Positions 1 through 64,000 of a DNA stretch of 64,000 nucleotides are shown piece after piece (positions within the stretch are counted from its first letter, which is position 1; every line of letters begins with the position of its first letter). Under the pieces are notes generated by a model. The model ran no database searches, was not told the DNA's origin, and worked only from the letters and a program-made list of their open reading frames with translations. The stretch is from the NCBI RefSeq assembly GCF_004354985.1, contig NZ_SMSK01000020.1:1-64000 (forward strand). Reading direction: 5' to 3'. Position numbers and translations under genes: made by a program. The DNA is from Segetibacter sp. 3557_3. Its GTDB lineage: Bacteria; Bacteroidota; Bacteroidia; Chitinophagales; Chitinophagaceae.

Positions 1-386
1 TTTGAAGTAAGCATTCAATTTGCGTAACGGTCTTAATTGCAAAGGGTTTTTGGTTTTACAAATTACCCCAAAGTTGCAATCCAGGAAACATCAGCGTGCT
101 TATAAGGACACTCTTGTACAATAAACCATTGTGCAACAAACCAAACCAGCTGTTCGATACTCCGCCCGCCGGAACCGGAACTTTCCTTAAGGGGCTTATA
201 AACTTTATACGCGCTGCCAAAATCAGGACTCGACTGGCAGATTTTGTACACCGTTTCGTGGATGTTACGACAAATAATTCCTCACAATAATGGTGTGTTG
301 ATCTCTTGCAGCACATAACCGGTGAAGCAGATTATAGAACTATCCTCCCCCCCTTTCCGGTGATGGACTATTACGTAATGGGGATG
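1..386. other. Gene-free left edge
   Basis: No reading frame here looks like a protein. The short frames on both strands have no family resemblance, no recognisable domain and no neighbour context. No hairpin terminator or repeat stands out. It may be the intergenic tail of a gene left of the window. Confidence 0.4.
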
Positions 387-779
387 TTAGCGGCTGTTTC
401 TTTTGAACCCGTTGGGGAACGCTATAGCTAACAGAACAAATATGAGAAGGAAATTGAACTCCATGCCATTCCGCCCGAAGCCCACAACAAACCAGCCTTC
501 CTTGAAATGAATCATTACGATCCCAGCGACCAAAATCAAGATCGTTATTAAAACAGCCCATTTCACAAAGACTTGAAAAAGGAGGCAAACGGCACTTGCC
601 ACATGCGACAATTTGATGGCCCAGGCCAGTGGCAATCCAAATGGCGCAAGCCCAACCGCATTCAAATATCGATTACCAAAATCAGCTACGTCGTTGGTAA
701 CTATGCTCGGAATACTATGCATTAACAAGATAACAGCAGCAGCAAAGCGAAGCAAAAACGTACCATTAAAAATATTCAC
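387..779 (-). CDS. DoxX-like small integral membrane protein
   Basis: A 130-residue, very hydrophobic protein with about four predicted membrane helices (roughly residues 7-25, 45-65, 70-88 and 105-122) and a short basic C-terminus ending KRNSR. Size and helix spacing fit the DoxX/DoxD-like superfamily, whose members sit in the inner membrane and are loosely tied to redox or thiosulfate metabolism; most have no proven role. The start is an ATG followed by a short polar stretch before the first helix. It stands alone: the next gene on this strand begins some 2.7 kb away, beyond a repeat array. DoxX is assigned from overall pattern, not from a unique motif, so another four-helix family is possible. 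Confidence 0.6.
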   Translation of the reverse strand: MNIFNGTFLLRFAAAVILLMHSIPSIVTNDVADFGNRYLNAVGLAPFGLPLAWAIKLSHVASAVCLLFQVFVKWAVLITILILVAGIVMIHFKEGWFVVGFGRNGMEFNFLLIFVLLAIAFPNGFKRNSR

Positions 780-942
780 CCGATTAAGTATTGGTTTTAC
801 GGCAATTCAATGCTTGAGATACTTGCAAAATAGCATTTAACTTTCTACTCAACCCCTCCACCTGGCCACAGGCAACTTAAACAAACCACCGAATACTTTC
901 CTATTCCACAATTAAGCATACCTCAGCCCTACCTGCCTGGCT

Positions 943-1030
943 TATCAACCAATCAACCTATCAACCAATCAACTTATCAACCAATCAACTTCTCAACCAA
1001 TCAACCTATCAACTTATCAACCAATCAACT
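943..1030. repeat. Tandem array of a 16-bp unit
   Basis: About five and a half head-to-tail copies of TATCAACCAATCAACY, one of them shortened to its 8-bp half. Units differ by only one or two bases. There are no spacers, so this is not a CRISPR. It has no G on this strand and has no start-to-stop frame of interest. The surrounding stretch 780-942 shows no gene. Confidence 0.85.
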
Positions 1031-1049
1031 CCCCCCTATACCTATAACC

Positions 1050-1255
1050 TCAATACCTGAATCCCATTCTCCAATCCTCAATCCGCCCATCCGCAATCCG
1101 CAAATCCCAATACCTTAATACCCTAATACCTACATTCCATTCTCGATCCGCAATCCGCCCATCCGTAATCCGCAAATCCCAATACCCTAATACCCTAATA
1201 CCTACATCCCATTCTTCAATCCTCAATCCGCCCATCCGTAATCCGCGAATCCCAA
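1050..1255. repeat. AATCCGC-type short-period array next to a stop codon
   Basis: A roughly 90-bp unit is repeated a little more than twice. Each unit holds a run of AATCCGCCCATCCGYAATCC followed by AATACCCTAATACC. The array ends right at the stop codon of the molybdopterin subunit gene at 1258. Related arrays lie near 28830, 44750 and 45200. The 61-residue frame that can be read through it is only a translation of the repeat. Confidence 0.85.
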
Positions 1256-1257
1256 TC

Positions 1258-3498
1258 TTACCCAGTCAACTTATCCGGCGTAATCGGCAATTCCCTGATG
1301 CGCTTTCCGGTTGCGTGGTAAACAGCATTAGCTACTGCAGCAGCAAAACCAATCAGCGCTATTTCCCCAAGTCCTTTTGAACCCATAGGGTTGGTATGTG
1401 GATCGGGTTTATCGATAAACAAGGCTTCTATTTTTGGAACGTCGGCATGAACCGGCACATGGTAATCGGCAAGGTTGCTGTTAACATAGCGGCCAAAGCG
1501 GTGATCGATAACCGCATCTTCCATCAGGGCCATACCTATACCCCCAACAACGCCGCCAATTGCCTGGCTCTCGGCAGTTTTCCTGCTTACAATCTTACCC
1601 GCATCGGATACCCCAACAGCCCGGTGAACGCGAACAACACCTGTTGTCGGGTGCACACGCACAATTACAAAGTGCACCGAAAAAGAATACATGGAATACC
1701 GATCGCGTTCATTACCGCCTTGCGAGTTAAGCGTTATCTCGATTGACGGAAGGTTGTTTTTACGCAGAAGCTCGGTATAAGCAATCTTTGCTCCCCGGCC
1801 ATTTGCCTGAGATATTTCGCCACGGCTAAAACTCAGGTCTTCGTATTTGGCGCTGGCAAATCCCCTACCCTCTTTTGCAACAAGTTCAAACATCTTTTTT
1901 TTGATGGCCTCACTTACATCAACGACTGCTGAACCGAGGGTGGACGTTGTTGTTGAGCCACCCTGTGTCGGACCGGGAGGCATAGATGAGTCACCAAGTT
2001 CAAATATGATTTTCTGTGGTGGAAGTCCCATGCGATTTGCCGCAATTTCCGTCATAGCGGTTGCAGTACCAGGACCGCTATCGCTTACGGCACTTTGTAT
2101 TGTCATGGTGCCATCAGCAGACAGGGTTCCCCTTACACTTGCTCTCCCCCGACCTGCGCCGAAGGTACCGGTACTCATGCCATAGCCAACAAGCCAGCCA
2201 TCTTCCTGCATCGAACGTGGTTGGCGGTTGCGTTTAAACCAGCCGATTTGTTCCGCACCTTTTTGGTAACACTCTTTTAAAAACTTACTGGAAAAGGGCA
2301 GGTTTCGTTCAGGATCGCGTTCTGCATAATTCTTCAACCTGAATTCGATCGGATCCATATTCAGCGCATAAGCCATTTCATCCATGGCGCTTTCGAGTGC
2401 CCATGCCCCGGTTGCTTCACCGGGACCGCGCATCCAGGTTGGTGTGCTTATATCAAGCGGCAAAATCTTGTAAACCGTATTTACATTCGGGCATTCGTAT
2501 AAGAATTTCGACATGTTTACTGTACCCTCGGTAAACTCTTCGTACATCGAAGTTTCGGCAACTGCCTCGTGCGTTATGCCGGTGAGCTTTCCGTCTTTGG
2601 TAGCGCCAAGGCCGATTTTCTGAACGGTCATGGGGCGGTAACCCACCAGGGTAAACATCTGTTCGCGGGTAAGCATTAGTTTAACCGGACGCTTTACTGC
2701 TTTGGCACCAAGTACCGCCGCTATCGTATGCGGCCAGGTGCGTAGGGCCGCACCAAAACCTCCGCCAACATATTCTGCAATAACCTGCACATTTGCCTCT
2801 GGTAGTTTGAAAGCGTCCATAATAGCACGCTGCGATGACTTCACCCCCTGCGTTTTTTCGTACACCTTAACCTTGTCGTCACCATCCCAAATAGCAACAA
2901 GGCTATGCAGCTCCATAGGATTGTGCACTTCTCTTGCCAGCACATAATTTTGCTCAACCTGTACCTCTGCGTTTTTGTATGCGTCTGCGTCCCCTCTCTT
3001 ATACAACGCACGACCGGCATTGGATGGGGGAACTCCTTTGGCCGCATTTGCGGCAAGGTTGGTGCTAAATGTTTCCGTGTCAAATTCAGCTTTCACCAGT
3101 GTGGCGGCATGCATTGCCCTTTCGAGCGTATCGGCAATTACCATGGCTATGGGCTGATTATTGAAATAAATCGTATCGTCATGAAAGATCCGGAGTGGCT
3201 GCCCTAATGTTGGTCCCTTTTCGGGGTTGCCGCCTGTGCGGGGAGCGTTTTCATACCCCGGTACCTTGGGGGCGTTTGCATGGGTGATGACCTTGATGAC
3301 CCCTGCGGCCCGCTCTGCCTTTTTTGTATCGATGCTTTTTATTCTTCCTTTTGTAGCAGCACTATTAACTAGTATAGCATATACCAACCCTGCGGGGTGG
3401 TGCTCTGCTGCATATTTGGCTTTACCGGTAACTTTCATTTTACCGTCAACCCTGTCCAGTCCTTCTTTTTCGTCGATGAACAAATATTCCTTACCCAT
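1258..3498 (-). CDS. Molybdopterin-binding subunit of an aldehyde/xanthine-type dehydrogenase (PaoC-like)
   Basis: The large catalytic subunit of a xanthine oxidase family enzyme, which hydroxylates aldehydes or N-heterocycles at a molybdenum cofactor. The N-terminal hammerhead domain opens with RVDGKMKVTGKAKYAAE. The middle holds glycine-rich cofactor loops (GGGFGAALR, GPGEATGAW), and GSKGLGE near residue 712 carries the expected active-site Glu. At about 746 residues it matches PaoC length. The chosen ATG lies 64 bp after the FAD subunit stop; an upstream ATG at 3579 would overlap that gene by 17 bp, but its extra 27 residues do not resemble the family. It is the third gene of a paoABC-order operon. 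No PaoD-type cofactor chaperone is adjacent. The exact substrate cannot be told from sequence. Confidence 0.9.
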   Translation of the reverse strand: MGKEYLFIDEKEGLDRVDGKMKVTGKAKYAAEHHPAGLVYAILVNSAATKGRIKSIDTKKAERAAGVIKVITHANAPKVPGYENAPRTGGNPEKGPTLGQPLRIFHDDTIYFNNQPIAMVIADTLERAMHAATLVKAEFDTETFSTNLAANAAKGVPPSNAGRALYKRGDADAYKNAEVQVEQNYVLAREVHNPMELHSLVAIWDGDDKVKVYEKTQGVKSSQRAIMDAFKLPEANVQVIAEYVGGGFGAALRTWPHTIAAVLGAKAVKRPVKLMLTREQMFTLVGYRPMTVQKIGLGATKDGKLTGITHEAVAETSMYEEFTEGTVNMSKFLYECPNVNTVYKILPLDISTPTWMRGPGEATGAWALESAMDEMAYALNMDPIEFRLKNYAERDPERNLPFSSKFLKECYQKGAEQIGWFKRNRQPRSMQEDGWLVGYGMSTGTFGAGRGRASVRGTLSADGTMTIQSAVSDSGPGTATAMTEIAANRMGLPPQKIIFELGDSSMPPGPTQGGSTTTSTLGSAVVDVSEAIKKKMFELVAKEGRGFASAKYEDLSFSRGEISQANGRGAKIAYTELLRKNNLPSIEITLNSQGGNERDRYSMYSFSVHFVIVRVHPTTGVVRVHRAVGVSDAGKIVSRKTAESQAIGGVVGGIGMALMEDAVIDHRFGRYVNSNLADYHVPVHADVPKIEALFIDKPDPHTNPMGSKGLGEIALIGFAAAVANAVYHATGKRIRELPITPDKLTG

Positions 3499-3562
3499 AA
3501 CAAACGTATAATTTTTTGAAAGCTTTCCTATGCTGTGGGCAACGGGAAAGCCGTGATAAGCC

Positions 3563-4543
3563 CTAAACCTTCGCAGCAATCTTCAACGCTTCCACAACTG
3601 TGTTTGGCGCAAGTGTTAACTTGAACTTATTGTGCTCATAGGCTTTTGCGGTTTGCATTTCCAGTGCTGCTGCTGCCTTAAAGTTTTCTTCAGTTGCCGG
3701 TTTGCCCGCAAGGAATTTTTCAGCCGTAAACAGGCGCCATGGCTTATGCGCAACTCCACCCATGGCCAGTCGTGCATTGTTGATGGTATTGCCGTTGATA
3801 TCCAGCGCAGCCGCGACAGAAACAAGGGCAAAGGCATAGGAAGCCCGGTCGCGGATCTTAAGATAGTGTGCGTGTTTACTAAACGCGTTTTGGCTCAGTT
3901 CAACACCAACCACCAGGTCGCCCCGAACAAGGTTGTTATCGATTTCCGGCCGGTCACCAGGTAGACGGTGAAAGTCGGTGAAAGGAATACGGCGATCCCC
4001 TTTAGCGCCACTCACCAGCACAACCGCATCAAGTGCGGCAAGAGCAATTGCCATATCGCTGGGGTGAACCGCAATACACTTATCGCTTGCGCCAAAGATG
4101 GCGTGCATACGGTTATAGCCTTCCAGGGCACCGCAACCACTACCCGGATTTCGTTTATTGCACGGTAACACGGTATCGTAGAAGTATGGGCACCTTGTGC
4201 GTTGCAGCATGTTTCCGCCTGTTGTAGCCATATTTCTCAATTGCGCTGATGCGCCCGCCTGAAGCGCCAACGACAACAAAGGAAAATGCTTGACGACAAA
4301 AGGATGTTCCGCCACATCGGCGTTCAGCGCCAGAGCACCGATTAGAAGTTTGTTGTTTTTCAACACCACTTCCTTAAGCGGCAGATTGGTAATATCCACC
4401 ACCTTCTGAGGTGCTGTAACCCCTCTTTTCATCAGGTCAACAAGGTTGGTACCACCAGCAATGAACTGGGCCGACTTGTCCTTTAACACTGCATCTATTG
4501 CTGATCGCTGTTTAAGCGCCCTTACGTATTGAAAAGGTATCAT
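3563..4543 (-). CDS. FAD-binding subunit of molybdenum hydroxylase (PaoB-like)
   Basis: A 326-residue FAD subunit of the CO dehydrogenase/xanthine dehydrogenase medium-chain type. It passes electrons from the iron-sulfur subunit side to an external acceptor. The N-terminal half has AGGTNLVDLMKRG, the FAD pyrophosphate loop, and ATTGGNMLQRTRCPYF. Cysteines in TRCPY, LPCNK and GSGCGA (about residues 117-140) match the extra [4Fe-4S] site known from E. coli PaoB, which ordinary xanthine dehydrogenase FAD subunits lack. The C-terminal domain follows from about residue 220. The start overlaps the end of the upstream iron-sulfur gene by four bases (ATGA), a sign of translational coupling. The extra-cluster cysteines are the reason to prefer PaoB over CoxM. 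Confidence 0.88.
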   Translation of the reverse strand: MIPFQYVRALKQRSAIDAVLKDKSAQFIAGGTNLVDLMKRGVTAPQKVVDITNLPLKEVVLKNNKLLIGALALNADVAEHPFVVKHFPLLSLALQAGASAQLRNMATTGGNMLQRTRCPYFYDTVLPCNKRNPGSGCGALEGYNRMHAIFGASDKCIAVHPSDMAIALAALDAVVLVSGAKGDRRIPFTDFHRLPGDRPEIDNNLVRGDLVVGVELSQNAFSKHAHYLKIRDRASYAFALVSVAAALDINGNTINNARLAMGGVAHKPWRLFTAEKFLAGKPATEENFKAAAALEMQTAKAYEHNKFKLTLAPNTVVEALKIAAKV

Positions 4544-5196
4544 ATCTTATTGCCTCCGTTTTTAACTTCCATAATGGCATCAACAATATTGGGATAAGCC
4601 CCGCAACGGCAAATATTTCCACTCATATATTCGCGAACCTGCTCGGGAGAACTGGCATGCCCCTCGCGAACGCAGGCGACAGCCGACATAATTTGCCCGG
4701 GGGTGCAATACCCGCACTGGAAACCATCATGCTTGATGAAAGCTTCCTGCATCGGGTGTAGTTTATCGCCATTTGCAAGACCCTCAATTGTTGTTACCTT
4801 TTTACCTTCCTGCATTACGGCGAGGGTGAGACAACTGTTTACCCGACGTCCGTCAATGTGCACGGTACAGGCACCACACTGACCATGATCGCAGCCCTTC
4901 TTGGTACCTGTAAGCTTCATTTGCTCACGTAGTAAATCCAACAAGGTTACCCGGGGCTCAATGGAAAGGGAATGTTTAACTCCATTTACTTCAAATTTCA
5001 AAGGCACTTTTTCAAACACAGATGCAATTTCCTCGTCGTTTTCTGCAGCTTTGATTACCGCCGTAGGGGTGAGCGCGAGAGCAGTAAGCAGCGACGATTG
5101 CTTTAAAAAGTCTCTGCGTGATCCGTTAGGAGCATGGCTCGCACTTTCATTTTCCATGCAGGATTTATTTTTCTCCATATAATACTGATCCTTCAA
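4540..5196 (-). CDS. [2Fe-2S] subunit of molybdenum hydroxylase with Tat signal (PaoA-like)
   Basis: First gene of the operon, 218 residues. It carries two [2Fe-2S] clusters that relay electrons between molybdenum and FAD. A twin-arginine signal, GSRRDFLKQSSLLTALAL, lies at about residues 25-43. The plant-type ferredoxin cluster is CDHGQCGAC plus a further Cys, and the second cluster is CGYCTPG with CRCGAYPN. The Tat signal implies that the folded three-subunit enzyme is exported to the periplasm, as in E. coli PaoABC, since the other two subunits have no signal. Starts at 5196, 5178 and 5157 all keep the Tat motif and cannot be separated by sequence alone; the longest is given. Confidence 0.9.
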   Translation of the reverse strand: MKDQYYMEKNKSCMENESASHAPNGSRRDFLKQSSLLTALALTPTAVIKAAENDEEIASVFEKVPLKFEVNGVKHSLSIEPRVTLLDLLREQMKLTGTKKGCDHGQCGACTVHIDGRRVNSCLTLAVMQEGKKVTTIEGLANGDKLHPMQEAFIKHDGFQCGYCTPGQIMSAVACVREGHASSPEQVREYMSGNICRCGAYPNIVDAIMEVKNGGNKI

Positions 5197-5420
5197 CAGG
5201 ATTTTAGTTGGTATAAGAACCGGTTTGAATTAAGAAAGGTACATATTAAGGCCCTTAACAGGGGTGAAAACCGATGATTTATTTCAGCTTTCCCTATCCC
5301 GTATTGTAGGGTATTTAGATCGGATTATAACAGGGGCAAAAAATAGTTTACCTGTGCCGGGGTTGTACTAAAATATACCTGTAGCGGAATGCGTTAGAAG
5401 GGTTCCAATATCCTACTATA

Positions 5421-5690
5421 ATGACTGAAACACTATTTACCGTACTGTTTAAAGTACAGGCTGTGTCCTTAATGATGATGAAAGTTATCTTGCTGGCAAA
5501 GTATTTTGTTTTTGCGAAATACAAATCTCCCAATTGGAAAGCAGTTCATATGATCTACTTTCCGCCAGCGGAAATCCACTACAGTAATTCAATGGAAAGT
5601 GCAAAAGCCAAACTAGTGCAAAATCACCTGAGCATCAACTTTGGGCTTTTAATGCTGGCCGTATTCCTGATTAGAAACTGGCTTCCCTGA
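5421..5690 (+). CDS. Possible small membrane-associated protein, unrecognised
   Basis: An 89-residue frame with two hydrophobic stretches, one near residues 8-30 and one at the C-terminus (about 70-86). I recognise no family. It lies in the 557-bp space between two minus-strand genes, has no clear ribosome binding site and no terminator of its own. It may be a chance frame; an internal ATG cluster near residue 17 offers other starts. The rest of the 5197-5753 space shows nothing else. Confidence 0.25.
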   Translation: MTETLFTVLFKVQAVSLMMMKVILLAKYFVFAKYKSPNWKAVHMIYFPPAEIHYSNSMESAKAKLVQNHLSINFGLLMLAVFLIRNWLP

Positions 5691-5725
5691 TATACAAGCT
5701 GGAAGAGTAACCGGTAAAGCTTTTA

Positions 5726-5766
5726 AACATCCGGTATCCGGTTTTCACCGCTGTTACCAGATGTTT
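5726..5766 (-). terminator. Hairpin overlapping the M13 peptidase stop codon
   Basis: On the minus strand AAACATCTGGTA pairs fully, with one T-G wobble, with TACCGGATGTTT after a 17-base loop. The upstream arm is made of the last codons (Asn-Ile-Trp) and the stop of the peptidase gene. A short TTTAAAAG follows, so it is only a moderate intrinsic terminator. Confidence 0.55.
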
Positions 5767-7781
5767 ACGCGCACGCTATCTGCCTGGTACATCTTACTTC
5801 CCGGCTTTACATTGAACGCCTGGTAAAATTCAGGCACGTTTACGACAGCTCCGTTTACCCGTTGTTTCGCGGGAGAATGTACATCGGTCATGACCTGGTT
5901 GGCCAAGCGTTCTTTCCGCTCCTTGAACATCCAGCTATAGCTATAACCCAGGAAATAACGCTGTAGCGGTGTGAACCCGCCAATCTGTTCATTGTTCTTG
6001 TAGGCAGCCGTCTTTTTGAACGCATCAAGCCCCAGGAGGACACCGCCGAGGTCTGCGATGTTTTCTCCCTGTGTTGCTTCGCCATTGATATGAAGGGTAT
6101 CAACCGGAACATAAGCGTTAAACTGGTTAATGATCCGCTTTGCCCGGCTCTTAAACTGTTCCGCATCTGCAGGCAACCACCAATCTGTTAAGTTACCTTT
6201 TTCATCGTATTGCCTGCCCTGGTCGTCAAAGCCATGCGTGATTTCATGACCTATTGTTGAAGCTCCTGCATAGCCATAAACAAAGGCGTCATCAAGGTCC
6301 TCATCTTTCATACCAGGCACGGCAAATATTCCGGCTGGCAACACGATTTCGTTGTTACTGGGATTATAGTAGGCATTCCATGTTTGGGGTGTCATCTCCC
6401 ATTCGTCGCGGTTTACGGGTTTTCCCAATTTGCTTACCTCGTAGTTATGCCACCACTCCTGTGCGCGTTGAACGTTCAAAATAAACGGTCCGCGGTCTAT
6501 TTTAAGTGCACTGAAATCTTTCCATTTATCCGGGTAGCCCACTTTCTTTTTTATGCCCGACAGTTTACGATAAGCCTTCTGCTTGGTGCTATCGCTCATC
6601 CAGGTAAGTTTTTCGATACGCTCGCGGTAAGCATCCCTGATGTTTTCCACCAGGTCGGAATACCGCTTTTTCGCAGTTTCGTTGAAATACTCTTTTACAA
6701 AGATTTGCCCAAGGGCCTCGCCGATGGCCTGTTCTTCTGCATCCAAAACCCTTTTCCAGCGAGGCCGTGGTTGCGATGTTCCTGTCAGGCTTTTCCGATA
6801 GACAAAGAAGTTGTTAAACGACCTGGTATCGAGGTAAGGTGCACTTGCGCGCACAAGGTGAAAACGGAGGTAATTTTTCCAGACATCCAGCGGTGTAGTG
6901 GTGAGCAGGCTGTTGAGTGCTTTGTAAAACTCAGGCTGTCCCACTATTACGGAGTCAAGCTTTGAAATGCGTGTTTTAGCCAGGTAGTTGGTCCAGGCAA
7001 AATTCGGAGAAAGCTGGCCCAAAGCATTTACCGCCATTTTATTGTAATTGCGGTATGGGTCGCGGAGGTCGGCCAGCTTGCGACTGTTTTTGGCCATTTC
7101 AGTTTCCAGGGCCATGACCGACTTTGCGTTTGCAAGGGCAACAATACTATCATTGCCCAATTGCATAAACGTTTTTACCAGGTACTCAGCATATGCCTTA
7201 CGCACCCCTGCTGTACGCTCATCATTATTAAAATAATAGTCACGGTTTGGCATACCCAACCCACCCTGCATCATCTGGAAGGCATAAACATCACTGTTTT
7301 TGTCGTCCTGCGCAACGTAGTCGGTAAAAAGTACCCCAATGCCTTTGATATGGAGATCGGCAGTAACGTCAACGATGTCGGTAATCGTTTGCATCCGGTT
7401 AATCTTATCGAGATCCACTGCAAGCGGTTTTAAGCCCTGTTGTTCAATTGACAAGGTATCCATTCCGCTGTACCAGAAATCACCGATCTTTTGTTGTACA
7501 CCTGATGCACTTTTCTCCCGGGAAGCATCTTCATTAATTTTCCTTAACCGGGTATAGATTTCTTCCTGTACCAGGTTAGCGATCCCCCATGAGCTCTCCG
7601 CCTCAGGAATGGGTGTATTTTTAAGCCAGTTGCCCAGCGCATAATCGAAAAAGTCATCAGCGGGGTTAACGGTGGTGTCAACATTCTTTGCGAGAAAGTC
7701 CGGAGATGTCTTTTCGGTAGAGCTTGATTTACAGCCGGAGGTCAAAACAAGTGTAGCAATGATGATAATAGCAAGGCGCAT
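5754..7781 (-). CDS. M13 family zinc metallopeptidase lipoprotein (neprilysin/PepO type)
   Basis: A 675-residue secreted endopeptidase that cleaves short peptides, tethered by a lipobox (TLVLTSGC, Cys near residue 17). The peptidase M13 N-terminal helical domain fills roughly residues 40-430. The catalytic domain has NEIVLPAGI, the zinc motif HEITH (about residue 512) in GHEITHGFDDQG, and the third ligand in GENIADLGG. The protein ends in NIW, close to the usual CxxW end but without the Cys. The start was moved to the ATG at 7781, which places a clean lipoprotein signal at the N-terminus; the longer frame adds 31 unrelated Cys-rich residues. It is monocistronic and ends in a hairpin that overlaps its stop. 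Confidence 0.92.
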   Translation of the reverse strand: MRLAIIIIATLVLTSGCKSSSTEKTSPDFLAKNVDTTVNPADDFFDYALGNWLKNTPIPEAESSWGIANLVQEEIYTRLRKINEDASREKSASGVQQKIGDFWYSGMDTLSIEQQGLKPLAVDLDKINRMQTITDIVDVTADLHIKGIGVLFTDYVAQDDKNSDVYAFQMMQGGLGMPNRDYYFNNDERTAGVRKAYAEYLVKTFMQLGNDSIVALANAKSVMALETEMAKNSRKLADLRDPYRNYNKMAVNALGQLSPNFAWTNYLAKTRISKLDSVIVGQPEFYKALNSLLTTTPLDVWKNYLRFHLVRASAPYLDTRSFNNFFVYRKSLTGTSQPRPRWKRVLDAEEQAIGEALGQIFVKEYFNETAKKRYSDLVENIRDAYRERIEKLTWMSDSTKQKAYRKLSGIKKKVGYPDKWKDFSALKIDRGPFILNVQRAQEWWHNYEVSKLGKPVNRDEWEMTPQTWNAYYNPSNNEIVLPAGIFAVPGMKDEDLDDAFVYGYAGASTIGHEITHGFDDQGRQYDEKGNLTDWWLPADAEQFKSRAKRIINQFNAYVPVDTLHINGEATQGENIADLGGVLLGLDAFKKTAAYKNNEQIGGFTPLQRYFLGYSYSWMFKERKERLANQVMTDVHSPAKQRVNGAVVNVPEFYQAFNVKPGSKMYQADSVRVNIW

Positions 7782-7969
7782 GGAATACTTTTTCAGTTGG
7801 CTAAATATATTACAATCGAAGCAACTGCACCCGGCCGGGCAAGAATTTATAACAGCTCCTGTTAAGCTGATCAAAGTATGACGCGATAGCAGCCTTTAAA
7901 TCAACAAATACAATTCACAGCTTCGCGTATGTGGAGTTCGCAAGGAAGATCGTACCGCCTACCTAATGT

Positions 7970-8299
7970 TTAATCGGCAAACTTGTAATCATCTCTTTCC
8001 GGATAAAAAACATCCAGAAGTTCGCATGCGGTGATCGCCCTTCCACCGTGTTCAACAAATGGCGGGATTACCGCAACCAAACCAGGTTCAAGCAACTTTG
8101 TTTCGCCAGCTACCGACAATTCGAAGGACCCGGAAAGTACATGAGCAACCTGTTCATGCATATGATTGTGAAGCGGCATAGTTGCACCTGCTTCAACCGA
8201 CCAATATATAAAACTCATGGTTCCGGTATGTATTGCACGGGCTGTATAACCCTTAATAATTTCTTTAGAGGGGAGATCATCAATGTTGATAAATGCCAT
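7970..8299 (-). CDS. Small cupin-domain protein
   Basis: A 109-residue single cupin domain. The first metal-binding motif is seen as PLHNHMHEQVAHVLSG, with three His and a Glu, followed by GSFELSVAG. The second motif is AVIPPFVEHGG. Small cupins of this type bind a metal and include isomerases, dioxygenases and sensors, so the substrate is open. The internal ATG at 8299 (MAFINIDDLP) is preferred to the one at 8317, because cupin homologues usually begin just before such a strand. It is alone, with an intergenic stretch holding two mobile repeats on its 5' side. Confidence 0.75.
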   Translation of the reverse strand: MAFINIDDLPSKEIIKGYTARAIHTGTMSFIYWSVEAGATMPLHNHMHEQVAHVLSGSFELSVAGETKLLEPGLVAVIPPFVEHGGRAITACELLDVFYPERDDYKFAD

Positions 8300-8528
8300 A
8301 ACAGCAAATTCAAACATTTATCAATTACAAACAAAAAAAGTCATTGTCAAATTGTGTCAACGTGATTAAGCATACTGCCAAATGGCCTTTGTTTGAATTA
8401 CGATGAAGCGCCCAGGAGCAGCACAGTTTACCCAACCGATAACAATTTGCCAGCGACAATCCATGAGTGTTTTCTCGCATTGTCAGCAAGGGTTTTTGCA
8501 ATGAAAAACGTGGCGAATCATGTGGAGA

Positions 8529-8640
8529 AAGTGATTGACACCCCCGTCCGAACCGGTTCATCCGGGCGGGCGTCCGAACAGGGTTCATCCGGGCGGGCAA
8601 CGATGTAAAATAGCATTCCTGATGTTGGTCCCAAAAAAAA
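8529..8640 (+). mobile_element. MITE-like repeat, copy 1 (core with GC-rich insert)
   Basis: Core of the dispersed element: GTGATTGACAC, then a GC-rich insert of about 57 bp (8542-8598), then AACGATGTAAAATAGCATTC and TTGGTCCCAAA. The insert contains two related palindromic units with CCGAACCGGTTC and CCGAACAGGGTTC, each ending ATCCGGGCGGG. No clear terminal inverted repeats are left on this copy. The wider gap 8300-8936 holds no gene; a 154-codon frame through it reads only repeat sequence. Confidence 0.7.
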
Positions 8641-8706
8641 CCAAAATCGGAGAAGAGGTAGTTAATTAAAAGCACTAAGCCAGGGTACCGATCTACAATC
8701 AAGAGT

Positions 8707-8838
8707 CGATGTCGTTTACTTAAGGTGAGTGGCAGAAATTGGTGAATAAAGTGATGCGGTACAAGGGAGTGACACAACGATGGCAAATAGAATTTCCACA
8801 GCTGGTCACCAAAGATTTCTCTTAAGTAAACGACATTG
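8707..8838 (+). mobile_element. MITE-like repeat, copy 2 (complete, 132 bp)
   Basis: Complete element with ends CGATGTCGTTTACTTAAG and, inverted, CAATGTCGTTTACTTAAG. It is flanked by a perfect 10-bp direct repeat AATCAAGAGT at 8697-8706 and 8839-8848, which is a target-site duplication. The core GTACAAGGGAGTGACAC is followed directly by AACGATGGCAAATAG, so there is no GC insert. It has no coding capacity, so it would need a transposase in trans. Confidence 0.85.
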
Positions 8839-8936
8839 AATCAAGAGTTACAACTGGTCCTGTTTGTCCTGGTCTATAAATTTTGATACGAGAAAAAAAC
8901 GGTTTGGCTTTAAGACCCAAACCGTTTATGAATAGC

Positions 8937-9440
8937 TTATACATTAAGTGAGCCTTCAATACCATCATCCATTGTTTTACCCACCACTACCGAAGTCAGC
9001 ATTTTTGCGAATGCGACCATTTTGCCGTGTTTGGTGTCCCAATAGTAGGCATCCTGGGGAGTAACCTTTATCAGGCTTAAGTTTGGATCATCTTTACCTT
9101 CCTGGAACCATGTTTTAATTAACGGGGTCCACAATTCTTCTATTTTAGCACGATCGGTTGTAATCTCCGCTTTACCATGAACCGCCAGGTAGTTTTCTTT
9201 GCTTGAATTGGCATACAACAATTCAACTTTGTCGTTCTGAGCAATCTCCCGGTTTTTATGGCTGTCTTTACCACTAAAGAACCAGAATGAGCCGTCGTCT
9301 TCAATCTTCTGCGTTGACATCGGGCGTGACCGCAACGCAAATTCACCAGTAAAAGTTCCAAACAAACATGTTTCTTCTGTTGCAAGCTCCTGGAGCTTTT
9401 CAATGGCATCCAGGCTGCTTAAATGTTTAACATCTCCCAT
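8937..9440 (-). CDS. General stress protein 26-like, PNP-oxidase-fold flavin-binding protein
   Basis: A 167-residue protein of the pyridoxamine-5'-phosphate-oxidase-like split barrel family, the group that includes general stress protein 26. Typical segments are FGTFTGEFALRSRPMS, GSFWFFSGKDSHKNREI, VELLYANSSKENYLAVHG and the C-terminal YYWDTKHGKMVAFAKML. Members bind FMN or FAD and are induced in stress; a specific reaction is rarely known. The ATG at 9440 (MGDVKHLSSLD) gives the usual length; the longer frame to 9539 adds 33 residues with no likeness to the family. It is flanked on both sides by MITE-like repeats. Confidence 0.85.
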   Translation of the reverse strand: MGDVKHLSSLDAIEKLQELATEETCLFGTFTGEFALRSRPMSTQKIEDDGSFWFFSGKDSHKNREIAQNDKVELLYANSSKENYLAVHGKAEITTDRAKIEELWTPLIKTWFQEGKDDPNLSLIKVTPQDAYYWDTKHGKMVAFAKMLTSVVVGKTMDDGIEGSLNV

Positions 9441-9703
9441 AACGCGTTTTTTGAAAAACAGCTTTAATTCGCATACCACTATTAATGGCTTGTCGTATTG
9501 TAGATCCTGTCGTATGCTCTGGTTTGATCCTTTAAACAAGGTTAAACAGATTAGCTCTTCTGAGGATTCTTTTGCTCAGATTATCGGGCTTAGCATTGGT
9601 ACCGACGGTATGCAGCGCCGGTAACTGCCTGGTTGTTTCTGTTATTCAGGAATGAATCATCCGGTTAAAAGAATTAACGCGCCGGACTTTTTCCTTTATA
9701 ATT

Positions 9704-9920
9704 CAATCTCGTTTACTTAAGGTGAGTGGCAAAAATTGGTGAATAAAGGGATGCGGTACAAGGGAGTGACACCCCCGTCCGAACCGGTTCATCCGGGCGG
9801 GCGGGCGAACGGCCAGCCCGAAAGAATTCATTCTGGCGGGAGTTCATCCGGGCGGACAACGATGGAGATTAGTATTCCTTAAGCTGGTCACCAAAGATTT
9901 CTCTTTACTAAACGACATTG
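9704..9920 (+). mobile_element. MITE-like repeat, copy 3 (complete, 217 bp, with 85-bp GC insert)
   Basis: Begins CAATCTCGTTTACTTAAG and ends CTTTACTAAACGACATTG. The flanks CTTTATAATT (9694-9703) and TTTTATAATT (9921-9930) match at nine of ten bases, a target-site duplication. Outside an 85-bp GC-rich insert at 9773-9857 it matches copy 2 closely. The insert holds palindromic blocks centred on ACCGGT and GAATTC. The element ends 16 bp before the start codon of the TspO-like gene. No gene lies in the 9441-9936 space. Confidence 0.85.
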
Positions 9921-9936
9921 TTTTATAATTGTTCTT

Positions 9937-10758
9937 ATGAAAAATCTTATGCAGCAGAGAAGACTGGTAATTGCAAGTGTATTTGCTTACCTCGTGATGG
10001 TTGTTGCAAATACCCTTGCCAATACGCTCCCCATAAATGGGAAAACTACGGGAGATGTATCAGCCTTATATCCCAACTACTTCACGCCCGCCGGAATTAC
10101 TTTTTCCATCTGGGGATTGATTTATCTTACACTACTTGGATTTATTGTTTACGTGCTGGTGCATGAATTTGCGCGGGCACGGCGTGTGCCCATGCTCGTG
10201 TTGACCATATTACCCTACTTTATTTTAAACTGCCTGCTAAATGCTACCTGGATATTCGTGTGGCACTACCTGCTTATTGAACTCTCGCTGGTAATTATCA
10301 TTCTCCTGCTGTTTACCCTGATTGTCATTCACAATAAGCTCCGGCTTCCGCGCCCATGGAAACCAGTTGGAGGGTTGCTTTTCGTTGACCTTCCATTCAG
10401 CCTCTACCTGGGTTGGATAACCATTGCAACAATAGCGAATATGGCAGCACTGCTCACCGCATACAACTGGAACGGCGGACCGTTTACCGCGCCCACCTGG
10501 ACCCAGATCATGATTGCTGCCGGAACACTCATCACCTTATTACTGCTGGCAAGCCGGGGCAATATCTTTTTTTCACTTGTACCTATCTGGGCATTTTACG
10601 GCATTATCGTAAAGCAACAAGCAGTGAATGATACCGGCAGTGCTGCTATTATTCGTAGCGCACAAATGTGTATTGCCATAATCGTGATCATGATTGTTAT
10701 AACCATTGTTCGGCAACTTCGGAGAAAAAGCGTCGGCATTGATAAAGCCTACGCCTGA
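9937..10758 (+). CDS. TspO/MBR-related multi-helix membrane protein
   Basis: A 273-residue membrane protein with about seven or eight hydrophobic helices. The N-terminal part, with NTLPINGKTTGDVSALYPNY and PAGITFSIWGLIY, matches the tryptophan-rich sensory protein (TspO) superfamily; TspO proteins bind porphyrins or cholesterol-like ligands. It is much longer than classical TspO (about 160 residues), as is common for Bacteroidota members. The start at 9937 follows the end of a MITE-like element by 16 bp, so that element probably supplies the 5' untranslated region. A second ATG four codons on (9949) is also possible. The role cannot be set from sequence. Confidence 0.7.
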   Translation: MKNLMQQRRLVIASVFAYLVMVVANTLANTLPINGKTTGDVSALYPNYFTPAGITFSIWGLIYLTLLGFIVYVLVHEFARARRVPMLVLTILPYFILNCLLNATWIFVWHYLLIELSLVIIILLLFTLIVIHNKLRLPRPWKPVGGLLFVDLPFSLYLGWITIATIANMAALLTAYNWNGGPFTAPTWTQIMIAAGTLITLLLLASRGNIFFSLVPIWAFYGIIVKQQAVNDTGSAAIIRSAQMCIAIIVIMIVITIVRQLRRKSVGIDKAYA

Positions 10759-10849
10759 TTAATGTTGCGTGCAGCTGTTACTCCAGATCCATCCCGGTTA
10801 AAGTCGTTCCAAACACTATGGTACTTACTACCTTTTTAAAAGATTAACC

Positions 10850-12154
10850 ATGAAAGTTATAGTTATCGGCGCTGGCGCAGCCGGTTTAATGGCTGCGAAA
10901 GAACTTGCAGTAAATGGCGCTGAGGTAATGGTTTTAGAAGCGCGGGATCGAATAGGCGGAAGGGTTCAAACTTTCGAACACAATGGCATTGTGTGTGAAG
11001 GTGGGGCAGAGTTTATTCACGGCAATCTTGACGTTACAATTAAAGCGTTAGACGAGGCAAACATCGGCTATACTGAAATGGACGGCGAGTTCTGGCAGGT
11101 TGAAGAGGGCCAGTGGAGCTCGGGGCAACAATCCTTTGAGCACGAAGACCTGCTGATGGAAAAGCTAAAGGCGTTAAAAGATAATATTTCTATTGCCCGG
11201 TTCCTGCAACAAGAATTTGCCGGATCCCAATTCAGTGATTTACGCGCATCCTTATTATCGTATATCGAAGGCTATTATGCAGGCCATGCCGAAAGGATGA
11301 GTGCCATGGCTTTTTACGTTGAGTGGATGAACGAAGATGAGCAGCAGTACCGGGTTGAAGGTGGTTATAAAAAATTAATGGCTGCGCTTTGCAGGCAAAT
11401 CGAGGCCAACAGAGGATCTTTAAAATTGGATACGCCTGTAAAACTTATTCAATGGTCAACAAACCAGGTGTCTGTAACCGACGTTTCCGGAGCAGTTTAC
11501 AACGCTGACAAATGTGTAATCACCATTCCACTTGGGGTTTGGAGAGCCGGGGAGGATGAGCCGGGGGCAATCATGTTTTCCCCTGAACTTCCCGCTAAAA
11601 GAGCCGCCGCACTTAAGGCCGGATTTGGATCGGCCATAAAGGTGCTGCTATATTTTAAAGAAGCGTTTTGGAAAGACGAACAACTACTCCTGAAACTTAA
11701 CAGGAATATTTCGAACGCAAGCTTTGTATTTTCAGGTCAGCCTGTTCCAACCTGGTGGACGCAGTTACCCAAACAAGTGGCCATGCTCACCGGTTGGCTT
11801 GCCGGGCCAAAGGCTGATGCGTACAAACAGGCACCAGATGAAGCAATTCTTGAAGCTGCGCTTGTTTCGTTGCAGTCCATCTTTCAGCTACCAGGCGATG
11901 AACTGCAAAGACTGCTCGAACACTCGGAGGTTTTTAATTGGCCCGCAGATCCTTTTACACGGGGAGGTTATGCCTATTCTACTGTTGACACCAGCGAAGC
12001 CAGAAAAGTTTTGATGGCACCGGAAAACGAAACCCTATATTTTGCGGGCGATGGTTTTTACGATGGTCCAGAGATGGGAACGGTTGAATCCGCTTTACAC
12101 AGCGGCCTCGATGCTGCCAGGCACCTTTTAAGCTTACATCCAAATGGGGAATAA
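10850..12154 (+). CDS. Flavin-containing amine oxidase family oxidoreductase
   Basis: A 434-residue FAD enzyme of the monoamine oxidase/polyamine oxidase type. The dinucleotide fold is at the N-terminus (GAGAAGLMAAKELA, residues 7-20), followed by VLEARDRIGGRVQTF, the GG-R motif that holds the FAD. The substrate domain runs through the middle, and the C-terminal FAD segment is LYFAGDGFYDGPEMGTVESA. There is no signal peptide, so it should act in the cytoplasm. An oxidised amine or a carotenoid-like substrate is possible. It is on its own; the next gene downstream encodes an acidic protein 77 bp away. The start ATG sits directly before the first beta strand, as expected for the family. Confidence 0.85.
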   Translation: MKVIVIGAGAAGLMAAKELAVNGAEVMVLEARDRIGGRVQTFEHNGIVCEGGAEFIHGNLDVTIKALDEANIGYTEMDGEFWQVEEGQWSSGQQSFEHEDLLMEKLKALKDNISIARFLQQEFAGSQFSDLRASLLSYIEGYYAGHAERMSAMAFYVEWMNEDEQQYRVEGGYKKLMAALCRQIEANRGSLKLDTPVKLIQWSTNQVSVTDVSGAVYNADKCVITIPLGVWRAGEDEPGAIMFSPELPAKRAAALKAGFGSAIKVLLYFKEAFWKDEQLLLKLNRNISNASFVFSGQPVPTWWTQLPKQVAMLTGWLAGPKADAYKQAPDEAILEAALVSLQSIFQLPGDELQRLLEHSEVFNWPADPFTRGGYAYSTVDTSEARKVLMAPENETLYFAGDGFYDGPEMGTVESALHSGLDAARHLLSLHPNGE

Positions 12155-12231
12155 GGGTCGATAGCATTTTCAAACACATAAATCTCATAAACCATTCGGC
12201 ACAACTTTTTCATTCATTTTAAAAAACGATT

Positions 12232-12822
12232 ATGAACGCAGAAAGGGAGCAATCCACCAACAATAGCGGCGGCCGGCCGCTGGACCCATTAAACAAGAAC
12301 TTATCCGACGGAGGCGATTTGCAGGACTCCCCCCATGACCTGGAAAGAATGCAATCGGAAGAGATCATCATGGACCTTCCGGAAGTCAAAGACATTCCCG
12401 GCCAGGAACATGTGGTGCCCCCGGTATTTGGCGAGTTTTCCGACACTACGATCTCCTCAGATGATGAAGAGGGTGTTTCCGTTTTTGGCGATGAAGACGA
12501 TGAAGAAACTGATACCGATTTCATCATGGGTACTGATGCCGATACTACCCCTGAGGAGCGAAAAGTGCTTGAAACCGCAGATCTCGATATGCAAACCGAT
12601 GATGATACCAACTTGAGAAGGGCGGAACTTGATGATACCGACATGGAAGGCGATCCATTAAATGAGACTGCTTTATCGTCGAACCAATCCGGGTCTGACC
12701 TTGATACCTCCGGAGTTGATGCAGACGATGCAATGGAAGCAATTGGCGAAGAAGATGAAGAAAATAACCTGTATAGTTTGGGAAGTGCCGACAACGATCC
12801 TGTAACTGAAGGAACACCTTAG
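12232..12822 (+). CDS. Highly acidic hypothetical protein
   Basis: A 196-residue protein with very high Asp/Glu content, including SSDDEEG and EDDEETDTD, and few hydrophobic stretches. The C-terminal part (DLDTSGVD, then EEDEENNLYSLGS) resembles a conserved tail I associate with Bacteroidota hypothetical proteins; this is from memory. It is probably largely disordered. It ends 18 bp before a strong bidirectional terminator shared with the convergent DUF3072 gene. It has no signal peptide and no known function. The antisense strand also has a long open frame, but that is a Ser-rich shadow of the acidic codons. Confidence 0.7.
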   Translation: MNAEREQSTNNSGGRPLDPLNKNLSDGGDLQDSPHDLERMQSEEIIMDLPEVKDIPGQEHVVPPVFGEFSDTTISSDDEEGVSVFGDEDDEETDTDFIMGTDADTTPEERKVLETADLDMQTDDDTNLRRAELDDTDMEGDPLNETALSSNQSGSDLDTSGVDADDAMEAIGEEDEENNLYSLGSADNDPVTEGTP

Positions 12823-12838
12823 CCGTAACCGGCAAAAC

Positions 12839-12872
12839 GTAAAAGGCCCGGCTAAACCGGGCCTTTTAGTTA
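12839..12872. terminator. Bidirectional intrinsic terminator
   Basis: AAAAGGCCCGG, a 5-base loop and CCGGGCCTTTT form an 11-bp stem with T-runs on both strands. It sits between two convergent genes, so it can end both transcripts. Confidence 0.9.
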
Positions 12873-12884
12873 CAAGGGCAAGAT

Positions 12885-13166
12885 TTATTTGTTATCGTCT
12901 ATACCCCGTCCTGTTTTTTGTTGCAATTCGTTGATCTTTTTCGAAGCTTCAGCCTTGGTGAGGTTTTCATCTAGTTCCTCACCCGCTTCATCCGACAACG
13001 TTTTTAAATAAGAGCGCTGCGCACCAGTCATTGACTCGTCGCCCGTTGTCCAATCATCCGGATCTTTAACGGTATTAGAGCCGGGTATGTTTTGGTCCTG
13101 GTTTGATGAACTTTTGTTTTCTGCCGAATTTCCTTTGTTGTTCGCATCATTGTTTTTCGTATCCAT
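12885..13166 (-). CDS. DUF3072 domain protein
   Basis: A 93-residue soluble protein. Residues 1-35 are an Asn/Asp/Lys-rich, probably disordered tail. The rest matches DUF3072: TTGDESMTGAQRSYLKTL, then DEAGEELDENLTKAEASK and INELQQKTGRG. The family is small, uncharacterised and often near stress genes. It is convergent with the acidic-protein gene, with a shared terminator between. Confidence 0.82.
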   Translation of the reverse strand: MDTKNNDANNKGNSAENKSSSNQDQNIPGSNTVKDPDDWTTGDESMTGAQRSYLKTLSDEAGEELDENLTKAEASKKINELQQKTGRGIDDNK

Positions 13167-13289
13167 ACAAGCTTTTCGTTAACCCATGCAAAAAATGAAC
13201 CATGGAAAACACGCAACTAAGCGTATTTCGCCCTGATCATCCGCCCATTAAATCGCAGGTCGGCCAATCATAACTACTTTTGCGCCCCG

Positions 13290-14624
13290 ATGAAAAAAGA
13301 ATTTCTAAAAACACTTGTAATTGCAATTCCGCTCATCATCAGCAATGTTTCACAGATAGCATTGGGATTGATCGATAGTGCAATGATCGGGGCAATAGAT
13401 TACCGCCAACTTGCTGCCTCAGCACTGGCGATTAACATGCTTGCAATACCACAGATTCTTTGTATCGGGATGACGATGGCAATTTCACCCCTGGTCGCGA
13501 TTGCAAACGGCAAACAGGATCATGGGGCCGCCTCAAGGGTCTTATACAACGGTGTTTGGCTTTGTACGATTATCACCGCCATTATTGTAGCAGCCGTATT
13601 GCTTTCTAAAAACCTGATGACAAAATTGGGGCAGGATACTGAGGTTGTTCGACTTGCCCTTCCCTACTACCAGGTGATGGCATGTTCGCTAATTCCTATG
13701 ATCATATTTACGGCAATCAAACAATTTTGCGACGCTCTGGAATTTACAAAAACAGCCATGGTCCTCGCCCTCCTGTCACTGCCACTTAATGCATTGCTCA
13801 ACTGGATCTTTATATATGGTCACCTCGGCCTGCCCAGGCTGGAACTTGTTGGTACCGGCATCGCAACATTGATCACCCGCTTGATTATGGCCGTAACCCT
13901 GGCTGTTATCGTGTACCGGCATAAGCTATTCCAGCCCTATATACAACAACGTTATTATGCCTGGAAAATCGATGGGAGGAGCTGGAAGGAGCTTTTACAA
14001 ATTGGCATTCCCAGCAGCATTCAATACGGCTTGGAGTCAGGTGCTTTTGCGGTATCAGGCATTATGATTGGCTGGCTGGGGGCTACAACCCAGGCAGCAC
14101 ACCAAATAGCGCTTAACCTCGCATCTACAACTTTTATGGCCGCACTCGGGCTTTCGCTTGCAGGTTCGATACGCGTGAGCAATGCGTATGGCAGGAACGA
14201 CCTCACCGAATTAAAGATCATTGGCAAAAGCACCATCCTTGGGAGTCTTGTTTATGGATCGGTTTGCGCACTGCTATTTGTCCTGTTCCAGGATTATCTT
14301 CCTTATCTGTTTACCAGTAATCCCGAGGTGGTATCATTAGCAGCCGGCCTGATGGTGCTTGGTGCTTTGTTTCAAATATCCGACGCTACGCAGGCGATCG
14401 GGGTGGGCCTGCTCAGGGGAGTAAGAGACGTGAAATTGCCGACCGCCTTTGTGGCCATTGCCTATTGGGCAATCGGGTTACCGGCTGGCTATTACCTTGC
14501 TTTTCATATGGGCATGGGCGCTTCCGGCATTTGGATCGGGTTCATTGCCGGCCTGACTACCTCTTCGATATTATTGAACCTTAGGTTTATCCGAAAATCT
14601 CATATCCCGGTAGCGGTCGCTTAA
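13290..14624 (+). CDS. MATE family multidrug efflux transporter (NorM type)
   Basis: A 444-residue inner membrane transporter with 12 predicted helices in two repeated halves, the MATE arrangement. It exports cationic drugs or metabolites against a Na+ or H+ gradient. The first half opens with IPLIISNVSQIALGLIDSAMIG, and the second half has IGIPSSIQYGLESGAFAVSG, matching the paired helix-1/helix-7 pattern of the family. Length is normal. It stands as a single gene, divergent from the DUF3072 gene, with a small-heat-shock gene 218 bp downstream. The substrate cannot be predicted. Confidence 0.92.
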   Translation: MKKEFLKTLVIAIPLIISNVSQIALGLIDSAMIGAIDYRQLAASALAINMLAIPQILCIGMTMAISPLVAIANGKQDHGAASRVLYNGVWLCTIITAIIVAAVLLSKNLMTKLGQDTEVVRLALPYYQVMACSLIPMIIFTAIKQFCDALEFTKTAMVLALLSLPLNALLNWIFIYGHLGLPRLELVGTGIATLITRLIMAVTLAVIVYRHKLFQPYIQQRYYAWKIDGRSWKELLQIGIPSSIQYGLESGAFAVSGIMIGWLGATTQAAHQIALNLASTTFMAALGLSLAGSIRVSNAYGRNDLTELKIIGKSTILGSLVYGSVCALLFVLFQDYLPYLFTSNPEVVSLAAGLMVLGALFQISDATQAIGVGLLRGVRDVKLPTAFVAIAYWAIGLPAGYYLAFHMGMGASGIWIGFIAGLTTSSILLNLRFIRKSHIPVAVA

Positions 14625-14830
14625 ACGCTTCCTAAGGTCGCCGCATACGGCCGAACGCTCAGCCCCGCGCAAGCAAAACTGAAAAAATTTCTTTTTTACT
14701 TAAATTTTGACAGTTACACTATCCATCAGCACTGCAAAAATTGCAAGTTTTTCCTTTTGGTATTCTAGTTGATTTATACCTCATGTATCTGTTATTATTC
14801 TTCTAACCAAACCAACAAAAACCTAAACTA

Positions 14831-14838
14831 AAAGGAGG
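14831..14838 (+). promoter_or_regulatory. Strong Shine-Dalgarno site of the Hsp20 gene
   Basis: AAAGGAGG lies four bases before the ATG at 14843. A near-perfect anti-SD match is uncommon in this window, where most starts have no clear site, and fixes this start over the internal ATG three codons later. Confidence 0.8.
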
Positions 14839-14842
14839 AACT

Positions 14843-15295
14843 ATGACACTTATGAAAAAAAATGGCAATCTTCAAAACCAATTGCCAGGACTATTTAACG
14901 ACTTTTTCACCAACAACTTCTTTGACTGGGGACTTTCTAATAGTTCATCAACCGGCACCAGCATTCCAATGGTGAATATCAAAGAAACCAATGACCAATA
15001 TGAAGTGGAAGTTGCCGCTCCAGGTATGAGTAAAGAAGACTTTAAGGTTGAGTTGAATAATGATATGCTTACAATCTCTTCGGAAAAGACCCATGAAAAT
15101 GAGCAAAGGGAAGAAGAAAAATTCTCTCGCCGCGAATTTAGCTACCAATCATTCCGAAGAAGTTTTCAACTCTCAAGGGAGTCTGTTGATGCTGACAACA
15201 TTCAGGCAAAATATGAAAATGGTGTGCTACGTTTGTTGATACCTAAACGTGAAGAAGTAAAACAAAAACCATCACGCCTGATTAACATCTCTTAA
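14843..15295 (+). CDS. Hsp20/alpha-crystallin family small heat shock protein
   Basis: A 150-residue holdase chaperone that binds unfolding proteins in the cytoplasm. The alpha-crystallin domain spans about residues 35-135: IPMVNIKETNDQYEVEVAAP, GMSKEDFKVELNNDMLTI, and the conserved end NGVLRLLIPKRE. The C-terminal tail SRLINIS supplies the IxI-like motif used in oligomer assembly. The N-terminus (PGLFNDFFTNNFFDWG) is the usual variable, hydrophobic arm. The 200-bp AT-rich leader, strong SD and strong terminator fit a highly expressed, induced gene. No CIRCE element is visible. Confidence 0.95.
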   Translation: MTLMKKNGNLQNQLPGLFNDFFTNNFFDWGLSNSSSTGTSIPMVNIKETNDQYEVEVAAPGMSKEDFKVELNNDMLTISSEKTHENEQREEEKFSRREFSYQSFRRSFQLSRESVDADNIQAKYENGVLRLLIPKREEVKQKPSRLINIS

Positions 15296-15312
15296 TAACT
15301 TTTGTGATTATT

Positions 15313-15345
15313 TAAAGGCTGCCCTTTGGGGCAGCCTTTTTATTT
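15313..15345 (+). terminator. Intrinsic terminator of the Hsp20 gene
   Basis: AAGGCTGCC, a short loop and GGCAGCCTT make a 9-bp stem, followed by TTTTATTT. It starts 18 bp after the stop. Confidence 0.9.
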
Positions 15346-15350
15346 GCGGG

Positions 15351-15755
15351 TCAACGTTCCAACTTGGCGTCCATCACGGAAACTGACACGCTATCTGTAC
15401 CCTTAGGCGTTGTATAACGTACCGTAAAGTCGATGGTACTATTGGGCCCGAGGGTTTTCCCAACAACCTCTTCGTGATTTTCAACAACCTGGCCCTGCCG
15501 AAAAAATAGGAACTTCAACCTGACGTCATTATACGAGGTTACAGAAGCAGCATTGGAAATGCTCGTACGCACGACAGTTTTGCCCAACAGGTTTCTTTTG
15601 TTTGATGCAATTACCTTGATAAAACGTAATGCGTTTTCGCGTTCATTCTTCTTAACACGTTCTTTACTTGCTTCATAATCTTTTTCCGGCGAACCTGAAA
15701 TGTTGCAGGAAAGCATAATTAAAAACAAGAGGGGTAAAGGGTTGAGCCTTTTCAT
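15351..15755 (-). CDS. Hypothetical lipoprotein
   Basis: A 134-residue protein with a lipoprotein signal (PLPLLFLIMLSC, Cys near residue 17). The mature part begins with a charged helical stretch (KDYEASKERVKKNERENAL), then a beta-rich domain ending in VSVSVMDAKLER. The second half resembles small immunoglobulin-like or FxLYD-type domains in pattern, but I name no family. It is probably anchored to the cell envelope. It is convergent with the Hsp20 gene, and another lipoprotein gene lies upstream on the same strand 73 bp away. Confidence 0.6.
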   Translation of the reverse strand: MKRLNPLPLLFLIMLSCNISGSPEKDYEASKERVKKNERENALRFIKVIASNKRNLLGKTVVRTSISNAASVTSYNDVRLKFLFFRQGQVVENHEEVVGKTLGPNSTIDFTVRYTTPKGTDSVSVSVMDAKLER

Positions 15756-15828
15756 GGTTACAAAAATTAGTGAGCTGAAACAAAAACTGCCCCGGTGGGA
15801 GCAGCTTTAAGTTAGTAAGATTCCGGGC

Positions 15829-16365
15829 TTAGTTTTTCTTTTCTTTAATTTCTCCGTCCTTCACCTTTATCTTACCTGAGTCTGTTTTTATTTTTCCGTC
15901 GCCATTGGTTTCGAGTTTCACCTTTGTATCCGTATTCCGATCTTTTATCTTCACATCACCATCATTCTGGGTTTTGATTTTGATACGTGACTCATCAACA
16001 GACCACATATTGTTTGCATCTTTAATCAACGCATTGTTAACTACCCTGCCCGAGCGGTCAAAAGTGTCGCTGGTAGCAGTATTTACATAATAAGATACCG
16101 GTGAACTTGTTGACTCATCAACGATGTAGTGCGACACAGAGTCTCTTTTCAGTTTAACCGCTTTGCCGCTTGCCAGGTCCACATAAGTTCCGGAAGGATC
16201 CGGGTCGCCGGAAGTTTCCATATTGGTTCCGGTTGTGTTGCCCGCGCCTGTGGAGGGAGCCATCGAGTCGCTGGTTGTTTCAGAATGGGTTTCGGTTGCT
16301 GTGTCGCCACATCCAACGGTTGTAAGCAATGCAACGGCAGCCATTGCCATTAAGGTCTTTTTCAT
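15829..16365 (-). CDS. Hypothetical lipoprotein with repetitive charged tail
   Basis: A 178-residue protein with signal LMAMAAVALLTTVGC (lipidated Cys near residue 19), then a Thr/Ser/Gly-rich linker. The middle (GTYVDLASGKAVKLKRDS, VSYYVNTATSDTFDRSGRVV) looks like a small beta domain, and the last 55 residues are built of short strands with IKIKT, VKIKD and GKIKV, a low-complexity beta repeat. No family is recognised. It may be co-transcribed with the lipoprotein gene downstream. Confidence 0.6.
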   Translation of the reverse strand: MKKTLMAMAAVALLTTVGCGDTATETHSETTSDSMAPSTGAGNTTGTNMETSGDPDPSGTYVDLASGKAVKLKRDSVSHYIVDESTSSPVSYYVNTATSDTFDRSGRVVNNALIKDANNMWSVDESRIKIKTQNDGDVKIKDRNTDTKVKLETNGDGKIKTDSGKIKVKDGEIKEKKN

Positions 16366-16702
16366 ATCACGAGTTTTAGTCCGATACCTGCTTAAAAAAC
16401 TGTACCACTTACGTCACATCACATTGAAATACAATGCGCAACAATGCTTATAAGCGGTTTAGACCAGCAATTACATCCGAATTCTAAACAACAGCCCGGG
16501 TACATTACCACAGGCTTCACCGGCATACGGCCGTGACACCAGATTAAAACAGGCACCTTCACCAAACGTCGTAGTCATCATAACTAATCACATTTAGTAG
16601 GGTACACGGCGAAGTAGGGCCAGAAGCCGCTACCTTTAAATGCAATGGAATGTTTTTATAAATTTCGAACACATTCACCCGGCAGTACAAATACAATCAT
16701 CT
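16366..16702. other. Gene-free divergent spacer
   Basis: A 337-bp spacer between divergent genes. No frame, array or strong hairpin was seen. It must hold the promoters of both the lipoprotein gene at 16365 and the SDR gene at 16703, but I cannot place either box with confidence. Confidence 0.4.
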
Positions 16703-17569
16703 ATGTCAAAAGTCATTTTAATCACCGGAACTTCTTCCGGTATTGGTTTACATACTGCGGTTCTGCTCGCAGAACTGGGTTACAAGGTTTACGCAACAAT
16801 GCGTGATACGGCAAGGCGCGAAAAACTTGACCTTTTAGCGAACGAAAAAAATGTTGAGGTTGCCGTCTTGCCTCTCGATGTACTCGACGATAGCACGATC
16901 ACGAAGGCAGTCAGTGCTATCTTAAGCCAGGAAAGCCGTATCGATGTGCTCATCAACAATGCCGGTTCGGGCTTTGTGCGAACAATGGAACACGCAACCA
17001 TGGAGGATATCCAGCAGGTAATGGAGGTAAACTTTTACGGACCGATCCGCTGTATGAAAGCCGTACTGCCATCTATGCGGGAACATAAATCCGGGCACAT
17101 CATTAATGTTTCATCCGTGGGCGGTCTTGTAGGTCAGCCCATGAACGAAATTTATTGTGCCGCAAAATTCGCCCTCGAAGGTCTTACCGAAAGCATGGCC
17201 ACCTACCTTAAGCCATACTTTGGCATCCATACTTCCCTGGTTGAACCCGGTGGGGTTATAACAGAATTTACCAATACTGTTATGAAGAATTTCGACGACA
17301 GTGGCGGGGTACGCAATGATGCATATGAACCGCTTGCAACCGACTACATGAACTACCGCAAGGTTTTTACCGACGAAGTAAGGGCGCGTGTTTTTCAAAC
17401 CGCGGGGCAGGTTGCGCAGGTAATTGCTGATTGCATCGCCGATCCTGCACCAAAACTCAGGTACCTTACTTCAGACAGTGCAAAAGAATTTACCCACCTG
17501 AAAACAGGGCTCGATCCCACCGGTGAAATACTGCAGCAAACCATTCGTGATCGAATTCTAAACAAGTAG
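16703..17569 (+). CDS. Short-chain dehydrogenase/reductase
   Basis: A 288-residue NAD(P)-dependent oxidoreductase of the classical SDR family. The cofactor motif TGTSSGIG is at residues 8-15, NNAGSG follows at about 90, and the catalytic Ser and YCAAK lie in VSSVGGLVGQPMNEIYCAAK. The long C-terminal part places it among the SDRs that act on larger hydrophobic substrates. The ATG at 16703 (MSKVILITG) gives the standard start directly before the first strand; the 21 residues of the longer frame are not family-like. Substrate unknown. Confidence 0.88.
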   Translation: MSKVILITGTSSGIGLHTAVLLAELGYKVYATMRDTARREKLDLLANEKNVEVAVLPLDVLDDSTITKAVSAILSQESRIDVLINNAGSGFVRTMEHATMEDIQQVMEVNFYGPIRCMKAVLPSMREHKSGHIINVSSVGGLVGQPMNEIYCAAKFALEGLTESMATYLKPYFGIHTSLVEPGGVITEFTNTVMKNFDDSGGVRNDAYEPLATDYMNYRKVFTDEVRARVFQTAGQVAQVIADCIADPAPKLRYLTSDSAKEFTHLKTGLDPTGEILQQTIRDRILNK

Positions 17570-17645
17570 GCGCCCTTCCAGTAGAATTGGCTAACAGTTT
17601 TCAACTTTTACGCTTACCTTCACCCATTAATTATTTTAATTTTTA

Positions 17646-17852
17646 ATGATGGAGACGAAAACACAAGGAACAGTAAAATTTTTCAACACTGAAAAAGGGT
17701 TCGGTTTTATTAAACACGATGATGGAAAAAATGAGACGTTTGTGCATGCAAGCGGCCTTATGGACGATATTAAGGAAGGTGATCGTGTTGAATTCGATTT
17801 ACAAAGCGGTAAAAAAGGTATGAATGCAGTAAACGTAAGACTCATTCAATAA
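17646..17852 (+). CDS. Cold shock protein, CspA family
   Basis: A 68-residue single cold-shock domain that binds single-stranded RNA or DNA and acts as an RNA chaperone. RNP1 is seen as KGFGFI and RNP2 as TFVHAS. Length is normal. Two adjacent ATGs (17646, 17649) are equally plausible. A strong terminator follows at once. The AT-rich leader just before the start is typical for these genes but holds no visible riboregulator. Confidence 0.95.
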   Translation: MMETKTQGTVKFFNTEKGFGFIKHDDGKNETFVHASGLMDDIKEGDRVEFDLQSGKKGMNAVNVRLIQ

Positions 17853-17874
17853 CTTTTAGTTAAAAACTCATTTA

Positions 17875-17901
17875 AGGGCGTACCAGTTACGCCCTTTTTT
17901 T
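17875..17901 (+). terminator. Intrinsic terminator of the cold shock gene
   Basis: AGGGCGTA, a short loop and TTACGCCCT followed by seven T. It begins 22 bp after the stop. Confidence 0.92.
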
Positions 17902-17949
17902 ATGCCCTTTTTTTGGAGCTGATCAGTTTGCCCGCTAGCATCATTGGTC

Positions 17950-18035
17950 CTGCTTTCCGCTTATAGCCCACCCCAAAACCCAAATACAGGGGTGGGGCTA
18001 TCCGCTCCAATCAGGGCTATTTTCCGGCCGGCTGA
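17950..18035. repeat. Palindromic intergenic repeat
   Basis: ATAGCCCACCCC (17964-17975) pairs with GGGGTGGGGCTAT (17990-18002) with a single bulged base, giving a stable hairpin. It is framed by CTGCTTTCCGCT and CCGCTCCAATCAGGGCTA. These flanks recall a palindromic repeat seen in many Bacteroidota genomes; that is from memory. The rest of 17902-18320 shows no gene. Confidence 0.55.
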
Positions 18036-18320
18036 TCTTATCCCGGCATAACGGCTGCAGGCTTCCTATTCTGGCTTAGAGCAGCCCGCCTACACATTGT
18101 TGTAAAAAAGCCCGGTGTTTTGCATTGCCGGCGTTAACTACGTTTCAGCTTCCAAATGCGCTGAATTCCCGCCGGCAACAGAACAGTTATCCAACGATGG
18201 AATTTGCGCCTGATATACAAAATTACTCCGCTGTCTTTCCAGTTTAAAATCAGGTAATTACACCTGTAAACCACATGGTCGCATGGCATGGTTTTTACAC
18301 TTATTTGCTAAACATTTATT

Positions 18321-18509
18321 ATGGAAGACAATCTTGAATTAAGAGGCAAGTGGCATGAACTCCGCGGCAAAGTAAAACAAGCCCATGGCCACCTTACAGA
18401 CGACGACCTGAAATATGAAGACGGTAAAGACGAGGAATTTTTAGGTCGGCTTCAAACCAAGCTTGGTAAGGGCCGCGATGAAATCGTAAAATGGTTAAAA
18501 TCGCTTTAA
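18321..18509 (+). CDS. CsbD family stress response protein
   Basis: A 62-residue, highly charged protein of the CsbD-like family, small proteins induced in general stress. The pattern [20 protein letters not shown], then [20 protein letters not shown] and a C-terminal lysine-rich helix is diagnostic. No enzymatic role is known. It is followed 72 bp later by a cupin gene on the same strand. Confidence 0.88.
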
Positions 18510-18581
18510 ACAAGCGTAAAAAGTTTTGCATTCCGGTTCCGCCATTTTCATGAAAGCCAAATAATCCAAACTGTTTAATTT

Positions 18582-19151
18582 ATGGCACCACACTTAAATG
18601 CTTCATCAGAAGTAAAACAAATCATTATACCAGGCAATCAAAAGTTCCCTAATAACATCGATCTGCCCGTTATCGTCTACCAGGCTATTCTTAACGTGCC
18701 GGCATCAGGTGAGTCTGAGTTCATTAAAGGCATATTTGAGCAAAATGGCTGGAGCAATAGCTGGACAGACTCGATTTATACCTACCACCACTACCACAGC
18801 AACACCCATGAGGTAGTTGGTGTGAGTCGCGGAAGGTGCATGTTGTTGCTAGGGGGTGATGACTCTATTCTTACAACGCTCGAGAAAGGAGATGTTGTTT
18901 TAATACCCGCTGGTGTATCTCACAAAAATGTGGGCAGCAGTGATGATTTTGAATGTGTCGGTGCTTATCCGAAAGGAGCCGACTACGATATGATGCGCGG
19001 CGAACCGGGCGAGCGGGAACTAGCTGAGCAGAACATTAAAGCGGTGCCTATCCCGGAAACAGATCCTGTTTTTGGTAACATGGGGCCGGTACTCGAACAC
19101 TGGAGTGGCCAGACCAATAAGAAAGCAATTGAAACCAGGCCACAGTTCTAG
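18582..19151 (+). CDS. Cupin-domain protein, YjlB-like
   Basis: A 189-residue protein with a single cupin: YHHYHSNTHEVVGVSRG carries the His/Glu metal motif, GDVVLIPAGVSHKN the second motif. The segments FEQNGWSNSWTDSIY before the cupin and PKGADYDMMRGEPGER after it are characteristic of the YjlB-like group. No reaction is known for these. It may share a transcript with csbD upstream and ends in its own terminator. Confidence 0.8.
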   Translation: MAPHLNASSEVKQIIIPGNQKFPNNIDLPVIVYQAILNVPASGESEFIKGIFEQNGWSNSWTDSIYTYHHYHSNTHEVVGVSRGRCMLLLGGDDSILTTLEKGDVVLIPAGVSHKNVGSSDDFECVGAYPKGADYDMMRGEPGERELAEQNIKAVPIPETDPVFGNMGPVLEHWSGQTNKKAIETRPQF

Positions 19152-19165
19152 TTGCTGAAAAATTC

Positions 19166-19200
19166 AAATTGTCCCGGTTTAATTTCCGGGACAATTTTTT
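19166..19200 (+). terminator. Intrinsic terminator
   Basis: AAATTGTCCCGG pairs with CCGGGACAATTT across a short loop, with a T-run, 14 bp after the cupin stop. The mirror image A-run also allows some action on the other strand. Confidence 0.9.
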
Positions 19201-19288
19201 GTCATGCTGTTCCTCTCTGCTTTATTCCTGGAATGGCTATTATTGAATAGGTGAACGGCTCCTGTTTTAAGGCCGGATTTCATCAAGA

Positions 19289-20365
19289 CTATTGAAGCGT
19301 AAGCAGTCCAATATTAAAAGAATGTTCGATAGCTTCGGCACTACTGGTAAAGTGACAGCACGGAATTCCCTTAGCTTCAATCTTTTTGACAACTTCTTTA
19401 ACCTTATCAACATTTTTGTCGTAAACATGCCTTAGGTAAACGCTTTTGATCCGCCCCGGAAAGTGTTCTACAATCGCGGCATATATGTAAGGATCCTGTT
19501 GAGAGTCGTCGCCTAGCAGCACATACGACTGGTTGGGAAAGGCTTCGATAATACGAACGATGCGCGTAAATTTGGTTGAGTGATTATTTTGTCCGGTGTT
19601 TAGCAGTTGCCGGAGTCGCTTTACCTGGTTAAGCAGGTACACGCCCTGTGGCAGGCTATTCTTATTCGAAAATTCTGTGATAAAATCATGCAGGTTCCAT
19701 TCACTGCTGGAAACGAAGAAAAACGGGTTTGGCATATTGGTGTCGCGTGAGCCTGATTTGGCGAGCAGCCTGTAGTGGCTTACAACTCCTTCAAAGGGTT
19801 TCCTGCTGTGAGCATTTTTGGTAAAAAGCACGTATAGTCGCTTGCGAAGATTGGACGAATGAGAAATCAGGAATGTGTCGTCAATATCGGAAATACACGT
19901 AAACTTATTTGGTGGAGAGATCAGTACGGAACCTTTACCGGCGCCTTTCACCACGTGCGAATTCGGACTATCATGAACCCACTCAACTTCTACCTGGTGT
20001 TTGCCCGGCGGCAATTGTTGTTCAATGTCCAATTCGAACCTAAAGAAACCATCGGCTGCGGTACTAACCTGTACACATTTATCCTTCCACCGTAACCTGA
20101 CGCTCGCATCGCGTACAGGACGAACCATAAAAGAACGCAATAATGCAAGTGTATTTGTCCAGAGATTCTTTCGATATTTTTTACGTGGTAACGGACTCAA
20201 CGTAAACACATGTCCAAATACCACTAATCGAGATCCAAAGCCATAACCTTGGTAAACCTTAACAACCGGGTCGTTTGTAAGTCTTACCCAATGCAGTAAC
20301 TTTTTCTTTATTCGCTTAACAAATGGGCGATCAGGTACGTTTGGTGTATTTGTCGAACTATTCAT
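19289..20365 (-). CDS. App1-type phosphatase-domain protein (DUF2183)
   Basis: A 358-residue protein. Residues 1-165 form a beta-rich N-terminal domain (VKVYQGYGFGSRLVVFGHVF). The C-terminal half is the App1 phosphatase domain with the HAD-like catalytic motif DIDDT (about residue 180), FFVSSSEWNLHDFI and LLGDDSQQDPYIY. The yeast family member converts phosphatidate to diacylglycerol, so a lipid phosphatase activity is likely. The gene faces a lipid-kinase gene with only 25 bp between start codons, so the two promoters must intrude on each other's coding region. Confidence 0.85.
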   Translation of the reverse strand: MNSSTNTPNVPDRPFVKRIKKKLLHWVRLTNDPVVKVYQGYGFGSRLVVFGHVFTLSPLPRKKYRKNLWTNTLALLRSFMVRPVRDASVRLRWKDKCVQVSTAADGFFRFELDIEQQLPPGKHQVEVEWVHDSPNSHVVKGAGKGSVLISPPNKFTCISDIDDTFLISHSSNLRKRLYVLFTKNAHSRKPFEGVVSHYRLLAKSGSRDTNMPNPFFFVSSSEWNLHDFITEFSNKNSLPQGVYLLNQVKRLRQLLNTGQNNHSTKFTRIVRIIEAFPNQSYVLLGDDSQQDPYIYAAIVEHFPGRIKSVYLRHVYDKNVDKVKEVVKKIEAKGIPCCHFTSSAEAIEHSFNIGLLTLQ

Positions 20366-20390
20366 GAAGCAGCTTTATTAAATATAAAAA

Positions 20391-21326
20391 ATGGACCAGC
20401 CAGAAAAATTAAACCTGTTGTTTGTCATCAATCCTATTTCAGGTGGCAAGAAAAAAACAGATTTTGAGATAGCAATAAAAGAGCATTGCGAAAGCCTGCC
20501 GCACGATTTAAATATCGTTTTTCTCACGGGCAAAAATGATGAAGAACTCGTACAAAAAGAAATTAAACGACTCAACCCACAAAGAGTTGTTGGCGTAGGG
20601 GGTGATGGTACCATAACTATGGTGGCTAAACAGCTATTGGGAACCGGCATACCACTCGGCATTTTACCTGCAGGATCTGCTAATGGCATGGCTCGCGAAC
20701 TCGACATTCCTGAAAATATAACTGCTGCTCTTGACATCGTTCTGAAAGGGCAGGTAAAGTGTTGCGACGTAATAAAAATCAACAAAGAAATTTGTTTGCA
20801 CCTGAGCGATATCGGCCTGAATGCCCAACTTGTAAAGTACTTCGAGGAAAGCAATATGCGTGGCAAGTTAGGCTATGCACGCATGGTTTTTAAAGTCTTG
20901 TTGAAACGTCGTGTCATGCGGGTGGTTGTTGAAACCGCAAATGAGCAACTAAAAAGAAATGCAGTGATGCTCGTGCTTGCCAATGCAAGTAAATACGGAA
21001 CAGGGGCGGTAATTAATCCCGAGGGTGATCTTTACGATGGTTTGTTCGAGGTTATTATCGTTCGAAAACTTGCTTTTTCGGAACTCGTTAAAATGTGGTT
21101 CAGGCCTCAACCATTTAATCCCAAGAAAATAGAAGTATTACATGCTACTGCTGTAACAATAGAAACATCCCATAAGGTTCACTTCCAGGTAGATGGGGAG
21201 TACCTGGGAAAGGTTCAGAAAGTTACTGCCGCCATACAACCCCGGCAACTAAACATTATGTTGCCATGGAAGGAAGACGAAAAGGAAACAACGGCAGCTG
21301 ACAAGGTACATTTTTTGAACGCCTGA
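20391..21326 (+). CDS. Diacylglycerol kinase family lipid kinase
   Basis: A 311-residue lipid kinase of the DAGK catalytic (LCB5/YegS/DgkB) family, which phosphorylates diacylglycerol or a related lipid at the membrane. The N-terminal nucleotide domain holds NPISGGKKK (residues 14-22), the GGDGT motif (70-74) and LPAGSANGMARELDIP. The C-terminal beta-sandwich includes EGDLYDGLFEV and VHFQVDGEYLG. The stop TGA overlaps the next start by one base, so the downstream hydrolase is translationally coupled. The divergent neighbour is the App1-type phosphatase, which may catalyse the reverse reaction. Confidence 0.9.
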   Translation: MDQPEKLNLLFVINPISGGKKKTDFEIAIKEHCESLPHDLNIVFLTGKNDEELVQKEIKRLNPQRVVGVGGDGTITMVAKQLLGTGIPLGILPAGSANGMARELDIPENITAALDIVLKGQVKCCDVIKINKEICLHLSDIGLNAQLVKYFEESNMRGKLGYARMVFKVLLKRRVMRVVVETANEQLKRNAVMLVLANASKYGTGAVINPEGDLYDGLFEVIIVRKLAFSELVKMWFRPQPFNPKKIEVLHATAVTIETSHKVHFQVDGEYLGKVQKVTAAIQPRQLNIMLPWKEDEKETTAADKVHFLNA

Positions 21327-22297
21327 TGAGAAAAGCTGATATGGTTCGTCTCACAGTGGTTGCCTTGTTCTTGTTTTTTGTGGTGGATATCCCGGCTCAA
21401 AAGGTAGAATACCCCTACCCCGTTCAGCAATTCCAACTTACGCTGGAAGGTCGGCCTGTTCAGATGGCATATATGGACATTGCTCCTTCAAAGCCAAACG
21501 GCCAGAGTATCTTGTTATTACATGGAAAAAACTTTAATGGATATTACTGGCGCACGGTTATCCCCTTTCTTGCTGAGGCCGGGTACCGAGTGATTGTTCC
21601 CGACCAGGTAGGATGGGGCCGTTCTTCAAAACCCAATTTGCACTATAGTTTTCATATGCTCGCTAACAATACCCGCCTTTTACTCGATAGCATAGGCGTG
21701 AAGAATTGTACGGTGGTGGGACATTCAATGGGTGGAATGCTGGCTACACGCTTTAGCCTGATGTTTCCTTCGATGGTTAAGCAACTGGTACTCGAAAATC
21801 CGATTGGACTCGAAGATTATAAAACCTTTGTGCCCTATAAAACCATTTCCGAGTCGTATGCTGGTGAAAAATCAGCATCTTATGAATCTTATAAAAAATA
21901 CCAGCAATCGTATTACCCGCAATGGAAGCCGGAATATGAGCAATATGTGCAGGCACAGGCTGAAGCGCTTGGCACGCCGGAGTTTGATAGCGCGGCATGG
22001 GTAAACGCATTAACCTATCAAATGATTTACGAACAGCCGGTGGCTTATGAATTCAGGAGACTGAAGCTGCCCGTGCTACTTATAATGGGCCAGGAGGACC
22101 GCACGGTCGTAGGAAAAAACCTTCTTTCGGAGCAAGAGAAAAAAGTAAGGGGCAATTACCCGAAATTGGGTAAACAATTGAAAGCTCAAATACCTGCGGC
22201 TAAACTTATAGAAATACCCGGTGTCGGACATATACCTCATATACAAACACCGGATATTTTCATGCAACACCTGTTCACATTCCTTAACAGGCCGTAG
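21326..22297 (+). CDS. Secreted alpha/beta hydrolase
   Basis: A 323-residue alpha/beta hydrolase. A signal peptide is at residues 7-25 (VALFLFFVVDIPAQ), so it acts in the periplasm or outside. The nucleophile elbow is GHSMGGM (Ser near 133), the acid is in MGQEDRTVVG and the His in PGVGHIPH, a full triad. The oxyanion region is LLLHGKNFNGYYW. It may be an esterase, haloperoxidase-like or lipase; the coupling to the lipid-kinase gene favours a lipid or acyl ester. It ends one base before the convergent gene's stop. Confidence 0.85.
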   Translation: MRKADMVRLTVVALFLFFVVDIPAQKVEYPYPVQQFQLTLEGRPVQMAYMDIAPSKPNGQSILLLHGKNFNGYYWRTVIPFLAEAGYRVIVPDQVGWGRSSKPNLHYSFHMLANNTRLLLDSIGVKNCTVVGHSMGGMLATRFSLMFPSMVKQLVLENPIGLEDYKTFVPYKTISESYAGEKSASYESYKKYQQSYYPQWKPEYEQYVQAQAEALGTPEFDSAAWVNALTYQMIYEQPVAYEFRRLKLPVLLIMGQEDRTVVGKNLLSEQEKKVRGNYPKLGKQLKAQIPAAKLIEIPGVGHIPHIQTPDIFMQHLFTFLNRP

Positions 22298-22897
22298 CTA
22301 TTTTTTATAGTGTATGGTATCGTCGGTAGGGTTGAATGCTTTTTTCTGATTTGTTCCATCCGAAAACAAACGCTCTATAGCATGCATAGCATCCGACATG
22401 GGACCTTCCATCTTATGTGTACGGTCGTCAATGGTATTGTCGTGTAATGCGTCACCAATATGCAAGGCCCCAGGAATGTATTTCTTTAGGTTAGCAATCT
22501 GAGAATTAAAGAAACTTTTAACCGACTTTCCATCAGTTCCTTTCAGGTTTTCACGCAATACTGCATGGGATGCATGGGTAACCTTATCCATTTCATGTCC
22601 GGCTTCTTCAACGCTCTTGTGGCTGTACGCCGCAACCCGCTCCACCACCGATGTATAATCGTCTTTGAATAAGTCTTTTGCTCCCGATGAGGAAGAATTT
22701 TCACGCAACAAATTAGCTGCTTGTTGCTCGTTGGTTGAAGCTTTATACATTTCTATCAGTACAGTAGGAATGGCAGCCTGGGCCAGCAAGTCAACTGGTT
22801 TATCGTCTTTAATGATCTCCTGGGTATTTGGATCAATTTTATGTAACGCCGGACACCCGAGTTTTGCCTGAACGGCTTCAACAAGATTGATTGACAT
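22298..22897 (-). CDS. Hypothetical helical protein
   Basis: A 199-residue soluble, mostly helical protein. It has no signal peptide or membrane helix. Segments such as KLGCPALHKIDPNTQEI and YIPGALHIGDALHDNTIDDRTHKM give no family I can name; the layout somewhat recalls DUF937-type proteins but I do not assert it. The stop lies directly next to the stop of the convergent hydrolase gene, leaving no intergenic space. Confidence 0.6.
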   Translation of the reverse strand: MSINLVEAVQAKLGCPALHKIDPNTQEIIKDDKPVDLLAQAAIPTVLIEMYKASTNEQQAANLLRENSSSSGAKDLFKDDYTSVVERVAAYSHKSVEEAGHEMDKVTHASHAVLRENLKGTDGKSVKSFFNSQIANLKKYIPGALHIGDALHDNTIDDRTHKMEGPMSDAMHAIERLFSDGTNQKKAFNPTDDTIHYKK

Positions 22898-23075
22898 AAT
22901 ATGATGTTTTAGAGAGTTATAGTGATTTGGATGGCATTCTAAAGTTAAAAATTATACCATGTTCGTAAACAATTATCAGGTCGGCGACCAACTAAGTCAA
23001 GTGAAACTCAATTGTTCCTGCGAATATTCTAATTCTAAAATCTGGTGTTCCAGGTACCTAATTGTATAACTTAGT

Positions 23076-23834
23076 TTGATGAGCCTGATCCTTGTTCTTT
23101 CGAAACTTTTTACTTTTTTTTTGGCGCCCGTGTACTGGATTGCCGGCCTGATCATCTTACGGTATTTCACCATAAGCAGGATCTTAAAAAAACGGCTCCT
23201 GACAACTGCCATCTTGCTTTTCCTGGTATTCAGCAATGAATTCCTGTTTAGCAAAGTTGTTCAGCAATGGCAACCCGTACGACCACCTGAAATGAACAAC
23301 ACTTTTCAGGTGGGAATTGTTCTTGGTGGCTTCACAAGTTTTGACAGGCTAGGAAAAGGATACTTCAATACTGCGGCTGATCGCTTTATTCAAGCAAATA
23401 AACTGTATCAACAAGGCGTGATTAAGAAAATTATTGTCAGTGGGGGCAGTCTCTGGGGAAATGAACCTTCCGAAGCAGCCTTTGTTCGCAATGAACTGAT
23501 TGCCTCCGGCGTTAATCCAAATGATGTTTTGCAGGAACTGCGGTCAAGAAATACATATGAAAACGCACTTTTCTCAAAGCGGATAATGGATTCTCTTCAG
23601 CTTCCTGCGCCGGCTTTGCTGATCACATCCGCCCTGCACATGAAACGGGCAAGTCAGCTGTTTAAGTCAGCCGGGATTGCGATACAACCCTTTCCCTGTG
23701 ACTACCGGGTACTCGACAGAAAGTTCCAGGCTGACGACTATCTTCTGCCTAAGCTCGACATACTCGATAAATGGGCTTATTTAAATAAAGAGGTAGTTGG
23801 GCTTATTATCTACCAAATTGCCGGAAAAGCTTAA
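23076..23834 (+). CDS. YdcF/ElyC family membrane-anchored protein (DUF218)
   Basis: A 252-residue protein with two N-terminal membrane helices (about residues 5-30 and 40-55) and a DUF218 domain outside. Conserved DUF218 pieces: GIVLGGFTSFDR, KKIIVSGGSLWG, LRSRNTYENALFSK and ITSALHMKRASQLF. The E. coli relatives ElyC and SanA act in envelope biogenesis; a phosphatase or nucleotide-binding role is only proposed. A second ATG (23079) follows directly. It is alone, facing a thioesterase gene. Confidence 0.85.
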   Translation: MMSLILVLSKLFTFFLAPVYWIAGLIILRYFTISRILKKRLLTTAILLFLVFSNEFLFSKVVQQWQPVRPPEMNNTFQVGIVLGGFTSFDRLGKGYFNTAADRFIQANKLYQQGVIKKIIVSGGSLWGNEPSEAAFVRNELIASGVNPNDVLQELRSRNTYENALFSKRIMDSLQLPAPALLITSALHMKRASQLFKSAGIAIQPFPCDYRVLDRKFQADDYLLPKLDILDKWAYLNKEVVGLIIYQIAGKA

Positions 23835-23901
23835 TAGAATTTATTGGTAGCCGATGGGCGGTTGTACTTGTTCGGGCGCTGCACCGCCTACAATTGACCA
23901 C

Positions 23902-24339
23902 CTAATCCGACCACGCGAAATTTGCTGCCCGGGGTATCTGTGCAAAAGAGTCGATCGCTTCGGCCGGAAGTCCTGTAAGCTTTCGTTTCACAACATCGAT
24001 CCATGCGCCATCAATCGTGATGATAGCTGCCAGAACATCATCGTTTTTCCATATCTCGTGCTGCATCGTCCAACGACTGCTGTCGCGCCGCGAACTGAGC
24101 AGGGTCATATTGATCCAAACCTTGTCGCCAAACGTAAGTTCCCGTTTAAACACACATTCCTCCCTGAAAAGCACGGGACCAATCTGGTACGAAAGCAGCT
24201 GTTGTTGCCCTAAACCATGCTCAGCCAGGTAACTGATCCGGCAAAATGCCCCGAAATCGTAAAAGGCGCTGTGTCTCACATGACCATTCATGTCAATATC
24301 ACTCCAGCGTATATCGATCGGCTTTTGAAAAGTTTGCAT
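23902..24339 (-). CDS. Acyl-CoA thioesterase, hotdog fold (YbgC/4HBT family)
   Basis: A 145-residue single-hotdog enzyme that hydrolyses acyl-CoA thioesters in the cytoplasm. The active-site region is IRWSDIDMNGHVRHSAFYDF, with the catalytic Asp in the SDIDMNGHV motif, followed by KRELTFGDKVWINM and RWTMQHEIW. Length and layout are standard. It is convergent with the ydcF-like gene. Acyl specificity is unknown. Confidence 0.85.
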   Translation of the reverse strand: MQTFQKPIDIRWSDIDMNGHVRHSAFYDFGAFCRISYLAEHGLGQQQLLSYQIGPVLFREECVFKRELTFGDKVWINMTLLSSRRDSSRWTMQHEIWKNDDVLAAIITIDGAWIDVVKRKLTGLPAEAIDSFAQIPRAANFAWSD

Positions 24340-24596
24340 ACTCCAGGTAGTTATTTTAGTTATACTATACGTAGATGTAGCACAAGTTGCAGCTAAATGT
24401 GAACTATACCTGCCCGTTTAGTCTTAACACTTTACAGGTGGTCCAGTATAGCGACCCTCTGTTTTTGGTGAGTCCTATTCATTCGGTTGCCGGTAGACAT
24501 GTCTTCAAATGTTCTCTCTTTGTTCACGCAAGAAATGCCGTTGTGATCAGGTAATCTTTCAACTGTAACCTTATCTTGCACGCCTAAATATATCAT

Positions 24597-25031
24597 ATGT
24601 CTATTTCAGATAAGCTATCTCAACTAAAAAATGACAAGGCAGCTGCAAACCTTCAGGCAGGCCAGGATTTTTTAAGCGAAAACAAGAAGAAAGAAGGTGT
24701 TGTTGAACTGGCAAGCGGTTTACAATACCAGGTGCTCACCGAGGGTACAGGTAGTAAACCTTCAGCCACCGATAAAGTAAAGTGCCACTACCATGGAACA
24801 CTGATCGATGGCACCGTATTCGACAGTTCAGTTCAGCGTGGGGTAGCAGCAAGCTTTCCGTTAAACATGGTTATTAAAGGTTGGACCGAAGCTTTGCAGT
24901 TAATGTCTGTCGGCAGTAAATGGCGCTTGTTTATTCCGCCGTCATTAGGTTATGGCGATCGCCAGGTTAGTGCGCAGATTGGTCCAAATAGCACGCTTAT
25001 TTTCGACGTGGAGCTTCTCGGAATTCAATAG
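24597..25031 (+). CDS. FKBP-type peptidyl-prolyl cis-trans isomerase
   Basis: A 144-residue proline isomerase that assists protein folding. A short helical N-terminus (residues 1-35) precedes a complete FKBP domain: DKVKCHYHGTLIDGTVFDSS, FPLNMVIKGWTEALQ, and PPSLGYGDR with the closing STLIFDVELLGIQ. It has no signal, so it is probably cytoplasmic. Its last 35 bp overlap the 3' end of the convergent MFS gene. Confidence 0.93.
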   Translation: MSISDKLSQLKNDKAAANLQAGQDFLSENKKKEGVVELASGLQYQVLTEGTGSKPSATDKVKCHYHGTLIDGTVFDSSVQRGVAASFPLNMVIKGWTEALQLMSVGSKWRLFIPPSLGYGDRQVSAQIGPNSTLIFDVELLGIQ

Positions 25032-26226
25032 CCGAATACCTGGCCAGTACAATAAAACCAACACTTGCCAGTAGTGAAACACCCAGGATGATCCACCAGA
25101 GTACATCAAAACCAAGGTGATCCGCAACCCATCCACCAATGGATGGTGCCGCAATTTGCGCACTGGCCCAACCCATACTGTATAGTGCCGCATATTCCCC
25201 ACGGTTATGATCATAACTCCGGCTGATCCAAAAGGTATTCATGAATGGCATCGATAACATTTCACCCACCGTTATAATAAGTATGGAGATGATGGCAAGC
25301 AAAAACCCGCCCGTAAGCAGGTTGAAGATGCCGAAGGAAATGCCCACAAGCACAACCCCATATTTAATGTAATATAATGGTGGGTGTTTACCGTCGAGAC
25401 TGTGTACCAGTACCATCTCAGTTAACGCAATGATGATTCCGTTTAGGGCCATAAGAAACCCGATATGCCTTTCGGTAAGCCGAAGAGATTGGCGGTAGTA
25501 AACTGGTAAGATGGTAAACAATTGAAAGAAACAAAAGGCAAAGAGAACGGTCAGGCAAATGAAACCCAGGTAAATCTTGTCCCGGTAAGCTGATGTACCA
25601 GCCCTGTCCGGCTTTGCTTCTCCCGATAATGTCTTAACCGTTTTTGCTGGTACCGGCAACACAAAAAATAAGATGATCGCAGCCGAGATATTTGTAATCC
25701 CATCTACCCAAAACAGCAATTGGTAATCCATCTCTGCAAGTAACCCACCGACTGCCCCGCCCACGGCCCATCCCAGGTTAATGGCCAGGCGATTCAAAGA
25801 ATACGATCGTGTTCGGTTTTCGGGTATACTATAGTGTGCAATCGCCGTGGAGTTTGCTGGCCTGAACGATTCATTTACCATGCTTAGCAAAAACGTTCCA
25901 ATGCAAATACCCGTATAGCTACGCAGGTGACCAAGAACGATAAACAATACCCCTCCAACAAGAAGGGCAAACAACTGGATCTTGTAGAAACCAATTTTGT
26001 CGGTGAGCCTTCCCCCGAGATAGGTTCCTACAATGGCTCCTACCCCAAATATACCCATGATGATGCCAGCCTGGGCAATTGAAAAGCCAAGCTGCTGGGT
26101 GGCATACATCGTCATAAATGGGACCACCATGGTGCCGCTCCGATTGATGAGCATCACCGCAGACAAGTACCAGGTTTTGCGTGATAACCCGGTATAAGCG
26201 TCTCTATAAAGCGTTAAAAGCGACAT
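24997..26226 (-). CDS. MFS transporter
   Basis: A 409-residue inner membrane transporter with 12 predicted helices. The loop after helix 2 has the MFS signature (GGRLTDKIGF). The rest is typical of drug/proton antiporters of the DHA1 group, but no substrate can be named. The coding end overlaps the FKBP gene. A long imperfect hairpin lies four bases before the start codon. It is the last of three same-strand genes beginning with the ABC-F gene at 28807. Confidence 0.88.
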   Translation of the reverse strand: MSLLTLYRDAYTGLSRKTWYLSAVMLINRSGTMVVPFMTMYATQQLGFSIAQAGIIMGIFGVGAIVGTYLGGRLTDKIGFYKIQLFALLVGGVLFIVLGHLRSYTGICIGTFLLSMVNESFRPANSTAIAHYSIPENRTRSYSLNRLAINLGWAVGGAVGGLLAEMDYQLLFWVDGITNISAAIILFFVLPVPAKTVKTLSGEAKPDRAGTSAYRDKIYLGFICLTVLFAFCFFQLFTILPVYYRQSLRLTERHIGFLMALNGIIIALTEMVLVHSLDGKHPPLYYIKYGVVLVGISFGIFNLLTGGFLLAIISILIITVGEMLSMPFMNTFWISRSYDHNRGEYAALYSMGWASAQIAAPSIGGWVADHLGFDVLWWIILGVSLLASVGFIVLARYSAIEFREAPRRK

Positions 26227-26230
26227 AATG

Positions 26231-26290
26231 GTGGCAAACCGCTGCAGCTTGCTCCGCCTGCACGATTACTGTGCTGCAGACACCTGCCAC
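26231..26290. promoter_or_regulatory. Inverted repeat next to the MFS start codon
   Basis: GTGGCA (26231-26236) pairs with TGCCAC (26285-26290), and inside it CTGCAGC (26242-26248) pairs with GCTGCAG (26273-26279). In the MFS messenger this would lie just before the start codon and could mask it. There is no T-run, so it is not an ordinary terminator. Confidence 0.5.
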
Positions 26291-26308
26291 TTTGGAAGTG
26301 CTGGCAAT

Positions 26309-26830
26309 TTAGCTGGACGTGCCTTCAAACTGATCGAACTGGTGTTTGAATAAAACATTGAAAGTAGTGAGGCTGCCATAGATACGGGTGATGTATTGCT
26401 GAAGATCTACTTTTTCAGCATCGCTCAACAACTTGTGTGCATTGATCTTTTGCTCCATTACCCTCAGCCTGTCCCGAAGCATGACGATCTTATGAAAAAA
26501 GCCTTCTATCGGCACTTCTTTCGACGACAGTTTTTTATCGCCGGGCTGCAACACCATCATCCCATTTTTCCAGCGATCGCCAATAGACACCACTTCGGAA
26601 ACATCACTCCATTCGCGAAGAATTTTGATGAGTGCATCTTCTGCTTCGCTGAAACTCACGTTATATTCCGGCTCAATACGATCAATTACTTCGAGCTGAA
26701 AGTCTTTTGCTACGGTTTTTATGCCCTGGTCGATAAAGCAAACCTCATAAACACGTTTGTGCAGGCGGATGACCACACCTGTTCCGAATGACGGATGATT
26801 AACCCTTGATCCAACTCCGAGGAGTTCCAT
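26309..26830 (-). CDS. Hypothetical protein with PcrA/UvrD-tail-like N-terminal domain
   Basis: A 173-residue soluble protein. Residues 5-45 (GSRVNHPSFGTGVVIRL, VYEVCFIDQGIKTV) show the tudor-like fold seen at the C-termini of UvrD/PcrA helicases, which bind RNA polymerase or nucleic acid. The rest is helical, ending in a coiled region. I know no function. It starts 51 bp after the ABC-F gene on the same strand, suggesting a common transcript. Confidence 0.65.
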   Translation of the reverse strand: MELLGVGSRVNHPSFGTGVVIRLHKRVYEVCFIDQGIKTVAKDFQLEVIDRIEPEYNVSFSEAEDALIKILREWSDVSEVVSIGDRWKNGMMVLQPGDKKLSSKEVPIEGFFHKIVMLRDRLRVMEQKINAHKLLSDAEKVDLQQYITRIYGSLTTFNVLFKHQFDQFEGTSS

Positions 26831-26881
26831 GCGTATTGTTTTTGGGTGTTCAGGTAATAGAATATGTTGAACCGTTTAGGC

Positions 26882-28807
26882 TTACATCAGCTCGCTTAAT
26901 TCGAGCCAACGCATTTCCTTTTGTGCGAGCGCATTGTCGATTTCCCCTATTCGTTTGCTTAAAAGGTTCAACTGTTCAAAAGGTGCTTCCGGGTTGCTCA
27001 GGTTTTGCTCCACTTGTTGCTTCTCCGCTTCGAGTTCTGCAATTTCTTTTTCCAACATCTCAAACTCCCGCTTTTCCTTAAAATTCGCCTTTTTTAAAGT
27101 TGTAGCAGCTGCAGCTACCAGCGGCTTATTTTGTTCCATACCGGCAACAGCTTCGGTTGTTTCGCCTTTGTTCTTTTTGTCCGTGAGGGCATCCCATTTA
27201 TTTGCTTTTTTCTCGTTTGTCTTAATCCATTCGCGGTAGAGCGTATAGTTTCCCGGAAAGTCCCTGATTTCGCCGTCTCCTTCAAATACAAACAGGTGAT
27301 CAACCAACCGGTCCATAAAGTAACGGTCGTGACTAACAATTAGCAAACAGCCCTGGAAGTCAACCAGGAAATTTTCGAGTACCCCGAGTGTGGGCAGGTC
27401 AAGATCGTTCGTCGGTTCATCGAGAATAAGAAAGTTCGGGTTCCTGAAAAGGATTACCAATAACTGAAGGCGTTTTTTTTCACCGCCGCTCAAGGAGCTC
27501 AGGTAAGTATATTGCTTGTCGCCGGGAAATAAAAACAATTCAAGAAACTGGGAGGCACTTATACTGCCTCCTTTTGCAAGTGGAAAGCTTTCGGCAAAGG
27601 TTTTTACATATTCAATGATCCGCATGTCGTCTTTAAACTCAAGACCCTGCTGCGAGAAGTTACCAAAAATGACCGTTTCCCCAATGTTGATTTTACCGCT
27701 GTCGGGTTTTTCAATGCCTTGCAGAATATTTAAAAACGTTGACTTACCTACCCCGTTTTTACCAATTACGCCTATTCTTTCGCCCTTACTAAAAGTATAA
27801 TCAAAGCCTCGCATTATGGTTTTATCCCCATAAGCTTTGTTAACTTTTTTAAACTCAGCAATCTTGCCACCAAGCCGGCTCATCTTAACGTTCAATTGTA
27901 GTTGCGCGTCTTCGATTTTCTTCTTGGCAATCACTTCTACCTCGTAAAAGTTATCCTGCCGGCTTTTGCTTTTGGTAGTACGTGCCTTAGGTTGCTTGCG
28001 CATCCACTCCAACTCTTTGCGATAGGTGTTTTTCGCTTTATCGATCGTACTTAGCTCACTTTCGATGCGTGCCGTCTTTTTCTCGAGGTAATTGGCATAG
28101 TCGCCTTTATAACTGTGTATTTCCGAACGGTCCATCTCCCAGATCTCGTCGCAAACTGCATCCAGAAAATAACGGTCGTGGGTAACCATCAGCAAGGTTA
28201 CGTGCTCGCCGTTTAGATAGTGCTCCAGCCATTCCACCATTTCTACGTCGAGGTGGTTGGTTGGTTCATCCATTATCAACAAGGTGTGCTGGTGCTCAAA
28301 ACCGATGTCGATCAGTGTCTGCGCCAGTGCCACCCTTTTACGTTGTCCGCCGCTCAGGTTATTAACCGGCTGTTGCAGGTTATGAATGTTTAATTTGGTC
28401 AGGATCTCTTTTACTTTGGCCTCAAACGTCCAGGCATCCAACTCATCCATTGTTGAAAGCGCATCAGAGATTGCATGCCCGTCATCTGCTTCAACCGCGG
28501 CTTCGTACTCGCGGATCACCTTCAACACCGGGTTTTCGGTATGGAAGATATTGTCGAGTATTGTTTTATTCTCGTCGAACTTCGGATCCTGTTCAAATAA
28601 GGCGACGGTTACGTCTTTATTGATCCAAACGGTGCCTTCGTCTGCGGTCTCCTGTCCGCTAAGAATACGGAGCAGGGTACTTTTTCCAACACCATTTCTT
28701 GCAACAAGCGCAATCTTATCTCCTTCGTTTATGTGAAATGAAATATTGTTAAATAATGGATTAATCCCGAAACTCTTGGTGAGTCCCTCAACAGTTACAT
28801 AATGCAT
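26882..28807 (-). CDS. ABC-F family ribosome-associated ATPase (Uup-like)
   Basis: A 641-residue soluble protein with two ABC domains and no membrane part. Domain 1 has Walker A ARNGVGKST, signature LSGGQRKRVALA and Walker B LLIMDEPTNHLD; domain 2 has GKNGVGKST, LSGGEKKRLQLL and FLILDEPTNDLD. Between them is the P-site tRNA-interaction linker (Arg/Lys-rich, KARTTKSKSRQ). A C-terminal coiled coil (about 565-641) resembles Uup. ABC-F proteins act on the ribosome in translation control or antibiotic protection; the Uup type favours a housekeeping role. An AATCCGC-type repeat lies just upstream. Confidence 0.92.
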   Translation of the reverse strand: MHYVTVEGLTKSFGINPLFNNISFHINEGDKIALVARNGVGKSTLLRILSGQETADEGTVWINKDVTVALFEQDPKFDENKTILDNIFHTENPVLKVIREYEAAVEADDGHAISDALSTMDELDAWTFEAKVKEILTKLNIHNLQQPVNNLSGGQRKRVALAQTLIDIGFEHQHTLLIMDEPTNHLDVEMVEWLEHYLNGEHVTLLMVTHDRYFLDAVCDEIWEMDRSEIHSYKGDYANYLEKKTARIESELSTIDKAKNTYRKELEWMRKQPKARTTKSKSRQDNFYEVEVIAKKKIEDAQLQLNVKMSRLGGKIAEFKKVNKAYGDKTIMRGFDYTFSKGERIGVIGKNGVGKSTFLNILQGIEKPDSGKINIGETVIFGNFSQQGLEFKDDMRIIEYVKTFAESFPLAKGGSISASQFLELFLFPGDKQYTYLSSLSGGEKKRLQLLVILFRNPNFLILDEPTNDLDLPTLGVLENFLVDFQGCLLIVSHDRYFMDRLVDHLFVFEGDGEIRDFPGNYTLYREWIKTNEKKANKWDALTDKKNKGETTEAVAGMEQNKPLVAAAATTLKKANFKEKREFEMLEKEIAELEAEKQQVEQNLSNPEAPFEQLNLLSKRIGEIDNALAQKEMRWLELSELM

Positions 28808-28825
28808 GCGGCAAAGATAAGGCTG

Positions 28826-28935
28826 AAGACTACGGATTAGCGGATTACGGATTGGCGAATTTGGGGAATGGTTCAGGAGAATACTTGATCAGTGAATAGG
28901 TTGACTGGTGAATTCCCGAATTGCGGATTAGGGAC
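28826..28935. repeat. Degenerate AATCCGC-type array upstream of ABC-F
   Basis: In reverse orientation to the array at 1050 it reads ACTACGGATTAGCGGATTAC, GGATTGGCGAATT and further on GAATTGCGGATTAGG. It occupies part of the 689-bp gene-free space 28808-29496, which also holds three MITE-like copies. Confidence 0.65.
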
Positions 28936-28995
28936 TAACGAAAGAACAGTTTAGTCCAGGGAAAAAGTCGAACAGTTGAATGCTGATTTATTAAC

Positions 28996-29128
28996 CAATG
29001 TCGCTTATTTAAGCAACTTTTTTGGACCCAACTACAGGATTGCTATTGAACATCGTTGCGTCGCACTCTTGTACAGCCTCGCATTATTGAGCTAAACAAT
29101 TGACAAGCAGCTTAACTAAACGGCATTG
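28996..29128 (-). mobile_element. MITE-like repeat, copy 4 (complete, 133 bp)
   Basis: Ends CAATGTCGCTTATTTAAG and CTTAACTAAACGGCATTG are inverted copies of each other at most positions. The flanks carry a perfect direct repeat ATTTATTAAC (28986-28995 and 29129-29138), extendable to 12 bp if the adjacent TG is counted. Read on the minus strand the core is GTACAAGAGTGCGACGC followed by AACGATGTTCAATAG; there is no GC insert. Confidence 0.87.
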
Positions 29129-29251
29129 ATTTATTAACTGCTAAATACCAGACACTATACATGTTTGCTGCACTACGAATAATGCTTTGCAGGTATTTAT
29201 TTTTACAATTTGCATATTACATTTTACACAGGCATTTAGGGCCGAATGTAG

Positions 29252-29325
29252 CAATGCCGCAAAAGAGTGCGACGCAAGGATGCCTCATAGTATTCCTGGA
29301 GCCGGTCCCCCAAAAGAATCAATCC
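29252..29325 (+). mobile_element. MITE-like repeat, copy 5 (truncated)
   Basis: Starts CAATGCCG, like the element terminus, but jumps directly to AAAAGAGTGCGACGC, then AAGGATGCCTCATAGTATTC and GGTCCCCCAAAAGA. The inverted-repeat right end is not seen. Confidence 0.6.
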
Positions 29326-29384
29326 TGGTAGCGCACCCGTTGTTTCAAATGGTGGATTAATCTTCTGCCTGTTTGCGTAAAATC

Positions 29385-29485
29385 TTTTTGGGACCCAGCG
29401 GTAATATTTCAATTGTAGATCGTTGTCGGCCCTACTGTCGCCGGTCGGACAAGTGTTGGACTCTTGTACTTCATGCGTTATTGTG
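29385..29485 (-). mobile_element. MITE-like repeat, copy 6 (degenerate, with GC insert)
   Basis: On the minus strand: GTACAAGAGTCCAACA, a short GC-rich insert with GTCCGACCGGCGACAG, then ACAACGATCTACAATTG and GCTGGGTCCCAAAAAGATTT. The insert resembles that of copy 8. Ends are eroded. Confidence 0.55.
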
Positions 29486-29496
29486 CACCGGCATTA

Positions 29497-30447
29497 TTAC
29501 TTTTTAATGATCTTGATCTCTACTCTCCTGTTAGCTACACGGTCAGCCTCCGTTACTTCGGGATTGATTAGTGGAAACTGGTGCGCGAGGCCTTTGTAGC
29601 TGAGCCGACTCTTTTGTATTCCTTTTTCAACGAGGTAGTCATGAACAGCCCTTGCCCGGTTCACCGATAGGGCCAACTCGCCTGTAGCATTGTCCAGCGC
29701 ATCAGTTTCACCATCCTGGCAGCAAACATGCCCTTGTATTTCCACTTCGAGTGTCGGAACTTTTTGCATGGTCTCGAGCAGATCGTTAAGCGAACTATAT
29801 GCACCCTCTAAAAACTGGTGACTACCAGGTAAAAAGTTGATGTTTTTAAGAACGATATTTTCGCCCGCCCTCGTGTTTTTATCCTTAATGTCTTCGATAA
29901 GTTTTTCATTTCGCTGCTGTTTTACCACGGGTTCAGGACGCTTTACGATGTCAAGTCCGGGCGTAGGGCCAGGTGCATTCGTTTTGGTAATACTATCAGC
30001 AGTTGTCCTTGAAGGTTCAGCTGTAAGGGTTGATTGCCGGGCAGCTACGGCCGAATCTGAAGCCAGCACCGTGTAGTTGTTCATCAATACGACACGCCTG
30101 TTTAGCTGGCGGGAAAGCGAGTCATCCTGGTTACTGATCAGTCGTTCTGCTCCGAAACCACGAACTACACCGATCATGTTTTCCTTAACCCCTCTTGATA
30201 CGAGGTAGTCTTTTACCGCCCTTGCTCTTTTTAACGACAACCATTCATTATAAGGATCACTACCCATCTGATCGGTATGGCCAAAAATGCCAAGCGAACG
30301 GATGTTACGGGAAGCAATAAGATCGTTAAGCACTTCCCGGGTTTCCCTCGTAAGCACAGAACTGTTGAAATCAAAGTGTACAATGGTGGTTTGTGCACCA
30401 GCAGCGGTTGCAAGAAAAAGGAAAATTATGAGGAACCTCGAAGCCAT
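29497..30447 (-). CDS. Periplasmic protein with two OmpA-like domains
   Basis: A 316-residue protein with a signal peptide (residues 1-18, ending AAGAQ). Two OmpA/MotB-type peptidoglycan-binding domains follow: the first (about 20-125) with FGHTDQMGSDPYNEWLSLKR, RARAVKDYL and QLNRRVVL, the second (about 205-316) with QGHVCCQDGETD, RARAVHDYL and NRRVEIKI. They are joined by a Pro/Thr-rich linker. No membrane barrel is present, so it probably bridges peptidoglycan rather than forming a pore. It is monocistronic. Confidence 0.82.
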   Translation of the reverse strand: MASRFLIIFLFLATAAGAQTTIVHFDFNSSVLTRETREVLNDLIASRNIRSLGIFGHTDQMGSDPYNEWLSLKRARAVKDYLVSRGVKENMIGVVRGFGAERLISNQDDSLSRQLNRRVVLMNNYTVLASDSAVAARQSTLTAEPSRTTADSITKTNAPGPTPGLDIVKRPEPVVKQQRNEKLIEDIKDKNTRAGENIVLKNINFLPGSHQFLEGAYSSLNDLLETMQKVPTLEVEIQGHVCCQDGETDALDNATGELALSVNRARAVHDYLVEKGIQKSRLSYKGLAHQFPLINPEVTEADRVANRRVEIKIIKK

Positions 30448-30790
30448 TTTTTTTGGGCAAGTAACAAAAAACCTTCTTAATTGAATGTAAAACCTCCTGC
30501 TTTATCTTTTTGGCCCGCTGCAATCCCCCGCATGATTGTGCGTGCTATCATGCGAAAACGGCATCTGATTTCAATTATCAAATTTGTAAACAGACAGTTG
30601 CCCCCTGTTTTTGACAACAGCAAACGCCACTCTTCTCGTGATAATGTATTGCGCCGTTTTGCTGATATTAATAATGATTGTAAACTTATTTGCCTACGGC
30701 TATGCTCACATAAAAATTTGTATCGCTACCCGCTTGTTCAAAATCGATCTAAACACCTATGGATTGTGGTCATTTTCAAATTGCATTCGC
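30448..30790. other. Gene-free spacer
   Basis: No convincing protein frame. A perfect 8-bp hairpin (CGCATGAT at 30529-30536 with ATCATGCG at 30547-30554) is the only structure noticed; it has no T-run on either side. The space lies between the double-OmpA start and the M28 peptidase stop. Confidence 0.4.
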
Positions 30791-32374
30791 TTAATCCACT
30801 CCTCCTTTCCGCGTAGCCTTTCTTACTTCCGGCCATTGGCCTGGCTCACCCGTTCTCGGGTTTACCGGTAAAATGCTCCTTTCGCGCGAGGTAGTTGTTG
30901 GGTCTTCGCTGGCGAGGTAAGCCAATACGGCGGTTAGTATAACGTTGTTTCTTAAGTCATCGAATACAATCTTGTCGTAAGTATCGCGGTTGGTGTGCCA
31001 GGTGTAATTGCCGTATGACCAGCTAAGCGAGCTGAGCGAAAATGCAGGTGCACCCGCGGCAACAAAAGAAGCAAAGTCGGATCCACCGGCACCAGGTGAT
31101 CCGGGGAAACTTGTAGTGATATGTGACCGGACACTATCGGGAACTTTCGACAGCCATTTGCCGATATAGCTGTATGAATTTAAAAAGCCCTGACCGGAAA
31201 TGGACGATACCCGCCCTGTGCCATTGTCCTGGTTGAATAAAGCTTGCAGCCCCTTTACGATCTCGGGATGGTCCTCAACGAAGGCTCGTGATCCATTTAA
31301 ACCTTGTTCTTCGCTACCCCAATGTCCCACCAGGATCGTCCGCTTTGGATTTGGGTACAACTTTTTTAGGATGCGCATGGCCTCCATCATAGTAAAGGTG
31401 CCGGTACCGTTGTCGGTTGCACCCGACGCACCGTCCCAGGAGTCGAAATGCGCACTTAGCATCACGTATTCATCCGGCTTTTCGGTACCCTTGATTTCTG
31501 CAATGGTGTTAAAAGTAGGCACCATCCCCATTTCTTTCGATTCTGCCCGAATGCTCATCTTTGGCTTTTGGCTGTTTTCGGTTAACCGGTAAACCAGGCC
31601 ATAGTCTTCCAGCGAAATATCGATCGTTGGAACCTTTTTGGTGTAGGCGCTAAAGATTTTGTTTACGCCAAATCCCTGCGACCAATTACTCATAACAATT
31701 CCCAGGGCCCCGGCTTTTTCGAGTGCCAGGGGTAATGTTCGTGCGGTATATCCGGTTTTTGCTATCCGCTTCCTCCATGCCTCTGTCTGCGCCGCACGCT
31801 GCTGCTTCATTTTGTCGAAAGACTCTTTGGTGGCGAACTCGGTCCAGTTATAATCAGGTCTGCCGGTTGGCTGGTTCATCGAGATCAATACAAATTTGCC
31901 TTTTACCGCGGGTAACCACTTGTCAAAAGCCACTGAGTCGGCAAGGTCGGGAACTATGATGGTTTCAGCTGTTACCGCTTTACCGTTTGTTGACGGGCTC
32001 CAGGCCAGTTGCATGCCTTCGAGCGATTTTACCCTTGGGTATACAAGGTCAATATGCGAAATCCCCCGATCCCATCCGCGCCATTCACCCCATTTTTCGT
32101 TACGGCTGTCGATGCCCCAGCCCTTGTATTTTGCCACTGCCCAGTTGTTGGCTTGTTGCATTTTGGGGCTACCAACTAAACGCGGGCCTATAACATCAAG
32201 CAGCTCATGGGCGAGTGTGGTAAGCTGGGAATTTTGGTTTGCTTCAGCAACAATGCGTTGTATAATTAAGGAGTCATTGTTTTGCGCATTCAGGATTCCG
32301 GCTAAACTGCAGGAAACTAATCCCATAAATACACCTAAGTACCTGGCAATAAGCACCTGTTTGATTTTTCTCAT
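30791..32374 (-). CDS. Secreted M28 family zinc metallopeptidase
   Basis: A 527-residue exopeptidase of the M28 family, with a signal peptide at residues 1-30 (ending LNAQ). A protease-associated domain occupies part of the region before about residue 290. The co-catalytic zinc ligands are seen in SAHFDSWDG, GATDNGTGT, HWGSEEQGLNGS, FNQDNGTG and YTWHTNRDTYDK. It probably cleaves N-terminal residues from peptides in the periplasm or outside. A strong hairpin that serves as terminator for the upstream gene lies just 12 bp before its start. Confidence 0.92.
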   Translation of the reverse strand: MRKIKQVLIARYLGVFMGLVSCSLAGILNAQNNDSLIIQRIVAEANQNSQLTTLAHELLDVIGPRLVGSPKMQQANNWAVAKYKGWGIDSRNEKWGEWRGWDRGISHIDLVYPRVKSLEGMQLAWSPSTNGKAVTAETIIVPDLADSVAFDKWLPAVKGKFVLISMNQPTGRPDYNWTEFATKESFDKMKQQRAAQTEAWRKRIAKTGYTARTLPLALEKAGALGIVMSNWSQGFGVNKIFSAYTKKVPTIDISLEDYGLVYRLTENSQKPKMSIRAESKEMGMVPTFNTIAEIKGTEKPDEYVMLSAHFDSWDGASGATDNGTGTFTMMEAMRILKKLYPNPKRTILVGHWGSEEQGLNGSRAFVEDHPEIVKGLQALFNQDNGTGRVSSISGQGFLNSYSYIGKWLSKVPDSVRSHITTSFPGSPGAGGSDFASFVAAGAPAFSLSSLSWSYGNYTWHTNRDTYDKIVFDDLRNNVILTAVLAYLASEDPTTTSRERSILPVNPRTGEPGQWPEVRKATRKGGVD

Positions 32375-32385
32375 GCTACTAAAAT

Positions 32386-32418
32386 AAACATCCTGGCGTT
32401 TACGGCGCCAGGATGTTT
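32386..32418 (-). terminator. Strong hairpin between two minus-strand genes
   Basis: AAACATCCTGGCG and CGCCAGGATGTTT make a perfect 13-bp stem with a 7-base loop. On the minus strand it is followed by a T-rich run. It lies 28 bp after the stop of the carboxypeptidase-regulatory-domain gene and 12 bp before the M28 start, so any read-through transcript would carry it as a leader hairpin. Confidence 0.85.
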
Positions 32419-32446
32419 ATTTATTACGTTCATCTTTGTATAAGGC

Positions 32447-33196
32447 CTACTCGGAGAGCCAGAATTCGATATTATATTCTGTTTCGGCCAGGTAACCGTT
32501 TTTACCAAATACCACTGTTTTTTGCACTTCGGGCTCGCCATTGTCCTTTCTATTATCCAGCAACAAGGTTTTGCCGGGGTAAACTGCTCTTACGGTGTAT
32601 TTGCCAATGGGAATATCGCGCGCCATAAAGGTTCCGGCATGATCCACCACGTTTCTTTCAATTAGTTTAGCCGCTGTTCCGTCGGCGAGTGTCTCGCCTG
32701 CTACTGGTGTAAAAACCAGCTTAACGCCTGTCATCGGAATGTCCAGCCCCCATTGGTACACGTCAACATGGGCGCCATATACCTGTGCTGTCCCGGGCCG
32801 TGGGCCACTTAGCTTCCAGGTAAAATCGCGTACGGGCTTATCGTTGCGGGTGAAAGGCTCGTCTGTCGCAGGATGAAGGTCGAAAGTATATTGTTGGCCA
32901 TAAGCATTTTTCTTCACCTGTGCTTTGGCGGTCCAGCTGCCTGCCGGGTCTTTTGGAAGTTCGGCTTTATAATAGCCGTCTTCATTCGTGGTGGCATAAA
33001 CATAGGTGGCCACCCAAACCGTATGTTCAATAACAACCCTGATACCTGCCAGCGGTTTGCCGGCTTCGTCGGTAATGCGGCCGGTCACAGCGCCTTGTTC
33101 GGCTCCGGAAGTTGAAGGTTCTACGCTTTTCGTACAGGCTGTCAGAATTGCAACTAAGCATAATGCTGGCAAAAACCGGGTAAATAACATTTTCAT
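32447..33196 (-). CDS. Lipoprotein with carboxypeptidase-regulatory-like domain
   Basis: A 249-residue surface or periplasmic lipoprotein. The signal PALCLVAILTAC places the lipidated Cys near residue 19. A CarboxypepD_reg-like domain follows (VTGRITDEAGKPLAGIRVVI, DGYYKAELP), then a second beta-sandwich (GVKLVFTPVAGE, FMARDIPIGKYTVRAVY). No catalytic motif is seen; such proteins often bind ligands or act structurally. The ATG at 33196 gives a clean signal; the longer frame adds 41 unrelated residues. Confidence 0.75.
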   Translation of the reverse strand: MKMLFTRFLPALCLVAILTACTKSVEPSTSGAEQGAVTGRITDEAGKPLAGIRVVIEHTVWVATYVYATTNEDGYYKAELPKDPAGSWTAKAQVKKNAYGQQYTFDLHPATDEPFTRNDKPVRDFTWKLSGPRPGTAQVYGAHVDVYQWGLDIPMTGVKLVFTPVAGETLADGTAAKLIERNVVDHAGTFMARDIPIGKYTVRAVYPGKTLLLDNRKDNGEPEVQKTVVFGKNGYLAETEYNIEFWLSE

Positions 33197-34032
33197 AGAA
33201 GGGTTACTTATATTAACAAGCACAAAATGCAATTGAAACCGGGGGGATGAAAGACCCCCCATAGCAGATTGCCATTTTGGTTTCATCAACTGCGCATCAA
33301 AGTGTTTGAATTGTAACAATTGCCGGTAGGCAATGTGGGTTATTATAACAGGCTCGGACTCCTGCTATTCATCTAGTATTCTTAACCACCACAAAAGAGC
33401 TTAGGCAGTCCGGCTGCTTTTGTTCAACGACGGAAGCGCTCCATTTAGCCGGGTGTTTAGACCGGTCAAGTCCTGCTCTAATTTATTTATTACCAGTTTG
33501 AAAAATACTGTCACACGTTTATGCGATTGGATGGCCAAAGTACCGGGGCTATGTTTGCGCATCATTAAGTGAACGAATACTAAATAGACTTCTCACGAAT
33601 GGCGATAGCCATCCACTCGAGAGGCAATAGTCGGCACATGAGAACAATGAGAGCAGCACCGTTAAAGGGCTGCTTTTTTGTTGTGTGGTAGTCTGCCCTC
33701 GCGGTAGATACCAACAACCTGGTTACCACCACCGAACCTTCGGAGCATTGGTTATCCTCAGCAAATGAAACAGGCAATTTATATTTAGCGATGGTGTTTT
33801 AATTTCGAACACATGAACCTTTTTCAACATATCTGCGTAATTAGTTCCGTACCTGACTAAGAATGGAAATTTGCCTCGCACAAATGGATCGGTAATTAAT
33901 ATCCTATGTTATTCCTGGTACCCCATCAACTAATGGGCTAAGCGGCAGTTGTGTCTATAAACCTGTTGCAGTAAGCATTAACTAGTTTAAACGAAATTGA
34001 AATTTATTCCACGATGACAAATCCAGGGCGCT
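33197..34032. other. Large gene-free spacer
   Basis: 836 bp with no protein frame I can support. It holds a terminator-like hairpin at 33652-33680, a second hairpin near 33391-33423 with GCAGTCCGGCTGC at its tip, and one arm of a 14-bp direct repeat (TTAGCGATGGTGTT) whose other copy lies near 34326. Confidence 0.4.
33652..33680 (+). terminator. Orphan terminator-like hairpin
   Basis: AGCAGC pairs with GCTGCT (33669-33674) and is followed by five more T. No plus-strand gene precedes it, so it may end a small RNA or be chance. Confidence 0.4.
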
Positions 34033-34272
34033 ATGATCACCGTTAAAAAACTTAATCGGGCACTGATGCAGGTGGAAATAAGGGTTCGTGTGCTTAGCCG
34101 CGCAACTGAGCGCGCAAAAAGAAGCAATTACGACCATGAAGATGTTGCGGCAAGCCGGAAGGTTTACGAGGCATTTGTTAGCGCAAATGAGAAATACGTG
34201 GACCTTATGAAAAAATTTAACAATGAAGAGCTGGCCAGAAAGGCCGCAGCGGAAGAAAGGCCGGGTGGTTGA
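34033..34272 (+). CDS. Small helical hypothetical protein
   Basis: A 79-residue charged protein that looks like a single coiled-coil hairpin: LMQVEIRVRVLSRATERAKR, then YEAFVSANEKYVDLMKKFNN. No family is known to me. The codon pattern and length look gene-like. It lies on the chromosome side just before the tRNA-Leu remnant, and may share the terminator at 34361, which is stronger on the minus strand. Confidence 0.45.
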   Translation: MITVKKLNRALMQVEIRVRVLSRATERAKRSNYDHEDVAASRKVYEAFVSANEKYVDLMKKFNNEELARKAAAEERPGG

Positions 34273-34360
34273 AACTTGTCAGCGTAACCTCGATAAGCAA
34301 TAGTTGAAGCAGATCTAACTAACCATTAGCGATGGTGTTGGGTAAACTTCTATAAATGAA

Positions 34361-34397
34361 AAAAGCCTCACAGACAAGATGCTGATGAGGCTTTTAT
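34361..34397 (-). terminator. Terminator downstream of the tRNA-Leu remnant
   Basis: AAAAGCCTCA and TGAGGCTTTT form a perfect 10-bp stem. On the minus strand the stem is followed by a T-run, and it starts about five bases beyond the 3' end of the tRNA remnant, as expected for a tRNA transcript terminator. Confidence 0.8.
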
Positions 34398-34401
34398 GTT
34401 G

Positions 34402-34460
34402 TACCCGGGATGGGAATTGAACCCACACTCGCGTTGCGGCGAACAGGATTTTAAGTTCTG
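34402..34460 (-). tRNA. Partial tRNA-Leu(UAA), 3' half only; probable attachment site
   Basis: Reading the minus strand: anticodon loop CTTAAAA (anticodon UAA), the 3' anticodon-stem arm TCCTG, a long variable arm, the T-arm GTGGGTTCAATTCCCAT, the 3' acceptor strand CCCGGGT and discriminator A. The D-arm and the 5' acceptor strand, which should read about ACCCGGG, are absent: the preceding bases are AT-rich and unrelated. Such 3' fragments are left as attR/attL by tyrosine recombinases that use tRNA genes. The integrase gene lies 140 bp away on the expected (inner) side. Confidence 0.85.
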
Positions 34461-34597
34461 CGATTTATGTATTCATATGGTTCAATATGGTACCATTCTA
34501 CTGATAATCAGTTTTGAACAAATAATTAAAACCGTAATGGAACAGATTAATATGCAAAATGTTTGCGGATTGTTGTAGGATTTAATTACTTTCAAGT

Positions 34598-35794
34598 ATG
34601 GCATCAATAGCAATCGTCTTGCGCAAAGAGGTTAGAAAAGATGGAACTTATCCGCTTTGTATCCGCATTACTAAGGATCGAAAAACAAGTTACGTCTATA
34701 CAGAATACGCTATTAGGCAGTCAGACTGGGATAACAAAAAGTCAACTGTAAAAAGCTCCCATTCCAACTCGGCAAGGCTGAATAATTACCTGAGAAAAAA
34801 ACTTTCACAAATAACTGATAGCGCCCTTGAGCTTGAAACATCCAGAACTCACGTTACATCCACCGCTGTGAGGCGAAAGAGCAAGCCATTGGCTTGCTCT
34901 ACCTTCTTTGCACAAGCAGAAAAATATCTTAAACGATTAAAAGCCGGTGGGAAACATAACCAATACAGCGCAGATAAGCCACGCGTAAAGCATTTTAAGG
35001 AATTCATGAAAGCTGATGTTGCTTTTCAAGATATAACGATCGGAACGCTTGAACGTTTCAAAGTGTACCTCAAGAGAACAATGGCAGAAAGAACAGCAGT
35101 AAACCACCTAGTGTTGGTCAGGTCTGTGTTTAGCCTGGCGATAAAAGAGGAAGTATGTGATCCTAAGTACTACCCATTCGGGAGAGGGAAGATAAAAATC
35201 AAATTTCCCGACTCTCATAAGCTTGGATTGAATGCTGAGGAGGTGAAAACACTTGAGGAAATACAGCTTGACCGTGATTTGAACCATGCGAGAAACCTTT
35301 GGCTATTTTCGTATTACCATGCCGGAATGCGCATATCTGATGTTTTTCGCCTAAGCTGGAAGGATATTCATGATGGTCGAATGTGGTATTCAATGGGTAA
35401 AAATAACAAAGGCGACAGCCTTAAAATACCTGAAAAAGCAATTAAGATCTTAGACCAATACCGAAATGACGAGCCGAAGCATAAGCTGGTTTTTCCAGAT
35501 CTCAAAGGTTTGGATTCTCTCGACAATCCTTTGGAAGTCCAGCGCCGCATAAAAACTCGAACCCGTCGCACTGATGACCTGTTAAAACTGATTGGGCAAC
35601 AAGCAAGGTTAACTAAACCACTCACTGCTCATATTTCCCGCCATACCTTTGCCCAGCTTGCGGGCGATAGAATTGATATACGTGTTCTGCAAAAACTCTA
35701 TCGCCACACATCAATTGCAACAACTATAGGCTACCAGGGGCATTTTATTCATAAAGACTTGGACGAAGGTCTAAACGCCGTAATCGGCTCTTAA
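34598..35794 (+). CDS. Tyrosine recombinase (Bacteroidota-type integrase)
   Basis: A 398-residue site-specific integrase. N-terminal arm-type DNA-binding domain (about 1-85: RKDGTYPLCIRITKDRKTSY), SAM-like core-binding domain (about 100-200), and the catalytic domain from about 215. The active-site residues are seen: Arg in HAGMRISDVF (about 245), HISRH (about 345), and LYRHTSIATTIGYQG with the nucleophile Tyr (about 378). The neighbouring 3' fragment of tRNA-Leu suggests it integrated this element there. It appears complete. Neither a conjugation module nor phage genes follow within view. Confidence 0.93.
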   Translation: MASIAIVLRKEVRKDGTYPLCIRITKDRKTSYVYTEYAIRQSDWDNKKSTVKSSHSNSARLNNYLRKKLSQITDSALELETSRTHVTSTAVRRKSKPLACSTFFAQAEKYLKRLKAGGKHNQYSADKPRVKHFKEFMKADVAFQDITIGTLERFKVYLKRTMAERTAVNHLVLVRSVFSLAIKEEVCDPKYYPFGRGKIKIKFPDSHKLGLNAEEVKTLEEIQLDRDLNHARNLWLFSYYHAGMRISDVFRLSWKDIHDGRMWYSMGKNNKGDSLKIPEKAIKILDQYRNDEPKHKLVFPDLKGLDSLDNPLEVQRRIKTRTRRTDDLLKLIGQQARLTKPLTAHISRHTFAQLAGDRIDIRVLQKLYRHTSIATTIGYQGHFIHKDLDEGLNAVIGS

Positions 35795-36154
35795 AAGCAT
35801 CTGGCGAAACAGTTGATACAACCCAAATGTAACGACTGGAATTTAGTGGAGCAAACATGCTGCGGCTCGATATACGAGGAAAGATGATGGTGTTGCCCGA
35901 AGATAATCTACAATAAATTTCTTAAGTAAAAAGGTGCGCGGGTAAAACGAGCGAGGATTAGGAGCGACAAACTTGTCTGGACTTGCCGTCTAATACTTCA
36001 GCCAGTCATGGTAAATCCATCTGCTGTTTTGGAAAGCAGCGACGCAAATCCACATCGATGATGTGCTTCTTCAAATTACTTTAAGGTTGGCTCTAACCGG
36101 CAGTTGGAACGGACGTGTAATGCCTGATTATTTTTAAATTCTGCAGCCTGACAT
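35795..36154. other. Gene-free spacer after the integrase
   Basis: No supported frame, repeat or strong hairpin. It could hold the excision or promoter sites of the element. Confidence 0.35.
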
Positions 36155-36424
36155 TTAAAAGGCATCTTGAGCACTTTTTCGTAAATACTCATCAATCGAC
36201 GAAACGTCGTATAGAATAAGCTTCTTTTCAGGTTGAGAAAATCGGATTGCGCCAGTGTCACGTAATTTCTGAAGCGTACTTTTGCTTTTTATGCGAAGCA
36301 TTCTCATTGCTTCTTTACCGGAGATCCATTTGTCCGCTTCAACCTTATTGATAATCGTGAGTTTCTCAATTACATGGTTGACAAGCTGGTAAAAAGCTTC
36401 GCTCTCTATACATATCACCTCCAT
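36155..36424 (-). CDS. Small helix-turn-helix protein, likely excisionase-type
   Basis: An 89-residue protein. Residues 1-30 are helical, and residues 32-85 form a MerR-like HTH_17 domain: WISGKEAMRMLRIKSKSTLQ, KLRDTGAIRFSQPEKK, LILYDVSSIDEYLRK. Proteins of this kind are very common in Bacteroidota integrative elements beside the integrase and act as excisionase or regulators. It is consistent with the integrase and tRNA remnant next to it. Confidence 0.75.
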   Translation of the reverse strand: MEVICIESEAFYQLVNHVIEKLTIINKVEADKWISGKEAMRMLRIKSKSTLQKLRDTGAIRFSQPEKKLILYDVSSIDEYLRKSAQDAF

Positions 36425-36654
36425 ACAGCTCTTTTTACAGGTTGAAAAATTCTAACATTGTAACACTCTCAAGGGTGATACCTTAGTGGTAGTTTGGTTC
36501 ACGATCTGGTTAGGTTTTAAAAATGGGTTGACTATAGTATTTAGCCTTAACTTACCGAAAACGACTTTCAACAATAACAAGTATCTCTCTTCGGGATAAG
36601 CTGAAAAAAGGGTTGAAGAGCCGGAGTCAATTCTAAACCTAGTGAGGTGCCGGA

Positions 36655-36897
36655 TCAAAGCCCAGTTAAGAATTGGAAGGTGCCAGGAGAAATCTTCAAC
36701 ATTCTTCGCACTTGTTGCGACTTCAGCCAGCGCTTCGTTTGAGACGGTGGACGCAAGCTAAGAACAGCTACAAGTTTATCTACCAACTGCTTTTTAGAGC
36801 GCGCAAGATCATAAAGGGTGATAAGTCGTGCAGCAAAGATCCGGTGAGGATAGGTCTCCTCATGGCACGATTTGGTTAGTTTTTCCATAACACACAT
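36655..36897 (-). pseudogene. Truncated helix-turn-helix protein
   Basis: An 80-residue frame. The last 25 residues (KRWLKSQQVRRMLKISPGTF) start the same HTH_17 domain as the neighbouring gene, but the frame stops right after, where relatives continue with the wing and second helix. The downstream sequence does not obviously restore the domain in another frame. It may be decayed by deletion or frameshift, or the C-terminus may have diverged. The 36425-36654 space carries the likely decayed remainder and no other gene. Confidence 0.55.
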
Positions 36898-37031
36898 TTT
36901 CTTTTCACATAAAGCACGAAAAATCCATCAAACACTTGATGAAGTTACAAAATACCTCAGCGGAAACAATTGACAATTATCATTTTAATCGAGCTAAACA
37001 AAGGCCGGCGAAGGAAGGGGATTTAAAACAA

Positions 37032-37059
37032 AAGAGCCCTGGTTTTCACCAAAGCTCTT
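37032..37059 (-). terminator. Intrinsic terminator of the beta-propeller gene
   Basis: AAGAGC pairs with GCTCTT, with an inner TGG/CCA pairing. On the minus strand it is followed by a T-rich run. It starts 37 bp after the stop at 37097. Confidence 0.8.
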
Positions 37060-37096
37060 ATTGAAACCTTTTAAGAAAAAGTAAGTAGGTATGATT

Positions 37097-38089
37097 TTAA
37101 AACTTCTCAGTGCCGGGTATTTGCTTTATGGTATATACTGATTGGCCCACTGCACGCCTGTTTAAATAGGCATACAATACAAAAACGCTTTTGCCCGTAG
37201 TAGTTGCGGTGGTTGGAAACACAGCCCCGGTTTCAAAGTTGTTTACGGCAACACCACTCTCCCATTTATTCTTTGAAGTAAATGTGGTAACCCTGCCATT
37301 GCCGCCACTTGCATTGCTTACTACAATTAAGTCTTTACCATTTTTGCTTAACAACAAACCATCAGGACCAGCCAATGGTGCGTTTAAAGTAACTATATTG
37401 TAACTAGCAGGGTTTGCAACAGGAAACTTAATCACCTGGTTGTTGACAGAAAAAGCCACCAGTAAAAAGCCTCCATTTTGGTTTCCATACTCAATGCCGT
37501 TGAACCCAAAGCCAGTAGTTGCAAAAGCTGCATCCTGGTAAAAAATGCTGGCAGTTCCATCCACGCTTATTTTGTAAATTACCGGGGTGCGACTATTGGT
37601 AACGTAAGCGTTACCCTGAGGGTCTAATGCTATATCGTTTATAAAAAACGGGGCACCCGGGGACAGTGGTTTCAGATCAATAAAGTTTACCCTTTCACCT
37701 GTATTAATGTTGTAGATACCAACACTGCCTGCACTTGAATTGGAAACATACAGCAACTTACGGGCTTCATCAATTTCCAAACCAGTACTACCAATTAGCG
37801 CAGGATCGGTAATAAAGGGAGTATAACTGCCATCGGCACCAACTATGCCAATATCCCCGCGGGTAGTACTACTTACATAAAAGCGGTTATTAAACTTATC
37901 GTACACCACTCCTTCCGGAAATAGATTTTCCTGGTTAAATTCAATATCATGTACCTGGTTGGATTGATTTGCTACATTAGCAACCTGGTTGTCGGGTGGA
38001 GATAAAAGCTGTTCGTCGGTAAGAGATGTTTTTGAGCATGCTGACAATAGAATTCCACCAACAAATGCAATCGTGCATATTTTTTTCAT
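37097..38089 (-). CDS. SMP-30/gluconolactonase-like beta-propeller lipoprotein
   Basis: A 330-residue lipoprotein with signal TIAFVGGILLSAC (Cys near residue 18). The mature part is a six-bladed beta-propeller of the SMP-30/NHL type: FPEGVVYDKFNNRFYVSST, GLEIDEARKLLYVSNS, INDIALDPQGNAYVTNSRTP, and GPDGLLLSKNGKDLIVVSN. SMP-30 relatives hydrolyse lactones or bind metals; here only the fold is clear. It stands alone with its own terminator. Confidence 0.75.
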   Translation of the reverse strand: MKKICTIAFVGGILLSACSKTSLTDEQLLSPPDNQVANVANQSNQVHDIEFNQENLFPEGVVYDKFNNRFYVSSTTRGDIGIVGADGSYTPFITDPALIGSTGLEIDEARKLLYVSNSSAGSVGIYNINTGERVNFIDLKPLSPGAPFFINDIALDPQGNAYVTNSRTPVIYKISVDGTASIFYQDAAFATTGFGFNGIEYGNQNGGFLLVAFSVNNQVIKFPVANPASYNIVTLNAPLAGPDGLLLSKNGKDLIVVSNASGGNGRVTTFTSKNKWESGVAVNNFETGAVFPTTATTTGKSVFVLYAYLNRRAVGQSVYTIKQIPGTEKF

Positions 38090-38938
38090 GAAGCAACAAT
38101 TTTTTTTAGATGAATGTTTTGAAGTTCAAATAGTGTTTTATGCAAAGGTTTAGGCTACAGACTTAACAGTATGATCAGTTATAGGGAAATACCTAACAAG
38201 CATCCAACAATCTTGTTCAATTTGAGAAAGGTTTTTTTCATGCTGAACCCAGGTTTATGCAAGTGTGCTTTCAATTTTTAGATCGTCTCAGCGTAGACAA
38301 CTTCTATGGGGGGCTAACGACATTGTTAGCTCTAAACTGGCTCTATAAACAAACGCCTAATACTATGAAATTGAAGACCCGCAAAGCATTCATCTGGTAG
38401 TATTCTCTAAGCTTATACCCATTGCAGCCTTGTATCACGTCCGCCCACATCCCCTTTTCAAATATTAATTAAACGTTGAGCGTTTTATCCTGTTGCCAGG
38501 CTCCGTTCGTCCACCGTAACTGAGTGCCGAGACATGCAAAGAGCTGATTGTTCCTACCCGTGTGACCCACTTGCCCAAAGCTGCCTGTTATGTGCCTTTG
38601 TATGTTCCACTCAATAAAATGCCAATGAGATGCTTATTAATTCTGTTTTTCTGATTGCCTGCTGGCCACTAACAAACAGGTTTTGCGTTGCCTCGGCTAA
38701 GATATGTCTCTATTAAGCAGAAGCCCCTGAAGTAAAACAGAGTATCCAGAATTGACCGGCTTCTGATCAATATAATACGTCAACCTACCTACCAACTGTT
38801 GCCTGTCAAAAAACTACCTCCTTTTGCAAAGCGCCTTTGCTAAAGTAACTATCTTCACTTCTTAGATAGCCAGGATTATCTGCGTATTAACTATGCAAGT
38901 CCAAAGCCACAAGAAGAAGGAACTTGTCTATGGGAGTC
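38090..38938. other. Large gene-free spacer
   Basis: 849 bp with no frame of conviction on either strand and no array. A low-coding region like this beside an integrase-bearing end could be decayed DNA. Confidence 0.35.
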
Positions 38939-40711
38939 TTATTGTTTGATGAATTTATGGATTTCTAACCATTTGGCTTCATTGCTTCCAACTTTCAAAA
39001 TATAAATTCCTCCAGAAAGTTCCCTGATATTTATACGGACCTTTTTACCATCTCCCCTTCCTTCAAAGAATAACTTTCCGGTTATATCAGTCAACTGATA
39101 TTTCATGACACCAACATGTCTGGAGTTAGATGTCACACTTAGCCAATCTTTAGCAGGGTTTGGATAAATATAAAAATTGTTTGAAGTTGCATAAGTTGTC
39201 GCAGCAAAACCTAATAACCTGGCCATTGGAGGATTACTGACATAAGTAAACTCTAAAATGCTTCCCCGATTTGTATTTACCTGTGGATTATTTGCGGAAG
39301 GGCCGGAGGTTATAAGACTACTATCGACTGCTAAATAGATTTTGTTCCCATCAGGTGAAATGGCCAGGTCTCGATACCTGTTTGCTGCCTTGAAATAATT
39401 AATTGTGTCACCAACAACTGCATCACCGCTACTGCTAAGTTTTAACCTAATAAGTTTGCCACCTTTGAGCGTTGTAATCAACAGCGAATTGTTCCAACCT
39501 GGAATTGCATAAGATGAATAATGCATAACATTACTGACAGCCTCACTCTCCCATGTCTCTGAATTTCCGTTAGGATATCCGGTTGCAGTATTACTGTTTT
39601 TAACAGCAGTTAAAATGGTATTTAAATAGGTGTTAGTAGATGGGTAAAATGTCTTTATAGGATTTTTATACTCGGGTCCGATTGAAGTTGAGTTTGCATT
39701 TTCAGAAGTAATTAGCGGGCAGGAAGTTTGCCACATACCGGAAAGTGTTGTGTTGGTTGAAGCTGCAGCAGCTAAACCATTATAATTACCATCATTCATT
39801 CCCACAATCAATGGATGTCCGTAATTGCTGCGCCGTTCGATTATATTAAGTTCATCGTCAGAGAAAGGACCATGCTCTGTTGAAAACAACCTTGTAACAC
39901 CTGAAAAAACGCCTGTTCCCAGTCCTTGCGGGTTTCGATGCCCAAGCGACCACACTGCACTTTGCCTGCCATTATTTTTTCCGTTGCCAGCTCCCCCTGT
40001 TATATAAGGATTGTCATTTGGCAGCCATTGGTCAAAACCTTTATCCTTATCCGACTCAAGATTGAAACGTAATATTTTCCCTTCGTAAACGTTTGGATCC
40101 TGGGCATTATTTTTTCTTCCAGCATTGTTAAACTGGCCAGCACCCATCTCGCCTACTCCATAAAACAAGTAGTTTATACCGTTAACAGGAGCAATAGCAA
40201 GCCTGCCTCCATTATGATCGTTACTACCCGGTATTGTATCTACCAAAGTTACGGGGCTGGTCAGAATTTGTGCGGTAGAATTGTAATTGTAGCGTACAAT
40301 CTTAGTCTTATAAAAACATCCTCCGTCATTAGTCACACAGCCTGAAAACGAATATACGTATGCAAGGTAAACGTATGGCTTACCGGTCAATAGTTGCGGA
40401 TGTAGTGCTAAACCCATTAACCCGCCCTGGGGTGATCCGCCTGTCCCAAAATTCCGCATTGAAGTAAGGTCTACTAAAATTGTTTTAGACCCTGTAGCAG
40501 GATTTATTCGACTCACCTTATATCCCTTAGCTTCTGTAACCCATAAGTAGTTGTCAGGACCATAAGTAATCTCCCAAGGGTCGCTAAGACTATTTGCTAC
40601 AACCCTGTAAGTAAACGTTTCTCCTAAAGGTCCGGTAACAGTTTGTGCGTTGCCTGTAAAGGTAAAAAAACACACTACGCTAAAAATTACTACAGTAGAA
40701 ATCTTGTTCAT
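38939..40711 (-). CDS. Glucose/sorbosone dehydrogenase-like protein with T9SS sorting domain
   Basis: A 590-residue secreted protein. Signal peptide at residues 1-22 (ending GNAQ). Residues 35-480 match the PQQ-dependent glucose/sorbosone dehydrogenase propeller: SDPWEITYGPDNYLWVTEAK, GGSPQGGLMGLALHPQ, NDHNGGRLAIAPVNG, SLGHRNPQGL and TEHGPFSDDELN. The C-terminal 75 residues (FYIYPNPAKDWLSVTS, ITGKLFFEG, GGIYILKVGS) are the type-A sorting domain that directs export and surface attachment by T9SS. It oxidises a sugar if PQQ binds, but cofactor use is not proven from sequence. Confidence 0.88.
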   Translation of the reverse strand: MNKISTVVIFSVVCFFTFTGNAQTVTGPLGETFTYRVVANSLSDPWEITYGPDNYLWVTEAKGYKVSRINPATGSKTILVDLTSMRNFGTGGSPQGGLMGLALHPQLLTGKPYVYLAYVYSFSGCVTNDGGCFYKTKIVRYNYNSTAQILTSPVTLVDTIPGSNDHNGGRLAIAPVNGINYLFYGVGEMGAGQFNNAGRKNNAQDPNVYEGKILRFNLESDKDKGFDQWLPNDNPYITGGAGNGKNNGRQSAVWSLGHRNPQGLGTGVFSGVTRLFSTEHGPFSDDELNIIERRSNYGHPLIVGMNDGNYNGLAAAASTNTTLSGMWQTSCPLITSENANSTSIGPEYKNPIKTFYPSTNTYLNTILTAVKNSNTATGYPNGNSETWESEAVSNVMHYSSYAIPGWNNSLLITTLKGGKLIRLKLSSSGDAVVGDTINYFKAANRYRDLAISPDGNKIYLAVDSSLITSGPSANNPQVNTNRGSILEFTYVSNPPMARLLGFAATTYATSNNFYIYPNPAKDWLSVTSNSRHVGVMKYQLTDITGKLFFEGRGDGKKVRINIRELSGGIYILKVGSNEAKWLEIHKFIKQ

Positions 40712-41370
40712 ACAGATGTATATATGGCACTAAGAACTCGCTTTGTAAGATATAAACTATCTATTTAATATACGTGTAACTGGTAATTAATTTTATAGAG
40801 GCGGGCTTTAATTATGATCAGTAAAACGGCTGTTGTACCTGCAGTCGGTGCTCACCTCCCCTTCAAGAAAATATACTACAAACCTCGCGTATCGCTTAAA
40901 GGTTTACCGGAGCAGTTCGAAAGGCTGTGCAAACTGCCCTTTAAGAAGCCCCTGCATTGGAAAAACAGGCATCAAACAATTTGATGTAGAATCTTTAGGG
41001 GAGGGTTACTGAATTTCAACCAACGAACAAACCATGCGCCTGAGCAATCCGCAACTATGACCGTTTTCTGCTTCAAAAGGCCCCAGGATCATGCATATGG
41101 AAAGACTTCAAAATAATGCTCGTTCTTCCACAAACTAAACATTCTATAAAAAAAGCGAAGTTTAACAAATGTTTTCTCCTTAGCAGCTGCTCAATCTCAT
41201 TCTTCGTTTTTGTTGACAATCAAGATGTCTAGATCAAGGTGTCAATGTTCATGAAGAAGTCGGAACAACAAGGAAGTGCTGTTGCAACTTGCTTGTCCCT
41301 ACAAACTCAAAATTAAGCTATATTGGCACTTTAAATACTGATTCGCTTTACCATAAGATAATTTGATTGA
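40712..41370. other. Divergent spacer between dehydrogenase and AraC genes
   Basis: 659 bp between divergent genes; only a weak 56-residue frame at 40814-40984 is noted. No strong hairpin or repeat seen. Confidence 0.4.
40814..40984 (+). CDS. Possible small basic protein
   Basis: An ATG-to-TGA frame of 56 residues beginning MISKTAVVPAVGAHL, rich in Lys and Pro (LPFKKIYYKPRV, LPFKKPLHWK, with LPFKK twice). No family is known to me and no ribosome site is clear. The LPFKK duplication is the only reason to record it; chance is likely. Confidence 0.2.
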   Translation: MISKTAVVPAVGAHLPFKKIYYKPRVSLKGLPEQFERLCKLPFKKPLHWKNRHQTI

Positions 41371-42240
41371 ATGAGACCTCAGCTATTAAAAGTTATAAAG
41401 GGGCCGAATATATCCTTTAGTGTTCGCCAGGATCATGTTCCACATGTAAATAACCGTTGGCACTATCATTCAGAAGTAGAGCTCATACATTTTGAAAAAG
41501 GCGAAGGAACCCAGTTTGTAGGCGATAGCATAGAACGTTTTCAACCCGGCGATGTGGTGCTGGTAGGCTCTAATCTTCCACATTACTGGAGGTTCGATGA
41601 TATTTACTTTTCAGAAAAAGGCGAGGTCACATCAGATGTTCGCGTTGCTCATTTCAATGAAAATTTCTGGGGTGAAACATTCCTGCACTTACCGGAAAAT
41701 ACCAATATTAAAGCTGTACTTGATAAGGGAAAAAGGGGCTTGCGCATCGCCGGACAAACCAGTCGGGAAGTTGCCGTGATTTTGGAGCAACTGTTGGAAG
41801 CCGACGGGCCAACCCGGCTGATCTTATTATTAAACGCACTGAACATCATCGCAAACAGCAGGGAAGTCTGCACTCTTTCTTCCATTGGGTTTAAACCTGA
41901 TTTATTGGACCACGAAAAAGACCGGATCAATGATATCTATGAATATTCGCTTAAAAAGTTTAAAAGTAAGATTCAGCTTGAAGAAATTGCTTCAGTAGCC
42001 AACATCAGCCCAAACTCGTTTTGCCGCTACTTCAAATCAAGAACAAGAAAGACATACTCCCAGTTTCTCATTGAATTACGGGTAGGACATGCCTGCAAGT
42101 TGCTCATTGAAAATAACCTCAGTATAAAACAGCTTTGTTATGAAAGTGGCTTCAACAACTTTACCAGCTTTCACAAGTACTTTAAGCAAATCACCGGCAA
42201 AAGCCCGTTAACTTACCAACGCGAGTTTATGACAAGCTAG
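41371..42240 (+). CDS. AraC family transcriptional regulator with cupin sensor domain
   Basis: A 289-residue regulator. The N-terminal cupin-like domain (about 15-150; NNRWHYHSEVELIHFEKGEG, FQPGDVVLVGSNLPHYW) should bind a sugar or effector. The C-terminal AraC-type double HTH (about 190-289) has LEEIASVANISPNSFCRYFK and CYESGFNNFTSFHKYFKQIT. It lies 119 bp upstream of the GH36 alpha-galactosidase on the same strand and probably controls it and perhaps the following utilisation genes. No hybrid two-component sensor or ECF sigma/anti-sigma pair, the commoner PUL regulators, is in the window. Confidence 0.9.
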   Translation: MRPQLLKVIKGPNISFSVRQDHVPHVNNRWHYHSEVELIHFEKGEGTQFVGDSIERFQPGDVVLVGSNLPHYWRFDDIYFSEKGEVTSDVRVAHFNENFWGETFLHLPENTNIKAVLDKGKRGLRIAGQTSREVAVILEQLLEADGPTRLILLLNALNIIANSREVCTLSSIGFKPDLLDHEKDRINDIYEYSLKKFKSKIQLEEIASVANISPNSFCRYFKSRTRKTYSQFLIELRVGHACKLLIENNLSIKQLCYESGFNNFTSFHKYFKQITGKSPLTYQREFMTS

Positions 42241-42359
42241 CATTCTCTATTGCAACCGGACTTGCTAAGATCATTTAATACAAAGACAACCGGCCAAACC
42301 GTAAGATTGTTTAATGTCCTTCCTTTGCTTCAAACAGCTTAGATCGATACGCCTGCCCC

Positions 42360-44513
42360 ATGATTAAATTTATTTGTATCACCCTTGCCGCCATGTTTAC
42401 TTTACAGGCGTTTGGGCAAAAAAACAACCCGGTTCTAATCGAGACTAAACATACTTCTCTTGTATTAACCATAGGAGATAACAAACGGGTATTACAGTCG
42501 TATTTCGGCGACAGGTTACCTGCAAGCAGCTATAGTCAACTAAAGGGAGGCCGCGAAGTTTTGCTTACAGCTGGCATGGAAAACCAGTTTGAACCAGCAA
42601 TCAGAATGGTTCACAACGATGGTAATCCATCTCTGGAGCTCGTATATGCCAGCCATAGTGTTAACCGCAAGGATAGTAACGTAACTACTACGTCTATTAC
42701 ATTACAGGATCCACAGTATCCGGTTAAAGTGACCTTACACTATACAACATATTATAATGAAGATGTCATTAGCAGCTGGACCGAAATTAACCACAACGAA
42801 AAGAAGGCAGTAGTAGTGAGCAACTATGCGTCTTCAATGCTGCACTTTAATGCCGATGATTATTACCTTACACAATTCCATGGAGATTGGGCCAGGGAAG
42901 TGAATATGGTGGAAGAAAAACTAACCAATGGGATCAAAGTCGTTGAAAGCAAATTGGGCTCCCGAACAAACTTCTACCAGACCCAAACCTTTTTTGTTTC
43001 GTTAAACAAACCTTCTACCGAAACCGAAGGACAACTCATCGCAGGCACACTCGCGTGGACCGGCAATTTCAAATACACCTTTGAAGTGGATCAACGGAAT
43101 GGCCTTCGGGTAATTTCAGGAATAAACCCATTTGCTTCTGAATACAATTTGTTGCCCGGTGAAACTTTTACCACACCCGCTTTTATCTATACTTATTCAG
43201 GGAAGGGTAAAGGACAGGCCAGCCGTAACCTGCACAGATGGGCAAGGAACTATGGCGTTCTAAACGGCAATGGTAACCGAATGACCCTTTTGAATAATTG
43301 GGAGGCTACCCATATGAACTTCGATGAAAGCAAACTGGTAACATTGTTTGATGAAGCGAAAAAGCTGGGCGTTGACCTGTTTTTACTCGACGATGGCTGG
43401 TTTGGAAATAAGTACCCCAGGAACGATGATAAGGCAGGTCTTGGCGACTGGCAGGAAGATAAAAAGAAGTTGCCTAATGGTATTGGCTATCTTGTTAAAC
43501 AGGCAGAACAACGAGGTGTAAAATTCGGCATATGGCTGGAACCCGAAATGGTAAATCCGAAAAGTGAGTTGTATGAGAAACATCCGGACTGGATATTAAA
43601 GTTACCCAACAGGCCCGAGAACTATGGCAGAAACCAATTGGTTCTTGACCTCACTAACCCGAAAGTGCAGGACTTTGTTTTCAATACCGTTGACGAGCTA
43701 CTCGTAAAAAGCCCCGGACTTGCTTTTATCAAATGGGACTGTAACCGGAGCATGACAAATGCCTATTCACCTTACCTCAAGGACAAACAATCCCACCTTT
43801 ACATCGAGTATACCCGCAGTTTTTATAAGGTACTGGATCGTATCCGCGCCAAATACCCCACCCTTCCGATCATGCTGTGCTCAGGCGGTGGTGGAAGGAC
43901 TGATTACGGCGCACTGAAGTACTTCACCGAGTTTTGGCCGAGCGACAATACGGATGCGTTTGAACGGGTATTCATACAGTGGGGATACTCTTACTTCTTT
44001 CCGGCAAACACGCTCACAGCGCACATCACCAGCATGGGTAAACAAAGCCTGAAATTCAGAACTGATGTTGCGATGATGGGTAAGTTGGGCTACGATATCC
44101 GGACCAACAATTTTACGCCCCAGGAACTGCAGTTCAGTAATACTGCAGTACAAACCTACAAGGGCATAAGTCCTGTAATTTGGTTTGGCGAACAGTACCG
44201 TTTGGTTTCGCCTTACGAGGGAAACCGTGCGGTGTTAATGTATGTAGCAGAGGACAAAAAGAGAGCGGTTCTTTTCAACTACCATCTCAACAGCCGCAGA
44301 CAAGACATCTTTAACAGGGTGATGCTGCAGGGCCTTGATGCAAACAAGAAGTACCGGTTAAAAGAAATCAACTTATTTCCCGACACCAAATCAACCCAAC
44401 CCGATAACGACAAAGTTTTTACCGGTGAATACCTCATGCAGGTTGGCCTTAACCTTGCACCCGGCAGGGCACTGCCGTTAACGAGTAACGTTTATGAACT
44501 AACGGAAGAATAG
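42360..44513 (+). CDS. GH36 alpha-galactosidase
   Basis: A 717-residue retaining glycosidase that removes alpha-1,6 or alpha-linked galactose. Signal peptide at residues 1-19 (ending FGQ). N-terminal beta-sandwich (about 25-310), then the TIM barrel: LLDDGWFGNKYPRNDD, FGIWLEPEMVNP, the nucleophile Asp in IKWDCN (about 460), LCSGGGGRTD, and the acid/base Asp in FWPSDNTDAFER (about 529), followed by a C-terminal beta domain. It is exported and probably periplasmic. Probably co-regulated with the AraC gene upstream. Confidence 0.95.
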   Translation: MIKFICITLAAMFTLQAFGQKNNPVLIETKHTSLVLTIGDNKRVLQSYFGDRLPASSYSQLKGGREVLLTAGMENQFEPAIRMVHNDGNPSLELVYASHSVNRKDSNVTTTSITLQDPQYPVKVTLHYTTYYNEDVISSWTEINHNEKKAVVVSNYASSMLHFNADDYYLTQFHGDWAREVNMVEEKLTNGIKVVESKLGSRTNFYQTQTFFVSLNKPSTETEGQLIAGTLAWTGNFKYTFEVDQRNGLRVISGINPFASEYNLLPGETFTTPAFIYTYSGKGKGQASRNLHRWARNYGVLNGNGNRMTLLNNWEATHMNFDESKLVTLFDEAKKLGVDLFLLDDGWFGNKYPRNDDKAGLGDWQEDKKKLPNGIGYLVKQAEQRGVKFGIWLEPEMVNPKSELYEKHPDWILKLPNRPENYGRNQLVLDLTNPKVQDFVFNTVDELLVKSPGLAFIKWDCNRSMTNAYSPYLKDKQSHLYIEYTRSFYKVLDRIRAKYPTLPIMLCSGGGGRTDYGALKYFTEFWPSDNTDAFERVFIQWGYSYFFPANTLTAHITSMGKQSLKFRTDVAMMGKLGYDIRTNNFTPQELQFSNTAVQTYKGISPVIWFGEQYRLVSPYEGNRAVLMYVAEDKKRAVLFNYHLNSRRQDIFNRVMLQGLDANKKYRLKEINLFPDTKSTQPDNDKVFTGEYLMQVGLNLAPGRALPLTSNVYELTEE

Positions 44514-44571
44514 GGTTTGGTCTGGGTTGGATGTTCAATGTTGAATTTTAAATTGGTGGAGCTTTGGTTAT

Positions 44572-44650
44572 GAATTTCTTTGTGGACCCAACTGGAGTCT
44601 TTCTATTAGGCATCGTTGCGTCGCACTCTTGTGCCGCAACAATTCTATTC
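44572..44650 (-). mobile_element. MITE-like repeat, copy 7 (core only)
   Basis: On the minus strand: CACAAGAGTGCGACGC then AACGATGCCTAATAG and AGTTGGGTCCACAAAGAA. There is no GC insert and no terminal repeat, so this copy is eroded. Confidence 0.6.
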
Positions 44651-44680
44651 GCCAAAGTTTGCTGCAAGGCATAGGTAAAC

Positions 44681-45238
44681 CACGAGATCCCTCGTGCCTT
44701 GGGATGACAGACCATTGCGTCTCATATCCCATCACTCATATCTCATCACTTAAATTCTCCAATCCGTAATCCGCTAATCTTCTCATAACAACTTCCTCCG
44801 CGTAACCTTTGCCTCTCTCCTTCTCTGCGGTTCTTCTTCCAACCCGCAATTCGCTAATCCTCCATCCTATCACCCCTATTGCATAGCTCCCGACGAGATC
44901 CCTCGTGCTTGCCAATGACAAGTATCTTAAATATTTGATTCTCAATAGGAGTCTAAAAGCCTGGAAGTCGATTTATTCCTGCTTGTCATTTTAAAAGAGC
45001 TTAAGCAACGCTTATCGTTTACTCGGGATGACGGACAACTCCATAAGGATGACAAGACAATTGCCACTCACTCATCGTTCACATCTCATCGCTCGTCGAG
45101 ACCACCATCAAACATCTAACATTTAACCTTCAACATAACCCCTGTATCTCATCGCTTCTTCCTCTGCGCAACCTTTGCTTCTCCGGTTCTCTGCGGTTAC
45201 TTGAATCCGTCATCCGTGAATCCGAAATCCTCTAATCC
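44681..45238. repeat. Mixed intergenic repeats between GH36 and the six-hairpin gene
   Basis: Two copies of a short palindrome ACGAGATCCCTCGTG (44681-44696 and 44892-44907, the first perfect as CACGAG-ATCC-CTCGTG), often followed by GGATGACAG-like tails. Stretches of AATCCGTAATCCGCTAATC (near 44760), CCGCAATTCGCTAATCC (near 44843) and GAATCCGTCATCCGTGAATC (near 45203) belong to the AATCCGC family; the last runs up to the stop codon at 45239. No gene is seen in 44514-45238. Confidence 0.7.
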
Positions 45239-47284
45239 CTACAGCCCGATCTTCAACGTCTCACCTTCTTTAACCGTATACTTTTTTTCCGTTCCTCCCC
45301 GCCGCAGCGTGATGACCAGTTTACCAGCCGGACCTCGACTCACCATTAGATCAAAATTATTGTCAAACGCACTGATGTTACGCAGTGACATGCGATCCCA
45401 GTCTTTTGGCAAACGGGGGGTGCAGTTGAATGATTTAAAACCCGTTGGCCGGATACCAAACATGCCTTCGGTATAGATGCGACAGTACAGCCCGCTTTCG
45501 GCGGACAAATGCCGTTGATTTCCTTCCGGATATGCTTCAACCGCATAAGGCACATGCTCGCCCAGCAACCGGCGTTTGGAATAATACTTGAGAAACCGGA
45601 CAGCCTTTTCGGTTTCTCCCGCAGCGAATACCCCACGCAATCCGTACAGGGTTGACCGGTCCCAAAAAGTTTTGTTACCCGCAAGTGATGCAAGCCCATC
45701 TTCGGTCCACAACCTCGGTGAAAATAACGCAGCAATGGTACCCTCCCGCCGTTCGAAGATATCCATCACCAGCGGTGTGGTGATCCAGGCCCGAAGGGTA
45801 TCATTACCTTCATAATAGCGGTATGTTTTAAAACCTTCAACAGTGGCGCCAAAAAACTTTTCAATGTTGGTGCGCATCGTTTTAGCCTGCTGTTGGTATT
45901 GGTTAAGCTGCGAGGTTGGCTTACCTAATTCTTTACCCAATAAAGCCGCAGAAACCAAAGCATCATAATATAAAGCGCTCGTATTTAAGTTCGCATTGCC
46001 AGCGGGGAACCTTCCTTCAAGCTCGTCTTTATTACTCCAAACCACCCCGTTTGCATTCACTTTGCGCCGGCAATATTCCAGGCACCATTCAATCAATGGC
46101 CACAATACCGCAGCAGAGTCCTTATTGCCATATGCGAGGGCATACCTGCCCGCGCCATAGGCGATCATTGCCATATCGCCGCGGTCGCCGGCACCTTGCC
46201 AGGTGGCATCGCCTTGTGCAATGATCGAACTGGGTATCGGCTTATAGTTGGGGTTCATAAAGCGGGCAAACATCCGGTAAGCATTCATGGACGATTTGTT
46301 ACCAATTGTATCACCAAGAAATGCAAAAAAAGGATTGATGTATTCTGCCTGGTCATTAGCCCATATTGCTGCATAATAACGTAAGCCACCCGGCCCATGC
46401 ATATAGCCGCCCTTCGTATTATAAATGCTTTCAGTCCCCCTAATTTTCGCGAATGCAAACATGGTGTTTAGGATGGGGTCGGGGGTTTCTAAAACAAGCT
46501 TTGATAACAGTTGTTGAACCCTCATTTTTCTTCGTTGCTCTTCATTATTTACTTCAACAACCAGGGGAGCATCGTTTCCATGAACGGCCTGATAAGTAAT
46601 AGCAAAAACAACACTGTCGTTTGGAGCAACGGTTTTTTGTCCGTGACCGATTGTGGACACGAAAAAAGTATGTGGACCTTCACTCATGCGCTCGGCGGCG
46701 GGCCTGACCTTCCGTTCAAGGTATTCCATTTCAATTTTTACCGCCGCCTTTGTTCCATTTATAAATACCAGCTTTTCAATCGCAACAGGCTTATCTACAG
46801 ACGGGAAGTAAGTGCGTTTTAAGGTCAATCCTTCACGGCCGATTTCACTCTCCATTTCCATTATGCCTTTATGCTTAACCCGGGTCACTTTTTCCGGCAA
46901 GTCGGCAGCAACGTTCGCATTGTACACACCACCCTTAAGTAACCTGTCGTTGATCAATATTCTTGGAAGGTCGCCATCCTCTACATTATAGGTCATATGG
47001 GCAATCGTTCTTACCGGCAAGAGCCTGAACGTGGGGAAAACCATTGTTCTCGAAATCTTCGAACGGGCAATACTGTCAACGCCGTATTGCATCCATAAGG
47101 CAACCTTTTCGCCACCCATTTCAATATGATCCTGGTGTGGCACCCGGTTATCTACTGTCCACGAAATACTTCCGTCGCTCTGAATTTTCCAACGGTCATT
47201 TTGGTCGGGCAACTTAATTTCCTGTGCGCTTAATGCAGTTCCTACGAGCAGGATAATTCCCGCGATAATCTTTCTTGATTGCAT
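45239..47284 (-). CDS. Secreted six-hairpin glycosidase-like protein
   Basis: A 681-residue protein. Signal peptide at residues 1-20 (ending LSAQ). N-terminal beta-sandwich domain (about 25-265), then a helical toroid-like domain (about 270-600: YYAAIWANDQAEYINPF, GAGRYALAYGNKDSAAVLW, ALYYDALVSAALLG, FWDRSTLYGLRGVFAAGE) and a C-terminal beta domain (TLRRGGTEKKYTVK). The layout fits six-hairpin glycosidases of the GH63/GH78/GH116 kind, but the typical GH78 DCPTRDER motif is missing, so the CAZy family is not assigned. The ATG at 47284 gives a clean signal. It is downstream of the first SusC/SusD group on the same strand. Confidence 0.7.
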   Translation of the reverse strand: MQSRKIIAGIILLVGTALSAQEIKLPDQNDRWKIQSDGSISWTVDNRVPHQDHIEMGGEKVALWMQYGVDSIARSKISRTMVFPTFRLLPVRTIAHMTYNVEDGDLPRILINDRLLKGGVYNANVAADLPEKVTRVKHKGIMEMESEIGREGLTLKRTYFPSVDKPVAIEKLVFINGTKAAVKIEMEYLERKVRPAAERMSEGPHTFFVSTIGHGQKTVAPNDSVVFAITYQAVHGNDAPLVVEVNNEEQRRKMRVQQLLSKLVLETPDPILNTMFAFAKIRGTESIYNTKGGYMHGPGGLRYYAAIWANDQAEYINPFFAFLGDTIGNKSSMNAYRMFARFMNPNYKPIPSSIIAQGDATWQGAGDRGDMAMIAYGAGRYALAYGNKDSAAVLWPLIEWCLEYCRRKVNANGVVWSNKDELEGRFPAGNANLNTSALYYDALVSAALLGKELGKPTSQLNQYQQQAKTMRTNIEKFFGATVEGFKTYRYYEGNDTLRAWITTPLVMDIFERREGTIAALFSPRLWTEDGLASLAGNKTFWDRSTLYGLRGVFAAGETEKAVRFLKYYSKRRLLGEHVPYAVEAYPEGNQRHLSAESGLYCRIYTEGMFGIRPTGFKSFNCTPRLPKDWDRMSLRNISAFDNNFDLMVSRGPAGKLVITLRRGGTEKKYTVKEGETLKIGL

Positions 47285-47502
47285 ATTTGAACAGGTCAAT
47301 TTAATTGTTTGTGAAGCCGTAATTTGTTTAAGTATGAGCCTTTGAGACACGCGCTTGTACGATGGCACGCACACCAACAAGCGCTTGTTGAGTCGAAAGA
47401 TCTTATGGTTTGTTTATGGCCATTCAGGAAGACACTGTCAGGGGATCAGAAAACACGTAAATGAATTAAGCGAACTACGATGATAATTCATCATTCATAA
47501 TT

Positions 47503-47662
47503 AAGTGTCGTTTACTTAAGCCCCTTCGCACACGTGCCGAATAGAATTGTTGCCGTAAAAGGGAGTGACACCCGTCCGACTGGCGGTAGCCGGGCGGGTA
47601 ACCGGAGCTCCATAGATGTTCCTCTGCCGGTCACCAAAAAATTCCAACAAGTAAGAACGTTG
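47503..47662 (+). mobile_element. MITE-like repeat, copy 8 (with GC insert)
   Basis: Left end AAGTGTCGTTTACTTAAG, right end CAAGTAAGAACGTTG (eroded). The core AAAAGGGAGTGACAC is followed by a GC-rich insert with GTCCGACTGGCGGTAGCC and GGGCGGG, then CATAGATGTTCC and CCGGTCACCAAAAA. No 10-bp duplication is left. The 47285-47755 space holds no gene. Confidence 0.7.
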
Positions 47663-47755
47663 ACCGGCTCATCGTTCCCTGCAGGACTCCTCCTTCGTCG
47701 GAATGACAGACAGTTCACGTCTCATCATTCATAGTTCATAATTCATAATACATCA

Positions 47756-48088
47756 TTACTGTAGTGTCACATCAATAGACGCTTCTTTACCCTTTGCTTT
47801 AACGGTGATCTTCCCGTTTTGTACGCCAAATTTCACGGTCATTTTTGACTTGCCCTGTGGGCTGGTAATCTGTGCATCTGCAGGAACTGTCCAAACATAG
47901 TCGCCATTATCGAGATAGTAAGTGTAATAATCTCTTGTACTGTTTTTAGGCTGTGTTGTGCCACCAACGATCTTTAAAAATGTTGGCTCTTCATATGCGC
48001 CACCATCAGGGAAATTTTTTTCACAACCGGCTAGGGCGACACCTTGCACCAACAAAACCAGGATGAGGATGTTTTTTAGTCGCTTCAT
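47756..48088 (-). CDS. Small PUL-associated lipoprotein
   Basis: A 110-residue lipoprotein with signal ILVLLVQGVALAGC (Cys near residue 22). The mature part is a single beta-sandwich-like domain (YVWTVPADAQITSPQGKSKM, FGVQNGKITVKAKGKEASI), similar in pattern to PKD or Ig-like modules. It starts 17 bp after the SusD stop, so it is the third gene of the susC-susD operon. Position suggests a small surface glycan-binding partner; it is too short for SusE/SusF. Confidence 0.65.
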   Translation of the reverse strand: MKRLKNILILVLLVQGVALAGCEKNFPDGGAYEEPTFLKIVGGTTQPKNSTRDYYTYYLDNGDYVWTVPADAQITSPQGKSKMTVKFGVQNGKITVKAKGKEASIDVTLQ

Positions 48089-48105
48089 ACTTTTACTGTT
48101 TTAGA

Positions 48106-49680
48106 TTAATAACCCGGATTTTGTTTTAGGTTGGGGTTGTTGTCGATTTCCAGCTGGGGGACCGGCCACAGATACCGGAACTCCTGCCAGTTGGTAATTC
48201 TATAATTATTTGCACCCACACTTAAGTGTTTATTTTCAAGCGCCGATTTCAATAAGCCCCACCTCACCAGGTCTTCGTAACGTGAACTCTCCCCAGCAAA
48301 TTCCACCCTCCGTTCATGCATGATGCGATCGCGCATGGCATTTTTGTCGGCCACATAAGTCGGCTTAGACGGATCGGTATTTTGCAGCGGAGGCATGCCT
48401 ACCCGTGCGCGTACCTGGTTGATGGCTGCAAACACAGATACGTCAGGGCCAACGGCTTCATTTTGGGCCTCAGCATAAACGAGCAGCACGTCGGCATATC
48501 GATACATGATCCAGTTTAAACCGGTCCCATTAAGTGCAGTTTGCTCAGTACGTGTAGAAGTATATTTTCTAAACGTATAACCTGAAGGGGTCCATGCCCG
48601 GTTCCATGTGGCAGTGCCATATGGCGCACCATGAAACACCACTGAAATTCCGAGCCTTGGATCACGGTTTTGATATTGCGTATTGTTGGTGGTAACGTCT
48701 ATTCCAGTTGGGTCGAACCGGGATCCATCCAGCCTTTCGAATTCGTTTACCAGCGATTGTAAAACAGAAATGTTACCATAGCTTGCCCCGCCACCCGGGA
48801 CCTGTTGAGCGGCGCTTGCATTATTTGGATACCGTGTTGCGAGGTTGGTATAGCCACCTCCTTTAGCGTCGCCTGCCTGGAATTCAAACAGCGACTCGGC
48901 CGTGTTTTTATTACCTGGTTTAAACAAATCACTCATATTGGGCAACAGGGTATAACCCAATGTCATGGCTTCACCCGAAAACTTAGCAGCATTAGCCCAG
49001 TCTTTGTTGTAGAGGTATTCTTTTGCCAGTAACAGCAGCGCACCACCCCGGGTAACACGACCGATATCAGCACCTGTATACTTTACCGGCAGATCAGCAT
49101 ACGAAGAAGTAAGATCAGCATAGATTTGTTTAACGACGTCAGCCTTTGGTGCCCTTTCCGGCAGTGCGGGTTCTTCATTGGGATCTTTGGTGAGCAAGGG
49201 TACGTCGCCAAAACGCCAGACCAACCGGTGGTAGCAAAATGCCCGAAGGAATTTCGCTTCAGCGATTAATCTTTTCTTAAGGGTAGGGTCCATTTGTATG
49301 GCATCAACCCTTGCAAGGAACACGTTTGCACGAACGATAATTACATAATGACTTGACCAGAAACGATAGGGATAGTGGTTGCGGCCTGAGGGCGTTTCAA
49401 GGCCGTTGGATAATCCCCAGAGGTGGTCAGTAGTCCCTTCCATTTGCGGGGCAAGGTCGTCGGTTAACACATTTTCATTCACAATCTCGCGTGCGAAATT
49501 GTCGCTAAGCGTATATGCGTAAATCCCATTTACTGCGAGTATCGCATCATTTGCAGTTTTAAAAAAGTTCTCTTCCGTATATGTCGCTGATGGGCTTACT
49601 TCAAGCAGATTTTTTTTGCACGAAGTACCGGTAAAGCCGAGGGTACAGGCAAAAACGAGGGTTAATTTATACCACTTCAT
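48106..49680 (-). CDS. SusD/RagB family outer membrane lipoprotein (pair 1)
   Basis: A 524-residue glycan-binding surface lipoprotein that partners the SusC porin. Signal with lipobox GFTGTSC (Cys near 21). The SusD-like N-terminal part (residues 25-200; YTEENFFKTANDAILAVNGI, AKFLRAFCYHRLVWRFGDVPL) and the RagB/SusD C-terminal part (about 330-524; RYADVLLVYAEAQNEA, MHERRVEFAGESSRYEDLVR) are complete. It begins 18 bp after the SusC stop. Confidence 0.95.
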   Translation of the reverse strand: MKWYKLTLVFACTLGFTGTSCKKNLLEVSPSATYTEENFFKTANDAILAVNGIYAYTLSDNFAREIVNENVLTDDLAPQMEGTTDHLWGLSNGLETPSGRNHYPYRFWSSHYVIIVRANVFLARVDAIQMDPTLKKRLIAEAKFLRAFCYHRLVWRFGDVPLLTKDPNEEPALPERAPKADVVKQIYADLTSSYADLPVKYTGADIGRVTRGGALLLLAKEYLYNKDWANAAKFSGEAMTLGYTLLPNMSDLFKPGNKNTAESLFEFQAGDAKGGGYTNLATRYPNNASAAQQVPGGGASYGNISVLQSLVNEFERLDGSRFDPTGIDVTTNNTQYQNRDPRLGISVVFHGAPYGTATWNRAWTPSGYTFRKYTSTRTEQTALNGTGLNWIMYRYADVLLVYAEAQNEAVGPDVSVFAAINQVRARVGMPPLQNTDPSKPTYVADKNAMRDRIMHERRVEFAGESSRYEDLVRWGLLKSALENKHLSVGANNYRITNWQEFRYLWPVPQLEIDNNPNLKQNPGY

Positions 49681-49698
49681 ATCGATGCTTTAAATAAA

Positions 49699-52600
49699 TT
49701 AAAAGTTTAGATTGATGCCGGCCAACAGGGTTTTTGCCTGCGGGTAGGTTTCGTTTTGACGTTGCACGGTACCCGGCCGTTCCGGATCCAGTCCGACAAA
49801 TGGCGTAAACAGGAAGGGGTTTTCTGCCGCGATATAGATCCTCAAATTCGCCATTTTCATTTGTTCGAGCAGTTTGCGCGGAAGTGTATAACCAAGTTCA
49901 ATATGCCTGATCTTGAAGTAAGAGGCATCCTGAACACGCAGGCTCGTTGCCTCGCCCGTATTGTATTCCGAGGTTACGATCCTGGGGATAAGGTTTGAAG
50001 TTCCGGGACCATGCCACCGATTAAGCACATAATCAAAGTTGTTCCTGACACCGGCGCCAAATTCAAAGTAGCCACCTACTGCATACCTAAGAATTCTTCG
50101 CCCGAAATCTCCTTGTGAACTTACATTAAAGTCAAAGTTTTTAAACCTCAGATCGCCGTTGATACCCATCGTGTATTTCGGAACAGATGAACCCAATGGC
50201 TCCCGATCGGCTCCGTCAACTACACCGTCGCCGTTAAGGTCTACCAGGCGGAGGTCTCCGGGCTGATCATTTGCCTGGTGGGGATTCTTGCTGATCTCTT
50301 CCGCTGATTGCCAAACCCCATTTGACCGGTATCCATATACACTTCCAATTGGATAACCGACTTTTGTTACTGAGCGCGTTGCATCTCCAAATAATACTGT
50401 TCCGGGAGTACCGAGACTCACGACTTCGTTTTTATTGTAAGAACCCGTAAAGCTGAGTGAATACCGGATGTCCTTGCCGGCACTGCTACTGTATTCGAGA
50501 AACAGCTCTATCCCCTTATTACGTACCTGCCCAACATTCCTGACCTGGGTTCCGGCATTGATATCGTTGTTGAAATTACCTGTTGTGGAAGGAACCGGCA
50601 CTGATGTAAGGATGTCTTTCGTGAGTTTATTATAGGCGTCCAGGGTAATCGTAACCCTGTTTTTCAGCAGCTTTATATCAAGACCAATGTTGCTCAGGTA
50701 AGAGGTCTCCCATTTGATGTCGGGATTAACAAGGCCGCTAAAGGCAGCGCCCTGCACCGCAGTATTATTAAAAAAATAGGGGTTATTTAAACCGATGTTC
50801 TGTAAATACACAAAATTTGGTATAGCCTCGTTGCCGATAGCGCCATAGCTTGCTCTCAACTTCAGGTCGTTTACCAATCCTTTGAAGCGGTCGAAAAAAG
50901 CTTCATCCGATATCCTCCATCCTACAGATGCTGAAGGAAAGAAACCATATTTTAACCGTGGAGAGAAACGCGATGAGCCATCATACCTTCCCACCAGTTC
51001 AAGCAGGTATCGGCGTTTATAATCATAATTCACCCTGCCGAAAAACGAGCGAAGGGATGATTCCACTTTACTGCCCGAAACCTGGTCTAGCAGGTTGCTT
51101 CCGGCATCAAGTACAAAAAAATCATTACTCGGAAAACCGGTCCGTGTTGCCTGGTTCGTTTCATTAACGGTATACTGTTCGGAGTGACCCAAAAGGGCAG
51201 ATGTATTATGGTCGCCATAGGTTTTTGTAAATGTGAGCACATTATTGACGATCCAGTTTTTGAAATAGGCGTTCAGCTCCACTAGCCGCCTGTTCTGCGC
51301 TAATCGCTCTCCAACCGTTACACCTAACGGGTCAACGATGCTATAGGATGGATCGAAAGTCTTATTGTGGTTGATACTTAAGTTGAGTCCACCGGTACTG
51401 CGGAACTTAAGAAATGGTCGAATTGCGTACTCGATATAAACTGAAGAATTCGTTCCGGTAGTTGGATTTAGATTTGTGTAGTCGGCGCCAATGGCAAATG
51501 TTTGCAAAGGGTTCAATCCTCCATTTTCGGAGTTAGTAGGCCCACCCGGCAAGCGATAGCCTGGGGTACCATCGGGGTTATTAAGCGGGATGGTTGGGGC
51601 AAACTCAATTGCGTTTTGCAGTGCAGGTCCACCTCTTGATTTGGTGTTGTACACGTAGGCGTTTAAACCTATAGTGAAGCGGTCGCTCATTTTGATATCG
51701 AGGTTTACACGCCCTGTGATCCTTTTATAAAATGAATACTTTACTATACCCTTGTCATCTAAGTAGTTTGAAGCAAGCAGGTACCGGATCTTGTCGGTAC
51801 CACCACTAAAAGAGACGTTGTGCTCCTGCCGAATTCCCGTTTCCAGGATTGCACCAAGCCAATTGGTTCCTTCGCCAAACGACGCAATGGCGCTGTCGCT
51901 CCATGTAGGAATTGCATTACTGTTTATACGTGCCTCGTTCTGAAGGCGGGCAAAATCTTTTGCGCCGAGTATACGCGGCATGCGCATAATATTAGACGCA
52001 CCGGCTACATAAGAATAACCTACAACAGTTTTGCCTGCAGCTCCCCGCCTTGTAGTAACCACGATAACGCCGTTGGCTGCACGTGAGCCATAAATTGCAC
52101 TGGCTGAAGCATCTTTTAATACGGTAATCGATTCGATGTCTTTCGGGCTGATCGTATTCAAGTCTTGCCCCTCAACCCCATCTACAATTACCAGGGGCCC
52201 CTTGCCGGAATTTAGCGTGCCCTCTCCCCTAATCCGAATATCAACACCGGCGCCGGGCTGCCCCGATGTACGCGTGATCTGCACACCGGAAACCTTACCC
52301 TGTATCGCCTGGCCAACCCCGGTGGTGGCAGTATTCGCGATGTCGGCCCCGCTGACCGTTCCTACTGAACCGGTAACGCTACCTCTCCTTTGGGTTCCGT
52401 ATCCTACAACCACAACTTCCTCCAGCGCTTTCGTTTCGGCTGAAAGCACCACGTTGTGGGTAGTTTGGTTATTGACAGGAATACGCTGAACGGCATAACC
52501 CACTGAAGTAAAAACAAGGGTACCATTTGCCGGAGCCTGGATGGTGTAAGCGCCATTGTCGCCGGTAGCAACACCTGTTCCTCCTCCCTCTACCCTTACT

Positions 52601-52755
52601 GATACCCCGCTTAACGGACCCTGGGGACCGGATACCGTTCCTTTAACTACAATTGAACTTGCCTGGCCAAGCAACTGCTGGGTGTTAAGCAGCAGGCAAG
52701 CCCCTGCAATAAACACCATCAAAAGGGTAGTTTTGAAATTTGGTTTTGTGCTCAT
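49699..52755 (-). CDS. SusC/RagA family TonB-dependent outer membrane transporter (pair 1)
   Basis: A 1018-residue outer membrane importer for oligosaccharides. Signal peptide (about 1-32), carboxypeptidase-regulatory-like domain (VVKGTVSGPQGPLSGVSVRV), TonB box and plug (VVVVGYGTQRRGSVTG, LNTISPKDIESITVLKDASA, YGSRAANGVIVVTTRRG), and a 22-strand barrel to the C-terminal Phe (LAGINLNF). Complete. First gene of the operon with susD and the small lipoprotein. The upstream spacer to the GH97 gene shows no recognised regulator site. Confidence 0.96.
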   Translation of the reverse strand: MSTKPNFKTTLLMVFIAGACLLLNTQQLLGQASSIVVKGTVSGPQGPLSGVSVRVEGGGTGVATGDNGAYTIQAPANGTLVFTSVGYAVQRIPVNNQTTHNVVLSAETKALEEVVVVGYGTQRRGSVTGSVGTVSGADIANTATTGVGQAIQGKVSGVQITRTSGQPGAGVDIRIRGEGTLNSGKGPLVIVDGVEGQDLNTISPKDIESITVLKDASASAIYGSRAANGVIVVTTRRGAAGKTVVGYSYVAGASNIMRMPRILGAKDFARLQNEARINSNAIPTWSDSAIASFGEGTNWLGAILETGIRQEHNVSFSGGTDKIRYLLASNYLDDKGIVKYSFYKRITGRVNLDIKMSDRFTIGLNAYVYNTKSRGGPALQNAIEFAPTIPLNNPDGTPGYRLPGGPTNSENGGLNPLQTFAIGADYTNLNPTTGTNSSVYIEYAIRPFLKFRSTGGLNLSINHNKTFDPSYSIVDPLGVTVGERLAQNRRLVELNAYFKNWIVNNVLTFTKTYGDHNTSALLGHSEQYTVNETNQATRTGFPSNDFFVLDAGSNLLDQVSGSKVESSLRSFFGRVNYDYKRRYLLELVGRYDGSSRFSPRLKYGFFPSASVGWRISDEAFFDRFKGLVNDLKLRASYGAIGNEAIPNFVYLQNIGLNNPYFFNNTAVQGAAFSGLVNPDIKWETSYLSNIGLDIKLLKNRVTITLDAYNKLTKDILTSVPVPSTTGNFNNDINAGTQVRNVGQVRNKGIELFLEYSSSAGKDIRYSLSFTGSYNKNEVVSLGTPGTVLFGDATRSVTKVGYPIGSVYGYRSNGVWQSAEEISKNPHQANDQPGDLRLVDLNGDGVVDGADREPLGSSVPKYTMGINGDLRFKNFDFNVSSQGDFGRRILRYAVGGYFEFGAGVRNNFDYVLNRWHGPGTSNLIPRIVTSEYNTGEATSLRVQDASYFKIRHIELGYTLPRKLLEQMKMANLRIYIAAENPFLFTPFVGLDPERPGTVQRQNETYPQAKTLLAGINLNF

Positions 52756-53118
52756 TGGTTATTGTTTGAATGATCTGCTTTACCATTTACCTGAAACATA
52801 ATTAGCATTACAATTCGTTGACTTCAGTCTTTAATAGTGTATATACAGTAAGCGTATGATCCGGTACCTACGGCACCATTTACTTTTACTGCAAGGCCCG
52901 TATTGCTCAACCGAGCTTAACCGGGCTTGAATAAAAAGGCGAGTCCAGATGTTGCTCTGGCGTATGAACTTCGACTCATGGCAAATAGGTTTGAGGAAAG
53001 CAGTAGTTAAGATCACTAGCTCGTAGAACAGGCACAAATTTGTATCCAGTCCTCCGATCGGGGCAACAAATCGTTAGCATAGCCTTTCCTCATTTTAGCA
53101 TTATCATAAACCGCCAGG
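52756..53118. other. Spacer upstream of SusC pair 1
   Basis: 363 bp with no gene. It should carry the promoter of the susC operon. I see no clear TTTG/TAnnTTTG pair and no repeat. Confidence 0.35.
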
Positions 53119-55011
53119 CTACTGTTTTTCGAACATGCACAAATAACCTCCGCCTGCTGCAAGAGCCAGGGTTACCACATCTGCACCAGTAGCGCTTCGC
53201 GATTCTTCCACTACCTCATCAGTTTTCCCCATTGCATCTTTTACAACCTGCGCCTTGTATTTGCTATCTCCTAAGAATTGAAGGGGTACCTCCACGTTTT
53301 TAAAATTGAGTCCGTTCATTATGGCCAAAAACCATGTGCTGCCTTTCCGGCGGGCATACACCGCCAACTCCCCGATTGCTGAAGGTGGAAGTACAATTGT
53401 TTCATCCCAGGTTGCGGGGATCGATTTGATTATTTCTACAGTTTTGCGTGGAAGTGCCAATAAGGTGTCAGGGTTTGCGGCATAGGTAAGTACCGGCGCG
53501 CTTAGTATTGCAGCGCTGGCAAGCTGGTGCGCCCAGCTGGTGTTTTGACGGCGCGCCCCCAGGTGAACCACGGTATATTCTGCCGGACCTGCAAGGAACC
53601 GGGTAAAGGGTATCGTGGTTTCATGTGTTGCCCGATCCGCGAGTTTACTTGCTTCCATGCCTTTCACCGCTTCGCGGATCATCTCGTTGGGATAGGTTCT
53701 TGCCTGCCCGGTCGGTTTATTGGCGCCATGGAAATCGACCATCAGCTGATACTTTGCCGTCTCTTTCAAAATATCCATGTATAAGTCCACGACCTCTTTG
53801 GCTTCATGATCAAAGAAATCAAGCTTTACTCCCCTGACCCCCAATTCGGCACACTTGCCAAAAAACGAATCCCGGGAAGCTTTCTTCTGCAAATTCCTGG
53901 AGTGCTTCCAGAACCATATGTCCACGTTTTTGCTACGGGAATATTGAACCAGTTCTTTGATTTCAGCATCCGTCCACCTGCTCCAAAAACCCTCGAGGAT
54001 ATTGTGCTCGAAGCCCAATAGAGCTGCACCATCCGTAAAATGTTTCATCACCTCCAGTGTGCCATCCCCGCCGCCGTTTAGGTACTTCCAAACCGCCCTG
54101 CCTGGTTTGATCCATGATGTATTTATACCCTGCGGAAACAGTGCAGGATCTGGCGGCGGACATAAATTGTGCACCATATCGTTATTTACCAGCTGGTTTA
54201 AGTCAGCACCCACCATTACAACCCGCCATGGTGTGGTAATTGAACCGGCGATCGCGGCAGGCTGCATCAGCCTCTGTGTATCGGCAGCACTATATCGAAG
54301 TTTATATGGGTAGGAGGTTGGTTGTTTATGGGCAAGGGTAATTTCAAGCCCGCTTTTACCATTGGGGCGGAGTGCCATCCCGGGATAGTCTTTCAAGTCT
54401 GCTTCGGTGATTGCAGCATATACTCCTTGTGGCAGCTGGTAAGTTGCGGGTGGAGCCACCCATTCCCCATCTGCTAAGCTACCCGCCTGTTTTTTCGAAT
54501 GAACACTTTCATAGTGCATGTTTAGGTCATGATACCACACCGTACTTGCGCGTGGCAAATTAAAAATGGTTTGTTCATCGGGTACCCTCGCGGATGTTGC
54601 AGCGGCTGGCAGAACCATCTGGTATGCAGCGCCGCCGTTGAAGACGCGCACATCTATGGTGTAGGAAAAATTCTTTTGCGACAGTAATATCTTCGAGCCA
54701 TTGTATTCGTTAACGGCAGTTGAATGCACTCCCCACCAGGGGTAACTTTCTGTCAGGGAGTAATTTTTTGCCCCGGCTATTACTACATTATTGGTTATTG
54801 TATTTTGATCAAGAGTAGCTATTAACGGCGACGTCTCAACAACGTGGATTCCTCTAAAATCTATGTTGAACATTAATTGTTCCCGCTGAAGGAATAACCG
54901 GAAGCGGACTTGTTTGTCGGGGCTAAAAACAGTGGTAGTATCTGCCGCACGGGAGTCGAAAAAAAGTAATAAACATAGGAGTGCGAAACAAACGCACATT
55001 GTTTTTTTCAT
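53119..55011 (-). CDS. GH97 family glycoside hydrolase
   Basis: A 630-residue secreted alpha-glycosidase. Signal peptide at residues 1-22 (ending SRA). N-terminal beta-super-sandwich (about 25-280; FSPDKQVRFRLFLQ, YPWWGVHSTAVNEYNGS), TIM barrel (about 290-540: VEYSRS-like KNVDIWFWKHS, GVKLDFFDHEAKEVV, LMVDFHGANKPTG, YPNEMIREAVKGMEAS), C-terminal beta domain. The Asp in KLDFFD (near 398) is at the place of the nucleophile of the retaining alpha-galactosidase branch of GH97 rather than the inverting SusB type. It lies between the two SusC/SusD pairs. Confidence 0.92.
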   Translation of the reverse strand: MKKTMCVCFALLCLLLFFDSRAADTTTVFSPDKQVRFRLFLQREQLMFNIDFRGIHVVETSPLIATLDQNTITNNVVIAGAKNYSLTESYPWWGVHSTAVNEYNGSKILLSQKNFSYTIDVRVFNGGAAYQMVLPAAATSARVPDEQTIFNLPRASTVWYHDLNMHYESVHSKKQAGSLADGEWVAPPATYQLPQGVYAAITEADLKDYPGMALRPNGKSGLEITLAHKQPTSYPYKLRYSAADTQRLMQPAAIAGSITTPWRVVMVGADLNQLVNNDMVHNLCPPPDPALFPQGINTSWIKPGRAVWKYLNGGGDGTLEVMKHFTDGAALLGFEHNILEGFWSRWTDAEIKELVQYSRSKNVDIWFWKHSRNLQKKASRDSFFGKCAELGVRGVKLDFFDHEAKEVVDLYMDILKETAKYQLMVDFHGANKPTGQARTYPNEMIREAVKGMEASKLADRATHETTIPFTRFLAGPAEYTVVHLGARRQNTSWAHQLASAAILSAPVLTYAANPDTLLALPRKTVEIIKSIPATWDETIVLPPSAIGELAVYARRKGSTWFLAIMNGLNFKNVEVPLQFLGDSKYKAQVVKDAMGKTDEVVEESRSATGADVVTLALAAGGGYLCMFEKQ

Positions 55012-55534
55012 ACGGAGAATCGTTTAAGCAATCAGGACAGCTCAAATAGCTGGATACAGCAACGATGCAATTGAGCGAATTTTCAAGGCAGGTAAACCCT
55101 TGTTATTAGCAAATTATTCAACAATTCTGGCAAGGCAACACTTAGTATACCCTCTTCAGAAATCATGATTGCAGACCAGGCCGGGTTACTGCTCCGGTTT
55201 AATAACAATGGAACCGCCGGTGAGAGAACTTGTCCGTTACACTATTCGGGCATTGATCAAGTTTAGTCAGCAACGTGTACGTATGATTTGCTGAGTGCAA
55301 CTGTAAAGTAAAGTTCCGATCCGGGTATAAACCAGAAACCAGGTAAACTACAAAGGTTCAATTGGTGGATAATGTAAATCAGTCAATGCAGGTGCCTTCA
55401 AATCGTCAGCATTAGTCACAACAAGCCTGACTTCTAAATAAAAAACCGGTGCAAAATGTGACTACAAAAACGGAAGTTAAATGCAAATGGAGCGAACAGC
55501 TTCGCTCCATTTGCAGAAAACACATCATGAATTA
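55012..55534. other. Spacer between SusD pair 2 and GH97
   Basis: 523 bp with no gene. It holds the strong hairpin at 55482-55515 after susD pair 2, and presumably the GH97 promoter. Confidence 0.4.
55482..55515 (-). terminator. Perfect 15-bp hairpin after SusD pair 2
   Basis: TGCAAATGGAGCGAA, a CAGC loop, then its exact complement. It lies 20 bp past the susD stop on the minus strand, followed by only a short T-rich stretch (TTTAAC). It is either a terminator or a messenger-stabilising hairpin. Confidence 0.8.
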
Positions 55535-57241
55535 TTACCAATCCGGATTTTGCGTGTAGGGATCACCGGTGGTTGTTGCGTCTATTTGTGCCTGGGGAAT
55601 AGGGCGTAGCACATGTTTCTGCTGAATGTTCGGCCGGGCTTCGGGGTTGTGAAGTCGAACCCTTTCGAGCAATTTATTTGTTCTTACCAGGTCCCACCAA
55701 CGCATGTTTTCGCCACAAAGCTCGCGGGAACGTTCATCCAACATGAAGTCAATCGAGAGATCGGCAGCGGTAATCCTGTTTACACTGCCGGCACTTGCAG
55801 CCCTGTCGCGAATTACGTTAACAAAAGCGGCCGCATCTGTCGCTTTACCTAACATAAATGCTGCCTCCGCAGCTACCAGGTAAGTTTCGGCAAGCCTGTA
55901 AACGATAACCGGCCGGATAGAAGGTGAATTTAGATCAGCACGTTTGGTATCGAAATACTTCGTCATTGTAGGCGCAAGCGTATTGTCGTATTTACGCGGA
56001 GGTATTAATAAGTAACGAGATGCCGCAATCTGGGCATCGCTCACATCATACCCGGGCATAAAGATGGCTGTATCTCCTAACTTGAATTTTGGCTGCCCTG
56101 GAACGGCTCCAGCAGGTGCGCCCGCAGGTAAAGTTGAGGGCCACACCGGGTAACCCTTCGGATCAGGATTATTAGCATACCAAACCGTTTGAAATGTGTT
56201 ATGATACCGGGTATCTTTTATTTTTTCTCGGAAGGCAGTATCGGTTAACCAACGTGTCGGAATACAGCGGATGTAAGGTCGGCCATAAAATACGTCGCGT
56301 ACCATTCCGGGTCTCCGTTCGTATTGCCCTACCCACATATGGTTGAGCACGTTGTCGGCGCTAAAATTAGAAACACCACTATTGTTCGGACCGTTAAACG
56401 CAATATTAGAAGTATGTTGTACGGTCCATAATACCTCACTGTTCTCTTCATTCCCTTCAGCAAAGACTTTTGAGAAATCGGGTAGCAGTGCCAGCTGCAG
56501 TGATGCTGTTTTATTGATCAGTTCCGTAGCATTGTTGTAGGCATCCTGGTAGTCTCCTGCTTGCCTGGCTGCGCTGCCTGCGCGGGTGAGATAAACTTTT
56601 GCCAGAACATGTTGTGCTGCGGCTGCCGACGCCTTACCCGGCAATACACCACTACTTTTTGGTCCAGCAGGCAACAAGGCAATTGCGTCTTTCAGGTCCT
56701 GTATAATAAAGTTATAAACGTCGGCCTTTGGTGTACGGCTGGCCGACGTGGTAGCAGATGCCTGAAAACTTTTGTTCAAGGTTACGTCGCCAAAAAACTG
56801 AACTAGTATGAAGTAATAATTAGCGCGTAAAAATTTTGCTTCTGCAACCATCCGGTCTTTGGTTGCTTTAGGGAGGTCTACTTTTTCGGCATTGTCAATT
56901 ACAGCATTACAGGTATTAATAAATGTATAGGCATTTCTCCAATTGGCGTTTACAGTGCCGTGAGAAGGTGTATAGGAACTGCTGTAAACATTGATGTCGC
57001 TGTTTCCGTCAACACCGCGCTGGAACTCATCAGTCCCTATTACCGTAATGGTAAGCAGGTCCTGGTTGCCCCAAAACAGGCGGGTGCCTGCATAGGCAGC
57101 GTCAAGTGCCATTTGGAAACCCTGGCTTGTATTTATGCCCGCGGGCACCAGGACCGACCGTGGTTCTTCGATCAACCTTTTATTGCAACTAAGCATTGCC
57201 GTAATCAGGATTACAACCATCAAACTACTTATCCTTTTCAT
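55535..57241 (-). CDS. SusD/RagB family outer membrane lipoprotein (pair 2)
   Basis: A 568-residue glycan-binding surface lipoprotein with lipobox ITAMLSC (Cys near 19). SusD-like repeats (VAEAKFLRANYYFILVQFFG, DAYNNATELINKT) and the RagB/SusD C-terminal region (YRLAETYLVAAEAAFMLGKA, MLDERSRELCGENMRWWDLV) are complete. It begins 22 bp after the SusC stop. It is only distantly alike to the pair-1 SusD. Confidence 0.95.
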   Translation of the reverse strand: MKRISSLMVVILITAMLSCNKRLIEEPRSVLVPAGINTSQGFQMALDAAYAGTRLFWGNQDLLTITVIGTDEFQRGVDGNSDINVYSSSYTPSHGTVNANWRNAYTFINTCNAVIDNAEKVDLPKATKDRMVAEAKFLRANYYFILVQFFGDVTLNKSFQASATTSASRTPKADVYNFIIQDLKDAIALLPAGPKSSGVLPGKASAAAAQHVLAKVYLTRAGSAARQAGDYQDAYNNATELINKTASLQLALLPDFSKVFAEGNEENSEVLWTVQHTSNIAFNGPNNSGVSNFSADNVLNHMWVGQYERRPGMVRDVFYGRPYIRCIPTRWLTDTAFREKIKDTRYHNTFQTVWYANNPDPKGYPVWPSTLPAGAPAGAVPGQPKFKLGDTAIFMPGYDVSDAQIAASRYLLIPPRKYDNTLAPTMTKYFDTKRADLNSPSIRPVIVYRLAETYLVAAEAAFMLGKATDAAAFVNVIRDRAASAGSVNRITAADLSIDFMLDERSRELCGENMRWWDLVRTNKLLERVRLHNPEARPNIQQKHVLRPIPQAQIDATTTGDPYTQNPDW

Positions 57242-57263
57242 ATTACAAACATTGTAAGTTTAA

Positions 57264-60200
57264 TTAAAATGATACGTTTATGCCGAAAAGCATTGACCAC
57301 ACCGGGGGAGTATCAATGCCCACCGTACCTGCGCCTTCAGGGTCGATACCGCCCTGTTTCCGATAGGGTGAAAACAATATAAACGGATCCGAAGCCGTAG
57401 CATAAATCCGCACCGACCTTCCACCCATCCTTTGTACAAGAGTTGGTGGAAGGTTATAGCCGAGGCTTATGCTTCTTATTTTTACAAAGCTGCCATCGAA
57501 GTAACTCAACACTGAACGGTTAAGTGGGTTGGTTGCTGCCGAGTTGGGCTTTGGAAAACTATTCTGGTTATTGAACGGGGTCCAATAGTCGGTTTTTAAA
57601 TTGTTATACGTGCCCTGGTAGGTATTCACAAAATTGCCACCCTCCAGGCTGCTATTTAACGTGCTGCCGATTCGCGCAAATGCTACAACAGTAAAATCAA
57701 ACCCCCGATAGCCAAGCCGGTTGGTCATTCCACCTTCCCACTTTGGCTGGCTCGTACCAACAATTACGCGATCGTAGGTTGCGTCAATCTTTCCATCAGG
57801 CTCACCCTTAGGTCCGCTTACATCGGCTACTCTGATTGTCCCGATCACTGAAGCGCTACCCGTTACGGTTAACCCAAGTCTTCTTGCTTCTGCAGAGTCT
57901 GCCGGTGTGTTCTGCCAGATGCCCATACGTTTATAATCGTAGTAAACGTCTATGGGTTGGCCAATGAACCATCCATTCGAAACATCCCTAGTAACTCCGG
58001 CTGCGAGTTGCGTTATCTTACCACGGTTAATAAAAAAATTCAGATCGGTGCTCCAGCTAAAATCATTTTTTGTTCTGCCCTGGATATTTATTGTGCTGAC
58101 ATGGAATTCAATTCCCTTGTTTTCTGTTTTGCCGATGTTTTTTACAACTGCGTTTGGGATGCCGGAAGTAATTGGGAGGGTTTGTGGCAACAATAGGGAA
58201 TTGGTGTACTGTTTATACAGCTCAACTGAGCCTGATACCCGGTTGTTTAAGAACCCAAAATCGAGACCGACATTAGCAGTGGAGGTATATTCCCAGGTGA
58301 GTTGCTCGTTGGAAGCATTGGAGAGATACGCCCCGGTAACCGTGGTTTGCCCATAATTGTACACCAGAGGCGATAAAGCTCCGAGTGTCTGATAAGGATT
58401 AATGGCGGTATTGCCGGTAGTACCATAACTCGCCCGCAACTTCAGGTTGTTAATGCCGGTTAAACGGTCGAAGAAGGCCTCTTTGCTAATGTTCCAGGCA
58501 GCAGCAGCAGATGGAAATAGATGGTACTTATTACCTGGTGCTAAGCGCGACGATCCGTCGGAGCGCATCGTTAACGTGAGCAGGTATTTATCGTTGTAGG
58601 TGTAGTTCAACCGGCCCATGTACGACAGAATATCCCACTTAGCATACGAGCCGCTTCCCCGTAAATTGGAGGCATAAGTTGGATTGTAATAAGCAAGGTA
58701 ATCAGCCGCTATGTTGGTGTTGTCGAATTGATTAGACTGCGTCTTTGATTCCTGCAAACTAAATAAGCCGGTAAAATTCAATTTATGTTTGGTTAAGAAT
58801 ACCTTATCATAGGTCAACAGATTCTCCAGGGTAAAATTAGTATTGAAGTTGGTGCGGTTTGAAGATGCGGAACCGCCCTGGTTTACCCTGAAGGTTGTCT
58901 TCCCGGCAAAGTAGTTGCCGTAAACATCATTACGGATCTCAACCCCTGTATTAAAACGGTACTTTAATCCTTTTGCCAGGCTAAGGTCCAGGTACAAGGT
59001 GGTAAACGTTCCAAACCTTTTACGATCCTCTACTACTGCACCTGGCAACAGATCCGCGAGTGGATTCCAGACCTGGCTGGCACTACCGGGGATGAAATCA
59101 TTTAGGACGTTACCTGCGCTATCGAACGGCGATACCAAGGGACTTGCCCTTAATGCCTGTGCCATCGGGTTTGCACTTTCCCCTTTTCGTACGGTAAAAG
59201 TATTTAAACTACTTAAGCCCACCTTTACAAACTTTCCCAGCTGCTGATCAATACTGGCTTTAACAGTGAAGCGTTCAAATCCCTGGCCCTGGTAAATACC
59301 GGTCTGGTTGAAATAACCTCCGGAAAGTGCGAACTGTGTACTCTCACTACCACCGGTTATGCCTAACTGGTGGTTCGTCATAATCCCTGTTTTATAAATA
59401 TAACTTTGCCAGTTGGTATTACGCCCGATCCTAAGGCCTTCCACTTCTGCCGGGTCGAAAACCCCACCAGTTAGAAACTGCGGATCATCAAGCCCGGTAT
59501 ATTTACCTGGATTACCGTTGATGTGTGCCCATTTTTTAAGATTGGTGAATTCCTGGGCATTCATTACCGGAAACTCGCGGATAAGCCGTGTTTCGCCCAT
59601 ATAGCCGCTATAAGTTAACACCGGCTTGCCGGTTCGTCCACGCTTGGTGGAAACCAGAATTACCCCATTCGCACCCCGTGAACCGTAAATTGCTGTGGAG
59701 GAAGCATCCTTAAGTACTTCAACACTTGATACATCGTCCTGGTTAAGGTCGTTGATACTTCCATTAAAAGGAATACCATCAACAACAATCAGGGGAGCAT
59801 TAGAGGCACCTAATGATCTCGACCCGCGAATCAGGATGTTCGGCGTAGCACCTGGCTTGCTGTTTGCTCCGCTACGCTGAATGTCTATCCCTGCGCCCTG
59901 CCCCTGCAAGGCCGAAGCAAGATTGGAAGCAGGAACATCTTTAATTGATTGTTCGCTAATAGAGGTGATTGCCCCGGTAATATCGGACTTCCGCCTGGTA
60001 CCATACCCGACAACTACCACCTGGTCAAGTTCATTTTTGTTGGTCATCAATTGAATTGAAAGATTTGAACCAACCGTACTTCCAATCCGGATCTCTTTCG
60101 TGATATAACCTATGTACGACACACGGAGAGTGCTATTTGGTGGCACATCTATCTGAAAATTCCCATCTTGACCTGAATTGGTGCCCTTGCCGGTTTCTTT

Positions 60201-60404
60201 AGACTGTATAGACACTCCGGAAAGTGGCTCACCACTTTGGCTAGTGATATTTCCTTTTACCAGGACTATTTTGCCTTGTGCCCAAGTGGGAAGATGATGG
60301 CATAAAAGAAAAAAACAAAATAAGACACTGCAGATTGCCCGGCTCCAATTGCGGTTCAACAAAGGAGGCAGAAAGTGGTCAGCTGAGGGGTCAAGGTATT
60401 TCAT
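57264..60404 (-). CDS. SusC/RagA family TonB-dependent outer membrane transporter (pair 2)
   Basis: A 1046-residue oligosaccharide importer. Signal sequence after a longer N-terminus (about residues 20-42, ending TWAQ), carboxypeptidase-regulatory-like domain (VKGNITSQSGEPLSGVSIQS), plug (VVVVGYGTRRKSDITG, LNQDDVSSVEVLKDASSTAI, YGSRGANGVILVSTKRG), and a full barrel ending FGINVSF. Complete. It heads the second susCD operon; the upstream 687 bp shows no gene. Confidence 0.96.
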   Translation of the reverse strand: MKYLDPSADHFLPPLLNRNWSRAICSVLFCFFLLCHHLPTWAQGKIVLVKGNITSQSGEPLSGVSIQSKETGKGTNSGQDGNFQIDVPPNSTLRVSYIGYITKEIRIGSTVGSNLSIQLMTNKNELDQVVVVGYGTRRKSDITGAITSISEQSIKDVPASNLASALQGQGAGIDIQRSGANSKPGATPNILIRGSRSLGASNAPLIVVDGIPFNGSINDLNQDDVSSVEVLKDASSTAIYGSRGANGVILVSTKRGRTGKPVLTYSGYMGETRLIREFPVMNAQEFTNLKKWAHINGNPGKYTGLDDPQFLTGGVFDPAEVEGLRIGRNTNWQSYIYKTGIMTNHQLGITGGSESTQFALSGGYFNQTGIYQGQGFERFTVKASIDQQLGKFVKVGLSSLNTFTVRKGESANPMAQALRASPLVSPFDSAGNVLNDFIPGSASQVWNPLADLLPGAVVEDRKRFGTFTTLYLDLSLAKGLKYRFNTGVEIRNDVYGNYFAGKTTFRVNQGGSASSNRTNFNTNFTLENLLTYDKVFLTKHKLNFTGLFSLQESKTQSNQFDNTNIAADYLAYYNPTYASNLRGSGSYAKWDILSYMGRLNYTYNDKYLLTLTMRSDGSSRLAPGNKYHLFPSAAAAWNISKEAFFDRLTGINNLKLRASYGTTGNTAINPYQTLGALSPLVYNYGQTTVTGAYLSNASNEQLTWEYTSTANVGLDFGFLNNRVSGSVELYKQYTNSLLLPQTLPITSGIPNAVVKNIGKTENKGIEFHVSTINIQGRTKNDFSWSTDLNFFINRGKITQLAAGVTRDVSNGWFIGQPIDVYYDYKRMGIWQNTPADSAEARRLGLTVTGSASVIGTIRVADVSGPKGEPDGKIDATYDRVIVGTSQPKWEGGMTNRLGYRGFDFTVVAFARIGSTLNSSLEGGNFVNTYQGTYNNLKTDYWTPFNNQNSFPKPNSAATNPLNRSVLSYFDGSFVKIRSISLGYNLPPTLVQRMGGRSVRIYATASDPFILFSPYRKQGGIDPEGAGTVGIDTPPVWSMLFGINVSF

Positions 60405-61091
60405 ATTGCAAGTTTTAGAGAATAAGATTACTTTTTTGATCTGGTGAAAGGGTCTCTGTCACTCCAGCATTTATGGCTGACTTGCACTATTCTCAGCACG
60501 TCTCGGCAGTGTAGGAATGAAAGTCGCCAGTGCGCAAGAGAGTCTCAAAAACAGCCATCCTGTTTGCCTTATCCGGTTTGTTATCCCGTATGAATGTAAT
60601 TGCGAACTTTTATCCGCGGAACGCATACTGCTGCGCAAAGTCATCAATCCATAAGGGGGTTGGCTATATAAAAAAGCAATTTTGAATGTACCTGTTTTGA
60701 TAAGGCTTGTGCAAACCAGGATAGAGAACTGGTTAAGATTTTTATCGCTCCGGAAAGTTGTTGCCCGCAGGCGATGAGGTATAATTAAACGATTGCAGAG
60801 CCAGGTAAACCGGATCCACGATCCAGGCATTCCAGCTAATACAAGCTGGCGTACGACAACATAGGGGTTCGCAAAGCGAAGAAGGTAGGCGATTAACATA
60901 CAGCGGCAGAAAATTATTCTGACAATCGTTTTCGTGAACCAGCCCTGGCAAAAGCTGTCATGCAAGTGAATAATATTTGCTGACCGGCACCATCGTGCAA
61001 TTTGCAATCTATTCAGCTATTCTAACATCCGCGACGGGTTACCACAATTTTGTTGGAATATTATCCTGCCTGATTGTAAAATAATGTTTCT
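60405..61091. other. Divergent spacer between SusC pair 2 and the beta-helix gene
   Basis: 687 bp. A 178-residue minus-strand frame exists but has no family likeness and a Cys/Arg-rich, unlikely composition, so I leave it out. The promoters of both flanking genes must lie here; no boxes were identified. Confidence 0.4.
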
Positions 61092-62603
61092 ATGCGCATA
61101 ATTGCTCCCGCTCTCTTGCTTGTTGTTCTCACAATGTCCTTTAATGTTTTTAGAAAGGACATTGCTTCAAAACACGTGTCTGTAAGCCCGAATGGCTCAC
61201 TCAAATATCACCCCGACACTAAAGGCAATGTACTTCCCGATTTTAGCCGCGTGGGCTATTTCCATGGCGACAAAACAATCCCCGATGTACCCGTTGTAAA
61301 AACCGTGGAACCGTCAGGCAAGGGCAATGATGAAGAACGCATTGAAAACGCTATTCGCGAGGTTGCGAAGTTGTCACCGGATCAAAATGGCATCAGGGGA
61401 ACGGTCCTACTTAAAAAAGGGATTTATAAAATCGAAGAAAGTATTGAAATAACAACAGGCGGTATCGTATTGCGGGGAGAAGGAAACAACGAAAATGAAA
61501 CAAGGTTAATCTCTACGGCAACCAAAAAGGTGACTCTGATAAACGTAATGGGTTCAGGAACCATAAAAGAGGTTCCGGGCTCAAGAGTTAAAGTAACAGA
61601 CGAATACGTACCGGTTGGTGCAACTTCTTTTCACGTAAGCGCAACAGCCGGGCTTAAGGCAGGCGACAAAGTAATCCTATACCGGCCTGGAACGCAGAAG
61701 TGGATAACCGATCTCCAGATGGACCAAATAGAAGAAAGGGGCGGTACCAAACAATGGAAACCAGCAGAATATGATTTCCAGTTTGAACGCCAGGTGACTA
61801 TGATAAAAGATAATGTTGTGTATATCGACAACCCCGTTGTTATTGCACTGGAAGCTCAGTATGGTGGGGCTGAACTATTCAAATATACTTTTGCGGAACG
61901 CCTGTCAAACGTTGGGATTGAAAACCTCTACCTTGAATCAGCATTCCAAAGCGATACAGCAGAGAATCATGGATGGGATGCCATCAGCTTCGACAAAATA
62001 GAAAACGGGTGGATTACTAATGTCACCTCACGGTATTTTGGTTATTCGTGCGTAAATCTTGGCAATTGGGCAAAAAACATTTCCGTACTCAACAGCAAAT
62101 GCTTTGATGCAAAATCGGTTATTACCGGCAGCCGGCGTTATTCGTTCAACAACGACGGGCAACAAAATTTGTTCATGAAATGCCAGGCTACCGAAGGCAG
62201 GCACGACTACGTTACAGGTGCTAAAGTTTGCGGACCCAATGCCTTTGTAAACTGTACCGCAAAAAATACACATGCCGATATAGGGCCACATCACCGGTGG
62301 GCAATGGGTACCCTTTACGACAACATTGTAACGGATGGTGAAATCAACATTCAGGATCGCGGCAATTACGGAAGCGGACATGGGTGGAGCGGTATCACCC
62401 AGGTATTGTGGAACTGTACCGCAAAAAGGGCAGCGGTACAAAACCCCTGGGTTGGCGGCAAAAATTATTGCATCGGGTTAAAGGGTGGCAAATACCCGGG
62501 ACGGCTGAAAGACCGGCCCGATGGCGAATGGGAAGCACAGGACCAAACCGTTGAGCCAAAGTCGCTGTACCTGGCGCAGTTGAATGCAAGGAAAAAGTCT
62601 TGA
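61092..62603 (+). CDS. Secreted pectin-lyase-fold (parallel beta-helix) protein
   Basis: A 503-residue protein with a signal-like hydrophobic N-terminus (about 3-20). The rest reads as a right-handed parallel beta-helix: an opening with GKGNDEERIENAIREVAKL, GTVLLKKGIYKIEESIEI and GIVLRGEGNNENETRLIS, then successive turns such as NAFVNCTAKNTHADIG, LYDNIVTDGEINIQDRGN and VLWNCTAKRAAVQNP. The fold is shared by pectate lyases, rhamnogalacturonan hydrolases and related enzymes; no catalytic triad is certain. It is beside the GH105 gene, which favours a pectic substrate. Confidence 0.75.
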   Translation: MRIIAPALLLVVLTMSFNVFRKDIASKHVSVSPNGSLKYHPDTKGNVLPDFSRVGYFHGDKTIPDVPVVKTVEPSGKGNDEERIENAIREVAKLSPDQNGIRGTVLLKKGIYKIEESIEITTGGIVLRGEGNNENETRLISTATKKVTLINVMGSGTIKEVPGSRVKVTDEYVPVGATSFHVSATAGLKAGDKVILYRPGTQKWITDLQMDQIEERGGTKQWKPAEYDFQFERQVTMIKDNVVYIDNPVVIALEAQYGGAELFKYTFAERLSNVGIENLYLESAFQSDTAENHGWDAISFDKIENGWITNVTSRYFGYSCVNLGNWAKNISVLNSKCFDAKSVITGSRRYSFNNDGQQNLFMKCQATEGRHDYVTGAKVCGPNAFVNCTAKNTHADIGPHHRWAMGTLYDNIVTDGEINIQDRGNYGSGHGWSGITQVLWNCTAKRAAVQNPWVGGKNYCIGLKGGKYPGRLKDRPDGEWEAQDQTVEPKSLYLAQLNARKKS

Positions 62604-62650
62604 TGCCTGGGGTGATGCACCCATAAACTGGGCAAGCACCGTTGAGTCGG

Positions 62651-62809
62651 CGATGGTTCGTTTAGTGAAGCCATTCGTGTTAATAGATTGCGCAGTAGAA
62701 GTATGCTGTACAAGTGTGCGACGCCCGCGCGGCGAGCCATTCTGACGGGCAACGATGCTGAATAGAACCCCTTCAGTTGGGTCCAAAAGAAGGTTTTAAG
62801 TCTACATTG
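62651..62809 (+). mobile_element. MITE-like repeat, copy 9 (with short GC insert)
   Basis: CTGTACAAGTGTGCGACG, then an insert of about 27 bp (62724-62750; CCCGCGCGGCGAGCC, CATTCTGACGGG), then CAACGATGCTGAATAGAACC and AGTTGGGTCCAAAAGAAGG. The ends CGATGGTTCGTTTAGTGAAG and ACTTAAAA-like inverted CAATGTAG are degenerate, and no 10-bp duplication is left. Confidence 0.65.
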
Positions 62810-62867
62810 ACAGACCCACTTCGTGTGATTTATTTGGGGACAAACAACAGTTTTTCAATTGAGCTTT

Positions 62868-62896
62868 TGTTGTGTCACTCCCTTCTACCGCATCTT
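62868..62896 (-). repeat. MITE-like fragment, copy 10
   Basis: TTGTGTCACTCCCTTCTACC followed by GCATC is the reverse complement of the left core segment of copies 2 and 3 with one mismatch. The 62604-63181 space shows no gene. Confidence 0.55.
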
Positions 62897-63132
62897 TTCA
62901 TGGCAGCTATTGCATTGCGTTAAAATGCCCTTTATCTCCGCTTAGTATGCCAGCAGTACAAGGATTATATAAGATTCGTTTAAATGGACTTGATATGTGA
63001 AGCTGTCTTGTTTGTTGACAGGCGCAACGATGTCGCTTTAGATTAATTGGCAAATACATAAAAATGAAAGAAACATCTCCTCTTTTGGTAAGGTTCACCC
63101 CCGGTAATTTCAGGAATTTCAAGAAACTAAAA

Positions 63133-63158
63133 AGCTCCCCGATTTAAGGAGGAGCTAA
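63133..63158 (-). terminator. Intrinsic terminator of the GH105 gene
   Basis: AGCTCC at the left and GGAGCT at the right form the main stem. On the minus strand TTTTTAG follows. It begins 24 bp after the stop at 63182. Confidence 0.82.
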
Positions 63159-63181
63159 TGGTTCTCAGAAGGATTACTTTT

Positions 63182-64000
63182 TTATTTCAACAAGGCCGTG
63201 GCGCACCATAACACCGGTGCCTGCCCATGTAAGTCTCCAACGTTTCTTTTACGGTCCAGGTAATACTGGCGATCATTTTTCTTGTTTGTTCCCTCGCAAA
63301 CTTCAATGGTGTCATTGTTCTCGTTGATATTTTTGACCAGCGCAAGCCAGCCTTTGCGTGCTGCGGAACCATAGGTATTTTTGTCGAGCCAACCTTCTTT
63401 TACCCCCGTGATTATAGCAAAAGTAAACATACCGGTGCAGGAAGTTTCAGGCCACGAAGCAGGGTCGTCGATCAGCTGTCGCCACATTCCGTTTTCAGCC
63501 TGGTATTTGAGTAAGGAAGCCATCATTTTTTTATAACCCTCCATTATCCTTGGCCTGTCCTTATTGTCCTTGGGTAAAGAGCGAAGCAGTTCGGCCATCC
63601 CTGCTGCCATCCAACCGTCGCCGCGGCCCCAATAGTAGGGAACATCCGGCGCGTGGTAAAACAAGCCATTTGGCTGCTGTAAAGTGTCAAGATAAAACAC
63701 CATTTCACGAGCCGCCCGTTCTATATATTTCTTGTCACCGGTTGCGCGGTATGCCTGGGCCTGAACTGCAGTTATCATGAACATGTCGTCTATCCACAAG
63801 CGGGTTTGCCAGGTCAGTCCTTTGCTGTAGAACCTCCGGGAGTCGGCATTAACCCGCGGACCTTCGGGCTCACCCCACTGGTTATCGGCAAACCGCTTTC
63901 CAAGCGCCAGGTACCTCTGATCCTTTGTTTGCATATACAACTCAAAAGGAACAGACCCGAAAACGGTGTAATCCACGTGATCGGGTTTTGGGATCAGTGT
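63182..64000 (-). CDS. GH105 unsaturated rhamnogalacturonyl hydrolase (partial, N-terminus cut by the window edge)
   Basis: At least 272 residues; the frame stays open to the window edge, where it reads LIPKPDHVDYTVFGSVPFE. The GH105 helical barrel is clear: NADSRRFYSKGLTWQTR, the catalytic Asp region RLWIDDMFMITAVQAQAY, YHAPDVPYYWGRGDGWMAAG, and DPASWPETSCTGMFTFAI with VCEGTNKKNDRQYYLDR near the end. These enzymes remove the unsaturated uronic acid left by pectate or rhamnogalacturonan lyases. A GTG at 63976 could be read as a start but would cut into the barrel, so the true start lies outside the window. It supports a pectin-type substrate for the whole region. Confidence 0.92.
   Translation of the reverse strand, partial: TLIPKPDHVDYTVFGSVPFELYMQTKDQRYLALGKRFADNQWGEPEGPRVNADSRRFYSKGLTWQTRLWIDDMFMITAVQAQAYRATGDKKYIERAAREMVFYLDTLQQPNGLFYHAPDVPYYWGRGDGWMAAGMAELLRSLPKDNKDRPRIMEGYKKMMASLLKYQAENGMWRQLIDDPASWPETSCTGMFTFAIITGVKEGWLDKNTYGSAARKGWLALVKNINENNDTIEVCEGTNKKNDRQYYLDRKRNVGDLHGQAPVLWCATALLK

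Follow-up and report, generated by a model that had tools for sequence, protein, structure and literature searches.

Evidence for a MITE family with IS4-type ends in Segetibacter sp. 3557_3 and for an intergenic repeat inside most of its copies

The window analyzed here is a 64,000-bp stretch of Segetibacter sp. 3557_3 (contig NZ_SMSK01000020.1, positions 1 to 64,000). We conclude with high confidence that its end-bounded elements are MITEs, nonautonomous DNA units that carry at both sides the 18-bp terminus of an insertion sequence (IS) of the IS4 family (IS4 subgroup). The transposase that moved them was very probably of an IS4-family type found in related bacteria. The core repeat in the interior of most elements examined exists independently of the ends; we hold with about even confidence that it is a clade-wide intergenic repeat not described before, which spreads by means of its own (possibly Y1/RAYT-type) or serves a function of its own and is carried as cargo of the IS4-type ends.

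Copies in the window and across the genome

The original prediction of three complete copies with 18-bp inverted ends was correct in both coordinates and ends, and each copy has the flanking 10-bp direct repeats described for it (Table 1). The end pattern, allowing up to 3 mismatches, matched 7 times in the window versus 0.05 expected. Seven more full or partial copies had also been claimed. Only the element at 47503 beats chance, and its right end is not recognizable (best, 7 mismatches). The other six are interior repeats whose best ends have 6 to 9 mismatches forward and 7 to 9 in reverse, which is the chance level, since 6 to 9 forward mismatches were also obtained for 492 of 500 segments of 240 bp drawn at random from the window. 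By eye, the site at 62651 could be taken for a decayed element; the mismatch count gives this no support.

Table 1. Elements of the family and related repeats in the window.
Feature	Position	Strand	Remarks
Interior repeat without MITE ends	8520..8636	+	split core and GC-rich insert; approximate bounds
Copy 1, left target duplication	8697..8706	.	AATCAAGAGT; 10/10
MITE copy 1	8707..8838	+	132 bp; ends CGATGTCGTTTACTTAAG / CTTAAGTAAACGACATTG
Core repeat within copy 1	8759..8782	+	GTACAAGGGAGTGACACAACGATG; read from sequence
Copy 1, right target duplication	8839..8848	.	AATCAAGAGT; 10/10
Copy 2, left target duplication	9694..9703	.	CTTTATAATT; 9/10
MITE copy 2	9704..9920	+	217 bp; GC-rich insert splits core
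Copy 2, GC-rich insert	9773..9856	.	between GTACAAGGGAGTGACAC and CAACGATG; read from sequence
Copy 2, right target duplication	9921..9930	.	TTTTATAATT; 9/10
Copy 3, left target duplication	28986..28995	.	ATTTATTAAC; 10/10
MITE copy 3	28996..29128	-	133 bp; minus-strand core
Core repeat within copy 3	29051..29074	-	GTACAAGAGTGCGACGCAACGATG
Copy 3, right target duplication	29129..29138	.	ATTTATTAAC; 10/10
Core repeat without MITE ends	29266..29282	+	
Interior-like repeat without MITE ends	29385..29440	-	by eye; approximate bounds
Core repeat without MITE ends	44611..44627	-	
Decayed MITE	47503..47670	+	left end 2 mismatches; approximate right bound
Insert-split core repeat	62653..62790	+	best ends 6 and 8 mismatches, chance level
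Interior-repeat fragment, no ends	62869..62901	-	

A whole-genome search, proposed along with the original prediction, did find further copies. The 18-bp terminal sequence, CAATGTCGTTTAGTTAAG, matched this genome (G000) 77 + 73 times at up to 2 mismatches, while the reversed control gave 0 matches. Pairing of ends gave 74 raw pairs, 68 of which were at most 245 bp long, and dropping pairs that shared an end left 65 nonredundant elements of 113 to 239 bp with inverted ends and no transposase gene. Their longest closed ORF is 66 aa, and an ORF of at least 40 aa occurs in 10 of the 65. When strict criteria were applied to an unbiased 800-kb stretch of the genome, no more than 8 elements were counted, 5 of them with a target duplication of at least 9/10. 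In viral contigs, the end pattern was matched exactly once, with no partner end in the stretch examined, and the core was not matched.

Target duplications and empty sites

The 10-bp duplication is exact in 21 of the 65 elements, reaches at least 9/10 in 37, and at least 8/10 in 45, while a control with mispaired flanks reached 9/10 in a mean of 0.43 and a maximum of 4 cases. At other lengths from 7 to 13 no exact duplication was found; one element was one short at length 7 and one at length 9. A duplication of 9/10 or better is missing in 28 elements, and none of the 6 elements lacking the core has one. The duplicated target is AT-rich, approximately AWTNATNAWT.

The flanks of the 45 elements with a duplication of at least 8/10 were joined and searched for among the loci examined, and a match across the join was obtained for 12. 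Five insertions into tandem repeats were aligned with the empty unit, and four of them (L067, L006, L074, and L004) were continuous across the join with one copy of the target; the fifth, L054, gave no clean alignment there. The empty unit of L067 has the target at 9/10 with a 1-base gap, that of L074 has it at 7/10, and that of L006 shows a 5-base length difference beside the target. At L216, a young copy is nested in an older element. Comparison of G000 with the same-genus genome G009 (800 kb each) covered 19 conserved gene pairs, none of them decisive for an orthologous empty site; no cross-species empty site was obtained, and the core was present in G009 at 1 of the 19 pairs.

Insertion sequences with the same ends and their transposases

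Related genomes contain ISs of 1387 to 1449 bp that have the same ends and IS4-family transposases. L162 (G083, 1399 bp) has both ends, a broken frame, and no target duplication; L164 (G110, 1449 bp) has both ends with one mismatch each and an intact frame, and stops at a contig end; L186 (1449 bp) has ends with 2 and 1 mismatches, a broken frame, and no target duplication; and L165 (G134, 1387 bp) has ends with 4 and 5 mismatches, a broken frame, and the exact duplication GGGAGACCTG. Thus, an intact frame together with both ends was seen only in L164, and a clean duplication only in L165, whose ends diverge most. Single matching ends were found at L141 (G034) and at L187, the ends recur at many contig ends in G012, and a decayed IS in same-genus G004 has ends with 3 and 2 mismatches.

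Five transposase queries (P0001, L164, and pieces of L162, L187, and L165) all matched the NCBIfam IS4-family model NF033592 at E <1e-27. P0001, L164, and the L162 piece passed the cut-off of the model, while the L187 and L165 pieces fell below it; the PF01609 cut-off was passed by four of the five, with L164 just below. The spacing used to define the IS4 family, D(60-110)D(100-150)E and Y(2)R(3)E(6)K, is present in P0001 by hand count (D74, D151, and E261; Y254, R257, E261, and K268), and the YREK motif is readable in L164 as well. A PDB profile search with the transposases returned nothing at E <=1.

The original prediction had named IS4-like or ISAs1-like families. The IS4-like alternative is borne out by the IS4-family ISs with the same ends, and the ISAs1-like one is not supported, as none of the five queries matched an ISAs1 model (NCBIfam and Pfam, E <=0.001). 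Mobile cassettes occur in the IS231 subgroup of IS4. That subgroup resembles the present family in its 10-12 bp duplications and TAA-type inner end, but we rejected it on the ends, which are CAAT here versus CAT in Table 1 of De Palmenaer et al. 2008 (PMC2266710). Compared by eye with the same table, our ends fit the IS4-subgroup consensus, -AATR--------WTW---- (PMC2266710). The same paper gives duplications of 10-13 bp and IS lengths of 1400-1650 bp for the IS4 subgroup; the 10-bp duplication lies in this range, the parent ISs of 1387-1449 bp are of similar length, and the YREK and DDE motifs agree (PMC2266710). The window elements differ in being 132-217 bp long and in having no transposase. 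IS4 membership belongs to the parent ISs, and would extend to the ends of the MITEs.

The prediction of MITE-type transposition by a trans-acting transposase, of IS4 type in our reading, is supported by ISs with the same ends and IS4-family transposases, and by empty sites. An IS4-family transposase would bind the ends in trans and then move the unit, duplicating a 10-bp AT-rich target. Nothing evident outside the ends is common to the MITE units and the ISs, which suggests that the transposase requires the ends and little else. No transposase of the same type was found in G000, where only one weak PF01609 fragment turned up; the helper may have been lost from this genome.

The core repeat and its possible origins

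The core, GTACAAGNGNGNGACNCAACGATG, is followed by a looser GGxxCCAAAAA tail. It is intergenic and multicopy, sometimes occurring as divergent inverted pairs, and is also found in related genomes without the MITE ends. An 800-kb stretch of G009 contains 95 cores and 0 end-bounded elements, so the core is a repeat independent of the ends. In other related lineages, what lies between these ends is mostly unrelated sequence. Different lineages would thus have enclosed different sequence between the same ends, the usual content in G000 being an intergenic core of the host clade, probably acquired in a single capture.

On our reading of the core, it has two main alleles in which positions 12 and 16, flanking a GAC loop, covary (C-G or T-A), and this loop or its vicinity is where GC-rich modules have been inserted. 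The only Rfam match in the window was Flavo-1 at 17942-18022, with nothing for the core, and a scan of 20 loci at E <=5 gave four weak matches, none recurrent between core loci (their coordinates were not compared singly with core positions). A literature search with six core strings returned only 12-mer matches in unrelated work. An orientation bias toward neighboring genes (30 of 45 upstream genes codirectional in a nonrandom set) was dropped because the unbiased stretch of G009 does not show it (39 of 93), and a strand bias along contigs was rejected, with mixed strands on contigs C1 of G009 and C11 of G000.

Free cores could be old MITEs with decayed ends in which selection has kept the core. 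The half-decayed element at 47503 would fit this, and the free cores of G000 retain a right end with at most 7 mismatches in 3 of 18 cases versus 0.5 in the control and a left end in 3 of 18 versus 0.75. However, the many cores of G009 stand there with no end-bounded element, their end matches number 1 versus 2 in the control, and 69 cores from other genomes gave, at the same threshold, 4 right and 2 left ends versus 2.75 and 2.0 in controls; we consider this explanation doubtful. The classical origin of MITEs, by internal deletion of one parental IS, would make the core an IS remnant. It would account for the ends common to ISs and MITEs, but the core is present in genomes without these ends, and GTGCGACGCAA is missing from all four ISs checked, although a search for this exact string would not pick up the second allele of the core. 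We regard such an origin as very improbable.

Spread of the core as a REP-type repeat, driven by a Y1 (RAYT-type) transposase and with the IS4 ends as a later shell, would fit its intergenic, multicopy distribution and its divergent inverted pairs. Of 12 genomes, 10 have Y1_Tnp genes, and at L318 in G001, the most core-rich relative by one pattern, exact cores lie inverted on both sides of a RAYT-type frame, 147 and 232 bp away. At 21 Y1 loci, 9 of 10 core sites point outward from the gene. Against this, only 7 of the 21 loci have a core in the stretch examined, close to the fraction of 0.22-0.34 that 3.3-kb pieces taken at random from G000 and G009 would give, and only two have cores on both sides, L318 and, weakly and more than 1 kb away, L317. 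Among RAYT-like places found by tblastn whose sequence was examined, L318 alone has a core within 1.2 kb, and G033 has 57 cores and no Y1_Tnp match. This origin seems quite unlikely to us.

Similar arrangements have been described. BrickBuilt of Porphyromonas gingivalis is intergenic, and its MITE-like shell is reported to have captured a repeat, but it differs in its IS5-type ends, its 23-nt direct repeat content, and its varying duplication lengths (PMC4596501). MITECca01 of Cardinium, an element of ~240 bp, likewise has ends that tie it to a parental IS, but the parent is of the IS982 family and some sequence beyond the end is shared (PMC9769881). The MITE family is of a known kind, an IS4 MITE, and the part that is apparently undescribed is the core repeat.

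Taken together, these results connect a MITE family of many copies with a definite type of transposase. They also set an abundant intergenic repeat, with 95 copies in 800 kb of one relative, apart from the MITE. Because the sequence enclosed by one set of ends is unrelated from one related lineage to another, the capacity of the ends by themselves is open to testing.

MITE ends, targets and insertion sites

Inspection of the sequence confirmed the three complete copies and the flanking repeats of the original prediction, which described elements with 18-bp inverted ends and 10-bp target duplications. In the window, the end matched seven times at ≤3 mismatches, versus 0.05 expected, and a whole-genome check revealed further copies, with 77 + 73 end matches at ≤2 mismatches across G000, the genome containing the window (6.75 Mb, 35 contigs), and none in the control. 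The 74 raw end pairs that we collected gave 65 nonredundant elements of 113 to 239 bp, a nonrandom set because loci entered it through similarity to one copy (copy 1), through the end pattern, or as loci of the interior repeat (the core). Of the 65 elements, 21 have an exact 10-bp duplication, 37 match at ≥9 of the 10 positions, and 45 at ≥8; none has an exact duplication of any other length from 7 to 13, though one element misses by a single base at 7 and another at 9. With mispaired flanks as a control, 9/10 was reached in a mean of 0.43 and a maximum of 4. The targets of the 37 elements with at least 9/10 are 77% AT, with the roughly symmetric consensus A-W-T-N-A-T-N-A-W-T. Under strict criteria, an unbiased 800-kb stretch of G000 contained eight elements, five of which have a duplication reaching 9/10; the reversed-end control gave none.

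To look for empty sites, we fused the left and right flanks at the duplication for each of the 45 elements reaching 8/10 and searched the fused sequences against all collected loci. Matches spanned the join in 12/45 cases, some overlapping the element's own flank. Four of five aligned joins continue into an adjacent tandem-repeat unit, where the element is absent and the target is single: the empty unit of L067 has a 1-base gap in the target, that of L006 a 5-base length difference next to it, that of L074 a target of 7/10 bases, and that of L004 a target of 9/10, L004's own duplication being just 8/10. The alignment of the fifth join, L054, was not clean. At locus L216, a young MITE copy lies inside an older one. 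Intergenic tandem repeats elsewhere in the genome are sites of MITE insertions, and the window itself holds tandem arrays.

Features of the window and of loci extracted from related genomes
Feature	Location	Strand	Length	Remarks
Complete MITE copy	window 8707-8838
Complete MITE copy	window 9704-9920
Complete MITE copy	window 28996-29128
Tandem arrays	window 933-1045, 1041-1256			units 8-bp (ATCAACCA-type) and ~72-bp
GC-rich modules	window ~8541-8598, 9773-9856, 47571-47600			nested in core
Repeat ACGAGATCCCTCGTGC..GATGACA	window 44682-44709, 44893-44920
Flavo-1 sRNA	window 17942-18022	minus		Rfam, 50.9 bits vs gathering 42
IS	L162		1399 bp	both ends 0 mismatches to degenerate end; frame broken by stop
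IS	L164		1449 bp	1 mismatch per end; frame intact
IS	L186		1449 bp	ends 2 + 1 mismatches; frame broken
IS	L165		1387 bp	ends 4 + 5 mismatches; frame broken; exact 10-bp duplication
Different IS	L117 (G004:C211) 1104-2656
Y1 transposase frame	L318 (G001) 1091-2119

Insertion sequences with the same ends

Besides G000, 12/58 relatives carried the end at ≤1 mismatch. Matches to PF01609 led to an IS4-type transposase (P0001) near a perfect end in the related genome G034, where the second end of this IS was not found. Searches with P0001 covered 147 genomes of the family, 14 of which had a match, and the named genome collection, which gave four loci including the G034 record; they recovered four further same-ended ISs (L162, L164, L186, and L165). 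Many contigs of G012 start or stop within such an IS, and G004, of the same genus, holds a decayed one (1275 bp; ends at 3 + 2 mismatches). A second transposase query, A1, matched 1/10 genus genomes, namely G004. No such end was seen at ≤4 mismatches at the weak P0001 matches (L167-L174, L177; identity 23-26%, E between 1e-6 and 1e-3).

NCBIfam assigns the transposases to the IS4 family, and the DDE and YREK spacings, counted by hand, are consistent with it. Table 1 of PMC2266710 gives the IS4 subgroup ends of the form -AATR--------WTW---- and duplications of 10 to 13 bp; the 18-bp MITE end fits this end pattern, but not the CAT ends of IS231. The earlier suggestion of an IS4-like family thus holds, given the same-ended ISs with IS4-family transposases and the end pattern, and the elements are a genuine MITE family of the IS4-subgroup type. 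The different IS at L117, which looks IS231-like by eye from its CAT...TTAAG form, carries a DDE frame of 450 aa between long inverted ends that include CATAGCCGTCAACTTAAG. G000 had no match to P0001 or A1 and a single weak PF01609 fragment, which would fit either stranded MITEs or a helper absent from the assembly.

The core as a separate repeat

Clustering 39 elements of 125-136 bp at 78% identity gave eleven subfamilies. Besides the ends, they have a single internal motif in common, GTACAAG.G.G.GAC.CAACGATG, followed farther along by AATAG and GG..CC..AA; the remaining positions vary. This motif, the core, is whole in 40 of the 65 elements, split by an insert in 19, and absent in six, none of which has a 9/10 duplication. 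GC-rich palindrome-like modules (CCGTCCGAAC..GTTCATCCGGGCGG type), single or doubled, are possibly a further small repeat family.

The core does not belong to the MITE itself. At ≤3 mismatches to its first allele it occurs in 17/58 relatives besides G000; two of these, G001 (417 cores) and G009 (202 cores), have no end match at ≤1 mismatch, and G012, G016, and G035 have ends and no core. The two-allele pattern was found in 26/298 genomes of an order sample, including G000, all 26 within the window's own family. An 800-kb stretch of G009 contained no end-bounded element and 95 cores, 93 of them intergenic, though a simple ORF call makes ~88% of that stretch coding. Within 800 kb of G000, 6/43 cores lay in end-bounded elements (split cores excluded). 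Outside G000, the fetched loci gave 17 end-bounded pairs. Three, from G008, contain the core, one being an over-long pairing; the other 14, from nine genomes, all lack it, and since a duplication of at least 9/10 was present in only 5/14, some of the remainder may be chance pairs. The ACGAGATCCCTCGTGC..GATGACA repeat of the window resembles by eye the GGGATCT..CGGGATGACA content of end-bounded elements in G018.

Structure and possible mover of the core

In one set of 117 instances, positions 12/16 of the core are always C-G (88) or T-A (29). Among the 95 cores of the unbiased G009 set, 90 are C-G or T-A, one is T-G, and four do not pair; position 10 varies partly independently. The GC-rich inserts are placed at or near the GAC loop, and folding of single sequences established no larger conserved fold. 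The paired change would be expected of a small stem around GAC or of a symmetric binding site, and a few founding events could also lie behind it. Divergent inverted core pairs at ~50-230 bp spacing were seen at L292 (G033) and on contig 1 of G013.

The core was present in the fetched stretch of 7/21 Y1_Tnp loci, close to background frequency (0.22 per 3.3 kb in G000, 0.34 in G009); 9/10 core sites at these loci point away from the gene. Among the RAYT-like places in the sequence searched, L318 in G001 alone had a core within 1.2 kb: there a Y1 transposase frame, which we take to be RAYT-type from its sequence, lies between two outward-facing exact cores in inverted orientation, one per side at 147 and 232 bp. 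This is suggestive of a Y1/RAYT-type transposase as a possible mover of the core.
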